A program made the position numbers and the translations under genes. This document shows positions 1 to 64,000 of a stretch of DNA of 64,000 bases, one piece after another. Under the pieces are notes generated by a model. It did no database searches, was not told the DNA's origin, and saw only the letters and a program-made list of their open reading frames with translations. The stretch lies in contig OZ025868.1 in NCBI GenBank assembly GCA_964019415.1, forward strand, positions 5,681,371 to 5,745,370, in the 5' to 3' direction. This DNA comes from Ianthella basta (Eukaryota; Porifera; Demospongiae; Verongiida; Ianthellidae). Each line of letters opens with the position of its first letter. Position 1 is the first letter of the stretch.

Positions 1-1305
1 CAATTCTGACTTCGTCTCCTCACTGCATGAACACTCAGTCTACAGTGTGCTAAATGCATGAAGTAAAGCAGTTCGAAATGTGTGCAAGTGATTAACATCA
101 CATTGTTAAGGAGTTATCTTGGGCTCGCTATTGGCCCTATTATACAAATTCTAGGATAGGACTATCTACAGGGGCTGCAGTACTTCATACTTGACAATGT
201 TTGCATAGATTTTGGCCCAGTTGCCAAATTTGGTGTGGGGCAATTTTGTTTGTCTTGTATGTTGTCACACCAGCATTAACAATGTGCACATTGCTACTGT
301 AACTATGCATTCTACTCTTGCCTGCCCTTTTACTATAAGTGATACATCTGTAATCTGCCCAGCTGCAGCAGCTATAGCTACACTTACAAACAAAAGTGAC
401 CGAGATCACGAAGAACAGAAGCTGAGTGAACACAAACAACAACGCAATAGCTGGATGAATCTACAGAGTATGGGATAGCTAGGAGGTCATGATCAGCAAA
501 GACTCATGCACCTGTAGAGCTGTTGTGTGTTTGTAGGCAAGAGAGTGCCTGTAGAGACTGTGTTATAGGTTTATAGGTTGCTATAGGCGTAACAGACTGT
601 GACCTCGGTTGCTAAGGGTGTGGACCCCATGCTGTACTGTGTTGACACAAGTGTTTAGCATTGGTATGTTAGGAATTTGTAAGGCCACCTAGTTTTGTAT
701 GACCTTTTGGTTATTTGTATGCTGTTACTACTGCGGTTGAGCAGTGCCCGTAGTATTGATTGTTGGGATCGGTGACAGTGCGGCCGATCTTGCACAGTGT
801 AGCCACAGAAGTCGCTATTCTGGGATCAGTGATCCTTCACAGCGTCTCCGGGCTAGCTGCCAAGGAGACTGAAAAGTAGGCACAGCTGCTGTGGGCAAGG
901 CAAGGGAACGGGTATATGCGCTACTAAGGCTGAAAAAACAAACGAACCATGCAGTTGTGACTGCAGTGTGACCGATATCTTTGTGGCATAATACCTCATT
1001 CACGTGCACCTTGAAATCAGCATTCGTCGCATTGGAGTGCATTCTGATCAACATTTACATACGTATAGCGTATACTTGCCGAACAACACAAAATGCAGTG
1101 ATTGGCTACAATTTTGAGATACCCTATACAGAAGTTGGCAATGTGTACAATAGCCTTGATTCAACACCTGCTTGTTGGCGAATATACGCAAAGGCTGTCA
1201 TGATCAGTTAGAGGTATAGCTGTCGTGAAGGCTGCATGACACGCCTAAGAATACGGGTATGTTTTCAATGGGGGAGAGAGGGCAGGCAATTTGCGTGCAC
1301 ATATA

Positions 1306-1365
1306 CCTCCCAATGCGACCGGAATAGGTCGTATCTGGGAGGGAAAATCCTGCAGCCTATATAAA
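1306..1365 (+). other. Conserved hairpin followed by a TATA-like box
   Basis: The arms CCTCCCAATGCGACC (1306-1320) and GGTCGTATCTGGGAGG (1327-1342) pair almost fully around a 6-nt loop. TATATAAA follows at 358-365 of the same kilobase (1358-1365). The right duplicate keeps the hairpin (60807-60843) with one change, but its TATA-like box has become TATATACA. It lies just downstream of the stop codon of gene A on the minus strand. It could be a structured RNA element, a 3' processing signal or the end of a small transposon; I cannot choose between them. Confidence 0.35.
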
Positions 1366-1571
1366 CACTGCACAGCAGGTATAACTCAGTTCCTCCCCTC
1401 GAGACTGAATCTCCCTGACAGCATGATTCGTTCTAACCCACTCCCTTCAGTCATATATTGAAGAGTGACTGTGTCAAGCACTATGTATATACATACGTAC
1501 ATTGAAACGTCTTGTCTGATGATACTAGTACACTCAGGCTAGATAGTGAACTATGCAGCTGATAAACCATT

Positions 1572-4500
1572 CTACCTCCTCCACTGCAACATGGTGACAT
1601 AACAGATAACAGCAAGAGCCTGCAGAGAGAGGGAGTGAAGATAGAATTGTGCACTGACACACATCAATCTAGCTCAAAGCAGCATGCATCAAACTGAACT
1701 ACAGTTACTACTGGAATCCATCAACCACTAGTTACAGTTGTAGTGAATAAACTGGTTACAAAAGTCCAACTTCGACTGCATCAGCCACTAATCATGCTAC
1801 AAAGTATGATACACCAATGCTCAGTACATATTGTTGTATTATAATTATGATAAAGATTATCTGATTGCAGACTTTAAATTCGCTCTTTGGACTAGCTATC
1901 AATCACACCAAGTCACAAATATTCATTAGGAATTAACATATTGCCTGTCACAGGCTTCACCAGGCATACAAAACCAATGTGACCGGCAAAACGAAGCTGC
2001 CTAATTACTATAAAGTGTTACTATACTGACTATATATGATACTGATGTGAGTACTATAAAGTGACTTGGGGGATTCCGTCAACGAATGGCACATACGACT
2101 ATCAGAATTGAATCAGCATAAAGTGTAACAAACTCACCATGGTGGCTGCAGCAAGAGTAGGAAAAGGAGTACACTGGCAGAGAGCACTTACTCCAAATGA
2201 AGTGAAGTATGACATTAGCAGAGTAACAAGCTAAGTATAAATACCATTAAGGAATTGTTCAATGATTCATGAATGCAAGTGCAGTGAGGGAAACTATTTA
2301 CTTTGGCCAGTCACTCATCTGCTTGCTAAACACACCCAGCACATGCACTTCCTCTGCACCTATACATAGCTACGTAAGTAGCATTTCAATTCGAAAATAT
2401 ACTCACTAAAAGCACATTTGCCATCATCGATTCTAAAGCATGCGGTACGTTAGCATGCACATAGCAGTTGACGGAATTCAACAGGCTATATTGTATAATG
2501 TAGTAAATGCATTAATTAACAGGTGCTACAAGACAATGCAAAGCATGTATACATTTCACAAGATTTGGCTGGCAAATTCAAAGGATACAATTGGCGAGCA
2601 GACAACAACAAGTGCCCGATCTCGCACTCCTCTGCACCAGAGGATGGAGTTGAATAGGAGTAGGATGGCGAGCATAGAGGAAAGACACATCTGTAATATT
2701 ACGACTGTCATCAGGAGAATATAACTGTGGATTGGTAGGAAAGAGTTGAGTCATATACATGCAGTACACAATGGAACATTCTTTGTAGATCATCAGTATC
2801 GAATAATTGGGGTGAGTGTAAGAGATCCCACACCTACGAGAAGTATGACAATTTTGTCTGTGTATATATATATAAATCCCATTGCCATGGTAACATGCAT
2901 CTAAACGATGATTCTAAATCTCAGAGAAGCATTCCAATTGCTTCGCATGTGATTCTAAATTCCGCATATGTACATAGTGGGCAGAGTGCGCATGACAATA
3001 AATCCCATACACAAACGGTGCGGGCAGAGTGCACGTAAAGTTTATATGACGTCATCACAGCCCCTTTGCATCTGCTGTAATATGCCCATATCGCCAAAAA
3101 CTATTCCTTCATTTCTCATCAAATGGCTTCCCTACGAAGTAGGATTAAGGGTAGAATGAGTGTAACAAGAGAAAGAGTGTAACAAGAAAGTTCACGGGTG
3201 CCGAAGAGATCTTCCATTTAGGCTCCAACATCATCGATGGTTGCCAGTGAAACATAGATTGCCAAGAGGAGATAAAAGAATCGATTATGATTGGAGTAGA
3301 GAACAGTTTTGGGATCTATATTAATCAAATGCTGACCAATTGATGTCTGCAAAGATGTACACCACTCAGTACTCGGGTGCTTCAGCCTTCAAGCTTCATG
3401 CTCTAAATCCCAGATACCTCTTGGGCAGCATTTAACTACTACATAGATCATAATACATTTATATATATCATATACATATATATGCACTCTTATCAAGGAA
3501 ACCATGTTTTCTCAGGCTTATATCACCTATTTGTACATGGTTTCCTTGGTATTGATATATATTACATACTAGCAGAGAAGCCTGCCTTCAACATGCTTCT
3601 CTTTTACAGTGCCCAACCAACCTGTCCCCCAATGCCCTCAGCAACCATGTTACTGCTACAGCTAGTCTTACCCTGGCTATAAACAGAGTAATAGCTGGTG
3701 TGATGACTATTGTTTTAAATTCGACCATGGAACAACAGCCAGTCAAGTCTGGCAAAAGCCAGAAGTCAATGGGAACATTAATTAAAAAATGGTGGTTGTC
3801 CACAAAGGAAAGACGTGGAAATGGAAGGACAATCTCTGTGAACCACAAGACAGGCGACGTCAACCCCGCTATAACCTGACCCCCAGTGCCCCCAGCAACG
3901 GCAGTGAGTTTGACGCTGATGGAGCAAGAAGCGCACACGTGCATGGCGAACACACAGACAGACAACTTCAGCTTTATATATTAGATTATTATACTACTAT
4001 GCATATATATCCACAATTGAAAATATATCATATAATATGTCCATACGGCTTACCATATACCTCTTTTTGACCATGACAAAATGGCTGTCCTTGGCAAATA
4101 ACGTGCATATTCGCTGCAAAAAGCTGTGCAAGGTTAGCTACGTGAACGAAACGTTGGCTGCTTACCACCCGTACCCGCACTCAATGTTAAGTGATGAGAC
4201 TATGACTTCTCTCCCTCCAGCTTCAATAACATCCCCTGCCACCCCTGCCAGATGCCCATATCATCATTAGTCTAGATCTGTCTCAAAACAACAAATTGCA
4301 AAGGCTTATTTTTTTAATTAATTGAGCTACAACCTAATGATTGACATTCACTATGGCAGGACAAACTTGAGCATTGACTTACTTAGGGTTGGATTTGGAA
4401 ACATATTTACAGATTACAAAACCATCCACAAGTGCTCCGCTTCCAAGAAGAAGTGAAAGGATGCTTGACAGAATCATTGTCTAAAGAACATAGACAAGTT

Positions 4501-6389
4501 TGTGTAAGCCACATCATCATGAAACAAGTGCACAATGAGGGTGAGAGAGCATACAGAACATTGTCAATCTATATATATTGTTGACGGTGTATGTGATTAG
4601 AAAGCAGCACCCCATTCAGAGATCTGCTCAAACTGGCAGTTAGGTCTAACACCAAAGCCATCCTATAGCTATACATACCTTGCAAAAAGTGGCATATCAT
4701 GTAACAAATCATTTCTAGAATTCATCATGCAGTTTTTATATGTACCTGTCATAGCAAGAAGTAGATCTTTGAGCCTATATTTTGAGACATAATTATATTA
4801 TTCATGCAAATACCTTGCCAACCCCTTATATCGTAATCAGCTATATAAGTCAAAATCCTTGAGGACTATGTTGCTGTATTTAGAATAATTGTACATATCA
4901 TGCAACCAAAATCTGAGCTAAACTATGCAACTAAGTGGTATATATGTATGTATGTATTGTGACAAGGTGTAGAGTTTGCATAAACCTCTCCTACAGGCTT
5001 CAACTGTCAACAATACTAAAGGCAGTGCACAAATTCAAACAAAACCACTGAGTGCACAGTACGCTATAAGACTTGCATTAGCCTAACATTGCAAAACCAT
5101 CATGAACTTACTATGAAAAGGCCAAATACACATTTCCCTTCCTTGAAGCACCACCGATAAGGCTCTCTCATCTCTGGAAACTCTTCAGCAAGTGTAGAAG
5201 TGCTGGGTTCATTGGCTGCGTAAGCTGACATTTCGTGTAAGCTGCTATCAGAGAGGGGTACAGTAGGAACAGTCTTCCCCTGTAGACGGAGCCTCAGCTG
5301 AATGTTCTCAATGTTTTCCCTGAGATTCTGAATTTTCCTATTTGCTTCTGACTTCTGGGATACAAGGTCTGCCTTTCTCCTGTTCACATGTACAACCTCA
5401 CCGTCCTTACTCTCCAAGTCCTTCTGCATACGCCACATTGCAAGCTGCACATTGCTGTCCTGCTCTTGTATGGAATAGCTCTTCAACACAGTTTTCTCAA
5501 TTCGCTTCAGTTGTGGTAAAAGAGCACTACTTGTCGGACGCTTGCTTGCGTCGTCATCCAGGCATAGCTTGATCATGCCATGGAATAACTTCTTTTCATC
5601 TTCTGAAAATAGCTCTATGTATGGTGCACGTGTCTCCAACTGAGAGTATGCCAATGTGGTTTGTTTCTTATTTACCTCAACTTCAGACGGCTTTGGAATG
5701 ACTGGGGTGGGCCACTCATGTGTGAATGTCATAATGATGAGGTTGCCGTAGGAGAACACATCGAGCTTGTCATCATATTGTGGAGGGTAGCGCAATGCTT
5801 CAGGAGGCATGAACCCCGGTGTGCCCTTGATGGAGGAGCTACGTGTGAGTGAGGCTGCATCGATGGCCCTGGTCATACCGAAGTCGGTCAGCTTGGTCAA
5901 GTAGGTCACCTCGTTGACGAGGATGTTGTTGGGACTGAGGTCGTGATGCACCAACTTGGGGGAGTGGCTGTGAAGGTACACCAGACCCTGGGCCACCTGA
6001 CGGAGAATCACCACCTTGTTGATGAGGGGGAAATCTTCCTTTGGCGTCGACTCGAGTAGCGATCGGAGACTGGCGTCCATCTTCTCCAGCACCATGACAG
6101 GAGTGTGGCAAGGGTCGAAGTAGATCCCCAGAAACTGGACAATCTGAGGGTGTCTCAAAGCAGACCACGTGGCGCACTCTTTCTCAAACGCTGTGATGAA
6201 CGCTTGCTTCTCCTCCGCTGATAGTATCTCCTTGAAGATGTCGTGCATGAACTTCGCAGCGCAGACCGTTCCGTTCCATTCCACTTCCAAAACGGTCCCA
6301 AATGCACCCGCTCCGAGCTTCCGATCAGTCCTCCTAACGTCGTAGATCTTCAAAAGAGACTGCTGCAGCTCAACTTCGAATTTTGCCAT
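1572..6389 (-). CDS. Gene A: kinase-tetraspan fusion, type X, five exons
   Basis: Predicted 550-residue membrane-anchored protein kinase. Exons in transcription order are 6389-5112, 4480-4383, 2724-2589, 2230-2138 and 1619-1572. Donors are GTAAGT, GTAAGT, GTATCC and GTGAGT, all acceptors are AG, and phases 0/2/0/0 keep one frame. Exon 1 holds the kinase domain (about residues 20-300): glycine loop GAGAFG (26-31), lysine in CAAKF (K46), catalytic loop HHDLSPNN (148-155), DFG (169-171), GTPGFMPPEA (189-198). A coiled coil follows (about 303-370), then a Cys-rich end (WCFKEGKC). Exons 2-5 encode four hydrophobic segments with the loop WCRGVRDRA and the tail LQWRR. Catalytic residues are intact apart from His in place of the HRD Arg. 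The start is the ATG before the conserved LKIYDVRR. Gene B ends 140 bp upstream. Substrates are unknown; the kinase should face the cytosol. Confidence 0.85.
3482..3970 (+). other. Intron 2 segment of gene A with short inverted repeat and exon-like frame
   Basis: This part of gene A's second intron is absent from the right duplicate. An inverted repeat (ATCAAGGAAACCATGT near 3490 against ACATGGTTTCCTTGGT near 3535) forms a hairpin. After a possible acceptor (CTTTTACAG, ending near 3610) a plus-strand frame stays open to a stop near 3876 and would encode about 88 residues with a basic tail. I do not recognise it, and nothing upstream could splice to it with confidence. It may be a transposon remnant. 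Confidence 0.2.
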
Positions 6390-6529
6390 TTCCTGGTGAC
6401 CAGGTCACTATACTAACTACGTAGGAATTATATGAATTTTACTTATGTATTTATAATATAAATCCTTATATATAATTATGTGTGTTGTACTATTATAGTT
6501 GATCAATGTCTATATTATGCATGCATTGT

Positions 6530-9500
6530 TCATACCATCCACTGCATCACAATCAGGTAGCAGACTACAGCCAACCACTAATTATAAAGGGATTGAGAGA
6601 GAGAGAGAGAGAATAACTGCAATGTCTAGTTAGCTACAATCCACAAGCTCACAGTGATCAATAGGCTGTCAATTACTTGTAAAAATGATGTGGGATTAAG
6701 AATGCAACAGATATATATAGGATTCACAATTAGTATCTTCTACTGTACCTCATCTGCAATTGCTTTTTGCCAGTAGATATAGACTGATATCAAGTCAAAA
6801 AGAGAAGTGGCTAATGGAAATCAGCTATGATAGATTGGCCTTATGAGCATGCATAAGTAACAACAGATGATATGGCCGACTAGTAAAAATAGGGACAATG
6901 CCAAATAGTATTAGTCTGGCCAGCTAGACTGTTCCGATTACACCTAGGGTGCTTAGAAGAGAAGGGACGAGACTATACTGTCTAGAGCAATTTATTAGTT
7001 CACACCTTTATCAACCTATCAGATGTGTTGGCAACAAATTCATGGCAACGATACATAACCACAACACTTATGGCTACAGGTGTGAACTGTATGTAATTGG
7101 AGATGCGACACAGACAACTCAAAGATGAGAATTCGAACTAATTGCTATATATGCCCGCTAGACGGCCTTCCCATTGTTGCATCCAGTGCTTATTGGGCCC
7201 AGGACAGTGCTAGCCAGACTAAGATGGTACATGTACCTCACTCATCTACCAATTAACTCAGAACGTTGCTGTGCACTCATGAATGATTCTGCCCAATGTC
7301 ATTATCAATAGAAGAGTTAAATAGAGCTAGCTACAGAAGAGGAGGATTTGGAGGATGTGTGTGTGGTAGTATATAATCTGTTCAGAACAAAGGCTGAAGT
7401 GAACAACTAATTTGAATTGCATGAGCAACAGCTGCACAATTATGCTTTCAACTGCATGCACTGAAACACTTGTTTCGCTGAAACTATAGGGAGAGGGAAA
7501 TGTCAATGGTGTGGACTTCTAATGGACCATTGTACCAAGAAGCAGGTGATAGTCCCAGACTGTCTTTTGGGACGGCAGAGTCTGGACAAAATGGCAGTCA
7601 TCTATATGAGACTAGGGTTTGTCCATTACAATCACACTCACCATGAAAAGTATCGAGGATATTGAAGTGACAAATGCTGCTCCTGCAATTACTGAATTTC
7701 CATTTCTTGCAGTTATCGGCAAGAAAGAGGCACCAAACGTTGTGTAGAACGACACAGTTAGCATTATCACCTACAGTACATGGAGTTAAGGAAAGCTAGT
7801 TCAACAGCAGACAGAATTTACATATAATTATAATACAATTACAGTGCCTAAATGGCAGTATAAATGGAAAACATTATAGCACATCATACATAATAAATTC
7901 CATCTACTTTAGCACTAAATTGCAAATGGCGAGGGTTCAAGGATACAGTTGGTGAACAGATGAGGGTGAGTCCTTGACGTCTCTCTCCTCTGCACCAGAG
8001 CAAGAATCTGACAATCAGTGCAGTTGTGAGGACCACAGATAGAAGTGCCTGTACTGCAGCTGTGGCAATTGCACTTGTATCATGACAACTTGAGGTTGCA
8101 ATTGAAGAATAGGTGTAGCTGAATGCAAGGATTAAGTAAGACAAGTTTGGAGGAGTTAGAAAATCCACATGCATCTGTTCTTACAAGTAAATCTAAGGAA
8201 AATTCATTGAAGATTTGGTATTAGTGGACATATATATAGAAGTATTATAATAGTAATTCTTCATAGCAATGTGATGAGCCAGTGGTGTTACAGCCACACC
8301 CAAGTAGTTGAATGAAACCTGTGAAAGACCTGATAGACTACTATAATTGTACGTAAGTATTATTAAAGTTCATTGCACCTACAATACAACTAATGCATGG
8401 CTGGAAAGTTTGGCGAAGAAATTCATTTTGATGCATTAGTAGTTCTGAGCAATATTCACAAACATTTCCACCACCAAAATTTCTTAATTATATTATCACT
8501 GTGGCATAAGTCTTTACCAACCACCAAATGAAGTCCACCAAATGCCATAATTTGAGAAACCAGCAGAATAAATTCCAGCCAACGTTCCTGGCACATGTTA
8601 CTTTGTAATATAATAAGTAGTTAACTCATCCATAAAGATTTCAATCAATATACTATCAATATTACAATCAATAGCTAGTAAACATAGTAGTGGATGGTAA
8701 CTTACTTGAGTGGCTGTACATCTGTACTGATGAATAAACCGAGACTTGCAAGAACAAGCACATTGGCCACAATGCTTGTGATGAACACAGACTGTATTAA
8801 AACAAAAGACAACAATTCATACTTGGCCTGATTTACATAAATGATGACAGCAATACAATCTAAACTACGGTAACTCCGCACCATTTGCAATTGATTGCAT
8901 AAGTACTTACTGTAAACAAGCAACAGGCACACTTTCCCTTTTGGAAACAGCACTGGGTCAGTCCAGTAGGTGACTCTTCTGTTGCATCATCAGTCTCAGC
9001 AACTGAGCTAGTCTCAGGGACTAGGAGCGAATCTGTCAGAGCTGAAGTCCAATGGCCACTACTGGAGTCTTCAAGGACAGTGGAACGCTCAAGCTGTGAC
9101 TCTAGCTGGAGATGTTCCAGGTGCTGTTCAAGCCTGTGAACACTTCCCGACATTCTTGAGACATCTGTTTGCAGGGCTTGACTCTCTTCGTTCACTGTGG
9201 CAATCTCCGTCTCCTTCTTCTGCACTGCCTTCTGCATGCGCCACATTGCTAGCTGAATGTTGCTTGCTTCTGTCTCTGCTGCCTTGCTACCTTCCAATAA
9301 TGTCCCCTCAATCCTTTTCATTTCAGTTAATAGCATTGTACTGGTTGGACGATTCAACCCTTCATTCTCTAGGCAAAAGTGAATTATTCCTCTAAAAGCT
9401 GTAATTTCCTCCTTCAAAAACTGCTCGAAATGATGCTCACGTAGCTGAAACTCAGACACAATCTCAACCAGTGGCTCTCCTTCACCCATCAGCTGAGGTG

Positions 9501-10176
9501 TGGGCCACTGGTGGGTGATGACTGTGATGATCACATTGCCATATGCAAACACATCCAGTTTGTCGTCATAACGTAAGGGATAGCGAAGTGCTTCTGGTGC
9601 GACAAAACCCGGTGTGCCCTTGATGGAGGAGCTACGTGTGAGTGAGGCTGCATCGATGGCCCTGGTCATACCGAAGTCGGTCAGCTTGGTCAGGTAGGTC
9701 ACCTCGTTGACGAGGATGTTGTTGGGACTGAGGTCATGATGCACCAACTTGGGGGAGTGGCTGTGAAGGTACACCAGACCCTGGGCTACCTGACGGAGGA
9801 TCACCACCTTGTTGATGAGGGGGAAATCTTCCTTTGGCGTCGTCTCGAGTAGCGTTCGCAGACTGGCGTCCATCTTCTCCAGCACCATGACAGGAGTGTG
9901 GGAAGGGTCGAAGTAGATTCCCAGAAACTGGACAATTTGAGGATGTCTCAGCGCAGACCATGTGGCGCATTCTTTCTCAAACGCTGTGATGAACGCTTGC
10001 TTCTCCTCCGCTGATAGTATCTCCTTGAAGATGTCGTGCATGAACTTCGCAGCGCAGGTCGTTCCGATCCATTCCACTTCAAAGACTGTCCCAAATGCAC
10101 CGGATCCAAGCTTTCGATCAGTTCTTCTGATATCGTAGATCTTCAATGGAGCGAAAGGCTCAGCAACCGAAGCCAT
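6530..10176 (-). CDS. Gene B: kinase-tetraspan fusion, type Y, five exons
   Basis: Predicted 566-residue protein. Exons: 10176-8911, 8791-8706, 8118-7947, 7770-7642 and 6577-6530; the frame closes through phases 0/2/0/0. I start at the ATG before ASVAEPFAPLKIYD because it aligns with paralogue starts; an open frame runs 32 codons further upstream. Kinase marks: GSGAFG (24-29), K44, HHDLSPNN with D148 and N153, DFG (167-169), GTPGFVAPEA. The type Y coiled coil contains NIQLAMWRMQKAVQKKE and LQLESQLE. The juxtamembrane CCFQKGKCACCLFT has five Cys and could be palmitoylated. TM2 is followed by WCRGERRQGLTLICS, which is identical in other Y genes, and the tail is MQWMV. A Cys-containing segment between TM1 and TM2 (SSCHDTS) should be extracellular. 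Intron 4 carries a hAT-like MITE. Gene A starts 140 bp beyond its stop, so B and A form a tight Y-X pair. Confidence 0.85.
6912..7221. mobile_element. hAT-like MITE (TAGTCTGGC family), copy 1
   Basis: Terminal inverted repeats TAGTCTGGCCAGCTAGAC and its counterpart ending GCTAGCCAGACTA bound about 310 bp in intron 4 of gene B. Internal parts (AGTTCACACCTTT; an AGAAGGGACGGTCTAG-like run) match the copy at 19278-19570 and the half copy at 32026. It has no coding capacity. No target duplication is visible for this copy; the class is taken from the 8-bp duplication of copy 2. Confidence 0.65.
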
Positions 10177-11371
10177 CTTGCTGTCATGAGGGGTGTGAGG
10201 GGAATCCCCTAATATACTTTGCGTGCAAGCACGCATGCATGCATGCATGCATGGATGGCATGCGTGATCCAATTGGAATGTGATGTAGCTTTAATTTTGA
10301 TTTAACATGCATTTACTCATGATATGGATAGTAATATCCCATTAATGGTAATGCATCTAACCGTTATATGAATTGATCAGGTGACAGCTAGCTATTATAG
10401 CTATAGCTGGCTAGCTAGCTAATCGGCTATGATCACTATCATTGGTTCACTGTTTGATACAGTGATTGAATGGTCTGTGCACTGACATACAGAAAATGCA
10501 TTTGATTTATATAGTACTACTGTTGAAATTGACAGTAGACAAACAGAGCTATCTGCTGGACCTCCTCCACTGAAATTGCATACATAGCTAACAGCATTAC
10601 CCTATATGAGAGAAGTGAAGAATGAAGATGGAAGTGTGCACTGTAGCCGGTACATGTCAGCCCAACTCTGTGCAGCTTTGAAGTGAACAGCAGATCACTA
10701 TCTGAAATTGATGCTTTGATCACTGGCTACAATTTAAATCATACGCACATCATTATGCTCATAGCTCTAGGTGAAATCACAGCTGTGCCCCTAGGCTATA
10801 TCCATCTAACCATCCATTTAACTAAAGAGATGTTCCTTCACCCATGGGAAGGGAAACAAAAAATGTATTCCTTGGAGGAACACTTTAATTGCTATTAGTT
10901 GCTATGACTTGTTTGCTCGTGACTGTACGTATGTAGAACGCCGTATCCAAGATATATAGTCTGTGCCTGACCCAATCAAGATATATATAGACATGCTTAA
11001 TGGCATCGTTCCAAAGGTAGGCTATAGGAACTGCAAGACTAGAAGAGCTTCGCGTGCAGATAAGGTTCACAATTGCAATACATGCAACTAATTATAAACT
11101 GCTTTTTTTACATCGCAATCGATGCATGACGTATAGACACATTCTGAAAATCTGACCAATTTGCTAGCAAGCTGGAGTGCCAAGCTAGCTTTGACACCTT
11201 TCCTGTCCCAAAATGGTGGCCGGAAGTAGTCTGGGGACAAGACCTTACATGTGCAATGTATTACACAATAATTGATCATGATCAGCTAACACAATGTCTG
11301 ATATTAGTATAAGCTACACATGGTATATATGATCATGAATCCTGCAATTGTTTCACTTTACATAGCTATAG
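10177..11371. other. Spacer between genes B and C
   Basis: The spacer holds GCATGCAT and CTAGCTAG simple runs (10230-10260, 10390-10420), a decayed last exon near 10558-10601 (listed separately), and no other supportable gene. This 1.2 kb gap separates two Y-X pairs and is larger than the 140-430 bp gaps within pairs. Confidence 0.5.
10558..10601 (-). pseudogene. Decayed last exon of a type X kinase-tetraspan gene
   Basis: Read on the minus strand after an AG (ATATAG), the sequence resembles the 48-nt last exon of X genes: GCTGTTAGCTATGT aligns with the first half and CAGTGGAGGAGGT with the second. One base is missing, so the frame is lost, and the TAG stop is replaced by TCC. There are no matching upstream exons before gene C's own last exon at 11372. 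It is probably the relic of a lost gene copy. Confidence 0.45.
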
Positions 11372-14300
11372 CTACCTCTTCCACTGCAACATGGTGAAAT
11401 AGGAGAACGTAGCCAGACACTGCACAGGGGAAAATTAAAGTTAGAGGTACATGTAATATTGCTGACTCTCATGGCTGTAGCTATACACCTACTTGTCTGC
11501 AGAGTGCAAATAGTATGAACTCGTGCTGGCAATTTAGCTAAACACTTGCAAGGAATCAATACTACCTAGTTACAATGAGCGAGGCCAAAAATAATGCTGT
11601 AGCTATTTGTGATTCACTGTTTAATTAAGCAAACGCTAGACACAAAAGCTCTAACACTCTGCTACAAATGTTTGCTTCCTTTCCTTACATTTGCTACAAG
11701 GCGCAAGTTTGAATGCAATCTACCAATCAGCTTGTTGATGAAACACCGACAGCTTGTAGATGATGCAAGCAAAACATTCAGATTGTAAAGGCCAGCTGCC
11801 TGCCTGCGCAAGTTACTCTATAATATTTTAAGAGGACTACAAGTGACTTATGCGATTAATGGCACTTGGTGTGGGGTTGCGTCGCATGATAAAGTGCTCG
11901 TGCAGCTTTGTCTCATGCCTCACGATGCCAGTGTGGGGGGGCTGACTCAGGCTTAGCCAATAATAACTATTCACTACAACCACTACACTCCATTGTCAGT
12001 CGTAGCAAGAATTGATAGTGTAATGCACAGAACTCACCATGGCTAAAGCTGAAAAAGTGGGAAGACCAGTACACTGGAAAGAAACACCTACCCCAAACAA
12101 AGTGAAATACAACACTACCAGGATTATCACCTAACAAGTAGGGTTAAGGAAAATTCAAACTCTATGCATTACATATGCAATGCAATTACAATAAACATGA
12201 CAAAAATACTAGGTAAACAAGCAGCATGGTGGGGCAAGTCTGAGTGAGCATGATGTGCATGTGTAGCGATTGTGGCCTAGAGAGTGGGTGATGACAAGAA
12301 CAAAGCAGGCTTACTGATGGGTTGAGAAATGAACAAAATGGGCTTGGAAGTGTGGACAAGCCTAAGATGGGTCATAGAGTATGCATACATGACTGCTATG
12401 ACAGTAACATTTGATGATGTCATGTGCAAATGCATGACTGTGTCTATGAATGCACACACAAACTGAAACATGATGCAAAGTGAGATCCCTCCCTGGGCTT
12501 CAACTTTAGGTGGATACCACTACAACATTCCTGACAGCAGCAAATGAGTTAGTATCGTTAGTGGAATAACCACACAGAATGAAATAGAATGATAAATTAC
12601 AACAGATAAACAGAATAGAAGTGAAGTCATTGCTTTTGATATTTGTCCTTGACAAGATCTTGCTACATGGTAAAAATAAATTGCTGCATAGTTGTGCTCT
12701 CCTTCCAGTGTGGCCTAGACTGTAGAGCCATAGCTAACCCTGAAGAAAACTTGCTGGTAGGACAACTCCAGTGAATACTGGCATGTGCGCTGTCAAGTCA
12801 CCATGGCATAATGCCCAGGATATTTTATGTTGCAATTTTTGCAGAGAGTGGCAGCCATTTTGTTCAACATTGGTCAGACATACAAACTGTATACCCCTAC
12901 AGAGACTTATGTACCAGGCTCCACGCTAGAGTGGGGATCACTCCAGCTTGCCCCAAATAAATCATAATTATTATAATAATAATAGTAATAATAGTAATAG
13001 TGGCTGCCACATTATAACAAAGCTGCTAGCCACCTGTTTGCCCACCTTATATAAGTCGCTCATAAAGAGATATGTATACCACAGTGACTGGGCTGTAACA
13101 CCTCCCTTGCAACATTTTAAGCATTATTTTGTATTTACATAATATGGTGAATAAGGGAAAAGGATACGATTGGTGAGCAGGTGATAACAAGTGCCCGATC
13201 TCTCACTCCTCTGCACCAGAGGATGGATTGAAAAAGGAGTAGGAAGATGAGCAGAAAGGAAACAGCACTCTGGGAAACTACACCAATAGTAACAGCTGTT
13301 TGACTTGGATCACCGATCCTGCACAGTGATAGGATTGAGGATATGAGTGATGTTCATTCACTAAACGTTCTAATGTCTAAATGAACACTTATTAAAGGTG
13401 CATGTGAAATCACCACCCCATATTAAACACATTGTAATGGCCACATAATTACTGGAGAATTTAACCCTAACCAGCCAGCTGCACTGGTACACAATAATGG
13501 CAAATATACTGGCTGGGGCAGTCACTCCGTTCTGTAGCTGGAAACCAGTGATAGCCCCCCAAGTCATCCAAACATTGATGATAAATCAACATGTACAGAC
13601 AGCTGTTTTGCATCAAGGGAGGTGTTCACTGGTAGCCAATACAGCAGACAAAATGGCCACCCCTGAGCCATTTTAGCACACATGCTAAGGTTTGCTAATA
13701 CTTTATGGACAACAAGCAAGCGTGGCCTTTGGCCCCACTCGCTCCGACTTGTGTCGCAGGCCATCCAGCACCATTTGGCAGATTGCAGTAAGAAGATATT
13801 GGTGGTAGCGCTACAGCCAAACAAGCTGTCCAGGGCAATAGCTTACTGCACTGTGAATGCCTACAGTTAAATCCCCGCATGACATAGGGAATAAAATACC
13901 TAATTATAAGCATACGCATGTAGGCAGACAGAGCAGCTCTCTCTCTAGCAAGCAAATAATAGCCAAACTCCATGCAAGTGCATGACACTAGGGAGGCTCA
14001 ACCTTAGGAACACTGAGTGTGTCAGAGACTGCTTGGTGTGAGACATATGTTCACAGCCAGAGCGGCCATGTTGCAAGCATATGATCACACCGCCCGCTTT
14101 TAACGAACAAATGGAAAGACTAGAAAAGATTAAATATATTAAAAATTAGCAAACCTTAGCATGTAATTCACGGTATTCACAAAGTTCCACATTTTTCAAG
14201 GCAGTGGTGTAGGGACTTTTTAAGACATTGCAGACAATGTGGGCAAAGATGATGAGCAACATCGTGGCTTTCAGTTGCATTCCTTAACAGTAAGCAGCAT

Positions 14301-16984
14301 CCCCAGCAGTCTTCCAGTGGACTCACTTAAAACAGGAAGTCAATCTTGCTGCACACATTGGAAAATGCTATGAATATTTTGCCTTGACAGTTGGAGCTTA
14401 ACGAGGTGTTGTATACCACATAGGACGTGCTGGCAGATAAAGAAAGCTTTTAGGGACCTCTCAAGGTGTTAGTTCTAAAATGTTGCTGTATGACGTTGTA
14501 ACATTTTCTAAGCCGTATTCAAAATTCGCCGTATAGAAGCTGTGTTCAAATAGAGGCCGGGGCTCAAATGCTGGGGGGTCAGAGCAGTGATTCTTTAACA
14601 GAGGTCGGGTTCAAATTGAGGCAAGGTCTGGAACCCACACACTCTGACACTCTTCAACATCTGAGGTGCACACTTTAGGTATGAATCGATTGCTGCACTA
14701 CGCGTGGTGACTGAGCGTAGTCCTTGCTACAGTAGCAATGTCCAAGAGAAAGCTTCTTTGCAGCTACAGGTATAAAGCAAATGCAGAACAGCCACAAAAG
14801 AATCCACTGCGAAGGAGATGGGCGTGCTGCACCACTCCAAATAGTGTGCTTGGCGTGTTCAGAGAACTCACGCCTTTAAGAAAGAGCTCAGAAAGTGCCA
14901 ATCTCAATGACAGCCATGTGTTATCACTGAATTAATATAGGAATCATGGCTAGGAATCAGTCCATTTTATACAGATTTTAATAAAGGCCGGGCTCAGTGG
15001 AACTCTTGAAGGAAATAGAGGCCCTGGCCTCTATTCGGACAAATATGATAGTCACCTAGAGCTGGGCTCTTAGAGATGATACTATAGTGACCAAGCAATA
15101 CTCGGTCACTATAGCATCATCCCATGGGAACTTATCACCTAAGAGCCTCGCTCAATGTGACTATCCTACACTAAGTTGCTCCGCTTCGCCATAATCACAC
15201 AATGTAAAACATAATTTGACATACAAGTGGAGTTTTACTATTACTAGTTAACTGCAAGGCATTGTGGGGATAAGCAAAAACTGACAATCGCATAATTATG
15301 ATGATGTGGATAACACTGCATGAGGAATGTAACGAAGTGCTGTATTATGGTTTCATGATTGCTAGCATTACATCTAGCTGCTATTAACTCACGTTCTATA
15401 GTTAACGAAAGCAACTATGTCTGAAATAGCTGCTAATCCCAGCAGAAATGAGATGACAACTGAGAGCATCATTGTCTGCAGCAAATCAATAAACAGTAAT
15501 GAAACTAGTGTCGGGGAGGGGGGGGGGGGAGAATGTTGTTAAGATGGACTGATAATTTCAATTAATGTATGTACACGTACTGCACGGGATTTTTGGACAT
15601 CTGTAAGTATAAGGTACGATAACCTAAAGCATTTGGGACACGCTTCTGAAGATGCTTATGAATAAAGTTGAATTAATGATAGAGCTCACAAAAATTTTCA
15701 AATACTTTTTATGCTTACCGTGAACAAGACACATACACATCTTCCATATTTGAAGCACCACCAACTAGATCCTCTTGTCTCTGAAATATCGCCAATTAGT
15801 GATGAAGTGGCGTCAGGTTCATTCGCTGTGGGAGCTGGCATTTCTTGCAAGCCACTACCAGAGATGGGTATGGTCTTCCCCTGTAGACGAAGCCTCAGAT
15901 GAGCATTGTCAACGCGGTCCTTGAGATTCTTAACTTTCTGATCTGCCTCCGACCTCTGACTTACTAGCTCAGCCTTTCTGCTGTTCATCCGCACTGCTTC
16001 ACTGTTCCTAGTCTCCAAGTCCTTTTGCATGCGCCACATAGCAAGCTGCACATTGCTGTCCTGCTCTTGAATGGAATCACTCTTCAGCACTGCTTTCTCA
16101 ATTCGCTTCATTTGAGGCAATAGGGTATTACAAGGTGGGCGTTTGCTAGCATCGTTATCTAAGCACAACTTAATCACACCATGGAATTGCCTTTTTTCAT
16201 CTTCCGAAAACAATCCAAAGTAGGGTGCACGTTTTTCCAGCTCGGAGTATGGTTTCACATCCTGTGTCTCCTCTCCATTAACTTCAGGGTGCCTTGGAAT
16301 GACCGGGGTGGGCCACTCATGTGTGATGGCCATGATGATGAGGTTGCCGTAGGAGAACACATCGAGCTTGTCATCGTATTGTAGTGGGTAGCGCAATGCT
16401 TCAGGAGGCATGAACCCCGGTGTGCCCTTGATGGAGGAGCTACGTGTGAGTGAGGCTGCATCGATGGCCCTGGTCATGCCAAAGTCGGTCAGCTTGGTCA
16501 GGTAGGTCACCTCGTTGACGAGGATGTTGTTGGGACTGAGGTCGTGATGCACCAACTTGGGGGAGTGGCTGTGAAGGTACACCAGACCCTGGGCCACCTG
16601 ACGGAGGATCACCACCTTGTTGATGAGAGGAAAATCTTCCTTTGATGTTGACTCAAGCAGTGACCGCAGACTGGCGTCCATCTTCTCCAGCACCATGACG
16701 GGGGTGTGGGAAGGGTCGAAGTAGATCCCCAGAAACTGGACAATTTGAGGATGTCTCAAAGTAGACCACGTGACGCACTCTTTCTCAAACGCTGTGATGA
16801 ACGCTTGCTTCTCTTCCGCTGATAGTATCTCCTTGAAGATGTCGTGCATGAATTTCGCAGCGCAGACCGTTCCGTTCCATTCCACTTCCAATACCATTCC
16901 AAATGCACCCGCTCCAAGTTTCCGATCCGTCCTCCTGACGCCGTAGATCTTCAAAGGAGAGAGCTGAGCTTCGAAACCCGCCAT
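11372..16984 (-). CDS. Gene C: kinase-tetraspan fusion, type X, five exons
   Basis: Predicted 546-residue protein. Exons: 16984-15719, 15475-15393, 13318-13168, 12130-12038 and 11419-11372; donors GTAAGC, GTGAGT, GTATCC, GTGAGT. Kinase marks: GAGAFGMV, K44, HHDLSPNN (D148, N153), DFG (167-169), GTPGFMPPEA. It differs from its relatives by KIYG instead of KIYD and by KECVTWSTL in helix C. The type X coiled coil (QEQDSNVQLAMWRMQKDLE) ends in LRLRLQGK, followed by WCFKYGRCVCVLFT. The membrane exons give TMMLSVVISFLLGLAAIS (TM1), a segment ending QSILWCRGVRDRALVITCSPI, VIILVVLYFTLFGVG, and the last exon CLATFSYFTMLQWKR. Intron 2 (13.3-15.4 kb) holds a pogo-type remnant and a foldback repeat. Gene D ends 432 bp upstream. 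Confidence 0.85.
14510..15050 (+). mobile_element. Decayed pogo/Tigger-type element with transposase N-terminus
   Basis: An ATG at 14738 opens MSKRKLLCSYRYKANAEQ. After a one-base shift near 14790 the frame reads TKESTAKEMGV, and later FKKELRK. This layout (MSKRK start, then a KEAAAKEFGV-like helix-turn-helix) is typical of pogo-family transposase N-termini. The flanks carry CCGTATTCAAAATTCGCCGTAT (first 20 bases from 14515) and AATAGAGGCC repeats in inverted pairs (about 14545 and 15020), similar to pogo element ends. It is frameshifted and carries an in-frame stop, so it is inactive. Exact ends are uncertain. Confidence 0.5.
15051..15167. repeat. Foldback repeat (about 115 bp)
   Basis: GATAGTCAC...GGGCTCTTAG...GATGATACTATAGTGACC on the left is mirrored by GGTCACTATAGCATCATC...CTAAGAGCC...GTGACTATCC on the right, which gives a nearly complete hairpin with a short loop. 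It has no coding capacity and sits in intron 2 of gene C, immediately beside the pogo remnant. Confidence 0.6.
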
Positions 16985-17416
16985 TTTTGCGAATAGTCAC
17001 GCTCAAGATGAGGGTCCTATCCGTACGGTCTAGCCAGCCAGACTAGTCATGCAGGCGTCATTTGACCTTTTCCCACAAGGACGAAGCGAAGGGTCAGATA
17101 CCGCTCCGCCGCTCACCTGGGTCCTGCTATATTATACATAGATGATTATACAGTATAGCTGTATAGCTAGCAGGAAGCTAACTAGGAATTGAGAGATGGG
17201 AAATAGGAAGCAAGGCCACAGGTTTAGTCTGTACTTTATATACGTACATGTACAAGACGGTACTGTGGTGAGGGGTCAAGCATGATTACTAGTAGCAGCT
17301 GATACGTATGTAGCTAGTTGTGTTGCATGGCCCATCCGCGCACACTTGCATGAAAGGGACAGATCTATAGTCACACCACACAACCATAAGATATACAGCT
17401 GTATCCATGGATAGCT
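16985..17416. other. Spacer between genes C and D
   Basis: The 432-bp gap within a Y-X pair holds one solitary end of the TAGTCTGGC repeat family (about 17025-17046, minus orientation). No promoter motif stands out. It should contain the 3' flank of D and the promoter of C. Confidence 0.4.
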
Positions 17417-20400
17417 TCATTCCATCCACTGCAGCATAATGAAGTAGCAGATCAGGGCTAGTCCCTACAAAACGAGACAAAAAGCATTGCATCAAACACT
17501 CATTAATAAATTGTTGTGCAGTGAGAGAGTGTCCGCCCTAGGAAATCACTTTTATCTTTCTGAAACATCAACAACATATCCTCTGTTAACATGTGTTACA
17601 TGCAGTCCTTGAAACTGTTTGGGAGTCCAGGTAAATACTGTAGTGCTCCAGCATTGTAAGCACATGTACAATAGTGTGTGGCAGTTGCTATAGTGGCTAT
17701 GTCATGGTTGTGAGCAGTTGTATGCAGTGAATCAGATGCTCACAAGCACCACTGGTGGTGTGATGGGCTGTGCTAATGGTGCAAGAAGAATATATGCAAT
17801 GATGGAGACCAGCAGACAGAGAAACTGTTATGGAAAAAATATAGAAAAGTGGCCAAAGACGGATTCGAACCACAAGATTTCGATTGTCAGTCCACTGTAC
17901 TAACCCCCTTGCTATGCTATGAGGGTGACAAATCTGATCTATCTGATGTCTTATTTGTATCTTCTAATGGACACATCTAGCTCTAGGCAATGGCTCCTAT
18001 AACCGAAACCAATTCCCCATCTACTGAAAGCTATTTTTAGGGGGGCGCTGCGCCCCCTACCCCCCTTTGGGGGAAACTCTGCTTCTTCTCTTGGAATGCA
18101 CCAGATTCTAGCCTCAAGAAAGTCGCACTCAATTAAGCATGTACTTCTCTCCTCTCAGCTATGGTATTCAGCCATGAAGCCAAGTTGAGTTTGCTCTGTG
18201 ATGGAAGCCTAGTGTTGGCCTGCCAGGAAAACGTAACTATATGGTAGCACAATCCTTGGTGATGTAAACTAGATGCTTACATCATGTTCCTTGATAAATT
18301 TAATCGAGAATTTCAGGGAAACATCACCTTCCTTTGTGGTTGTGCTGTACAGAAAGCAACCCTTCGCTGCTTGAAAATTGGTACGCTAGAAGTATGTGTG
18401 TATCCAGTGAATTCAAAGGGCATTGATTTTATGCATGCTTATATAAAAGTAAGTGTAATTTTAAACTCCAGCCTACCATACAGGGAGAGTGCTTCATATA
18501 TTCTTTAAATACTTGTACAAGCAAACTCACCATGAAAAATGTTGCAAGTATGGACAATATTCCTATAGCATTACTTTGGTATATCACGAATGAGACAACT
18601 CCGCAAGTTGTGCAGAATGACGCAATCAATACCATCACCTAATACATAGCATTAAGGATCCTTCAGGAAAACTAGTGTACATGAATAGCAAATTTGTATA
18701 CGCAACAAATTCTAAGCATTAGTAATGTAGCACACAGATATAATCATTCAAGGATACAACAGACGAACAGATGAGGGTAAGTCCTTTGCGTCTCTCTCCT
18801 CTGCACCAGAGCAAGAATCTGACAATCAGTGCAGTTGTGAGGACAACAGACAGAAGTACCTGTACTGCAGCAGCAGCAATCACAGAGTTACTGTTAAGAC
18901 CTGAGCCTTCCACTGGTGAGCTGCACCTACAAGAACCAAGATAGGAAATTGGGGAGGAGTTAGAAGACCCAAATGCATAGATTCTATAATTATTATTTTA
19001 TGTACAATGCAGGGGAGTTGGTTACATACAAATTATAGTAATGGCTTGAAGAGACCATCATGGCAATAAACAGTGCATAATTGTTTGAAAATGAAGCTGC
19101 AACTGCATGGACAACTACATAATGCAGTTTCATACCCTATTCATACTATACACGGAGATGAAATGAAACATACTCAGGCTGTCTCACATTACTATAGCTA
19201 GGGAAGGTTACACTTCGTAAGGCTGGGACTAAATGTTACATTTAAAATTTGAAGCTTTGTAGCTAGCTGTATTTGTAATAGTCTGGCTAGCTAGACCGTC
19301 CCAATAAGCGCCAGGTGCGCAGAAGGGAAGGGACGGTCTAGCGGGGATAGCGATTAGTTCACACCTTTGGGTTATCTATGTCACACCTCCAATTATACAG
19401 TTCCCATGCCTAGCAGCAAGGGATAAGATCATGAATATCGTTGCTGCGATTCGTGGTACTTGCATCTGATTGGTCGAACAGGTGTTAACTAATTGCTATT
19501 GCTGCTAGACCGTCCCTCCTTTAACCCGCCCTCCGGGTGCTTGTTGGGATGGTCGCAGCAGGCCAGACTATATTTGTACGGGATACATACGGTTTGTGCA
19601 ACAGAGTATGATTTCACCAAAATAGCTTTAATTTACTCACTTACAGACATACTAGGTGCTTGGTGTATGCCAGCTGGTTGGACACAGGCTGGTAATGCCA
19701 TTGCTACTCAGCTAGTATTGCACTGGCTGGTCATGCATGTTCTGGCAAAGGATAGTCCAGGCTGGCCTAGTGGTGTCAGTGTGAGCAGGAGCTTCTTCAC
19801 GCAAGTCGCCTGCCCCCCCCCCCCCCCCCCTTAGATTGAGACCGGGTGTGGCATCCATAATCTGGGAAAGTTTGGTCTCAATTGGTGGCCACTCGTGGTA
19901 GAACTTCGTGGACAACCGTTTTGCACTTCTCTTTATATATATATAGATATTGAGAAGCGAATGAAACAAATAACGCACAATCAACAATATGTATGCGTGA
20001 TTGTGATGGTGTTAAGTCGATATCATCACTAACCTGCGATGTTAGTAAGGCATGTTACTGCAATCACATCTTAGTTGCAACAACAATCTTATTGAGTTGA
20101 TGATTAAACCGCAGAAACTGCAATAATCGCATTATAACTGGGCATAGAGTAGAATTCTGTTAACACGTACTTTGGTACAGTGTTTCACTTGCTATATGAG
20201 TTGTACATTAGAATTTATTTCAAGGTTCCTTCAGCTGGAAGCCATCGGTGCCATTTTTATATGCGTGAATCGTACACCTGCCCTCGTTACTGTATAAAAG
20301 GATGGTGGAAACTGCGGGAAGGGCTAGAGCTAGCACAAGCACTAGCCACAACGACCCTACTACCGCTAGTTCTATTGGAACTAGCAATCTAGACTAGTTG

Positions 20401-23400
20401 AACTAGTGAACTTGTGTGCAAGCTCCGCAAGCAAACAATAGGTTGCTGCAAAACCCTTCAACACAACAAACTTAATCATTCATGCCATGAGAAATTGCAC
20501 TTTGAGGATACATACTTCAGTTCTGTTTTGTGCAGTATGACTTTTGTAAATTTAGTGTTTAAGCACTGTGTGTCAGAATCTGTACATGTGGTTTTGTAAA
20601 TTAATGTTAACTAGCGAGTACCCGCCACACAGTGGCGATGGCCCTCCAGCGACAGTGATCCCACGACAGTGCTCCTCCCACAGCACTTCTATGATGGTGT
20701 TTCCAATGGTGACACACTGTAGTCGTGGGCCCCAGGTAGACTCTGCCACTCCCAGTAACAGCTGGTGTAATAGCTCTTCTCTGTTGCTGCCTCACCCTTG
20801 CACTTGTCCTTCTCTGGTCAGTATCTTGCTGCTCCTCCCTCCTCCTCCTGCTCCTCTCTGCCTCCCTCTCCCTGTCAGCATCTTGCTGCTCCTCCCTCCT
20901 CCTCCTGCCCCTCTCTGCCTCCCTCTCCCTGTCAGCTTCTTGCTGCTCCTCCCTCATCCTCCTGCCCCTCTCTGCCTCCCTCTCCCTGTATGCTTCTTGC
21001 TGTGCCTCCCTCCTCCTCCTGCCCCTCTCTGTCTCCCTCTTCCTGTCAGCTTCTTGCTGCTCCTCCCTCCTCCTCTTGCCCCTCTCTGCCTCCCTCTCCC
21101 TGTCAGCTTCTTGCTGCGCCTCCCTCCTCCTCCCCCTCTCTGCCTCCCTCTCCCTGTCAGCATCTTGCTGCTCCTCCCTCCTCCTCCTGCTCCTCTCTGC
21201 CTCCCTCTCCCTTTCCTTTTGTCTTCTCCTTTTCACATTATAATAAGGAAGAGCCCGCCTTCTGCAGGCTTCTACACTACGGCTCTCCTTCATTGCCTGT
21301 AGTGTAGCCCGCAAAAAACATGGCGTCTTATTCCCTAAAGGAGGGAATTCTTGTGGCCCTCTCCTCGGGCCCAGCGACTCCTCTTCAGTCTACCCCCTTA
21401 TGACACTCTCCATACGTCGCCCCGTAATAATCCGGAGTTTCACGTGGATCGCACGCACGCACGCTGCGGGAGAAGTGTTAATCTACTCGGTCGGACGGAC
21501 AGTCGAACAAGCACATTAATATATAGATTGTTGCAAATATGCAAAACATATTGCAATACTCACAATTATTGCATGATTTACACCTGGCAATTATTGCACA
21601 AGGTATCAATTTTCATAATCGCCCAACTCTAAATTGTGATACAAATGAATGAGTGTAACAATTTGAAAGCTGTATTTTAGTAACTGCTTATAGGTATGGC
21701 ATACAATGCACTTACCGTATTTGCTCTATTAAACACCGCTCTCTAGTAGTCGCCACTCTCTAATAGTAGCCGCACCTTCGGATGCGCTGAAAGAAATAGT
21801 AGCCGCGGCTAGTATTCGAGTAGACAACCTTGGGATCGCTCGACGGCAATAGCAGAGATAGCAATACAAGCAAAAAGTATACAGTAGCTATATTTTAAGG
21901 ATTGTAGAAAGCATAGTATAATGAATTAGCAGTCTTCTAGAACAAGTTCGTTCTCCTCCAACTCTTCTTCGTCCTCTTCAGCATCAGCGAAGGGGTCTGA
22001 TTCCTTGAGCGAATCTGTTGCAGTGGCAAGCGCAGCAGTGTCTCTTTCAATTGTCTTCCTGGCGTCTGCAGCCACTCCGCCTTCCTTAAGACAGTGGATT
22101 TCTCCGTCTTCTGTGCCGTCTGTGTGCACCGAAATCCCAAACGCGCGGAAGGATTTCTTTACGGTCTCTGTTGGAAGCGCCTCCCAGCACTCCTTCACCC
22201 ACTGGAGGCACAACGCTTTGCTGGGAGCACGCACATTCCCAGCGGCTGTGTAAGTCTTGGGACCGGTTGAGGTAGGGGCTTTTCTCAAAGCCCCTACTAC
22301 AGCGACCGAGTCACCGACAGATGCCCACTGAGTTTAATAAACGCCGCTCTCTATTAGTAGCCGCTCTCCAATAGACACCGCACCAAATTGCCTAGCGAAA
22401 TAAATAGTAGCCGTGGCATCTAACAGAGTGAATACGGTAATTGCGCATCTTCAAAGTATTCATACAATACCACACACAGTGCAACTAAATACTGGAATAA
22501 ATATCATGCAGGCACAAAGTCACTTACATTCTTACATCAAGATAATCCTCTGGAAAGATAGCTGGGCTACTGCTTAGACTGAGGATTGCGAGAGCAAGCA
22601 CAATTGAAATGATGCTCATGAGCGCCATGGTCTGTAGCACAAAAGAAAACTTTACATTATACACAAATCTATACTCAATTATGACAATATAAAATTTGTA
22701 TCTCATTCTAAACACAGCTCCATTACACACCATACAAATACTTACTGTGAACAAGCAACAGGCACACCTTCCCCACTGGAAACAGCATTGGCATGGGTTT
22801 GTTCTACCAAGAGTCCCAGTTGCTGAACTACTTAGGAGTGAGTCTGTCTCAGACCCTGTAGGAGTTTCAGTCAGTTGCTCTCTACTACTGGTGATATCAC
22901 TCGTAAAAGAACTCTCAAGCTGTGACTCCAACTCGAGATGCTCCAGCTGCTGTTCGAGCCTTCGGGAGTTCTCAGAAAATCTAGAGATATCAGTTTGCAG
23001 GCTTTGGTTCTCTGTGTTCAGTTTGGTAATCTCTACCTCCTTCTTCTGTACTGCCTTCTGCATGCGCCACATTGCTAGCTGGATGTTGCTAGCTTCTGTC
23101 TCTACTGCTACATCGCCTTCCAAAACAGTTGTTTCAATCTTCTTCATTTCAGCAAATAACATCGTGCTTGTTGGACGCATACTGCCTTCATTCTCCAGGC
23201 AGAGTTGAGTTATTCCTCCAAAAGCTTTCAATTCTTCTTTTGAAAACTGCTGTAAATGATGCTGACGTAGCTGAAACTCTGACACAGACTCAACCGGTGT
23301 TTCTCGTTCCAGCATCAGCTGAGGTGTGGGCCACTGGTGGGTGATAACAGTTATGATCACATTGCCATATGCAAACACGTCCAGCTTGTCATTATAACGT

Positions 23401-24002
23401 GGGGGATAGCGAAGTGCCTCTGGAGCGACAAACCCTGGTGTGCCCTTGATGGAGGAGCTACGTGTGAGTGAGGCTGCATCGATGGCCCTGGTCATACCGA
23501 AGTCGGTCAGCTTGGTCAGGTAGGTCACCTCGTTGACGAGGATGTTGTTGGGAGTGAGATCGTGATGCACCAACTTGGGGGAGTGGCTGTGAAGGTACAC
23601 CAGACCCTGGGCCACCTGACGGAGGATCACCACCTTGTTGATGAGAGGAAAATCTTCCTTTGTGGTTGATTCCAGTAGCGCGCGCAGACTGGCGTCCATC
23701 TTCTCCAGCACCATGACAGGAATGTGGGAGGGATCGAAGTAGATCCCCAGAAACTGAACAATCTGAGGGTGTCTCAAAGCAGACCACGTGGCGCACTCTT
23801 TCTCAAACGCTGTGATGAACGCTTGCTTCTCCTCCGCTGATAGTATCTCCTTGAAGATGTCGTGCATGAACTTCGCAGCGCAGGTCGTTCCGTTCCATTC
23901 CACTTCGAAGACTGTTCCAAATGCGCCCGCTCCGAGTATCTGACCTGTCTTTCTAACGTCGTAGATCCTCAAAGGCGCGATGGGCTCAGTAACAGAAACC
24001 AT
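17417..24002 (-). CDS. Gene D: kinase-tetraspan fusion, type Y, five exons
   Basis: Predicted 559-residue protein. Exons: 24002-22746, 22631-22528, 18920-18758, 18638-18531 and 17464-17417, phases 0/2/0/0. The start ATG precedes VSVTEPIAPLRIYD; an ATG three codons upstream is the alternative. Kinase marks: GAGAFG, K44, HHDLTPNN (Thr where most copies have Ser), D148, DFG (167-169), GTPGFVAPEA. Unlike its relatives it reads RKTGQIL before the glycine loop. The type Y coiled coil (NIQLAMWRMQKAVQKKE, LELESQLE) is followed by CCFQWGRCACCLFT. TM1 is MALMSIISIVLALAIL; the TM2 exon has WCRGERRKGLTLICS; the TM3 exon is VMVLIASFCTTCGVV; the tail is LQWME. Intron 2 (18.9-22.5 kb) has collected a hAT-like MITE, an acidic-basic repeat frame and a pogo element. 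Gene E ends 459 bp upstream. Confidence 0.85.
17850..17912 (-). repeat. tRNA-derived pseudogene or SINE head
   Basis: On the minus strand GTTAGTACAGTGGA (17904-17891) fits the polymerase III A box and GGTTCGAATCC (17871-17861) is a perfect B box, at normal tRNA spacing. Outer segments CAAGGGG and GTCTTTG could pair at six of seven positions as an acceptor stem, followed by GCCA. The anticodon stem does not fold properly, so this is not a working tRNA. It lies in intron 4 of gene D. Confidence 0.5.
18040..18073. repeat. GC-rich palindrome
   Basis: GGGGGGCGCTGCGCCCCC is followed at once by TACCCCCCTTTGGGGG, giving two stacked hairpins far richer in G+C than the surroundings. Such clusters occur as mobile palindromes in several eukaryotes; no function can be assigned here. 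It is intronic in gene D. Confidence 0.5.
19278..19570. mobile_element. hAT-like MITE (TAGTCTGGC family), copy 2, with 8-bp target duplication
   Basis: Inverted ends TAGTCTGGCTAGCTAGACCGTCCC and GGCCAGACTA bound 290 bp. TATTTGTA is present immediately outside on both sides (19270-19277 and 19571-19578), the 8-bp duplication typical of hAT insertions. The interior shares AGAAGGGAAGGGACGGTCTAG and TTAGTTCACACCTTT with copy 1. It lies in intron 2 of gene D and has no coding capacity. Confidence 0.75.
20607..21314 (-). other. Open frame built on a 60-bp minisatellite (Arg/Glu-rich repeat)
   Basis: A 235-codon frame runs without stops. Its middle (about 20817-21225) is made of seven copies of a 20-residue unit, roughly REAERGRRRREEQQEADRE, one copy being 19 residues. 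The unit is highly charged and would form a long helix. Similar Arg/Glu repeats occur in proteins carried by sponge and cnidarian mobile elements, but no enzymatic domain is visible. The flanks (MRATLQAMKESRSVEACRRR; a C-terminal part with VYLGPTTTVCHHW) are not recognised. It lies in intron 2 of gene D on the same strand. It may be a repeat-carried relic; the opposite-strand proline frames are shadows. Confidence 0.4.
21715..22437. mobile_element. Non-autonomous pogo/Tigger-type element
   Basis: The element starts CCGTATTTGCTCTATTAAACACCG and ends with the inverted counterpart of CCGTATTCACTCTGTTAGATG. TA flanks both ends (21713-21714, 22438-22439), the target duplication of the Tc1/mariner-pogo superfamily. 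Subterminal CTCTCTAATAGTAGCCGC motifs occur in both halves. At 723 bp it keeps only the tail of a transposase gene, so it would need a helper. It is inserted in intron 2 of gene D. Confidence 0.7.
21926..22288 (-). pseudogene. Transposase C-terminal remnant (pogo/Tigger DDE type)
   Basis: This 120-codon frame contains ALCLQWVKECWEALPTETVKKSF, then a FGIS...DGTED stretch and an acidic end. The pattern of a VKECW helix, then IKKSF, then GISN..DGTED is characteristic of the region after the DDE catalytic domain in pogo/Tigger transposases. All catalytic residues are missing. It is internal to the element with TA-flanked inverted ends. Confidence 0.6.
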
Positions 24003-24116
24003 CTTGTGCACGTGGTTTAGAGAATGAAATCCGCGCTTAATCTTAAGCTTATTATATTACGAAAGATGGCCTGTCCGTGTATAAATTTATAAATTTATAT
24101 TGCGCTACAACGTTGT

Positions 24117-24367
24117 AAAGGTCATATTTGCTGTATATGATATTATTCTGCTCATATCTGTCCATCTAGCTACAGAGAATTCGAAGAGGATCAAGGTCTT
24201 TGCCTAGCTATAGGAGGCTAACTTCCTTTGCACATGAGTGCATGCAGATCGAGTGTTCATTATAATAATACAATTATAATGCTAACTTTGTACACGTAGT
24301 TATGTGTAGTAAAGGTTATATTTGCTGTATATGATATTATTCTGCTCATATCTGTCCATCTAGCTAC
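24117..24367. repeat. Direct repeat upstream of gene D
   Basis: A roughly 55-bp segment (starting AGGTCATATTTGCTGTATAT) occurs at 24117-24172 and again at 24311-24366 with one or two changes. It lies 115-365 bp upstream of the start codon of gene D, inside the 459-bp spacer to gene E. Because it sits in the likely promoter region it may affect regulation, but no known site is recognised. Confidence 0.55.
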
Positions 24368-24461
24368 AATTAGCGACTATGAGGATGTCAAAGATAAGTG
24401 GTTATATTACTAGTACACAGCTAGAACAATTTGCTTAAACTCCATCCCGTAGCAGGCAAAT

Positions 24462-27400
24462 CTACCTCCTCCATTGCAACATGGTAAAGTAGCCAAAGAC
24501 AGCCAGACCCTGCGTGTATGGAAGAGAAGGTGTCTTGTAGCAATACAGCAGAGAGTAGAACTGTGCTTCATGACTTTCCACACACACAGTGCATGCCCCT
24601 GGACCCACTTGTCTGCAGTGTGCTAAATACATGAACTACCCTTTTGAACTGAATGCACGGGAATGATAACAATCATTAGAGAATGAAGTGAGGGCTTCTC
24701 AGCTGGCTCAGGCATCAGAAAGGGGTTGGTTCTCTAATACCAGCTTCACAACAAGGTTGAAAACCTTGCCAACGTTTAGACCAGATGCTCTGGTCTTCTT
24801 AAGGGCAAAGATCGAAGACCAGAGCATCTGGTCGAAACGTCGGCAAGGTTTTCAACCCTGTTGTGAAGCTGGTATTAGAGAACCAACCCCTTTCTGAATC
24901 ATTAGAGAGTTTCAGATCTGCACTTATGTTGAACCTTGAACGGTATGTGACGAATCATGGTGTCACCATGTTTATGGTACAAATGGTAATTTACACACAC
25001 TGGAACGCCTCTTCATACTAAACGCCATCTCCAGTCCACTGAGCACATCCTCAGGGTATTTTGTGGAGTCACTAAAGCAGCCAGAAAGAGTGCCATTACA
25101 ACAGGTTAAGCCAGAAAACATTCCAAGCCAGATTAACTACAGCTTGGGTCCAAAATGGCTGACAAACTGTAAATTTATGCGTGGCTTTAAAGTTATAATG
25201 AACTTTGACCCTGATATCAGACCTGAAAGCAGGTCGATATCACATATATCAGACCACCTCACAGTAGTTAGCTTCCTATGATTGTGCAATCGTCATATAA
25301 TATAATATATATAATTATATGCACTATGTGCCGTGCCGTATAGTTATATTTGCTCATTCAAAATGGCTGCCACTCTCAAACCATTAGAATATCTGCCGTA
25401 TAGAAAGCTTCCAATGACGGTTTAATCAAATGCACAGAAGGCAAATTGCCAAATTTTGTTCACACTTGATGTCCACTGGATAGTGAGACATGTTTCAGTG
25501 GGCTGCACTATGCAGAGCACACAAAGAAAGATACTGCACTACAGCAGAAGAGAGAATTTCAGTAGTAGAGACTGGTAGATAAAACAGCTTATAGAAAAGA
25601 GAAAACTACAAAGAAGCACACATTGGGAATTTCCTTGTGTCATACATAAGTTGAGCAGTGCAGGACCAAAAACAGCTAGAAAAGGCTCAAGGAGGCTTTG
25701 AGCAGGTCTGACTTCAGCACTATGATGCATCCACTTGTTCACTATCCCTGACAAGTCAGAATCATGATGGCTAGGAAGTACCACAGTCCAATGATGTGCA
25801 GATGGAGCACTGCTTTCCTTTAATGCACTGTCCAAGAATGCTGTCAAACCTAACTACGTACTTCACTAGCTGCCTCAGGATGCCCATCTTCTTCTCCGCC
25901 GTTGAGGGAGTTTCCCCTCCAAACACAAGAGGCCATATCTGGTGCAAGAAGAGGCAGAAAATGTAGTTAGGACTCAGGAGTGGACAGCACTCCTACAACC
26001 TTCTGTCAAAATTTCGCCAATGAATACACTGGAAATTACTTAGGGTGATCCAGGCACTGCATGTGGATGGTAGGGAAAAGGTGAAAGTTGGGAGAATGGA
26101 ATTGGAGCTGTTTGGTGTGTGCAGAGGTGTGAGACAGGGTTGTACCATATCTCCATGGCTTTTTAATGTATTTGTGGACAGGGGGATGAGGGAGGTAAAA
26201 AGGCAGTTTTGGACTGAGGTGAGGTTGTCTACCAGGGATGTAAGAGTGCTCCTCTTTGCAGATGATATGGTGGTAATGGCAGAATCGGTAGAGGGACTTC
26301 AGCATAGTTTACAAGTAATGAGTGACTTGTTGAACAATTGGGAGTTGAAAGTAAATTGGAGGAAGACTAAGGTGATGAGGGTGGCTAGAAAGAGTGAAGA
26401 CTGTGAAGTTAAAATTGGTGAGAAGGTATATAATAGATCAGGTAGATGAAATGAAGTACTTGAGTGTGATAATTATAGTATTGCTGGGAGGATGGATAAA
26501 GAAGTAGAGGTAAGGATTGGGAGTGCAACACAGGTGATTGGGGGCATGAACAAAACAGTGTTGGAGAGGAAGGAACTGAGCAGGAGCACAAAATTGAGAG
26601 TGGTGAATGCGACAATGATCCCCACACTAATGTATTGCGTGAGACGTGGTGCCTGACAAAGCAGCTACAACCCAGGGTACAAGCTACTCAGATGAATGTC
26701 TTGAGGCGGATTGAATGAGTAAGGGAGACATCAGGGAGAAGCTATGTCAAGCAATTGTTTTAGATATGGTAAAAACCAGGCAGGAGAAGTGGAAGGCTAG
26801 AATGGAAGAGATGAGTAGCAAGGGAACACCCAAGAAGATTTTTGAAGGTGAGATGGCAGAGAAATTAAGGCTTAGAGGAATATCCAAAATGAGATGGACT
26901 GATAATTTCAAATAACCATAAAGACACTGTATAACATTATTCGCTCCACGTCGCGTCGCCAAGTGGACAACGCAAGCCATCCATGGCCATCACCATTTGG
27001 GTGATTGCAGATGGGTGACATGGCCTTGGTATAGTGCTGATCTTGTTTGCGCTGACGTTGACCACTGTCATGCACTTGCATGCACATATACATAGCTATA
27101 GCTACATCTACACCATGCTAAAAGTATTGCATGGTCATGTCTTTCCTTAGCCAATAAGGCAGTGCCGAAGCCGAGCAAGCTTTTTGCACAATAGCTTACT
27201 TCGCGATAGAGAGAGGGCTTTCAGTAGCCCAGAACGCTGACAGCTAAAGTACCCAAATAGTGAAATAGAAATACTCACGTACCAATAGCCAGAGCAGCTC
27301 CCTCCCACCACTTCTTCTCCATCACTGGAACCATGTGGCAGTACATTATCCACATCTACATCTGCGTCAAACTTTTGCATGCAGAGCCATAGCCGCAATT

Positions 27401-30400
27401 TTCAATACATATAAGCATGGGCGAATCATATCATAGAAATACCCACACTTCACTCTTTCACATGATGCATAGTGCACCTATTCTTACCCTCCGTAGACTA
27501 AGTTATATGCTGTGCAGAGCAAGGGCATAAACAATGTCCCATATGGATTCTATTAATATTTTGGCAGCAAAGGACATTTAATGTGTAAAAACACAGAAGT
27601 GTAAGAGTTAGATAATTGACTATCGCTTCAATATACTGAAAAAAGAAAGTGTGCACATAAATACTGTACCTTTCACGGGGTTAAACTTTCGTGCTTTTTG
27701 TGGATCAGCAACCATCCGTGAAAGTGTCACCCCACAAACACTTGCACAAGGCTTAAGCTTTAGTTATCCTGCTTCAGACTCTTCAACCGCAAAAGTAAGA
27801 ACGTGAAAACCGCAAAACCGCACAAACCACGAAAGTTTAATCCCACATACGTTGAAGTGCATAGAGTACTAGCTATTGCATCGTCAATAGTGTAACGCAC
27901 GGGACTCACCATGGCCGCTGCTGAAAAAGTGGGAAGACCAGGACATGGCTGAAAGAGAGCAACCATTCCATAGAAAGTGAAGTGCACCCCTACAGAAAAT
28001 ATAATCTTACTGCTAAGAAATTTTCCAAATTTCACAGATAACAGATGATAGATGTCTATCACATAGATGTCTATCACATTCAATCCATGTTCACGTAGTT
28101 TGGCAAAGGCAAAGGATACGCACGGTGAACAGACGACAACAAGTGCCCTATCTCTCACTCTCCTGCACCAGAGGATGGATTGGAGGACGAGGAGGAAAGT
28201 GAGAAGTATGGAAGAGCCAGCTTGAAATGGTACAAAGGACGAGGCTGTGTTCCTGCAATATCAGAGTAGGGTAGGCTTAATGCAGTAAAGACTACATAGG
28301 ACAACAAGTGCAGTTCATAATGTTGCATTTACATGCAGTAACTGAATACCATATACCATAGCTACATATATAATTCACCCAAATGCTAATAGCAGAACTG
28401 TTTTATATAAAACAGAATAGCTACATAAAAATGTTATGCTTGAAGGAGTGACACATAGTATGTATGCGTGGAATTTAATTAACTGTAACTAGTACTTTGA
28501 AATACACAAGTAATGTATCAATGTGGGAGTGTAAATTATTGTGAGCCAGTCAGCACAATTTATAGATGGCTACATCCTGAAATAATTCTGGAAGTTGGCA
28601 ATATGTATGACAACCAACCATGCTATATACATTTACTTACGGTCCAGCAAGGCAATCTTCTGTATACAACTGACTAGTACTGCATGAACATGTCAACGTC
28701 AGGACCCATGGATAGGCCAGGTACACAAGTCCATACACTTCTGCAACAGCTACTCCTCCAAGCAGAACAGAAATGACACTTGACAGCACTACTACCTGCA
28801 GTACAACAATCGACAAGTGTGATGGGAGTGTTGCGTCTAGCTATAGTGATGAAACATGTGCATAATCAGACCCCACACTTGTAACGTCTATTTACTAGAA
28901 ACATGCCAGATAAAAATGGTGTATCCTATTTTCCTGTATTAGTGAGCTTCGACGAAAGTAGCCAAATGGCAGCGGTTAAGAACAATTGAAGGACATGGAT
29001 AGGCTTCTTTCAATGTATTAAAGACAACAGTGCAGCCAAAGCCAGCCTGGAATGCATGTAAGAGAAGAGCGCCACCGGCTTCCCGTGCTCCATTTCTTCT
29101 TTTCATAAATTACTGTTCCCACTGAATTTTTGTGCGCTCCTAGTGCCTGACGCAGGGCAACTACTGACCCAAATCGTGTACAAGGATTCGCGTACGGACG
29201 TGAAGGGCACATATCCGAGCGCCGCTGGCAATCCGATAAGTACAGTGCTAGAGCAAGTAGGAAATTTGTCTTCCCCATGTATTAAGACACCCCGGTGCCG
29301 CCATTCTGTTCTGGTAACAGTGCAGTAACACAATAACCGGTTTTTCTAGAGTGGCATACCTGTGCTCGATGTTCTGCACAGTCTTCATTTAATTTAAGGA
29401 AGGGGTATTAGTCAGCGCAAGCATTAATCTGATGTATATACCCATAGTCTTTTGGATATGCAAAGACTGTACAAATTAGTGCATAAAAATTCCTTTAGAA
29501 TTAAAAGAGATTTAGGAATGGCCAGCAGAAAAAGCATAGAGACAAGAAACAGTAACTCAACGCTAAGATAAACCACATTTACATGAAGTTCGCTCTACAT
29601 TCCAAATTTCCTTGTATCCACTAAGGAATAGCTAGCTAGACATTTGGGTCCATGCAGCTACAAGGAAATTAGGAATGTAGAGCGAACTTCACCACAAAAG
29701 GAAAAGTGGTATATGTGCTTCTCGGCCGCAAGGCAGCTAGGCAAAGGGCACCCCTCTAAGAACACTGCCCAGTCCATCAACTGGAATGGAGCATCTTGAA
29801 CTGATTCCCTGCAAGGCACCAATTTCATGACTGAACAAACACACATACAAACCGAGATCTGGTACATTATAGTAAGATTATCGAATGTTTTGCAGAGCAA
29901 CTTGTATTAATTGGTCGTAATCAATGCAGAAATGAGCAATCTTTCCTGATCAATTCCAATCAATTTTGCGCATACTACTTGCCTTCGGTGTGGTACAGGT
30001 TAGCCCAATTTATAGCACTTTCCAACGTATGATCAAAAATAACTATTAAAGGTAAAAAATGCATGTGCAAACACTCCTTGATTAAGGAGTAGCTTCCCCT
30101 CCAATGTAGTACAGAAGGAAAATTACGCATGCAGTAAGGCATGCGGAGTGTGCAGTACACTGGGCCGTGTAGAGTGCAATGCTGCAATGTTTGACTTACT
30201 GTGAACAAGGCACACACACATTTCCCTTGTCTGAAACACCACTGACAAAGCCTCCTCGTGTCTGGAAGCTCATCGGGCTCAAGCAGTGTTGAATTCATGC
30301 TGGGTTCATTGGCTGTGGGAGCTGTCATTACACGCAAGCTGTTATCAAGCATGGGTAAATTGGGAACAGTCCTCCCCTGTAGACGAAGCCTCAATTCAAC

Positions 30401-31474
30401 ATTCTCAATGCGCTCCCTGAGGCTCTTAACCTTCTGATCTGCTACAGAGCTCTGACTTACTAGCTGAGCATTCACCCTGTTCACCCGCACAGCCTCACCG
30501 TCTCTATTTTCCATGTCCTTCTGCATGCGCCACATTGCAAGCTGCACATTGCTGTCCTGCTCTTGTATGGAATAGCTCTTCAGCACAGTTTTCTCCAATT
30601 GCTTCATTTGAGGCAGAAGCAAATTACTTGTTGGGCGTTGATCTGCGTTATCATTTAAGCACAACTTGACCATGCCTTGGAACAGCTTCTTTTCACCTTC
30701 CGAAAATAGCTCTAAATAGGGTGCACGTGTATCAAATTGAGAGTACACCACTGCTTCCTGCATCTCCTCTCCTTCAGTTGCAGATGACTTTGGAATGACT
30801 GGGGTGGGCCACTCGTGTGTGACTGTCATAATGATGAGGTTGCCGTAGGAGAACACATCAAGTTTGTCATCGTAGTGTGGTGGGTAGCGCAATGCTTCAG
30901 GAGGCATGAACCCCGGTGTGCCCTTGATGGAGGAGCTACGAGTGAGTGAGGCTGCATCGATGGCCCTGGTCATACCGAAGTCGGTCAGCTTGGTTAGGTA
31001 GGTCACCTCGTTGACGAGGATGTTGTTGGGACTGAGGTCGTGATGCACCAACTTGGGGGAATGGCTGTGAAGGTACACCAGACCCTGGGCCACCTGACGG
31101 AGGATCACCGCCTTGTTGATGAGGGGAAAATCTTCCTTTGGCGTCGTCTCGAGTAGCGAGCGCAGACTGGCGTCCATCTTCTCCAGCACCATGACAGGAG
31201 TGTGGGATGGGTCGAAGTAGATTCCCAGAAACTGGACAATCTGAGGATGTCTCAAAGCAGACCACGTGGCGCACTCTTTCTCAAAGGCTGTGATGAACGC
31301 TTGCTTCTCCTCCGCTGATAGTAACTCCTTGAAGATGTCGTGCATGAACTTCGCAGCGCAGGTCGTTCCGTTCCATTCCACTTCGAATACGATCCCAAAT
31401 GCCCCTGCTCCGAGCTTTCGATCCCTTCTCTTAACGTCGTAGATCTTCAACGGAGATAACTCAATTTCAACCAT
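24462..31474 (-). CDS. Gene E: kinase-tetraspan fusion, type X, five exons
   Basis: Predicted 568-residue protein. Exons: 31474-30200, 28795-28641, 28252-28120, 28005-27910 and 24509-24462. Kinase marks: GAGAFG, K42, HHDLSPNN (D146, N151), DFG (165-167), GTPGFMPPEA. The type X coiled coil has NVQLAMWRMQKDMENRD and LRLRLQG, then WCFRQGKCVCALFT. Exon 2 is longer than in relatives (155 nt) and adds an extracellular loop with CSCSTSQLYTEDC, so a disulphide there is possible. The TM2 exon ends WCRRVRDRALVVVCSPC; the Gly of WCRG is replaced by Arg. Exon 4 has 32 codons, one more than other X genes, and uses the weak acceptor TAAG; its TM3 segment is the least hydrophobic of the set. Tail MLQWRR. 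Introns 1 and 4 contain a composite repeat and a LINE relic. Confidence 0.8.
24671..24908. repeat. Foldback element flanked by a 12-bp direct repeat
   Basis: Long arms (from AGAAAGGGGTTGGTTCTCTA near 24717 and its mirror ending near 24895) pair over about 85 bp around a short AT-rich loop near 24800. AATCATTAGAGA occurs on both sides (24671-24682, 24897-24908), consistent with a duplicated target. The arms include GACCAGATGCTCTGGTC, itself palindromic. There is no coding capacity. It lies in intron 4 of gene E. Confidence 0.7.
26042..26920 (+). pseudogene. LINE (non-LTR) reverse transcriptase relic
   Basis: The frame from 26045 encodes GVRQGCTISPWLFN and then LLFADDMVVMAE, the RT fingers and the F-A-D-D active-site box of non-LTR retrotransposons. 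An NWELKVNWRKTKVM stretch follows. After 26449 the reading is broken by shifts, but MWRTDNFK-like ends (LRLRGISKMRWTDNF) and QEKWKARMEEM at 26715-26915 look like the degraded downstream part. The N-terminal endonuclease is missing. The same family appears at 62.9 kb. It is inserted in intron 4 of gene E on the opposite strand. Confidence 0.7.
28910..29810. repeat. Composite repeat, copy 1 (plus orientation)
   Basis: Three joined parts recur, reversed, at 46985-47650 and 47675-48610. Part one (28910-29020) contains AGGCTTCTTTCAATGTATT. Part two (29125-29335) contains GACGTGAAGGGCACATATCC. Part three is a foldback (29478-29697) starting AAAAATTCCTTTAGAATTA, here cut off after the second arm begins. 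A further segment (29718-29800; GGCAAAGGGCACCCCTCTAAG) recurs near 63785 and 63950. There is no coding capacity. It lies in intron 1 of gene E. Confidence 0.65.
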
Positions 31475-31715
31475 GTTTAAAGCTACTACATGCGGTCTTC
31501 ACGTGCTTGAAGGTTTACATTATATTGTGAGAACGCTCATTTAGTTATATAAATTCGTGCATCCTTACAAGTCATACAGTTACTGTTAATGTTTGTTCCT
31601 CGCTACACAAACTACACGTACGTATACAATGTTAATAGGATGGACTGTGCTCACTGTCAAGGTAGTACTAGTGCTGTAATATATTATAGCAGTGATAGAA
31701 CACGGATACATACTA

Positions 31716-34700
31716 TTACTCCATCCACTGCAGCACAATCACGTAGCAAATTATAGCCAGTACCTACAAAAGGAGGAAAGATGTACAGTTGCAATGCATA
31801 GTGTAGGATAGGATAGTACAGGACAGTACAGTATAGTATAGTGTAGCCTTAGTGCCTGTCAAGCACATAACATTAGGACCATCCATAATTAGCTAAACCA
31901 ATATATAATGTGATGTGACATGTACAGTATGGAGTCACAGCCAATACAATCCACATACGTACTTTTATATGCACTTGTATCTACACACGCAACGAGGGTA
32001 GCTAATATCAGTCTAAGTATACGCTTAGTCTGGCTAGCTAGGCTGTCCCTAAGCGCCCAGGGCACAGAAAGCGTGAAAGGAAGGGATGGTCTAGCATACA
32101 AAATGATTAGTTCACACCTAGCCATGTGACTCCAGACCAATGAATGCTCAGTTTTGGCTGCAAAGAATACTATTGCCAAGGAATTATGGCAATGGTATTC
32201 ATTGATCTTGTGAACGCAGCTGTTGTTAGTGACTCTATCAGTGAGGAATCAATAGTCGTGAATGACTATGATGTGATCGTTTGCCTGCCAACAGGCTATG
32301 GAAACTCCCTTATCTTTGAATCTGTACCATACATATCACAAATTTCAGAATGTGATACATCCCATAAGTAATACACAGTGCCATAACATAATTATCATTC
32401 TACCATACATTAGACAAATAGTAAGAACTTTTGTCAATATACATACGTCAGTGGAGAACGGAATGCTTCCATGCAGTACATACAATCACACTCACCATGA
32501 AGAATAATGTGGATGAAGCCAAGGACATGCACACAACTGCAGTAGTACCATAAATGCTATTAGACACCAAAAATGTAATACTTATAATTATTCCACCAGT
32601 GGAGAGAAGTGATGCCAATAGCAACATCACCTATAGCGCCTGAAGTCAAGGATGACAATGTGCAAAGGAAGCAAGGCCTATACAAGTAGGAACTAACACA
32701 ATTGGTATTTTCTGCTATGAGAGCTAGGATTCAAGGATACAACTGCTGAACAGATGAGGGTGAGTCCTTGACGTCTCTCTCCTCTGCACCACAGCAAGAA
32801 CCTGACAGTCAGTGCAGTTGTGAGGACCACAGACAGAAGTACCTGTATCACAGCTGTGGCATTCCCAACTTCAAAAATATGGTGTGGGGTAGCCAGTAGG
32901 CTTGAAACACAACTGCTGCAGCTATTGACAGAGAAATGGAAAGCAGTCAATTGGTAGCAAGATCATTTACAGGTCAGTCTAATGAAAATGCATTCTATTC
33001 ACTCTATTCAACCCTATATGCATAAACAGTTTGGGATTGAGCAAAAATCCAAGGATGGCAATTAGCATGGCCTCTCCCTTAGCACTCCCTCACCATACTA
33101 GAACAAATAAATAGATAAGAGTCTTCTATATTAGTAGGGCTGTACCATATCATATGTAATGCTAATGGCATAGAAGTTCATTGCTGATAAGATGGCAAAA
33201 CAAATAATTATTATGTGAAGACATTCGACAATGAGGTTTTTGTCAGTTACAAAGTGAAGCATGAAGAAAAAGATTGGCTTTTTATGCTTTGGGATTACAC
33301 CATACATTGAAGTGTCTTTGATGATGTTATATTTATTAAAGACCTGTCAAGTCATAAAGATACGCCCGCCTTCCACTTTCCAATCATGCAGTTGCTACAG
33401 GTGCAAGATGTGCGTAATTAAGTCGGTGCACACAAGGATCTAGCAGACGTAATAGCGAACACAGCACCAAGAAAGACATTTTAACATGCAGTGGCATCTG
33501 CCATATCTGTCCAAATCATACTCGAGGGTACCACGTCTATAAAGAAATTTGAGAACCCAGCATTGGCAATGTAGTCACTTTTGAAAGCCACATCATATGA
33601 GATTCGCCACAATAAGGTATCTTTACAAACAGCAGGAAGGCTATTAGGCAGACGAGGCAAACGTAACCATATCAGCGCAACTCTCATCCGTTGAACAAGG
33701 GACAAAGAAGGTGATTTAAGCTTCAAACAAAGGCCAATAAAGGTAACATCACAACAGAATACTATTATAATGACTGCGAATTAAAAGAATGACGTGGAAT
33801 TAGAAGACATCAAATTTCGTCAGAGAATTAGAAGAAAACTGCACGTTTTGTACAGATAACAAAAAATTAGAAGATATACAGTATAATTAGCAGCTGTATA
33901 AACTATACTAGTGTCATTCATATCTGCGTGTCATACAATTGCAAGTTGTTCAAATTTGCACTCCATTATATTTACTCTAAAACATATATACTCACAGCAA
34001 GGTACACTGCGATTACACAGACTCACTTACTTTTCATAATTATTGAAACTATCCAAAAGTGCTGTGCTTGTTACAGTTGCAAGTGCCAACATGATGGAGA
34101 TGATACTCATGCTCACCATTGACTGCAGCAATACAATCAGTAATAATACATAACGAGTATACATACATGCAAGACTGAATGAAACCTTCCTCATGCACTG
34201 TGTAGCTAGTGTCAAAGCAACTGGAACAAGCATTTAAAATGAACTTGCTCACACTCATCCCAAAATACACAAAATCCTTACCGTAAACAAACAGCAGGCA
34301 CATTTCCCTTGTCGGAAACAAGAATGGCATTTTCCACTCGGTGCTGTTTCCACATCAGAAGTAGCCGTGGCTGCTGAACCGGTGTCAGAAACAGTGTGGG
34401 TCTCACTGGACAGGAGCGGGTCTGTTTCTGAACCAGTCTGGAGTGCCATATAGTGCACTCTGCTGCTGGAGACGTCAAGCGTAATTGACTCTTCCATCTG
34501 TGATTCTAGATGGAGATGTTGCAGGTGCTGTTCAAGCCTTCGTGCATTCTCGTTATATCTTGATATATTGGATTGTAGGCTTTGGTTTGCCACATTCACC
34601 TCGGCAATCTCCGTCTCCTTCTTCTGCACTGCTCGCTGCATGCGCCACATTGCTAGTTGAATGTTGCTTGCTTCCATCCCTGCTGCCATGTCACCTTCCA

Positions 34701-35586
34701 AGACAGTCACCTCAATTCTGTTCATTTCAGCTAGTAGCATTGCACTGGTTGGACGATTCATCCCCTTGTTTTCCAAGCAAAGAGCGGTTATTCCTCGAAA
34801 AGCTTTAATCTCTTCTTTTGTAAACTGCTCAAAATGGTGCTCACGAAGTTGAATCTCAGACAATAGTTCAATTGTTGTCTCTTCTTCTCCCAGCTGAGGC
34901 ATAGCGGGTGTGGGCCACTGATGCGTGATGGCCATGATGATGAGGTTGCCGTAGGAGAACACATCGAGTTTGTCATCGTATTGTGGTGGGTGGCGCAATG
35001 CTTCAGGAGGCATGAACCCCGGCGTGCCCTTGATGGAGGAGCTACGTGTGAGTGAAGCTGCATCGATGGCCCTGGTCATACCGAAGTCGGTCAGCTTGGT
35101 CAGGTAGGTCACCTCGTTGACGAGGATGTTGTTGGGACTGAGGTCGTGATGCACCAACTTGGGGGAGTGGCTGTGAAGGTACACCAGACCCTGGGCCACC
35201 TGACGGAGGATCACCATCTTGTTGATGAGGGGAAAATCTTCCTTTGGTGTTGACTCCAGCAGTGAGCGCAGACTGGCGTCCATCTTCTCTAACACAAGGA
35301 CAGGGGTGTGGGAGGGATCGTAGTAGATCCCCAGAAACTGGACAATCTGAGGGTGTCTCAAAGCAGACCACGTGGCGCACTCTTTCTCAAACGCTGTGAT
35401 GAACGCTTGCTTCTCTTCCTCGGATAGTATTACCCTAAATACATCGTGCATGAACTTCGCAGCGCAGGCCGTTCCGTTCCATTCCACTTCGAAGACTGTC
35501 CCAAATGCACCCGCTCCGAGCTTTCGATCAGTTCTCCTTACGTCGTAGATCTTCAACGGAGCGGTAGGTATAACCACATTCGCCAT
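31716..35586 (-). CDS. Gene F: kinase-tetraspan fusion, type Y with an X-type patch
   Basis: Predicted 584-residue protein. Exons: 35586-34282, 34122-34031, 32915-32741, 32630-32496 and 31763-31716; exon 3 could instead start at 32921 (586 residues, same frame). Kinase marks: GAGAFG, K44, HHDLSPNN (D148), DFG (167-169). Helix C differs from all others (VFRVILSEEEKQ), as does YYDPSHTPVLVLEK. The coiled coil, CCLFT juxtamembrane and LQWME tail are type Y. However, GTPGFMPPEALRHPPQYD and VFSYGNLIIMAIT are type X where Y genes have GFVAPEA and VFAYGNVII. The switch back occurs at HQWPTP. The TM1-TM2 loop exon has several Cys (CSSCVSS). A receptor-like pseudogene begins 74 bp upstream in divergent orientation, so the promoter region is very short. 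Confidence 0.85.
32026..32130. mobile_element. hAT-like MITE (TAGTCTGGC family), half copy
   Basis: TAGTCTGGCTAGCTAGGC starts the left end, followed by an AGGAAGGGATGGTCTAG-like run and AGTTCACACCTAGCC as in the two longer copies. The right end is absent. It lies in intron 4 of gene F and is followed directly by the helicase-like fragment. Confidence 0.6.
32190..32375 (+). pseudogene. RecQ-like helicase fragment
   Basis: The frame encodes DYDVIVCLPTGYGNSLIFESVPYI. This matches the Q-motif-to-Walker A region of RecQ-type DNA helicases (xDVxVxLPTGxGKSLIFQxxP), with the Walker A Lys changed to Asn, so it would not bind ATP. No later helicase motif follows. Such fragments are common as transposon-carried or retroposed relics. 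It is intronic in gene F and on the opposite strand. Confidence 0.45.
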
Positions 35587-35660
35587 GTTTTACTGGTGCC
35601 ACGATGCTTCAAGGGGAATCACCTAATGCAATCATGACGTAATGTTTCCACGCAAGGACG

Positions 35661-36325
35661 ATGCGCAAGAGCAGTCTCCTTGTTCTGTTAAGCTTGCGCT
35701 CAGCTTTGGCCTCCAAGTCTACGATCGCGATCCATGGCCAGTGTGATGTAGTTCGCTATGTATCTCCTACGAATGGCGCCAACAGCATCAGTTGTCTTAA
35801 TTCTAGCGACCCCAGCAAGCCTTGCCGGAACCTGAGCTTCGCGCTAGTTGGAAAAGAAATCGAAGGCGCTCAACCTGAATACTGTAACATTTCCACAGGA
35901 CCTGACAACCTTTTCTGTACGCCTTTATGACGGCACTCACTACCTATCCGTGGAGACGCAGGTGACTAACGCTACAAATGTGCTTATCATAGCCATGCGC
36001 CCTGGAGGTGCAGTTGTTCGCTGTCGATCCTTCCCAAACCACGTTCCAGACCATTGGGACGATATTGTATTCTTCTGCTCTCGAAACATCACAGTTTCGG
36101 ATCTGGTGTTTGAGCACTGTGGTTGATTTGGTTCGGGCATGTATGCCTACAGAGTGGATGGTCTTCATGTGCGAAACTGTATATATTCAGGTATATATAA
36201 TAGGGATGCACTTCACAGATTACTGCATATTTCTATACAAATGCAAGGTATATTACATTGGACATTATTAATGTGCACAATGAATGCATGTAATGAAGTT
36301 CTGTTATTATTAATATGGTAAAGTA
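35661..36325 (+). pseudogene. Broken secreted/receptor-like gene (parallel beta-helix type N-terminus)
   Basis: An ATG at 35661 opens a signal peptide (MRKSSLLVLLSLRSALAS). An extracellular stretch with paired Cys follows (PCRNLSFAL), and a shift near 35890 continues into LYDGTHYLSVETQ. Then come ITVSDLVFEHCG, an in-frame TGA, and FGSGMYAYRVDGLHVRNC. The sequence of a short N-terminal domain, NLSFAL, then repeated F..C(G) rungs resembles the beta-helix N-termini of large sponge surface receptors. With one shift and one stop it is probably dead, although an unseen intron cannot be excluded. It is divergent from gene F with 74 bp between starts. Confidence 0.4.
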
Positions 36326-36404
36326 AGGGGGATCAGGAGTTGTATGATAGTTTGACATAATATCAGACTTACGTATTATACGTACATGCACGTTATATCA
36401 GACG

Positions 36405-36481
36405 AGATACTGTAGCAGACTATATAAGAACTCTGCCAGAATTCCTCCAAGTTCAGAGAGGACACTTGAGAGCATCATTGT
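36405..36481 (-). pseudogene. Decayed TM1 exon of pseudogene G
   Basis: After CTGCAG the minus strand reads TMMLSSVLSELGGILAEF, matching the type X TM1 exon (TMMLSSVLSFLLGAAAL in gene H). A charged Glu sits inside the membrane span and no clean donor follows. It lies 1.7 kb downstream of the truncated kinase exon of G, at a plausible intron distance. No TM2-TM4 exons follow before gene F. Confidence 0.6.
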
Positions 36482-36552
36482 CTGCAGTACAACAGCAAGC
36501 AGTGATCAATGAAACAAGTGCACATGCACAATACAGTGCTATGCACACTACA

Positions 36553-37570
36553 TTGAAAGGGGGGGCAATTATTGGGTTTTTTTTTTGCAGTTGGCCACTG
36601 CAAGGCAATAGATTGATTTGGTAATCACTGGATATTACGCCTAACCTACCAATGTATTGGTGTCTCAGTTGGCAGGGGGACACGAAGCCCTATTGATTTG
36701 GCAACCAACGATCACCTCCCCTAGTCATTCAACAGAGATGGAAGAGCCACAGTGACGAGCCCAGATTAGGGTGTCTGTGGCTCTTCTATCTTTGTTAGAT
36801 GAGTGCAAGATGGAAAGAAGATGGAAGAGCCACAGACAGCTGCTTTGCCCTAATTGGGGCTCATCAGTGTGGCGTACTGCCGGTTGATGGTTGATAAGCA
36901 ATTGCCCCCTTTCAACAATTCTTCAGTCATGATGACTGTAGCCTCCCTCGTCTATTTCTGTTCTGTTTAACATGTTGTGGGTTTAGAATCAGCCAGTCAT
37001 CCAACCATCAACCATCAGTACGCCACACTGCATGAGCCCTAATTGGAGCGAAACAGATGTCTGTGGCTCTTCCATTTTTGTTGGATGACTGGCCATGGGG
37101 GAGGCGATCACTGGTTGCCAACTCAGTAGAGCTAGCTTCGTGCCCCCCTGCCAACTGAGACACCATGCAATACGCACTGGTGTAGTTGGTAGGTTAGGCA
37201 TAATATCCAGTGATTTCCCCTTCAATCTATTGCCTCACAGTGGCCAACTGCAAAAACAATTGCCCCCTTTCAACAATGTTTCAGTTGTGACTACTGTAGC
37301 CTCCCTTGTCTGCTTCTGTTGAAACCACAAGTGTTTAACTTGTGGTGGATACAGAATCAGCCAGTCATCCAACCACCAAAATGCAACCATCAGTACGCCA
37401 CACTGATGAGCCCCAATTAGGGCGAAACAGCTGTCTTTGGCTCTTCCATCTTTGTTGGATGACTGGTTGCCAACTCATGAAATGAGGCTTCGTGCCCCCC
37501 CCCCCTGCCAACTGAGACACCAATACTGGTGTAGTTGGTAGGATAGGCATAATATCCAGTGATTACCCTT
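36553..37570. repeat. Large foldback repeat cluster
   Basis: A left arm (36553-36720, beginning TTGAAAGGGGGGGCAATTAT) is mirrored at 37095-37285, and a partial third copy follows (37450-37565). Shared pieces include CAGTTGGCCACTG, CCAACTACACCAGT-like runs and TGTCTCAGTTGGCAGGGGG. Between the arms AAGATGGAAGAGCCACAG occurs twice and inverted copies of AGCCACAGAC appear. It is non-coding and of unknown class, lying between the G exons. Confidence 0.55.
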
Positions 37571-38159
37571 TCACGCTATACATCTCAGTTATGGTTCTGC
37601 ATTGTAAAGATTATATAGTATCACATAATAGAGGACTCTTTTACCAGTAATGCTTGTGAATTGTAACAGCAGTTAGCTACCACTCAATATGTACTATGAA
37701 TTAATCCATTCCATAGCTCCCAAGGCTGTTGAAATACAAAGAAGGATTGGGCCACCATGCTTCACACTCAACAGACAGTACCAAAACTCCAACAGTGAAC
37801 TTTTACACACTCATAGAAAGTGGTCCTCCAATAACCTATGTACTTATCATTGAAATGTGTATGTACACACCCAACCTCATCCCTCATAGGGGTGAAGATA
37901 AGGGAGCTCGAGGTGAGCTGGAATAATGAGCAGACTTGCTAATGCAGCATGTCAGTTCAACACAATATCTGAAGGAGATGTGTCAAGGAACAGGACAAGG
38001 GCTGGGATCTGCTGAAATGCAACTTTAAATAAGGCATGCATGAATCTCTGCAAATATTAAAGAAGGTTAACCTCCAGCATTTGGGACGTGTAACTAATGA
38101 TGACAATGAATTTGGCTGAAGTAAAGATAAACAACCTGAAATTTGTGTCACAGTGACTA

Positions 38160-38795
38160 AGGCAATAACGCATCTTCCATGTTTGAAGCAACTTTGATGA
38201 CAAGATGGTCATCTCTCAGGGATCTCCTCCAGTGGAGTAGCTAAGGGGTACACTATAGGAACAGTCTTCCCCTGTAGACGGAGCCTCGGCTCAATTAACA
38301 TTATCTATTTGATACTTGAGATTCTTCACCTGTTGTTCTGTTCTTGAGCTCTGAGATATCAGTTCAGATTTCATCCTACTCACATATGCACACACTACCT
38401 CATTGTCCTTAGTCACCAATTCCTTCTGCCACATTGCAAGCTGCACATTGCTATCTTGCTCTTGTATAGAATACCTCAAGCTCTTCAGTACAGTGTTCTC
38501 AACTTCCTTCAATTGGGGCAACAGTGTGTTACTTGTTATGTTACGTTTGCTTGCATCATCATTCAGGCACAGCTTGACCATGCCAAGAAGAAACTTCTTT
38601 TCATCTCCTGAAACAACTTCAAATACGGTGTACGTATCTCCGATGAAGAGTATGCCTTTAGATCCTGTACCTCCTCTACCGCAAATGCTCTTGGAATGAC
38701 AGGGGTAGGCCACTAGCTTGTGTGTGATTGTCATGATGATGAAGTTGCCATAGGAGAACACAGCATGCAAGCTTGTCATCATATTGTGGCGGTCA
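38160..38795 (-). pseudogene. Pseudogene G: truncated type X kinase exon
   Basis: The homology begins at the second half of the kinase domain (VFSYGNFIIMTITH) and runs through KLCLNDDASKR, YSIQEQDSNVQLAMW and a coiled coil to LRLQGKTVP and CFKHGRCVIALVT. The glycine loop, catalytic loop and DFG are all absent. The remaining frame carries small insertions (for example SLRYSIQ, VCAYVSR) and stops near 38220. The 5' break lies near 38790, next to a G-rich homopolymer (38818-38832). It is a dead member of the array in the X position expected between F and H. Confidence 0.85.
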
Positions 38796-39714
38796 TTACT
38801 TCAAACTTTTTGTGTGTGGGGGGGGGGGGGGAGGGTGGCATATGCATCAAAGTATATAATGCCCCACGGTGAGGATTGAAGCGATTCAATAAGCGTACAC
38901 TTTGGAAAGGTCCATATGCCATTATTCAGCTAATGATTCAGAGCTAAAGTAAATCCATTCAGCTCTTCTAAAAATGTGTGCATACCTATGTGCATATAAT
39001 TACGTACATGCAGCCACAATGGTTGTAGTTGCTAATTATAATCATAGCTCCAAAATAAAGTAGGGACATCTCAGTGTAAGAGGGCCAGGGTATTTCATCA
39101 CCATTAATTGAACGCTTGAGAGTGAAAATTATGTCATATATTAAAAACAAATTTCAAAGCAATGGCACAAGCATAATAGCTATATAGCTATATTTAGCTA
39201 CACACATCAAGCTAGCTAGCTAGCAAGCCACACATGTCATGCTAAAAACACAATAGGAGAATCAAGGTGTATCCAGCACATTACATTAAACATTTAAAGA
39301 CACTACTAGTGCCCAGTGTGTCTCCTAGACTGGCATTTTGTATATAGCTACGTATACCGCAGCTACCTTGCAAATTGTCCAAAGTCACTTCCTTCAACTC
39401 ACTACTGGAGGTCACTGTCTACACTACAGATCAGAGGTGTGTCAGTGCCACCCCCTCCATTTAGGGACTGCTCCTTTTGCCAAGACTTGAAATTATACAT
39501 TAGTTACACATTTATCATCATGCATATGCTCATATGTATACTGTGTGTGCTTCACAAAATTTATTTCAACTGAATAAAATAGCGAGCTGCATAAAGTGAT
39601 CAGAGATGAATGGCATGATGTCAGACATGTACTAGCTAGTGTGCTATTATGAGCAGCAAGCTACACATGGTAGGTAGTTATAATTTTAAGTCCTGTAATT
39701 GTTATATTCTACAA
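38796..39714. other. Spacer between pseudogene G and gene H
   Basis: It holds a poly-G tract (38818-38832) and CTAGCTAG simple runs near 39215. I see no gene, exon or recognisable repeat. Together with 37571-38159, also empty, it separates G from the 3' end of H. Confidence 0.4.
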
Positions 39715-42700
39715 CTAGCTAGCTACTCTCCTCCACTGCAACATGGTAAAATAGGAGAACACTGCCAGACCCTGCACAAGGGAAAAGTTGTACTGTAGCA
39801 ATGTAACTGTAATTAGCTAACAGAACTGCATTCTGGATTGTCAGTCATCGTTATCTAGCTATACACCCACATGTCTGCAGTGTACCAATAGCATGAACCA
39901 GTGCTTGCATATGAAAACAAAAGTTAAGGCTGATACCAGATGAGCAAGGCCAGTAATTGTATTGTAGCTACTTGAGATAGATTTTTCAAATATATGCACA
40001 TCACAAGCATGTAATAGCACAATGTGACTCCATGTACCAAGTCGGACTATATACTCCATCGTTATTCAAGGGTGAAATCATCTCATCTGCCAAGATACTA
40101 CCAGGGCATATGAGCACAGAGGACACAGATGACACAGATAACGACAGTGGAGAAGAGGTCCAGGAAGAGTATGTGGAGGCTGGAAGAAGAGCCAAACACT
40201 GTCAAATATTGAGATTGCTCAGACTGACTTCTAACACTCTGCGCCTACTCACTAAAAATAAGCTGCAAGGGAACTACGTATTATGCCTTTTACATATAGT
40301 TACAGAATTAATATGTAGTATAATGTACCTTCACCATATACACGCTGAAGTCAACATAGATCTACATAACCTCTTATCCATGAGTGCATTGTACTTATGT
40401 ACATACACATCCTAGTAAATTCTAGACAAATGCAAAAGCATTGCATGATGAGCATGATGGTATGTGCCAAGCATCAAGAGAGTGAGGAAATGTATACATA
40501 ACTACAAGGTAGTCTTAAGCATGCAGTAACAGATGCATGACATTTGAATGAATGCATGACGCATGAATTAAGCAATTCTGCCAATATCATGGGCAGATGA
40601 ACCACTTGGCTATGCCCACCAGGATTCATGCCTGCATGAGCTCGGTTTGTATAATATACCATACACCTCCATTTACTGTATTCTCTCTAAATAATTGTCA
40701 CCTTAGGTGTCCAGAAAATGTGTCCTTGGCAGCAATTAGAATAGGAATGAACAAGATAGCTGCAGGTGACAAATATTTGGAGTTCATCGATGAATCATTA
40801 GAGTGGACGGAAAAATGTTGGAGCACTATTGTTAGGGGCGTTTCTTGATGAAATGGTGGAGTTTAAACTCACTAGTGGCTGGAGTTTGCTTCTTCAAGCC
40901 TCCAGGCAGAGGTTCAAATTGACCAAGAGCGTTCTGGAATGCTGGCATTCTCAGTTTGGCCAGCTTGAAGAAGTCCGTGAGTTTTTCTTCTGTGGAGGTT
41001 TGTTGCTCGCATCACTGCTGATGCAGATCATGACACTGCTGTTTGTGAACTGGGCAGCATCGCTCAGCCTCAGAAAGTGTGGGTTAGGCAAGTTAGATTT
41101 AGGAGTGCACAGAGTACTCTCTGTAGTGTCTGCGTCCGACAGATCAGGAGAAAAAAGGTAATCCACAAACGCATCCATCTCATGATAGTTCTCTCACAAG
41201 TACACAACGAGAAGGAATGAGATCTAAGTCTTGATATATATACTTGCTAGTTGTCTTTTTATATTGCTCATAAAAAACAGCAACACAAAGCAAAGGCTGT
41301 GGCCCTTCGCAAGGCTGCTTATTATAAAGATATATTGGAATGTACTTCCTGTCTGGTGAATTATTAGTGTGCTGTTTGATCTATTTACTATTTGATTATT
41401 ATTGTAGTAAGTTCTGTAGTCCTTATATGCATGTGCACGTGACTTTTGTACGCATGCGTATACAAGTGTTGTTGATTAATGAGTTGCCCTTGCCGCGTGA
41501 AAGTGTTCGCTCCTTCGTCCATCTTCGTCCCCTCGCATCCAATTGATCGCAATCCCCGGGCAACATTACAACTGGCGACGAAGGTGGGATAGTGTCATGG
41601 CAGCTTTCAGAAGAATTCAAGAGTTCAACGCGGCCGCGGAGTCATTTTCAGCCTACGTGGAGCGGGTGGAATTGTTCTTCCAAGCAAATGGAATCAGGGA
41701 AGAGAAACAGGTACCAGTATTCCTTAGCTCCATAGGTAGCGCCACATACGGGACCTTATGCGATCTGTTGGCCCCTAGCAATCCGAAAGATAAGTCTTTT
41801 GAACAGATCGTCGATACCCTGAAGGGGCACTTTGAGCCAAAGCCTTTGGTTATCGCGGAGAGGTTTCATTTCCATCGGCGTAACCAAGCGCCTGGAGAGT
41901 CTATTACTGAGTACATAGCCAAATTGCGGCGGCTAGCCAGTAAGTGTGATTTCAGGGCATATCTAGAGGAAGCCCTACGCGATAGGCTAGTTTGTGGCCT
42001 GCTCAGTGAACCCATCCAACGAGCCTTATTGTCTGAGGTGGATCTGACCTTAAAGCGTGCCTTCCAAGTAGCACAGGGCATGGAGGCAGCCCACAAAAAT
42101 GCCCAATCCTTGAAAGCCTCCAAGCTACCTGTCCACAGATTGGACCAGCCTACCCGTGTTACAGGGTCACGTAGTTTTAGCAGTTTCAAATCTGCTGGTG
42201 ATTCCACTGGCGGAAAAACTTGTTATCGTTGTGGGCGCTCCGGGCATTTGCCCAATGATTGTCGTTTTAAGGATGTTACCTGCCACACTTGTGAAAAGAA
42301 AGGCCATATTGCTTTGGTATGCCGCTCTGCTAGGAGAGATGCACAAAGAGTTTCTAGAGGACAAGGCCCTGGAAGAAATGCTCATTATGTGGACACTCAG
42401 CAGTTGCTCGAAGACGAGACGCAGATGATTATGAATTCCTCTACCAAATTGGCTCATCCTCCTCCTCCCCATATGAAGTGGTGCAGGAGTGAAATGGAAA
42501 GCAGGTAAAAATGGAAATTGATACGGGAGCCGCAGTTTCCATCATTTCCAGCAAAACACAGCAAGCACTTTTCCCAACTGCAACCCTATCAAATGCTTTA
42601 GTGAAGCTTCGCAGTGTCACTTCAGAACCCGTACCTGTGTTGGGGCAGATGGCGGTACAGGTTAAGTATGGTGAGTATGTAGGTGAACATACTCTTTACG

Positions 42701-45700
42701 TGGTTGGGGGTAGTGCTCTGTGCCTGTTGGGCCGTGATTGGCTCCATGATATTCGTCTCGATTGGTCCAGCATCCGGAAAATGTCAGCTCACAACAGCTT
42801 GCTGACACTTTATCAGCTCAACCAGAAGTATGCAGAAGTTTTCCAACAGGAGCTTGGTTCGATAAAAGGGTTCACTGCTAAGGTGCACTTGAAAGACGGT
42901 GCTAAGCCTCAATTCTGCAGACCACGTTCAGTGCATTTTGCCATTAAGGAGGCAGTTGGCAGAGAAATTAATCGCCTAGTGGAGAATGGCACACTGCAGC
43001 AAGTGGAGTGCAGTGAATGGGCAGCTCCAATTGCGCCCGTGCTGAAGAAAGACGGCACAATTCGTATTATGTGGAGATTTCAAAGTTACCCTCAACCCAT
43101 ACCTGGATGTGGATCAATACCCATTGCCCAAGCCCAGTGAACTATTTGCTTGCGTGACTGGTGGCAAGAAGTTCATGAAATTGGATTTGTCTGCGGCATA
43201 TCAGCAGATGGCACTGGATGAGAAATCGTCCAAACTTGTCACCATTAACACCCGCAAATGGCTATTTCGGTACGCAAGGCTGCCTTTTGGTGTGGCATCA
43301 GCCCCTGCAGTGTTTCAACGCACAATGGACATCATCCTTCAGGGCATTCCCCAGGTGATTTGTTACTTGGATGACATACTTATCACGGGCAAGTCAGATG
43401 CTGAGCACTTGGCCAACCTGGAGGAAGTCCTGAAACGCCTCAAAGAGCAGGGCATTCGCCTGAACAAAGAGAAGTGCAAGTTTTTTGAGGATACTGTGGA
43501 GTATCTGGGACACCGGGTGGATGCACAAGGGGTGCACACTTCCACACAGAAGTTGAAAGCCATCCTCGAGGTACCGACACCAGACAATGTGCAGAAGCTT
43601 CACTCCTTTCTCGGCTTGATCAACTATTATGGCAAGTTTCTCCCCAATTTGGCAACTATGTTGCATCCACTCTATGCGCTCCTGCAGGAGGGTCAGCCAT
43701 GGAAGTGGTCGAGGGAATGCACTCAGGCATTTCAGAATGCCAAAAATGCCATCACAGAGGCGCCTGTATTAGTCCATTTTGACTCCAATCTGCCACTGCG
43801 GTTGGCAGGTGATGCTTCAGCTTATGGGGTAGGGGCTGTAATCTCACATGTGTTACAGGACGGATCAGAGCATCCAATCGCATTTGCCTCGCGTACCTTG
43901 ACAGCAAGTGAGCGAAATTACTCACAAGTAGAGAAAGAAGCTCTCTCGCTCATTTACAGAGTCCGCAAGTTTCACCAATGTCTGTATGGCCAGCGGTTCA
44001 CCTTGATCAATGATCATAAGCCTTAAACCACAATTTTGGGGCCCAAGCATGGCATCCCAGCTCTGGCAGCAGCTCGTATGCAGCGCTGGGCGTTGTTGCT
44101 GTCTGCATATTCGTATGACATTCTTTTCCGTCCTACAGGGGCGCATGGCAACGCAGATGGTCTGTCTCGATTGCCTCTGCCAGAAAGTCAACTGCAGACC
44201 ACCTCAGATGATGCTACTGTCTTCAACCTGGCCCAAATCCAGTCATTGCCTGTTCTCTCATCTGACCTAGAGACTGCCACTCGGAATGATCCACTGTTGA
44301 GCAAAGTCCTACGGTATGTGAGACAAGGTTGGCCGCTGCAGGTTCCAGAAGTGTTACATCCGTATTGGCTCAAGAGACATGAGCTCACGGTTGAAGGAGA
44401 CACGTTGCTGTGGGGAGTTCGGGTAGTGGTGCCTAGTAAACTGTGCTCACGTGTGCTGGACGAGTTCACCATGGGCACCCCGGAATCGTTCGAATGAAGG
44501 CCTTGGCTCGCAGCTACGTGTGGTGGCCTGAGTTGGAGGGAGAAGTGGGAGAGCGAGCGAAAGCGTGTTCCACATGCCAAGCAGTCAAGATGGCCCCAGC
44601 CAAAGCACCATTGCACCCATGGGTGTGGCCCACAGTGCCATGGCAACGTAACCATCTAGATTTTGCGGGGCCCATTATGGGAAAGATGTTGTTGGTGGTA
44701 ATTGACTCCCATTCCAAATGGCCAGAGATTATGGAAATGAACACGACAACTGCTGCCAAGACCATCACAGTGTTGCGGGAGATTTTTGCTCGCTATGGTC
44801 TACCTGAGCTAATCGTGACTGACAACAGACCGCAGTTCACAGCGACTGAATTCAAACAGTTTCTGACAGCAAATGGAGTGAAGAACATCCTTTGTTCTCC
44901 ATATCATCCTTCTTCTAATGGTGCAGCAGAGTGGCTAGTGCAAACTGTGAAGCAGGCCCTCAAGGCCGGTTGCCAGAAGGGTGTATTGTTTGAGCAGGCA
45001 TTGGCCTCCTTTTTGTTGCAGTATCGCACCACGCCGCATGCAACCACTGGAGTGTCTCCCAGCTCCTTGTTCCTAAACCGAAGCTTACGTATCCGACTGG
45101 ATTGCTGAAACCTCTGGTCGCAGCCAGGGTTCGAAGTAAGCAAGCAGACCAGAAGGCGTATTATGATTTGCACAGTCGTGCAAGACAATTTTCCATTGGA
45201 CAGCCAGTCATGGTTCGTAACTTTCGAGAGGGACCTCAGTGGATTCCGGGTGTTGTCGCCAAGAAATTGGGGCCATTGTCATATTCCATTAGGGTGCAAG
45301 GCGGGCAACAGTGGAAGCGTCACTTGGATCACATTCGTGAAGGCCCAAGTTTGCCAAACAGTAACCCAGAGATGGAAACGAATGGCCCAGGGCATGATGA
45401 CATCTTTTTCCCACTGCCAAGCTCCAGGCCTGAGGTTACCACAACTCAGCCCACCGAGGAGACAGAACAGTGTGTCTCACCTGCTGACACTAGCGTGGCA
45501 GTGCGTCGATATCCAGATCGTGTTCGCCAGCCGCCCAATCGTTGGGCCTTCTGACCATGTCTTAACTAAGGGTGGGGGAGATGTGGTGTTTGATGTATTT
45601 ACTATTAATTTGATTATTATTGTAGTAAGTTCTGTAGTCCTTATATGCATGTGCACATGACTTTTGTACGCCTGCATATACAAGTGTTGTTGATGAATGA

Positions 45701-48700
45701 GTTGCCCTTGCCGCGTGAAAGTGTTCGCTCCTTCGTCCATCCTCGTCCCCTCGCATCCAATTGATCACGATCCCCGGGCAACATTACAATTAGAGTAATC
45801 TGACAAATATTATATTAGAAAGCTGGAAATTTTGTCATCAATCAGAATGCATTTGGACAGATTTTTCCTAAGTAACGAATTATTGGAGTGATGAAGTTTT
45901 AGAGAGAATACAATATCTATTTAAATGTACTATGTATACATACAGTGCTATACTAAGAGCATGAGTATAAATCTACGCTGTGGCAGCATGCAGGTAAGAC
46001 TGCTCTAGTGTAGACCTCACTCAGGCTCGCCCAAGTAATACGGACATACTGCTAACCATTATGCTACATTATTGACATTGTAATGCATGGGACTCACCAT
46101 GGCTGCTGCCGAAAAAGTGGGAAGACCAGTGCACTGGAACGGAGCACCAACCCCGAACAAAGTGAAGTATAACACTACCAGGAATATCAGCTAACAAGTA
46201 ATGTTAAGGGAGTTCAAACTCTTTGCATGTAATAACAGCGAATATGATGATACTAACACCAGGAGTACCACTACTACCATTACAGTGGAACCTGTCTAGG
46301 ACAGCCACCTGGAATTAGATTGCAGTGTCTCAGTGCACTTTGGGGCCAGGAAGACTAGCTGTTTTAGAGAGGTGACCGCCTAACATAGTGACCATCTTAG
46401 ACAGTTTCCACTGTACAACTACTACTAATATACTACACTATAATAATACATAGTTGTCAACCGAACAATCTACCAAGGTGAGACAAGAAGTGCTAGGAAG
46501 TGGGACATTAGCTCAAAAAGCAGGACAAACATTTGTCTCTCACACTTCAAATTACAGGTCAGCATCACATACATACTGTAGGTGGCAATCTCGCAATTCA
46601 CCAAAGTGGGACAAATGTGCTGAAAAAGTGAGACATTGGCTCAAAAAGCAGGGTGAAAATCTTTCACCTTTGAAAACTTACTTTCACAGACAGTTTGTAA
46701 TTCACTCAATGTGGCAATGTTTGCTAGGGACTGAAAAACTGCTGCCATGCATGCCATGGTCTGGGCTCAAACTTGGGACATCCCATAATCACCATATTGT
46801 GAATCTGGTGCCTTAAGCTCCAGACAACCAGCACCCAGGGTAGCAGTAAAGCAGCTATCTGTTATCTGTAGAACCCTTCAAAAGCGGGACATTGAGTGGT
46901 GAGAGCGAGACAGCGGGACATCTGCAGGCAAGGTGGGACATGTCCTGCCTAAATTGAGACGGTTGACACCTATATATGAAAGTGCAGAAAAATTCCTTTA
47001 GAATTTAATGGGATTTAGGAATGGCCAGCAGAATAGGCATAGAAACAAGCAACAGTAACTCAACACCATGATGAATCACATTGCCTTGAAGTTTGCTATG
47101 CATTTTCAATTTCCTTGCAACTAGCTACATGGGACTAGCTAGCTAAACATTTGGGTCCATGTAGCTGTACAAGGAAAATAGGAATGCATAGCAAACTTCA
47201 AGGCAATGTGGTTCATCATGGTGTTGAGTTACTGTTGCTTGTTTCTATGCTTTTTCGGCTGGCCATTCCTAAATCCCTTTTAATTCTATAAGATTTCTTA
47301 TACACTTGTTTATACAGTTTTTGCATATTCAAAGGATTATGGTTACATCAATTTGATACCAGCACTGACTAATACCCCTTCCTTAAATTAGCTGAAGATC
47401 GTGTAGAGCATTGAGCACAGTTACGCCACTTTTATACGTGTACTGTACAGCATACCAGAGCAACAAAATGGCGACATTGGCGTATCTTTAATACACGGGG
47501 AGGACAAATTTCTTGCCTGCTCCAGCGATGTACTTATTAGATTGCCACCGGCACTCGGAAATGTGCCCTTCCTGTCTATAGGTAAGTCCTCGTACACGAC
47601 TTGAGTCCATAGGTGCCCTGTGTCATGCGCTAGGAGCGCGCAAATATTCGGTGGGAAGGAGAACAAGAATACCTAGTGTATAAAAATTCCTTAGAATTAG
47701 AAGGGATTTAGGAATGGCCAGCAGCAAAAGCATAGAAGCAAGAAACGGCAACTCAACACCGTGATAAGCCACATTTCCATGGAGTTCACCCTGCATTCCT
47801 AATTTCCTTGTACAGCTGCATGGACACAAATGTGTAGCTAGCTATAGTTAGTCCCATGCATGCATGTAGCTACAAGGAATTAAGAATGCAGGGTTAACTC
47901 CATGGAAATGTGGCTTATCATGGTGTTGAGTTGCCTTTTTTGTTGTTTCTATGCTTTTTCTGCTGGCCATTCCTAAATCAATTTTAATTCTAAGGAATTT
48001 TTATAAACTAGTTTGTACAGTTATTGCATATCCAAAGGACTATAGCTACATTACATAAAGAATTGCGCTGAGTAATACCCCTTCTTTAAATTAGATGAAG
48101 ACTGCAGAACATTGAGCACAGTTATGCCACTCTAGATGAACTGGCTACCGGGTTACTGTAACGGTTATACGTACATGTGAGCACAACAATATGTTGGCAT
48201 TGAGGTATCTTAATATTCGAGGAAGGGGGGGGGGGGGGGGGAGACCATCCAAACTTCCCACCCACTCCAGCGCTGTACTCATTGGATTGTCACCGACGCT
48301 CGGATATTTGCCCTTCACATCCATACGTAAGTCCTCATGCACGACCTGGGTCCATAGGTACCTTGTGTAGTGCGCTAGGAGCACGCAAAAATGCATTGGG
48401 AATAATAATAATAATATGATAAGAACAAATGGGGTACCAGCAGCCTATGACGCTTTCTCTTACGTGTACTCCAGGTTGCCTTTGGGTACGCTGCCGCTGT
48501 CAATACATCAAAAGAAGCCTATCTATGGCCTTTAATTGTTCTTTGCCACTACCGTTTGGCTAGTTTCGCTGAAGCGCCCTAATACATTAAGATAGGAGAC
48601 GCCATTTTGAACCGGGCACATTCCTAAATAGACATCACGAGCGTGACGTCTGATAATAACTAGGCAGATGCATAGCAAGCAGGGATGAGCATGAGTGAGG

Positions 48701-51700
48701 CAAGGAGTGTGGCAGATATTCGCTGGGCTCCTAATATTGTGTATTTACACTATTTATGGCGAACAAAGGCAAAGGATACAATTGGTGAACAAGTAATAAC
48801 AAGTACCTGATCTCTCACTCCTCTGCACCAGAGAACGGATAGAAATATGAACAGGAAGATGAGCAGAAAGGAAACAGAAATCTGAGAAATTACACCAATC
48901 ATCACAGCAACTGCTGAATCCCTGCACACAGTGATAGAAATGAGGATGGGTTACATAATTTATATGATGCAAGTCCATTACAGTTCCTAATGTCCAAATT
49001 AACAAGTACTATAATACATGCCTGTTTGAAGATTAGATTCACTACAGTAGCAAAGTGAAACGTACAAATTGGTGATTGTTAAACAGCTTCAGACTTTCGA
49101 GCCCTACATCTAGGATTGTCAATGTACAATCTATATAATCATACAAAACAGGACAGGATTATGTCTCTCTTGAACAATTTGCGTCCTTTTCTTTCAGCGA
49201 CCACCTGCCTGAAGTCAACAGGATAGACGTAGTCCCGTACCCAGACCCCACACGTCTGCCGGCCATTTAAGGTGACTTCATGTGTGGATGGGAAGAGATC
49301 TGGCACATTTCTTCATATAGAGAATTCGTTAATGCCCTGGAATGCTGGGACACAGTGAGGAATGTTAATTGCCAGCATACAGCTTGCTGGACTGTCAGAA
49401 TGGCAGAAAACAGGAAACCTACAGCATTGCAGGGGGTGATTTGTGAAGAGCTTCACAGACAAGGCTATGTTAACGTTAATTCTAAGCCAGTCTTGGCAAT
49501 TTTGGCGATCTGGTAAGGGAAATATGTTTTAGTCAGGAGCTTCAATAAGACGGCCATCTTCGTAGGTTGTCTTCACTGTTTAGCCATTGGTGGCCATGGC
49601 CCATGTTGTAGTACCTATAGGTCCTCTGACAAGCTTACTCTCCACTTTTGTCCATTATAAGAGAAGCATTGAACTCTTTCTGATGCCACAGGCGACTTCT
49701 GCACTCTCGGCCTGCTTCAAATGCTGGATTCTGCCTTACCTTTGCCAGGGGACTATTCTTGGAAATGTAGCAAGCGCTCCTACGTGACAATGCAATGGTC
49801 ACGTTCACATTTCTGCTCCCCTGACGTTTACTACCACACGCAAATGTTTGATTACTTGCATATCTGTGGTTGCGTGGGTGGAAGATCTCCCATAATTATT
49901 GGAAATGTGCCAGATCCTTTCTTGCCTCCAGATAACGTTGTAATATAAAAATGGAGGCGAGAAAGTGGTCTTGGTACGAGACTAGGATAGACTTGCTGCA
50001 ACAAGTTGTCCAAAGCTTCCATGTGCCTACATTTGGTTAGCATGTGTTGCGTGGTGCCCTTCTGCCCTGTCTGCCCTAGGTGTTTGGTGAGTTGCATAGT
50101 CTAAGCTAGTCTAGCGTAGCCGACCAGTTTCTCCTCTCCATTTTATTTGATGACATAATTGGCCGGGAAGAAAGGGTCTGGTGAACAGCCTATGCCACTT
50201 TTGTTCTAAGCCACCAGAACTTGATGGCTCATTAATATGCAGTTACCGTGGAGATAACGATATTCACAGCGATTAACGCGTTGTAACCAGGAAGAGTTAG
50301 GGCAACGAGTGGAGACCATTGGTGTGCGTAAGAAGCTTGCGCCGCTATTTTAAGGAAGATTTTACCGGCAGAAGCCCTATGGAAGACAGCCGACTCAGTA
50401 GACGATTGGACTCTCTCAGCTCACAATATTCATCTCCTTAGTCGATACAATCGGAGCGTACAGTATGGTGACAGACCTCTGATTATGGCAGCCACTGTAC
50501 AAGCAACCTCGACCAGAACAATGCTATTTCAGTCTTCAAAGATGAGCGCACAAGGCGATTACCATTTTCAGAGCGGTTACGTTTATGCACGTTTCTTGCT
50601 AACGGAAGTTACTAATTGGTTCCATGCTTAGAACAATAGTGGCAGACCCTTTCTCCCCGACCGATTACGTCATCAAATAAAAATGGAGGGGAGAAAGTGG
50701 TCGGCTACGCAAGACTATGTCTAAGCAGGAACGTTGCAACACTCGCCACACAGTGACATGACACAGTTAAGTAAAGAGCCGCAATTTAAAAGTCCACAAA
50801 TTCCAAGTTTCACTGTAATCTCGATGCAAAAGAATTACAAGCTAATATTACACAGGTCAAGTAACGCTTAGTATTCAACACGTGTGGGAAATATGAAGCC
50901 ATAGACTTCTACATCTCCAATACAATGTATGCGGATGTATAGCACTTGCCTCAGATGTTTTGTGCCCCCAAATGGAGCTGTACATTCGTCATATTGCACA
51001 CTAAGAGGTTTTACTGCTATTAGATATAACAATTATAATATCAAAAGTAGAAATGAACTTGAGCATGCTAATTTAACTCACGGGTTAAAGTTTAAGGGGT
51101 CCTGGACAAAAATCTCCACAAGAGCTGCTGCTCCGAGCAGAAATGAGAGGACACTTGAAAGCATCATTGTCTGCAGTAAAACCACAAACATTAAAGAAAC
51201 TAGTGCAGATAAAACAGAGCACATAAAACTGTGAAATATGGTTTTCCCTTCATTATATACAGCAAATTAGTGCTGTGCTACAGTTCCCACTTGTGGCTAT
51301 TAAAGGTTTTTGCCAAGGTAATTAGTAGCTCACACTGATTGTTGGGAAACTCAAAGTATTGGCCATGCATTAACTCACTCTCAGTATTCTACTGTGTAAT
51401 AACTAGCAGCTATTTTCCTAAAATACGATGGCATTTAGTGCATACAGAGACTTTAAATAGGGGGGATGGGGGGGTGTATCGTGGAAGAAATGTTTGAAGG
51501 AACAATAATAACTTTTTCCACCCTATGACATCAACAATATGGAAGACAGCGTAAACTGTCATACATACACAATGGAACTGTTAAAATACAGTGACAAAGC
51601 TAGAAAAAACAATGTTTAGTGTCTTTGAACTACTGCAAAATGGATATATTTTCAATTTACTGCCCCACAAATCCTGGCAGGGGGTTTGTACACTCCCAAC

Positions 51701-53130
51701 AACCCCCCCCCCCCCCCCATGCATACAGGCCTGGAAAGCAGAAGATGCATAAGCAAAAATATTACAGTTAACTAAACACTATAGCCGCCTGCATTTGAGA
51801 CATACATCATGTGATGTTTATGAATACAGCTGAAACATATTCTGTACCTGTTACTTACCGTGAACAAGACACATACACATCTTCCATATTTGAAGCACCA
51901 CTGATAAGGTCTTCCTGTCTCTGAAACGTCCTCCGGTGATGAAGTGACACTGGGTTCATTAGCTGTGGGAGCTGACATTACTTGCAAGCCACTATCAGGT
52001 ATGGGCACACTGGGAACAGTCTTCCCCTGTAGAGTAAGCTTCAGATTAACGTTCCCAATGCGCTCCTTGACATCTATAACCTTCTGATCCACCTCCAACT
52101 TCTGGCTTACTAGCTCAGCCTTCCTGTTGTTTACCCGCACAACCTCACTGTCCTTACTCTCCAAGTCCTTCTGCATGCGCCACATTGCAAGCTGCACATT
52201 GCTGTCCTGCTCTTCAATGGAATAGCTCTTTAGCACTGCTTTCTCTGTTCTTTTCATTTGAGACAAAAGTGCATTACATGTAGGGCGTTTGGTAGCATCG
52301 TCATCTAAGCACAACTTAATCACACCTTGGAATAGCTTCTTTTCATTCTCTGAAAACAGTTCAAGGTAGGGTGCACGAGTGTCCAGCTGAGAGTATGGTA
52401 TCACATCCTGTGTCTCCTCTCCCTCAACTTCAGCAGGCCTTGGAATGACTGGTGTGGGCCACTCATGTGTGAGGGTCATAATGATGAGGTTGCCGTAGGA
52501 GAACACATCGAGCTTGTCATCGTAGTGTAGTGGGTAGCGTAATGCTTCAGGAGGCATGAACCCCGGTGTACCCTTGATGGAGGAGCTACGTGTGAGTGAG
52601 GCTGCATCGATGGCCCTGGTCATACCGAAGTCGGTCAGCTTGGTCAGATAGGTCACCTCGTTGACGAGGATGTTGTTGGGAGTGAGGTCGTGATGCACCA
52701 ACTTGGGGGAGTGGCTGTGAAGATACACCAGACCCTGGGCCACCTGACGGAGGATCACCACCTTGTTGATGAGAGAAAGATTGTCCTTCGGTGTGGACTC
52801 GAGTAGCGATCGCAGACTGGCGTCCATCTTCTCCAGCACCATGACAGGAGTGTGGGAGGGGTCGAAGTAGATCCCCAGAAACTGGACAATCTGAGGATGT
52901 CTCAAAGCAGACCACGTGGCGCACTCTTTCTCAAAGGCTGTGATGAACGCTTGCTTCTCCTCCGGTGATAGTATCTCCTTGAAGATGTCGTGCATGAACT
53001 TCGCAGCGCAGGCCGTCCCGTTCCATTCCACTTCGAAGACTGTCCCAAATGCACCCGCTCCGAGTCTCCGATCAGTCCTTCTGATGTCGTAGATCTTCAA
53101 CGGAGCGAGCTGAGCTTCCAAATCGGCCAT
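39715..53130 (-). CDS. Gene H: kinase-tetraspan fusion, type X, expanded by transposons
   Basis: Predicted 550-residue protein. Exons: 53130-51859, 51170-51082, 48921-48780, 46190-46098 and 39771-39715; donors GTAAGT, GTGAGT, GTATCC, GTGAGT. I start at the ATG before ADLEAQLAPLKIYD; the frame is open 13 codons further. Kinase marks: GAGAFG, K44, HHDLTPNN (D148, N153), DFG (167-169), GTPGFMPPEA; PKDNLSLINK replaces the usual PKEDFPLINK. The type X coiled coil (NVQLAMWRMQKDLESKD) leads to WCFKYGRCVCVLFT, identical to gene C. TM1 TMMLSSVLSFLLGAAALVE; the TM2 exon ends WCRGVRDQVLVITCSPI; TM3 LIFLVVLYFTLFGVGA. The last exon has three extra codons (LQWRRVAS), unique in the array. Intron 4 is 6.3 kb because of a Ty3/gypsy insertion; introns 2 and 3 hold hAT-like and composite repeats. 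Confidence 0.8.
40030..41165 (+). other. Unrecognised coding-like relic in intron 4 of gene H
   Basis: Three neighbouring plus-strand frames look more protein-like than chance: an acidic stretch near 40100-40190 (STEDTDDTDNDSGEEVQEEY), MNKIAAGDKYLEFIDESLEW near 40750, and a Leu-rich stretch from 40850. Their frames differ and stops intervene. I cannot name the family. They may be the ruins of one transposon or gene, or may be unrelated. Confidence 0.2.
41368..41570 (+). repeat. 5' LTR of the Ty3/gypsy element
   Basis: It starts TGTGCTGTTTGATC and ends GGGCAACATTACA; it matches 45582-45788 along its whole length. Shared core: GTAGTAAGTTCTGTAGTCC and GTGTTCGCTCCTTCGTCCAT. It begins with TG and ends with CA, as LTRs usually do. 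Promoter elements are not clear. Confidence 0.9.
41597..42508 (+). CDS. gag: gag polyprotein of the Ty3/gypsy element
   Basis: The 303-codon frame has a capsid-like region (FSAYVERVELFFQANGI near residue 18; later YIAKLRRLASKC) and two zinc knuckles near residues 215-250 of the CX2CX4HX4C type (CYRCGRSGHLPNDC, CHTCEKKGHIALVC). These bind RNA during packaging. I use the ATG at 41597, after the primer-binding site; the frame is also open upstream within the LTR. Gag looks intact. The pol frame begins directly after its stop, shifted by -1. Confidence 0.8.
   Translation: MAAFRRIQEFNAAAESFSAYVERVELFFQANGIREEKQVPVFLSSIGSATYGTLCDLLAPSNPKDKSFEQIVDTLKGHFEPKPLVIAERFHFHRRNQAPGESITEYIAKLRRLASKCDFRAYLEEALRDRLVCGLLSEPIQRALLSEVDLTLKRAFQVAQGMEAAHKNAQSLKASKLPVHRLDQPTRVTGSRSFSSFKSAGDSTGGKTCYRCGRSGHLPNDCRFKDVTCHTCEKKGHIALVCRSARRDAQRVSRGQGPGRNAHYVDTQQLLEDETQMIMNSSTKLAHPPPPHMKWCRSEMESR
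42511..43140 (+). pseudogene. pol: pol, part 1: protease and start of reverse transcriptase
   Basis: EIDTGAAVSIIS at the start is the aspartic protease active site (D-T-G). LLGRDWL marks the protease end, and EWAAPIAPVLKKDGTIR the first RT motif. The frame then leaves the RT coding phase near 43090 and stops at 43140, although RT coding continues from 43109 in another frame. The frame lies -1 relative to gag, which fits translation by frameshifting before decay. Confidence 0.8.
43109..44026 (+). pseudogene. pol: pol, part 2: reverse transcriptase and RNase H
   Basis: The RT palm motifs are present: KLDLSAAYQQ, LPFGVASAPAVFQR, and the catalytic YLDD in VICYLDDILITG. A thumb (FLGLINYYGKFLPN) and a Ty3-type RNase H (LAGDASAYGVGAVISH; EKEALSLIYRVRKFHQCLYG) follow. 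The frame ends at an in-frame TAA (44024-44026) inside the conserved RNase H end, where relatives read on in the same phase; coding resumes at once at 44027. Confidence 0.85.
44027..45108 (+). pseudogene. pol: pol, part 3: RNase H end and integrase zinc/core domains
   Basis: The frame first continues RNase H and the connection (GNADGLSRLP), then shifts near 44475 within the integrase zinc finger. In the new phase HHGHPGIVRM and CSTCQAV give the HHCC finger. The core has Asp in LLVVIDSHSKWPE, Asp in IVTDNRPQF (Gly of the usual DNGxQF is Arg) and Glu in NGAAEWLVQ, so the DDE triad is present. Another shift follows before 45108. Confidence 0.8.
45102..45554 (+). pseudogene. pol: pol, part 4: integrase C-terminal region
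   Basis: The frame continues integrase with ARVRSKQADQKAYYD and a GPY/F-like module (KKLGPLSYSIRV). A variable tail ends PPNRWAF, a few bases before the purine tract. No chromodomain is seen. It is out of phase with part 3 by one shift. Confidence 0.7.
45582..45788 (+). repeat. 3' LTR of the Ty3/gypsy element
   Basis: It starts TGTGGTGTTTGATG and ends GGGCAACATTACA. Compared with the 5' LTR it has scattered substitutions (for example CATGCGTATAC against CCTGCATATAC) and a 4-base length difference near the start (ACTATTAATTTG against ACTATTTG). The purine tract lies immediately upstream. Confidence 0.9.
46985..47650. repeat. Composite repeat, copy 2 (minus orientation)
   Basis: A full foldback (46985-47300; arms AAAAATTCCTTTAGAATTTA and its mirror) encloses a second palindrome around GCTAGCTAAACATTTGGGTC. 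It is joined to a segment (47384-47650) that matches 29125-29400 in reverse, including the inverted form of GAAGGGCACATTTCC. It lies in intron 3 of gene H and has no coding capacity. Confidence 0.65.
47675..48610. repeat. Composite repeat, copy 3 (minus orientation)
   Basis: A third foldback (47675-48010) is followed by matches to all other parts of copy 1 in reverse, up to AATACATCAAAAGAAGCCTA near 48505 and ACGCCATTTTG near 48600. A poly-G tract interrupts it (48227-48241). Copies 2 and 3 lie in tandem, which suggests local duplication or nested insertion. Confidence 0.65.
49229..49984. mobile_element. hAT-like element with 8-bp target duplication
   Basis: Ends TAGTCCCGTACCCAGACC and the mirror of TAGTCTCGTACCAAGACC bound 756 bp, and GGATAGAC lies on both sides (49221-49228 and 49985-49992). 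An internal plus-strand frame (49280-49516; GWEEIWHISSYREFVNALEC) is not recognised and may be a transposase fragment. It lies in intron 2 of gene H. Confidence 0.7.
50107..50718. mobile_element. hAT-like element, about 80-bp inverted ends, 8-bp duplication
   Basis: The left end TAGTCTAGCGTAGCCGACCA continues into TTTCTCCTCTCCATTTTATT, mirrored on the right by TAGTCTTGCGTAGCCGACCA and TTTCTCCCCTCCATTTTTAT. GTCTAAGC flanks both sides (50099-50106 and 50719-50726). It has no coding capacity. It lies 115 bp from the previous element and shares its CTCCATTTTTAT subterminal motif. Confidence 0.75.
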
Positions 53131-53316
53131 ATTGTGCGAACAGGCTAGGATGCGCATATGCACGTGCACGTGGCCAGGAAGAATTCTGACCCGCGCGGAC
53201 TAATTCTAAATAATTATCACAGTAGTGGTGAGCCTGCATGACCACGGTACGTCCATCAAGAGCCAGGTAGGCACACCATACAACTATAAGATATATTGTT
53301 GTATCAATGGATAGCG

Positions 53317-56300
53317 TCATTCCATCCACTGCAGCTCAGTCAAGTAGCAGATTAGAGCCAGTCCCTACAAAATGTGACAAAATGAGTGCTGTGTAAAGTA
53401 TGTACGTAGCTATCTATGCAGTCTTGCCTAGTGTGTTCATATAATTATAGTGCACTTGCATTGTGTGTATTTGTGTGTGTAAAATTAAGATGATTTAACT
53501 AATCAAGCATGTTTGACATGTGCTCTGTGTGTACATGTACACTCATGGCATTGGCATAAATAACTGGGGTAGCAGCATGATCTTAGCTAGATATGTGACC
53601 ACTTTTAACTATGGAGAGAGAGTGCTTTAATTACAACCTGTAGTCCAATACAAGCAAACTTACCATGAAAAATACTGCAAACATGGCCAATAGTCCTACT
53701 ACTTCAACTTTGTATACCACAAATGAGAGAACTCCACAAGTTGTGCAAAATGACACAGTCACTACTATCACCTAATAATGGAGTCAAGGACAGTCACGTA
53801 GTTGTACAAGGATCGAGTATAACTAGTATACCTGATTATCAAATTGGTATATACACAACAAATTCCAATTGCAAGCACTAGCACTGTAGCCTAAAGATTA
53901 AGGATACAACTGCTGAACAGATGAGGGTGAGTCCTTGACGTCTCTCTCCTCTGCACCACAGCAAGAACCTGACAATCAGTGCAGTTGTGAGGACCACAGA
54001 CAGAAGTGCCTGTACTGCAGCAATAGAAATCACAGTTTCACGAAAAAGACCAACGACTGCCCCTACGCCCGGGACCCACTGGCAGCTACATGAAATAAGA
54101 GAGAGAGAATAGGCAAGGACTTTAGAAGAGCCAAATGCATAGATTTCACATTCATGCACCATGCAGGACAGTTTGTTACATAATAATGGTTTGAAGAGAC
54201 TACCATGGCATTAAAAATTGTACATATCCTTGTTTTGCATATGAAGCAGTACTGGACGTACAACTACTTATAATGCAGCCTCATACCCTATTTATGCTAT
54301 TTATGTGCCAAAAAATTGTCCAAAGTTAAGTTGCAATAGGCTCTCCAAGCCTACAAAAGCACACAACACCAGAGAAATGTTCTAGCGTGGCTATAGTTGT
54401 GCCCAAAGTGCAAGTTGCATATTGTTGCTGCATCCTGCCCAGCTTATTACACCAATTGATTGATGCTGCCGCCCAGTCCCCCTGACCTGCAGCAACTAGC
54501 CATGGTGGTGTTTCTCCGTTCATCACCTAGCACCAACACAGTATTTGCAATCGTGGTGGTTCCCTCTGCATGCCAATCAATGCTGCATGGTGCCCGGTAG
54601 CCCTGATCTTTGGCAGCTTGGGCTAATGGTGTTCTTCCTGCCATCAACTAGTGCAAACACTGTACCTGCACTCGTGGTGGTTACCCTCAGCAACTTGCAC
54701 TGGTGTGCGCGTGGTTCCTTGAAGTGGCCAAGATGTCCCTGCTGACAACGGTGGCTCACTCTACTGATCCACATGTTCTCGAGTGTTCTCCCTCTCTGCA
54801 GGACCCGTCTTGCCTGAAGGCTTCCTGCCATGACCCAAAGGTTGTGGAGCAGTTCCAAACAGCCGTTGACCAGTGCAGGGCCGAGCCACACCCCCCTAAG
54901 AAGTCTCAGGTGCTTGCCAAGTGTAAGAAGCTGGCGAGAGAGAAGAAGGTACAGGATTGGGAGAACCATCTCAGCCAGCTCACTGTCCAGAATGGTGTTT
55001 TGGACATCCTCCCTCTTGGTGCAGAAGACCACCGCTGGCAGCGACTTCTCACAGGAATGCCAGCAGGTCAGCTGCCCTTTGTACTGAGGGCAAGCTGCGA
55101 CTGTCTACCATGCCCAAGCTCCCTGGTCGGATGGGGCTACTCACTCAACCAGAAGTACCCTCTGTGTAATGGTCCTCCCTGCAACATGCATGCAGTACAT
55201 GTTGAACTGCTGCCCAACAGCCCTGACAGATGGCAGGTACACATGGCGCCATGACATGGTGCTCACCGCCCTACTCCCATTCTTTCAGAGGTTTAATTCA
55301 ACAGCCTCCGTCTATGCAGACCTGCCAGACCACAGGGCATGTGAATCTCCTCCAGCAACCATTCCCCCCACCATCATTGGGACCATATTGCTTGGCCGGA
55401 TTTCTTTGTTGTGGATGGTAAGCGTGCTACCATGTTGGAACTCACTGTGCCCTGGAACAACCTCACTAGTATCAAGAATGCTAGAGCACAGAAGCAGGGG
55501 AAGACCAACTACCAGCTTTGGGCTTCGGACCTGTCTGCCCAGAGTTACCAAGTTCAACTGCTGACAATTGAGATTGGCTGCCTAGGCCGCTACATGCACG
55601 AGGCCTATACGGCTCTAAGACATGCTGCCCCAAGAGCAAAGCCTCTGACAGACATAAAGCTCTGACTGACGCGGCAAAAGCAGCCATCTCTGGGAACAAC
55701 ACTATCTTTTCAGCTCACAAATCTCCCTAGAACTTGGGTGCCAGGTGTCCAAATGGAGACTGAGCCTGAATTGATCACCAAATATGCCCACCAATCAATA
55801 TTCTTTTATGTTATGTTTAATGTAATATACACATGTAGCACCACAATCCCCTTTCATAATCCACGTATTGCTTGCCTATCCCCCAAATTATATCCACATA
55901 CAGTCCTTTACTTCCCCAAACTTATATTTTTCCCACTTTGTCCCCTCTAGTTTTTTCTCCCCCTTACCTTGCCAGGGCATTCCCCAACAATGCAGTTTCT
56001 ACTGCATAGCAACTTGTAACCCTGTGTCCAAGGTTTAAACCCTTTTCTATTACATCATTATCACTTATTGTATTCCCCATGATGTGGTTCCCCTAACGGG
56101 GGGGCCATGATTGAAAGCGTCTTGTGAACCAAGTCATCGAACTGCTGGGTGTTATCCCACTGCTTCCTGTATATCTTCGGACCAGAGGTAGTGTGGTTGC
56201 CTTTTCTGCAACTTTCAAAGGCAGAAGATGCTTATGCTCTGCGCAGAGCAACGTTTGGAAGCCCTTGGTACTTACGGCGTGAATGAGGCAAATAAAATGG

Positions 56301-58156
56301 CCGACAATATGAATTCTTTATCCACAATACTTCACTCAATACACAATTATATCAAAGCAAGCACAGATATACTGCCTGTGGCACCCCCAAAAATTGAGGC
56401 TTCATAGCTATATTGGTGTATGGAATACACATGGTTTGGGCAAGAGAACATGATGTCACAAACTTAGCTGTCTTGTGCAAAGGTTAAAATTTCGCACTTG
56501 GTATTGAGTTAGCTAAGAAAGCTAGGTAGAGACGTACTGAGAAGCTAACAAAACTAAGCAAGAACAAAAATATGAGTGATTCGTATTACTTTCAAGGGAA
56601 AACGGCATTCATACATCACCACATACATGATGCACAACAAATAGCTACCAGAGTACCGCCAAGGCCCATGGTCACTTACCTTCTAGTAATAGGAAAGATA
56701 TTTGGAATGATATACGGGTTACTGCTTACACAGAGGATTGCAAGAGCAAGCATAATTGAAATGCTGCTCATAAGCATGATGGACTGTAACACAAAAGAAT
56801 ATATTATATATGTAAAGTTTATGCTCAATCAACATCATGACTGTACGTCATTCTAAACACAGCTCCATTACACACCATACAAATACTTACTGTGAACAAG
56901 CAACAGGCACACTTTCCCCACTGGAAACAGCACTGGCATGGATTTCTTCTACCAACAGTCTCAGCTGCTAAACTCATCTCATGGACTAGGAGTGAGTCGG
57001 TCTCAGACCCTGTATGAGTTTCATTCAGGTACACTCTACTGCTGGTGACATCAAACATAGCAGAGCTCTCCAGCTGCGACTCTAGCTGGATACGTCCCAG
57101 GTGCTGTTCTAGTCTTTGGAAATTTTCAGAAATGGTAGAAATTTCAGTTTGAAGGCTTTGGTTCTCAATATTCACTTTAGCAATCTCAGACTCCTTCTTC
57201 TGTACTGCCCTCTGCATGCGCCACAAGGCAAGCTGGATGTTGCTTATTTCTGTCTCTGGTCTGATATCAGCTTCCAAGACGGTCGCCTCGATCTTCTTCA
57301 TTTCAGCCAAAAGCATTGCACTGCTTGGACGCATACTGCCTTCACTCTCCAGGCAGAGTTTTGTTATCCCCCCAAAGGCTTTCAATTCTTCTTTTGAAAA
57401 CTGCTCGAAATGATGCTCACGTAGCTGAAACTCAGATACAATCTCAACCAGTGCCTCTCCTTCACCCATCAGCTGAGGTGTGGGCCACTGGTGGGTGATG
57501 ACTGCGATGATCACATTGCCGTATGCAAACACATCCAGCTTGTCGTCATAACGTGGGGGATAGCGAAGTGCTTCTGGAGCGACAAACCCCGGTGTGCCCT
57601 TGATGGAGGAGCTACGTGTGAGTGAGGCTGCATCGATGGCCCTGGTCATACCAAAGTCGGTCAGCTTGGTCAGGTAGGTCACCTCGTTGACGAGGATGTT
57701 GTTGGGAGTGAGGTCGTGATGCACCAACTTGGGGGAGTGGCTGTGAAGGTACACCAGACCCTGGGCCACCTGACGGAGGATCACCACCTTGTTGATGAGG
57801 GGAAAATCTTCCTTTGGTGTTGACTGAAGCAGTGCGCGCAGACTGGCATCCATCTTCTCCAGCACCATGACAGGAGTGTGGGATGGGTCGAAGTAGATCC
57901 CCAGAAACTGGACAATCTGAGGGTGTCTCAAAGCAGACCACGTGGCGCACTCTTTCTCAAGCGCTGTGATGAACGCCTGCTTCTCCTCCGCTGATAGTAT
58001 CTCCTTGAAGATGTCGTGCATGAACTTCGCAGCGCAGGCCGTTCCGTTCCATTCCACTTCGAATACCGTCCCAAATGCGCCCGATCCGAGATTCCGATCA
58101 GTCTTTCTGATGTCGTAGATCTTCAACGGAGCGAGATTGGCTTCGAAATCAGCCAT
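53317..58156 (-). CDS. Gene I: kinase-tetraspan fusion, type Y, five exons
   Basis: Predicted 567-residue protein. Exons: 58156-56891, 56783-56680, 54085-53908, 53771-53664 and 53364-53317, phases 0/2/0/0; intron 4's donor is GTAAGT. I start at the ATG before ADFEANLAPLKIYD; seven further codons are open upstream. Kinase marks: GSGAFG, K44, HHDLTPNN (D148, N153), DFG (167-169), GTPGFVAPEA. Helix C has TALEKE where others have TAFEKE. The type Y coiled coil (NIQLALWRMQRAVQKKE) leads to CCFQWGKCACCLFT. TM1 SIMLMSSISIMLALAIL; TM2 exon VQALLSVVLTTALIVRFLLW then CRGERRQ; TM3 VIVVTVSFCTTCGVL; tail ELQWME, with a Glu inside TM4. Intron 2 holds a LINE relic. Gene H begins 186 bp beyond its stop. Confidence 0.85.
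54440..54720 (-). pseudogene. Possible ankyrin-repeat relics
   Basis: Two imperfect copies of a unit of about 120 bp read on the minus strand as GETPPWLVAAGQGDW and GRTPLAQAAKDQGYRA, followed by ANTVLVLGDER. The G-x-TPL-x-x-AA pattern is that of ankyrin repeats. Shifts separate the copies. They sit at the 5' end of the LINE relic in intron 2 of gene I and may have been captured. Confidence 0.3.
54703..56110 (+). pseudogene. LINE-type ORF2 C-terminal relic with 3' flank
   Basis: The frame from 54703 encodes MPAGQLPFVLRASCDCLPCP followed by YSLNQKYPLCNGPPC, the region after RT seen in a group of aquatic-animal LINEs (W..L..MPAGQLSF, DCLPTP.NL, CPLC). Frames at 55230-55660 continue it with broken reading (RYTWRHDMV-like, NYQLWASDLSAQ, LEIGCLGRYMHEAY). 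No RT domain remains. The AT-rich 55.7-56.1 kb stretch looks like its 3' untranslated part. Family name by recall, not by search. Confidence 0.5.
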
Positions 58157-58810
58157 CTTCTTTGCGGTCACGTGCACGAGGCCCGCTAAAGCTAAAGATC
58201 AATTTTGGCCCTCCATTGCTCGCGGGCTGAACTACAATACACGCCATTTTGCGTGCCGATCTGCTGTACAATTGCAAGTTGATCGTACGCATGAGTTTTA
58301 TGGCATGTATGTATGTATACAACCATCGTATTCATTAAGCAACATATTATACAGTTACTGGAATCATTTTATGGTCATAACATGCACTGGGGCGGATCTA
58401 GGATTTTCCCAAGGGGGGGGGGGGGGGAGACTGAATTCTGTGATGTAACATAAAAGGCCACTAGCATCCCTAATTTATTCCCTAGTGGAGCTTTGCAGTA
58501 CGTTTCTTCAACTTTTACTGCTCCATTTTATCCAGCTTTGGCTGAAGGGAGGGGGGGGGGGGGGTTCGTCCAAACCCAACAAACTATCCCTAAATCTGCC
58601 ACTGATTCACAATGTTAGTGTTCATCCCACTACTGCATGTACTCAGGCGTTGCGTGGCCCCTCCCTACAAGGGGTCACACGATACCTGACTAGCTATACT
58701 GCATGCATGGTATACGTCTATCTACCATAGCCTACACAATTTAAAGAACTGTTACATGTACACACAAAAATATGCTGCCAAGAACAGCTTTTAAGCCATT
58801 ACTTCAAAAG
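58157..58810. other. Spacer upstream of gene I
   Basis: It holds two G-homopolymer tracts (58416-58428 and 58550-58563). They sit in two related segments, each followed by a relic such as AAATCTGCCACTG, which looks like part of an old repeat. No gene is seen. The promoter of gene I should lie near 58160-58300. Confidence 0.4.
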
Positions 58811-58858
58811 TCACTCTATCCACTGCAGTACAGCCAGGTAGCAGAGCAGAGCCAGTCC
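58811..58858 (-). pseudogene. Orphan last exon, type Y
   Basis: After TTGTAG the minus strand encodes GLALLCYLAVLQWIE and a TGA stop: a perfectly formed 48-nt last exon of the Y class. The next exons upstream on the strand (61089, 61665 onwards) are all type X. It is either the relic of a Y gene lost when the right duplicate arrived, or the true end of a Y gene whose other exons lie beyond the window. Confidence 0.65.
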
Positions 58859-61088
58859 CTACAATGGAATAAAGCAGGAAGTTTGTGTTTGAATATCACA
58901 GGCTACACACCCTTACTAGAACTGTTTGCTCCTTTCATCTGCTGATCAGCTAGTGTTAGTTATCACATGACCATAAGGATACTAACCAAATAATACAGGG
59001 CTACTACGTAGCTGATTAATACACACCCAATCACACACACCAGCATGCACAACACACACATGTACTTGCATTACCGCAACCAAGACTTGGTTGTACGGAG
59101 CCTAGAATGGGGTGAGCTAGCAGTCTGCAACATTACTAGTGGCTATGTTGGCAGCATGCAGAGACAACAGCTTCATCTACTCGGTTGCACAGCCCCTCGG
59201 TGCAGTACATAGGGGTATTCATCTATGGGCTTGCAAGACCCATGAGATGAGAGAGGTGAGGTATGGCCTTGAGTGATGGCATCAGAATACGTAACTGTCC
59301 TGGAATCGTGGCTGTAGAGTACCTCACATTGGTGGCTAACATATAGCTTGCAAAATCAGCAGTAAACACTGGGAAGTGTGCTAGCACTTAAGAGAGATTC
59401 ACATGCACAAGTTGCTGTATTCTCCCTTGACTTGACTAGACTTGTAACAATATATAGGAGATAAAAAGGATTATAGGAGAAAGTAAACTTGTAGAAATAG
59501 CCATAATTATATAAAGTACTGCAATTCTGACTCTGTCTCCTCACTGCATGCGCACACAAGTCTACAGTGTGCTAAAAGTATGAAGTAAAGCATTTTGAAA
59601 TGTTGGCAAGTGATTAACATCACAGAACATCATTAAGGAATTATCTTGGGCACATTTCTTGGCCCTATTACAAATTCCAGGATAGGAAATCTACTGGTAC
59701 TTTGTTTGCTCAGATTGTGGCCCGGTTGTCAAACTTGGTGTAGGACAATTTTCTTTGTCTTGTATGTTGTCACACGAGCATTGAAACTATGCACATTGCT
59801 ACTGTAACCATGCATTCTACTCTTGCCTGCCCTTTCACTATAAATGATACATCTGTATTTTGCCCACTGGCAGCTGCAGTAGCTTCGTACACTTACAAAC
59901 AAAAGTGATCAAGATCACTAAGAACAGAAGCTGAGTGAACACGAGCAATAAGGTGACAGCTGAATGAACATTTTACAGAGTATGGGATAGCTAGGAGGTC
60001 ATGATCAGCAAAGACTGGTGCACTTGTAGAGCTGTTGTGTGTTTGTAGGCAAGAGAGTGTCTGTATTTAATAGACTGTGTTATAGGTTGCTAGCCGTAAC
60101 AGACTGTACATTTGTTCTAGCTGTACTGTCACAGTGTTGACACAGGTGTTCAGCATTGGTATGTTAGGAATTTATAAGGCCACCTAGTTTTGTATGACCT
60201 TTTGGTTATTTGTACGCTGTTACTACTGAAGGCCTGCAGTTGAGCAGTGCCCGTTGTCCTATTGATTGTTGAGATCGGTGACAGTGCGGCCGATCTTGCA
60301 CAGTGTAGCTACAGAAGTCGCTATTCTGGGATCAGTGATCCTTTACAGTGTCTCCGGGCTAGCTGCCAAGGAAACTGAAAAGCAGGCACAGTGGCTGTGG
60401 GCAAGGCAAGGGAACGGGTATGCGCTACAAAGGCTGAAGGAACAAACGAACCAGTTGTAGCTGCAGTTTGAACTATATCTTTGTGGCATAAAACCTCATT
60501 CACGTGCATTCTGAAAGCAGCATTCGTCGCATTGGAGTGCATTCTGATCAACATTTACATACGTATAGCGTATACTTGCCGAACAACACAAAATGCAGTG
60601 ATTGGCTACAATTTTGAGATAGCCCTATACAGAAGTTGGCAATGTGTACAATAGCCTTGATTCAACACCTGTTTGTTGGCGAATATACGCAAAAGCTGTC
60701 ATGATCAGTAAGAGGTATAGCTGTCGTGAAGGCTGCATCACACGCCTAAGAATACGGGTATGTTTTCAGTCGGGGAGAGAGGGCGGTCAATTTGCGTGCA
60801 CATATACCTCCTAATGCGACCGGAATAGGTCGTATCTGGGAGGTGAAGTCCTGCAGCCTATATACACACTGCACAGCAGGTATAACTCAGTGCCTCCCCT
60901 CAATACTGAATCTCCCTGACAGCATGATTCATTCTAACCCACTCCCTTCAATCTTATATTGAAGAGTGATGTGTCAAGCACTATGTATACACATACATTG
61001 AAACGTCTTGTCTGATGATACTAGTACACTCAGGCTAGATAGTGAATTAAGCAGCTGATAAACCATTTTAAACAACTGTATAGCTATT

Positions 61089-63403
61089 CTACCTCCTCCA
61101 CTGCAACATGGTGACATAACAAATAACAGCAAGAGCCTGCAGAGAGAGGGAGTGAACTTCAAGTTAGAATTGTGCACTGACACACATCAATCTAGCTCAA
61201 AGCAGCATACATGCATCAAACTGAACTACAGTTACTACTGGAATCCATCAACCACTAGTTACAGTTGTAGTGGATAAACTGGTTACAAAAGTCCAACTTC
61301 GACTGCATCAGCCACTAATCATGCTACAAAGTATGATACACCAATACTCAGTACATATTGTTGCTTTATAATTTTGATAAAGATTATCTGATGGCAGACT
61401 TTAAATTCGCTCTTTGGACTAGCTATCAATCACACCAAGTCACAAATATTCATTAGGAATTAAATATTGCCTGTCACAGGCTTCACCAGGACTACAAAAC
61501 CAACCGTGACCGGCAAAACGAAGCTGCCTAATTGCTATAAAGAGATACTATACTCACCATGCATGATACTGATGTGAGTACTATAAAGTGACTTGGGGGA
61601 TTACATCAACGAATGGCACATACAACTATCAGAATCGAATCAGCATGAAGTGTAACAAACTCACCAAAGTGGCTGCAGCAAGAGTAGGAAAAGGAGTACA
61701 CTGGTAGGAAGCACTTACTCCAAATGAAGTGAAGTATGACATTAGCAGAGTCACAAGCTAATAAATACCATTAAGGAATTGTTTAATGATTCATGAATGC
61801 AAGCGCAGTGAGGGAAACTGTCATTCATCTGCTTGCTAAATGCATCCGGCACACACACACTTTCTCTGAACCTGTATATGCTCACTAAAAGCACATCTGC
61901 CATTTGTCGTCGGTTCTAAATGCACAGTAGGTGAGCATGCACTCCGCAGTTGATCAAAGTAAACAGGGTATATTGCACAATTATATGTAATTAAATGACG
62001 ACCAAGAAGTGTCTGCGCGATTTAGAGCATGAGGCTTGAGGGTGCTAAGTGCCCAAGTGCCAAGTGGTCTAAATTGTGTAGAGACACTGATTGGTCGTCA
62101 TTTAAGTGTCATAGATCCAAATACATTCGCTAACCCAATGATTTCACGCTCCTGTCAATTTTTGACAATGTACACTTAACTGACGTCACATTGCAATGAT
62201 AAATGCTCCCATGGAGTGCCTGCAGATGCTTTGTGAGATTTATCAGTACCTGCACTCATCTAGCAACATTATATTATGGGATTTAGAATCACGCGTGAAG
62301 CAATTGGAATGCTTCTCAAAGATTCAGAATCATTGTTTAGACACATGTTAACATGGCAATGGGATCAATATGTGGAAAATGCATTTAGCAGGTGCTAGAT
62401 AATCATGCAAAGCATAAATATGCATTTTCACATTTGACTGGCAAATTCAAAGGATACAATTGGTGAGCAGACAATTGTAAGTGCCCGATCTCGCACTCCT
62501 CTGCACCAGAGGATGGAGTTGAAGAGAAGTAGGATGGTGAGCACAAATGAAAGACACATCTGTAACATTATGACTATCGTCAGGGGATAGTAGCTGCATG
62601 TGGAGATTGATAGGGAAGAGATGAGTCATATATATATGCAGTCCGCAATGGAGCATCCTTAATGAAACATCAGCACTTTAGAATTAATACTAAAAAATCT
62701 GTGCCTTGTTGAATTGGGACAGTAATGTAATGTATGCATACAAAATCATTTTGTGGGATGATTTTTGAATTTCACAGATAGTGGCATGATCAAAATTAAT
62801 AACACGAAATCCTTTTACTGTCACCAGACTTTATGAGTATATACAAGGGCTTTGCACAATTGAATCGCATAATCATGCATGAGAGAGAGCCAGCTGTTGG
62901 GAACAGGGAGTTAGAGGTCATGCAAGATGGTACCAACCCTAGTGTATGGATGTGAGGCATGGGAATTGAAGGAGGGGGATAAGATGAGACTGCAGGTGAT
63001 GGAAATAGAAGTGTTGAGGAGAGTGGCAGGGGTGATTATGTTAGAAGTGAAAAGATAAGGAAAGTACTAAAGCAGGAAGCAGTGGTGACACAGGTGAAGA
63101 GGAGGCAATGGTGATAAATAAATGACGACAGTCTAACGGGGAAGTAATGAGAAGACAAGTGGACTAGTACTTGAGATGTACATAATTGTCAAGCTCATTA
63201 TTTTTGTCACAAAAAACAAATTGAAAACTTTAAGGTTAAATTGAGCTACACATAAATGATTGCCATTCACTATGGCATGCAGTACAAATGTGATTGTCAC
63301 TGACTTGTGCATTTACTTACTAAGCATAACTACAGATCACTAAACCATCCACAAGTGCTCCACCTCCAAGAACAAGTGAAATAATGCTTGACAGCACCAT
63401 TGT
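61089..63403 (-). CDS. Gene J: kinase-tetraspan fusion, type X, 3' exons only
   Basis: Partial gene; the kinase exon should lie beyond 64000. Exons: 63403-63321 (TMVLSSIISLVLGGGALVDG), 62593-62458 (ends NSILWCRG, then VRDRALT-like residues), 61757-61665 and 61136-61089 (ALAVICYVTMLQWRR). Phases 2/0/0 close the frame as in gene A, its duplicate. Exon 4 ends TTG|GTGAGT where every other copy has ATG|GT, a Met-to-Leu change inside TM4. No stop is seen in any exon, so it may be functional. Confidence 0.75.
61992..62104. repeat. Small MITE-like palindrome
   Basis: TAAATGACGACCAAGAAGTGTCT and its mirror AGACACTGATTGGTCGTCATTTA bound 113 bp; the interior has GGTGCTAAGTGCCCAAGTGCC. It is absent from the left duplicate, so it inserted after the duplication (intron 3 of gene J). 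Confidence 0.6.
62915..63160 (+). pseudogene. LINE fragment
   Basis: From 62927 the frame reads MVPTLVYGCEAWELKEGDK and then MEIEVLRRVAG, the typical stretch after the RT domain of non-LTR elements (P-x-L-x-Y-G-x-E-x-W). It is broken after about 63050. It resembles the relic at 26.6 kb (MIPTLMY). It is absent from the left duplicate. Confidence 0.6.
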
Positions 63404-63779
63404 CTAAAGAACATAGACAAGTTTGTGTAAGGCACAGCATCATGAAACAAGGGCAAATAAGGGTGAGAGAATATAATTATACAGAACAATCTATATTGTT
63501 CATGGCATGCATGCACACGATTATAGGTAGCAGCACCACAAACACAAACCACCCTAGCTATACATACGTACACTGTAATTAGGCTCCAGTGCATTGACGA
63601 TGGCACACCAGCGCCTGTCTGCTGTACTTCCTTGGAAACAAAAATGAGTAATTTCTAAGTTTGTCAGACGCCGGCGCCAACAGGATGTGACATCAAATTC
63701 TTATGGTTGTATGAAATGTACTGTACTTTGTCAAGGGCTGTGAGTGGCAAAATGGCGTCTGGGCTAATGGAAAAAGGAA

Positions 63780-64000
63780 GCACTCTCTTCAGCTGCAGGG
63801 CAGCTAGGTGGCCGGCACCTCTCTAAGCTCGCGTCCCCCCAATCCCTTAACTGGTATGGCGCGTATCAAGTCCACTAATGACTGGTAGTGGAAGGGCCGC
63901 TAATTTTAAAATTGGCTTATCGGCCAGCAGAGACCGGAAGGAGGAATCGTGCTCTTCGGCTGCAAGGAAGCTAGGCGAACAGCACCTCTCTAAGAACATG
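63780..64000. repeat. Repeat motif shared with the 29.7 kb composite repeat
   Basis: CTGCAGGGCAGCTAGGTGGC...CACCTCTCTAAG (63788-63826) and CTGCAAGGAAGCTAGGCGAAC...CACCTCTCTAAGAACA (63960-63999) match 29725-29763. Two copies here lie about 170 bp apart. The family is unknown and non-coding. Confidence 0.5.

What the first reader, a model, noticed from the sequence alone, without database searches (positions are those of the whole stretch)
1572..58156. Unusual kinase-tetraspan fusion family with a fixed five-exon design
Eight complete genes join a cytosolic kinase, a coiled coil and four membrane segments. The membrane part is easy to miss because it sits in exons of 83-178 nt and one of only 48 nt. 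In all eight genes exon phases 0/2/0/0 close the frame to a stop, which chance would not do. Known four-pass families (CD20-like, claudin, tetraspanin) are not kinase-linked as far as I know. The arrangement suggests a sensor that works without a large ectodomain, for example by lipid or partner binding in the membrane.
Basis: partly seen in the sequence, partly recalled or inferred. Interest (0 to 1): 0.92.

Follow-up and report, generated by a model that had tools for sequence, protein, structure and literature searches.

The report
Paired four-pass membrane kinases in sponge
A sponge chromosome carries a tandem array of about 36 copies, some broken, of genes that join a protein kinase to a short four-pass membrane anchor of no recognised family, in two alternating types, a combination that may be a new kind of membrane signalling protein.

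Summary
All eight genes (minus strand) splice in silico into five exons, phases 0/2/0/0, one terminal stop. The last exon (48 nt; 57 in one) matches in all eight and in none of ten shuffled strands. Exons 2-5 are under purifying selection (dN/dS 0.54, bootstrap 0.44-0.65). Intron 3 looks U12-type in 8 of 8; U12 and U6atac RNA genes exist.

The window is part of a 240-kb array. 34 of 36 kinase exons are followed by exactly one membrane exon 3, of their own class, before the next kinase exon. Classes A and B alternate, with 140-432 bp from B stop to A start in the window. The catalytic half is homogenised between classes; C-lobe, coil and tail are class-specific.

The membrane part matches no Pfam or PDB family and, as far as two searches reach, is confined to this array, one small contig and one stray exon. 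Both relatives fetched from elsewhere have an NHL exon instead.

Best reading: a four-pass TKL-like kinase family, possibly acting as A/B pairs. No transcript was available; sensing is unproven.

The parts
5112..6389 (-). gene 6404 (class A) exon 1: kinase + helix + start of TM1
4383..4480 (-). gene 6404 exon 2 (TM1)
2589..2724 (-). gene 6404 exon 3 (TM2 + cytosolic loop)
2231..2588 (-). gene 6404 intron 3, U12-type
2138..2230 (-). gene 6404 exon 4 (TM3, start of TM4)
1572..1619 (-). gene 6404 exon 5 (end of TM4, stop)
8911..10176 (-). gene 10290 (class B) exon 1
8706..8791 (-). gene 10290 exon 2
7947..8118 (-). gene 10290 exon 3
7771..7946 (-). gene 10290 intron 3, U12-type
7642..7770 (-). 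gene 10290 exon 4
6530..6577 (-). gene 10290 exon 5
15719..16984 (-). gene 16996 (class A) exon 1
15393..15475 (-). gene 16996 exon 2
13168..13318 (-). gene 16996 exon 3
12131..13167 (-). gene 16996 intron 3, U12-type
12038..12130 (-). gene 16996 exon 4
11372..11419 (-). gene 16996 exon 5
22746..24002 (-). gene 24056 (class B) exon 1
22528..22631 (-). gene 24056 exon 2
18758..18926 (-). gene 24056 exon 3
18639..18757 (-). gene 24056 intron 3, U12-type
18531..18638 (-). gene 24056 exon 4
17417..17464 (-). gene 24056 exon 5
30200..31474 (-). gene 31498 (class A) exon 1
28641..28795 (-). gene 31498 exon 2
28120..28252 (-). gene 31498 exon 3
28006..28119 (-). gene 31498 intron 3, U12-type (weakest branch point, 2 mismatches; acceptor chosen by frame)
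27910..28005 (-). gene 31498 exon 4 (acceptor chosen to keep the frame)
24462..24509 (-). gene 31498 exon 5
34282..35586 (-). gene 35589 (class B) exon 1
34031..34122 (-). gene 35589 exon 2
32741..32921 (-). gene 35589 exon 3
32631..32740 (-). gene 35589 intron 3, U12-type
32496..32630 (-). gene 35589 exon 4
31716..31763 (-). gene 35589 exon 5
51859..53130 (-). gene 53199 (class A) exon 1
51082..51170 (-). gene 53199 exon 2
48780..48921 (-). gene 53199 exon 3
46191..48779 (-). gene 53199 intron 3, U12-type
46098..46190 (-). gene 53199 exon 4
39715..39771 (-). gene 53199 exon 5 (57 nt; intron 4 holds a retroelement)
56891..58156 (-). gene 58198 (class B) exon 1
56680..56783 (-). gene 58198 exon 2
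53908..54085 (-). gene 58198 exon 3
53772..53907 (-). gene 58198 intron 3, U12-type
53664..53771 (-). gene 58198 exon 4
53317..53364 (-). gene 58198 exon 5
61089..62625 (-). stretch with exons 3-5 of a ninth gene (class A), kinase exon right of the window; outer limit at 62625 is an open frame, not a mapped exon edge

Best explanation
A family of receptor-like kinases in a demosponge. Each gene encodes a cytosolic kinase closest to the TKL group, a long helix (coil), a Cys/Lys-rich juxtamembrane stretch and a four-pass membrane domain with both ends in the cytosol. The kinase-coil exon belongs to a larger local kinase family; the two relatives examined carry an NHL exon in the C-terminal position that is filled here by the four-pass exons, two of which are joined across a U12-type intron. 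The array grew by duplication of a B-A gene pair. The catalytic half is kept alike by gene conversion, while C-lobe, coil and membrane domain stay distinct for A and B. Most likely mechanism (inferred): A and B subunits are made together and pair through coil and membrane bundle, holding near-identical catalytic domains at a membrane, where assembly or membrane state controls trans-phosphorylation. Shown by computation: gene design, selection, U12 signals, alternation, homogenisation. Inferred: expression, topology, pairing, stimulus and substrate. The confidence below is for the four-pass membrane-anchored kinase family, not for A/B pairing (about 0.35).
For: Frame, phases and terminal exon in 8 of 8. 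dN/dS 0.54 (0.44-0.65) for exons 2-5. Kinase exon and one class-matched exon 3 alternate in 34 of 36. U12 donor in intron 3 of 8 of 8, mean branch-point mismatch 0.62 against 2.5-2.9 in introns 1, 2, 4; GTATCC at 23 of 23 distinct exon-3 ends held. Positive charges in juxtamembrane and TM2-TM3 loops, few in the other loops, 8 of 8. Class order changes at 31 of 35 steps, shuffled maximum 29 in 100,000. 13 of 16 class-A loci analysed have a class-B last exon within 1.5 kb upstream, 11 of them at 140-432 bp. Between-class synonymous difference is like within-class through codon 180 and higher after about 210; the C-half tree groups by class, the N-half tree by origin. NHL exon downstream of the kinase-coil exon in 2 of 2 relatives fetched. 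AlphaFold on exon 1: kinase fold plus helix 313-369.
Against: No transcript, protein or localisation data. Four separate hydropathy peaks in only 4 of 8 genes. The coil is weak in class A (60-319 of 1000 shuffles reach it, 4 of 4). Alternation follows from duplicating a two-gene unit and need not mean that the proteins pair; it is broken at three places (A-A twice, A-A-A once). Adjacent A and B are no more alike than distant ones. Two class-B kinase copies have no exon 3 found, and several copies are broken. The branch that groups the other contigs' rows in the N-half tree has support 35/96 and its bootstrap had not settled. The spliced protein was not folded, so the bundle has no model. No spliced homologue was found.
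Confidence: 0.8

Rival explanations
1. The four membrane segments only anchor the kinase at one membrane and sense nothing; the signal comes from elsewhere through the C-lobe or coil.
For: Extracellular loops are short; loop 1 is variable without dN/dS over 1. The invariant columns lie mostly in the juxtamembrane stretch, the TM2 end with the WCR loop, and the last exon.
Against: A single segment would do for an anchor; polar columns in TM2 and TM4 are invariant; the two relatives examined carry an NHL exon in this position.
Confidence: 0.4
2. Exons 2-5 are a separate small membrane-protein gene lying downstream of each kinase and duplicated with it.
For: No RNA evidence excludes it. The exon-1 frame runs past its donor to a stop in every gene, in gene 24056 only after reading through intron 1 and exon 2. 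Exon 2 has a Met at residue 2 or 3 in 6 of 8 genes.
Against: Exon 1 ends in a Cys-rich hydrophobic stretch that continues segment 1 of exon 2; phase and frame fit in 8 of 8; two genes have no Met in exon 2; one class-matched exon 3 per kinase exon in 34 of 36.
Confidence: 0.06
3. A and B are independent paralogues; alternation is only the mark of how the array was duplicated.
For: Duplication of a two-gene unit gives alternation without function; adjacent A-B genes are no more alike than distant ones in the catalytic half (0.156 and 0.156); no block is shared by all four B-A spacers.
Against: Rows from other contigs fall into both classes, and B-A spacers are short: 4 of 4 at 140-432 bp in the window.
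Confidence: 0.5

Closest known systems
GPCR-TKL/K of choanoflagellates and GPCR-TK of choanoflagellates and sponges (PMC12716839; passages seen)
   Same: A multi-pass membrane domain fused to a TKL or tyrosine kinase in holozoans; GPCR-TKL/K is lineage-specific and expanded.
   Different: Seven segments with a C-terminal kinase; here the kinase is N-terminal and four segments close the protein.
Kinase-coil-NHL genes of the same sponge (contig C11, two loci examined)
   Same: 47% identical kinase-coil first exon in both and a phase-0 join after it by my reading.
   Different: NHL-repeat exon downstream; no membrane exons found by homology on C11.
TKL kinases (CTR1, TAK1, IRAK4; group membership recalled)
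   Same: CTR1 is the best PDB sequence match (1.2e-26), then WNK, TAK1, TAO2 and IRAK4 close together; general kinase fold.
   Different: HHD in place of HRD in the catalytic loop; four-pass tail.
CD20-like (MS4A), MARVEL, claudin, tetraspanin four-pass families
   Same: Four segments with both ends inside (topology here by charge).
   Different: Not among the Pfam matches of 8 of 8 tails at E up to 10; not kinase-linked as far as I recall.

Membership tests
Protein kinase, TKL group | Kinase domain with Lys, catalytic Asp and DFG | tested here: met
   PF00069 and PF07714 in 4 of 4 proteins scanned, of the eight; AAK, HxD and DFG invariant or nearly so in an alignment of 45 sequences
Protein kinase, TKL group | Closest relatives are TKL kinases | tested here: inconclusive
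   CTR1 is best, but WNK and TAO2 (not TKL, recalled) score about as high as TAK1 and IRAK4; no kinome tree was made
CD20-like (PF04103) | Profile match of the membrane part | tested here: not met
   No match in 8 of 8 tails at E up to 10; two weak genome matches, 17.9 and 17.5 bits against a cut-off of 27.9, outside the array
Tetraspanin, MARVEL, claudin | Profile match of the membrane part | tested here: not met
   None listed for 8 of 8 tails at E up to 10; HMMER filters drop most weak matches, and no profile-profile comparison was run
GPCR-kinase fusions | Seven segments N-terminal to the kinase | tested here: not met
   Order is kinase then four segments
U12-type intron | Donor RTATCCTT and branch point TTCCTTRAC near the acceptor (consensus recalled) | tested here: met
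   8 of 8 donors; branch point 0-1 mismatch to TCCTTRAC in 7 of 8, 2 in one; U12 and U6atac genes over cut-off. The 8-mer alone is not enriched in the genome: 5217 against 5961 for the reversed pattern
Four-pass topology, both ends inside | Experimental topology or a trained predictor | tested here: inconclusive
   Charges fit in 8 of 8, four hydropathy peaks in 4 of 8; no topology predictor and no fold of the spliced protein

The most novel reading that the evidence does not exclude
An obligate two-subunit receptor-kinase system: B and A made together from tight gene pairs, both dependent on one U12-type intron for the full four-pass form, with interchangeable catalytic halves kept alike by conversion and class-specific membrane bundles that make the pair a sensor without an ectodomain.
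Probability: 0.25. Interest if true: 0.8.

Novelty: new variant of a known kind. Interest (0 to 1): 0.62.

Why it matters
Multi-pass kinases are rare in animals as far as I recall, and this order (kinase first, four-pass domain last) did not turn up in the ten literature searches made here. The array suggests how a kinase module can change its C-terminal partner in an early animal lineage, and offers up to 16 natural A/B pairs (20 class-A and 16 class-B copies, some broken) with a homogenised catalytic half and divergent tails for testing what the tails do. It also places a U12-type intron end in each copy examined (23 of 23 distinct exon-3 ends held), which makes the array a natural test set for minor splicing.

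Tried and rejected
Spliced homologues elsewhere: a search with the tail of one spliced protein found two proteins of the same long contig (1,663,616 bases) as the window's own hits, both gene calls ending just after exon 1; the proteins seen from that collection are gene calls on unspliced DNA. An exon-3 profile found one 110-residue protein on a 1352-base contig (P0121), so an exon-3 relative exists in another record, but its link to a kinase there is unknown.

CD20 origin: no genome match over cut-off. Separate-gene reading judged unlikely on frame, hydrophobic continuity and one-to-one order. Diversifying selection on loop 1: not found; loop 2 in class B gave 1.37 over about 12 codons, too few to use. 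Conversion between neighbours: no neighbour effect. The stray exon-3 copy on C2 has GTATTC at the donor. Shared regulatory elements in the four B-A spacers: no block common to all four by eye; two of them (after genes 58198 and 24056) share about their first 45-60 bases.

Literature, ten searches (three of them returned no paper): no paper on such a fusion was seen in the listings; only open-licence papers are held.

Choices by hand: classes were typed from identities, frames and the better of two query scores. dN/dS used a Nei-Gojobori script of my own. One search used 29 of 30 kinase loci. One search used those 29, 21 rows taken as other species by contig (not verified) and 3 outgroup rows; the 21 were picked by hand from 120 listed proteins. 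One search reports 26 of 30 loci; for 4 the script gave no start. In one search the coil of gene 53199 was taken at the wrong place; one search repeats it. Mitochondrial genes other than cox1 were named by eye.

Full report
What was checked. The window is 64 kb of a 16.6-Mb contig (C1) of a 209-Mb genome. Its small contig C96 has a cox1 match with 9 in-frame TGA and, beside frames that I read as usual animal mitochondrial genes, an ATP9-like frame (L053:4877-5113). ATP9 in an animal mitochondrial genome is, from established knowledge, a sponge feature. The species was not identified.

Gene design. Eight kinase frames lie on the minus strand. Downstream of each, four small exons join in phases 0/2/0/0 and end in one stop in 8 of 8. 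Exon 2 completes membrane segment 1; exon 3 holds segment 2 and a loop WCRxxRxxxLxxxCS; exon 4 holds segment 3 and the start of segment 4; exon 5 ends segment 4 with LQW or MQW and a few residues. A scan for exon 5 found ten copies on the minus strand, none on the plus strand and none in ten shuffled strands. Gene 31498 needed a different acceptor from my first choice.

Selection and topology. dN/dS for exons 2-5 is 0.54 within classes (bootstrap 0.44-0.65) and 0.44 between classes (0.26-0.62); for codons 20-215 of the kinase it is 0.13. Segment 4 has 0.20-0.38. Loop 1 has 0.54 (0.19-0.80) within and 0.74 (0.34-1.51) between classes. The juxtamembrane stretch and the TM2-TM3 loop carry 2-4 positive residues each in 8 of 8; loop 1 carries 0-2 and loop 2 carries 0-1. 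This favours both ends in the cytosol. Hydropathy gives separate peaks for all four segments in 4 of 8 genes.

U12-type intron. Intron 3 starts GTATCCTT in 8 of 8. Its last 45 nt hold a branch-point-like TCCTTRAC with 0 or 1 mismatch in 7 and 2 mismatches in 1; the other introns average 2.5-2.9 mismatches and random intron pieces 3.0. In the DNA held at that time, 23 of 23 distinct exon-3 copies that fitted a protein motif end at GTATCC. Across the genome the 8-mer itself is not enriched (5217 against 5961 for the reversed pattern). The genome has U12 and U6atac RNA genes over Rfam's cut-offs. I take this as strong support that exons 3 and 4 are joined.

The array. The kinase search scored 97 of 785 candidates. 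It lists 36 kinase exons, full or partial, at 5.569-5.808 Mb of C1, one on contig C79, and 60 relatives at 43-53% identity elsewhere, so numbers elsewhere are lower bounds. Searches with two tails found membrane exons only in this array, on C79, and as one lone exon on C2, apart from a chance-level match on C12 (E 1.1); short exons limit their reach. 34 of 36 kinase exons have exactly one exon 3 before the next kinase exon, of the same class in 34 of 34; two class-B kinase exons have none. Class order changes at 31 of 35 steps; 100,000 shuffles reached at most 29. In the window the spacer from B stop to A start is 186, 241, 432 and 140 bp, against 4128, 459 and 1195 bp from A to B. Of 16 class-A loci analysed, 13 have a B-type last exon within 1.5 kb upstream (11 at 140-432 bp, one each at 877 and 1427), one has an A-type exon and 2 have none; of 10 class-B loci, 3 have an A-type and one a B-type exon.

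Concerted evolution. In 29 loci, synonymous differences between A and B are like those within classes through codon 180, being lowest around the catalytic loop (0.03-0.07 at codons 121-180). Codons 181-210 are mixed (0.11, 0.26 and 0.28 for A-A, B-B and A-B). Beyond, A-B is 0.36-0.73 against 0.14-0.33 within classes. Trees agree: the C-terminal half joins B with 7 rows of other contigs (96/93) and A with 14 (91/93), whereas in the N-terminal half all 21 rows of other contigs go together (1 change, in 100% of 200 bootstrap trees, but branch support 35/96 and an unsettled bootstrap). If those rows are other species, as I think but did not verify, both classes are older than the split and the catalytic half has been homogenised in each lineage. 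There was no stronger likeness between neighbours (0.156 and 0.156).

What the parts are. The kinase matches Pfam kinase models in 4 of 4 scanned; its best PDB sequence match is the TKL kinase CTR1. Its catalytic loop reads HHD; that this makes it a non-RD kinase, as in RIPK2, is recalled. AlphaFold on exon 1 gave a kinase fold and a helix at 313-369 (mean pLDDT 73, helix mostly 55-80), with general kinase matches. Heptad spacing in the helix is significant in class B (0-5 of 1000 shuffles, 4 of 4) but not in class A (60-319 of 1000, 4 of 4). The tails (alignment) have no convincing Pfam match in 8 of 8 (best E 0.068, one member) and the profile has no PDB match at E up to 10. Of the 120 relatives listed (of 1101), 44 carry the Cys/Lys juxtamembrane motif by my pattern, which missed a few true cases.

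Sister architecture. Two C11 relatives were fetched. Each has the kinase-coil first exon and, downstream on the same strand, a frame of NHL repeats (E 6e-26 and 4e-29) with an acceptor that I read as phase 0. I infer that the same module carries either an NHL domain or the four-pass domain. Two loci out of many do not show that all relatives do so.

How it may work. Kinase, helix and bundle in one chain would place the active site at a membrane with almost no ectodomain. The constant catalytic half with class-specific rest, and the alternating tight pairs, suggest A/B hetero-assembly; this is inference. Alternatives are a plain anchor and independent paralogues. A sensor role is possible but untested.

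Known things compared. GPCR-kinase fusions (PMC12716839, passages seen) are the nearest kind: multi-pass domain plus kinase, but seven segments and a C-terminal kinase. No paper with the order found here was seen in ten searches of an open-licence library (listed in Tried and rejected).

Noticed in passing
window 41501-45108 (+): A retroelement (gag, reverse transcriptase, RNase H and integrase matches in separate frames; Ty3-like by recall) lies inside intron 4 of gene 53199, on the opposite strand.
   Followed up: partly
window 58858-58811 (-): An orphan class-B-like last exon (GLALLCYLAVLQWIE stop) 654 bp upstream of the start of gene 58198, between it and the last exon of the ninth gene.
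   Followed up: partly
window 20556-21389: Long low-complexity frames on both strands (Arg/Glu-rich and Pro/Leu-rich repeats) inside intron 2 of gene 24056.
   Followed up: no
window 54652-55254 (+): An open frame of 200 codons inside intron 2 of gene 58198, no Pfam match at E up to 0.01.
   Followed up: no
G000 contig C2:6712051-6712212 (L049): A lone class-A exon 3 copy, 78% identical over 54 residues, whose donor reads GTATTC, far from the array.
   Followed up: partly
G000 C1:5602535 and 5620853: Two class-B kinase copies with the same score and match range; exon matches near 5596694/5614477 and 5596286/5614069 also score alike: probably a recent duplication of about 18 kb.
   Followed up: no
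G000 contig C11: Many related kinase-coil genes (most of the 60 listed outside the array and C79); the two fetched are followed by NHL-repeat frames.
   Followed up: partly
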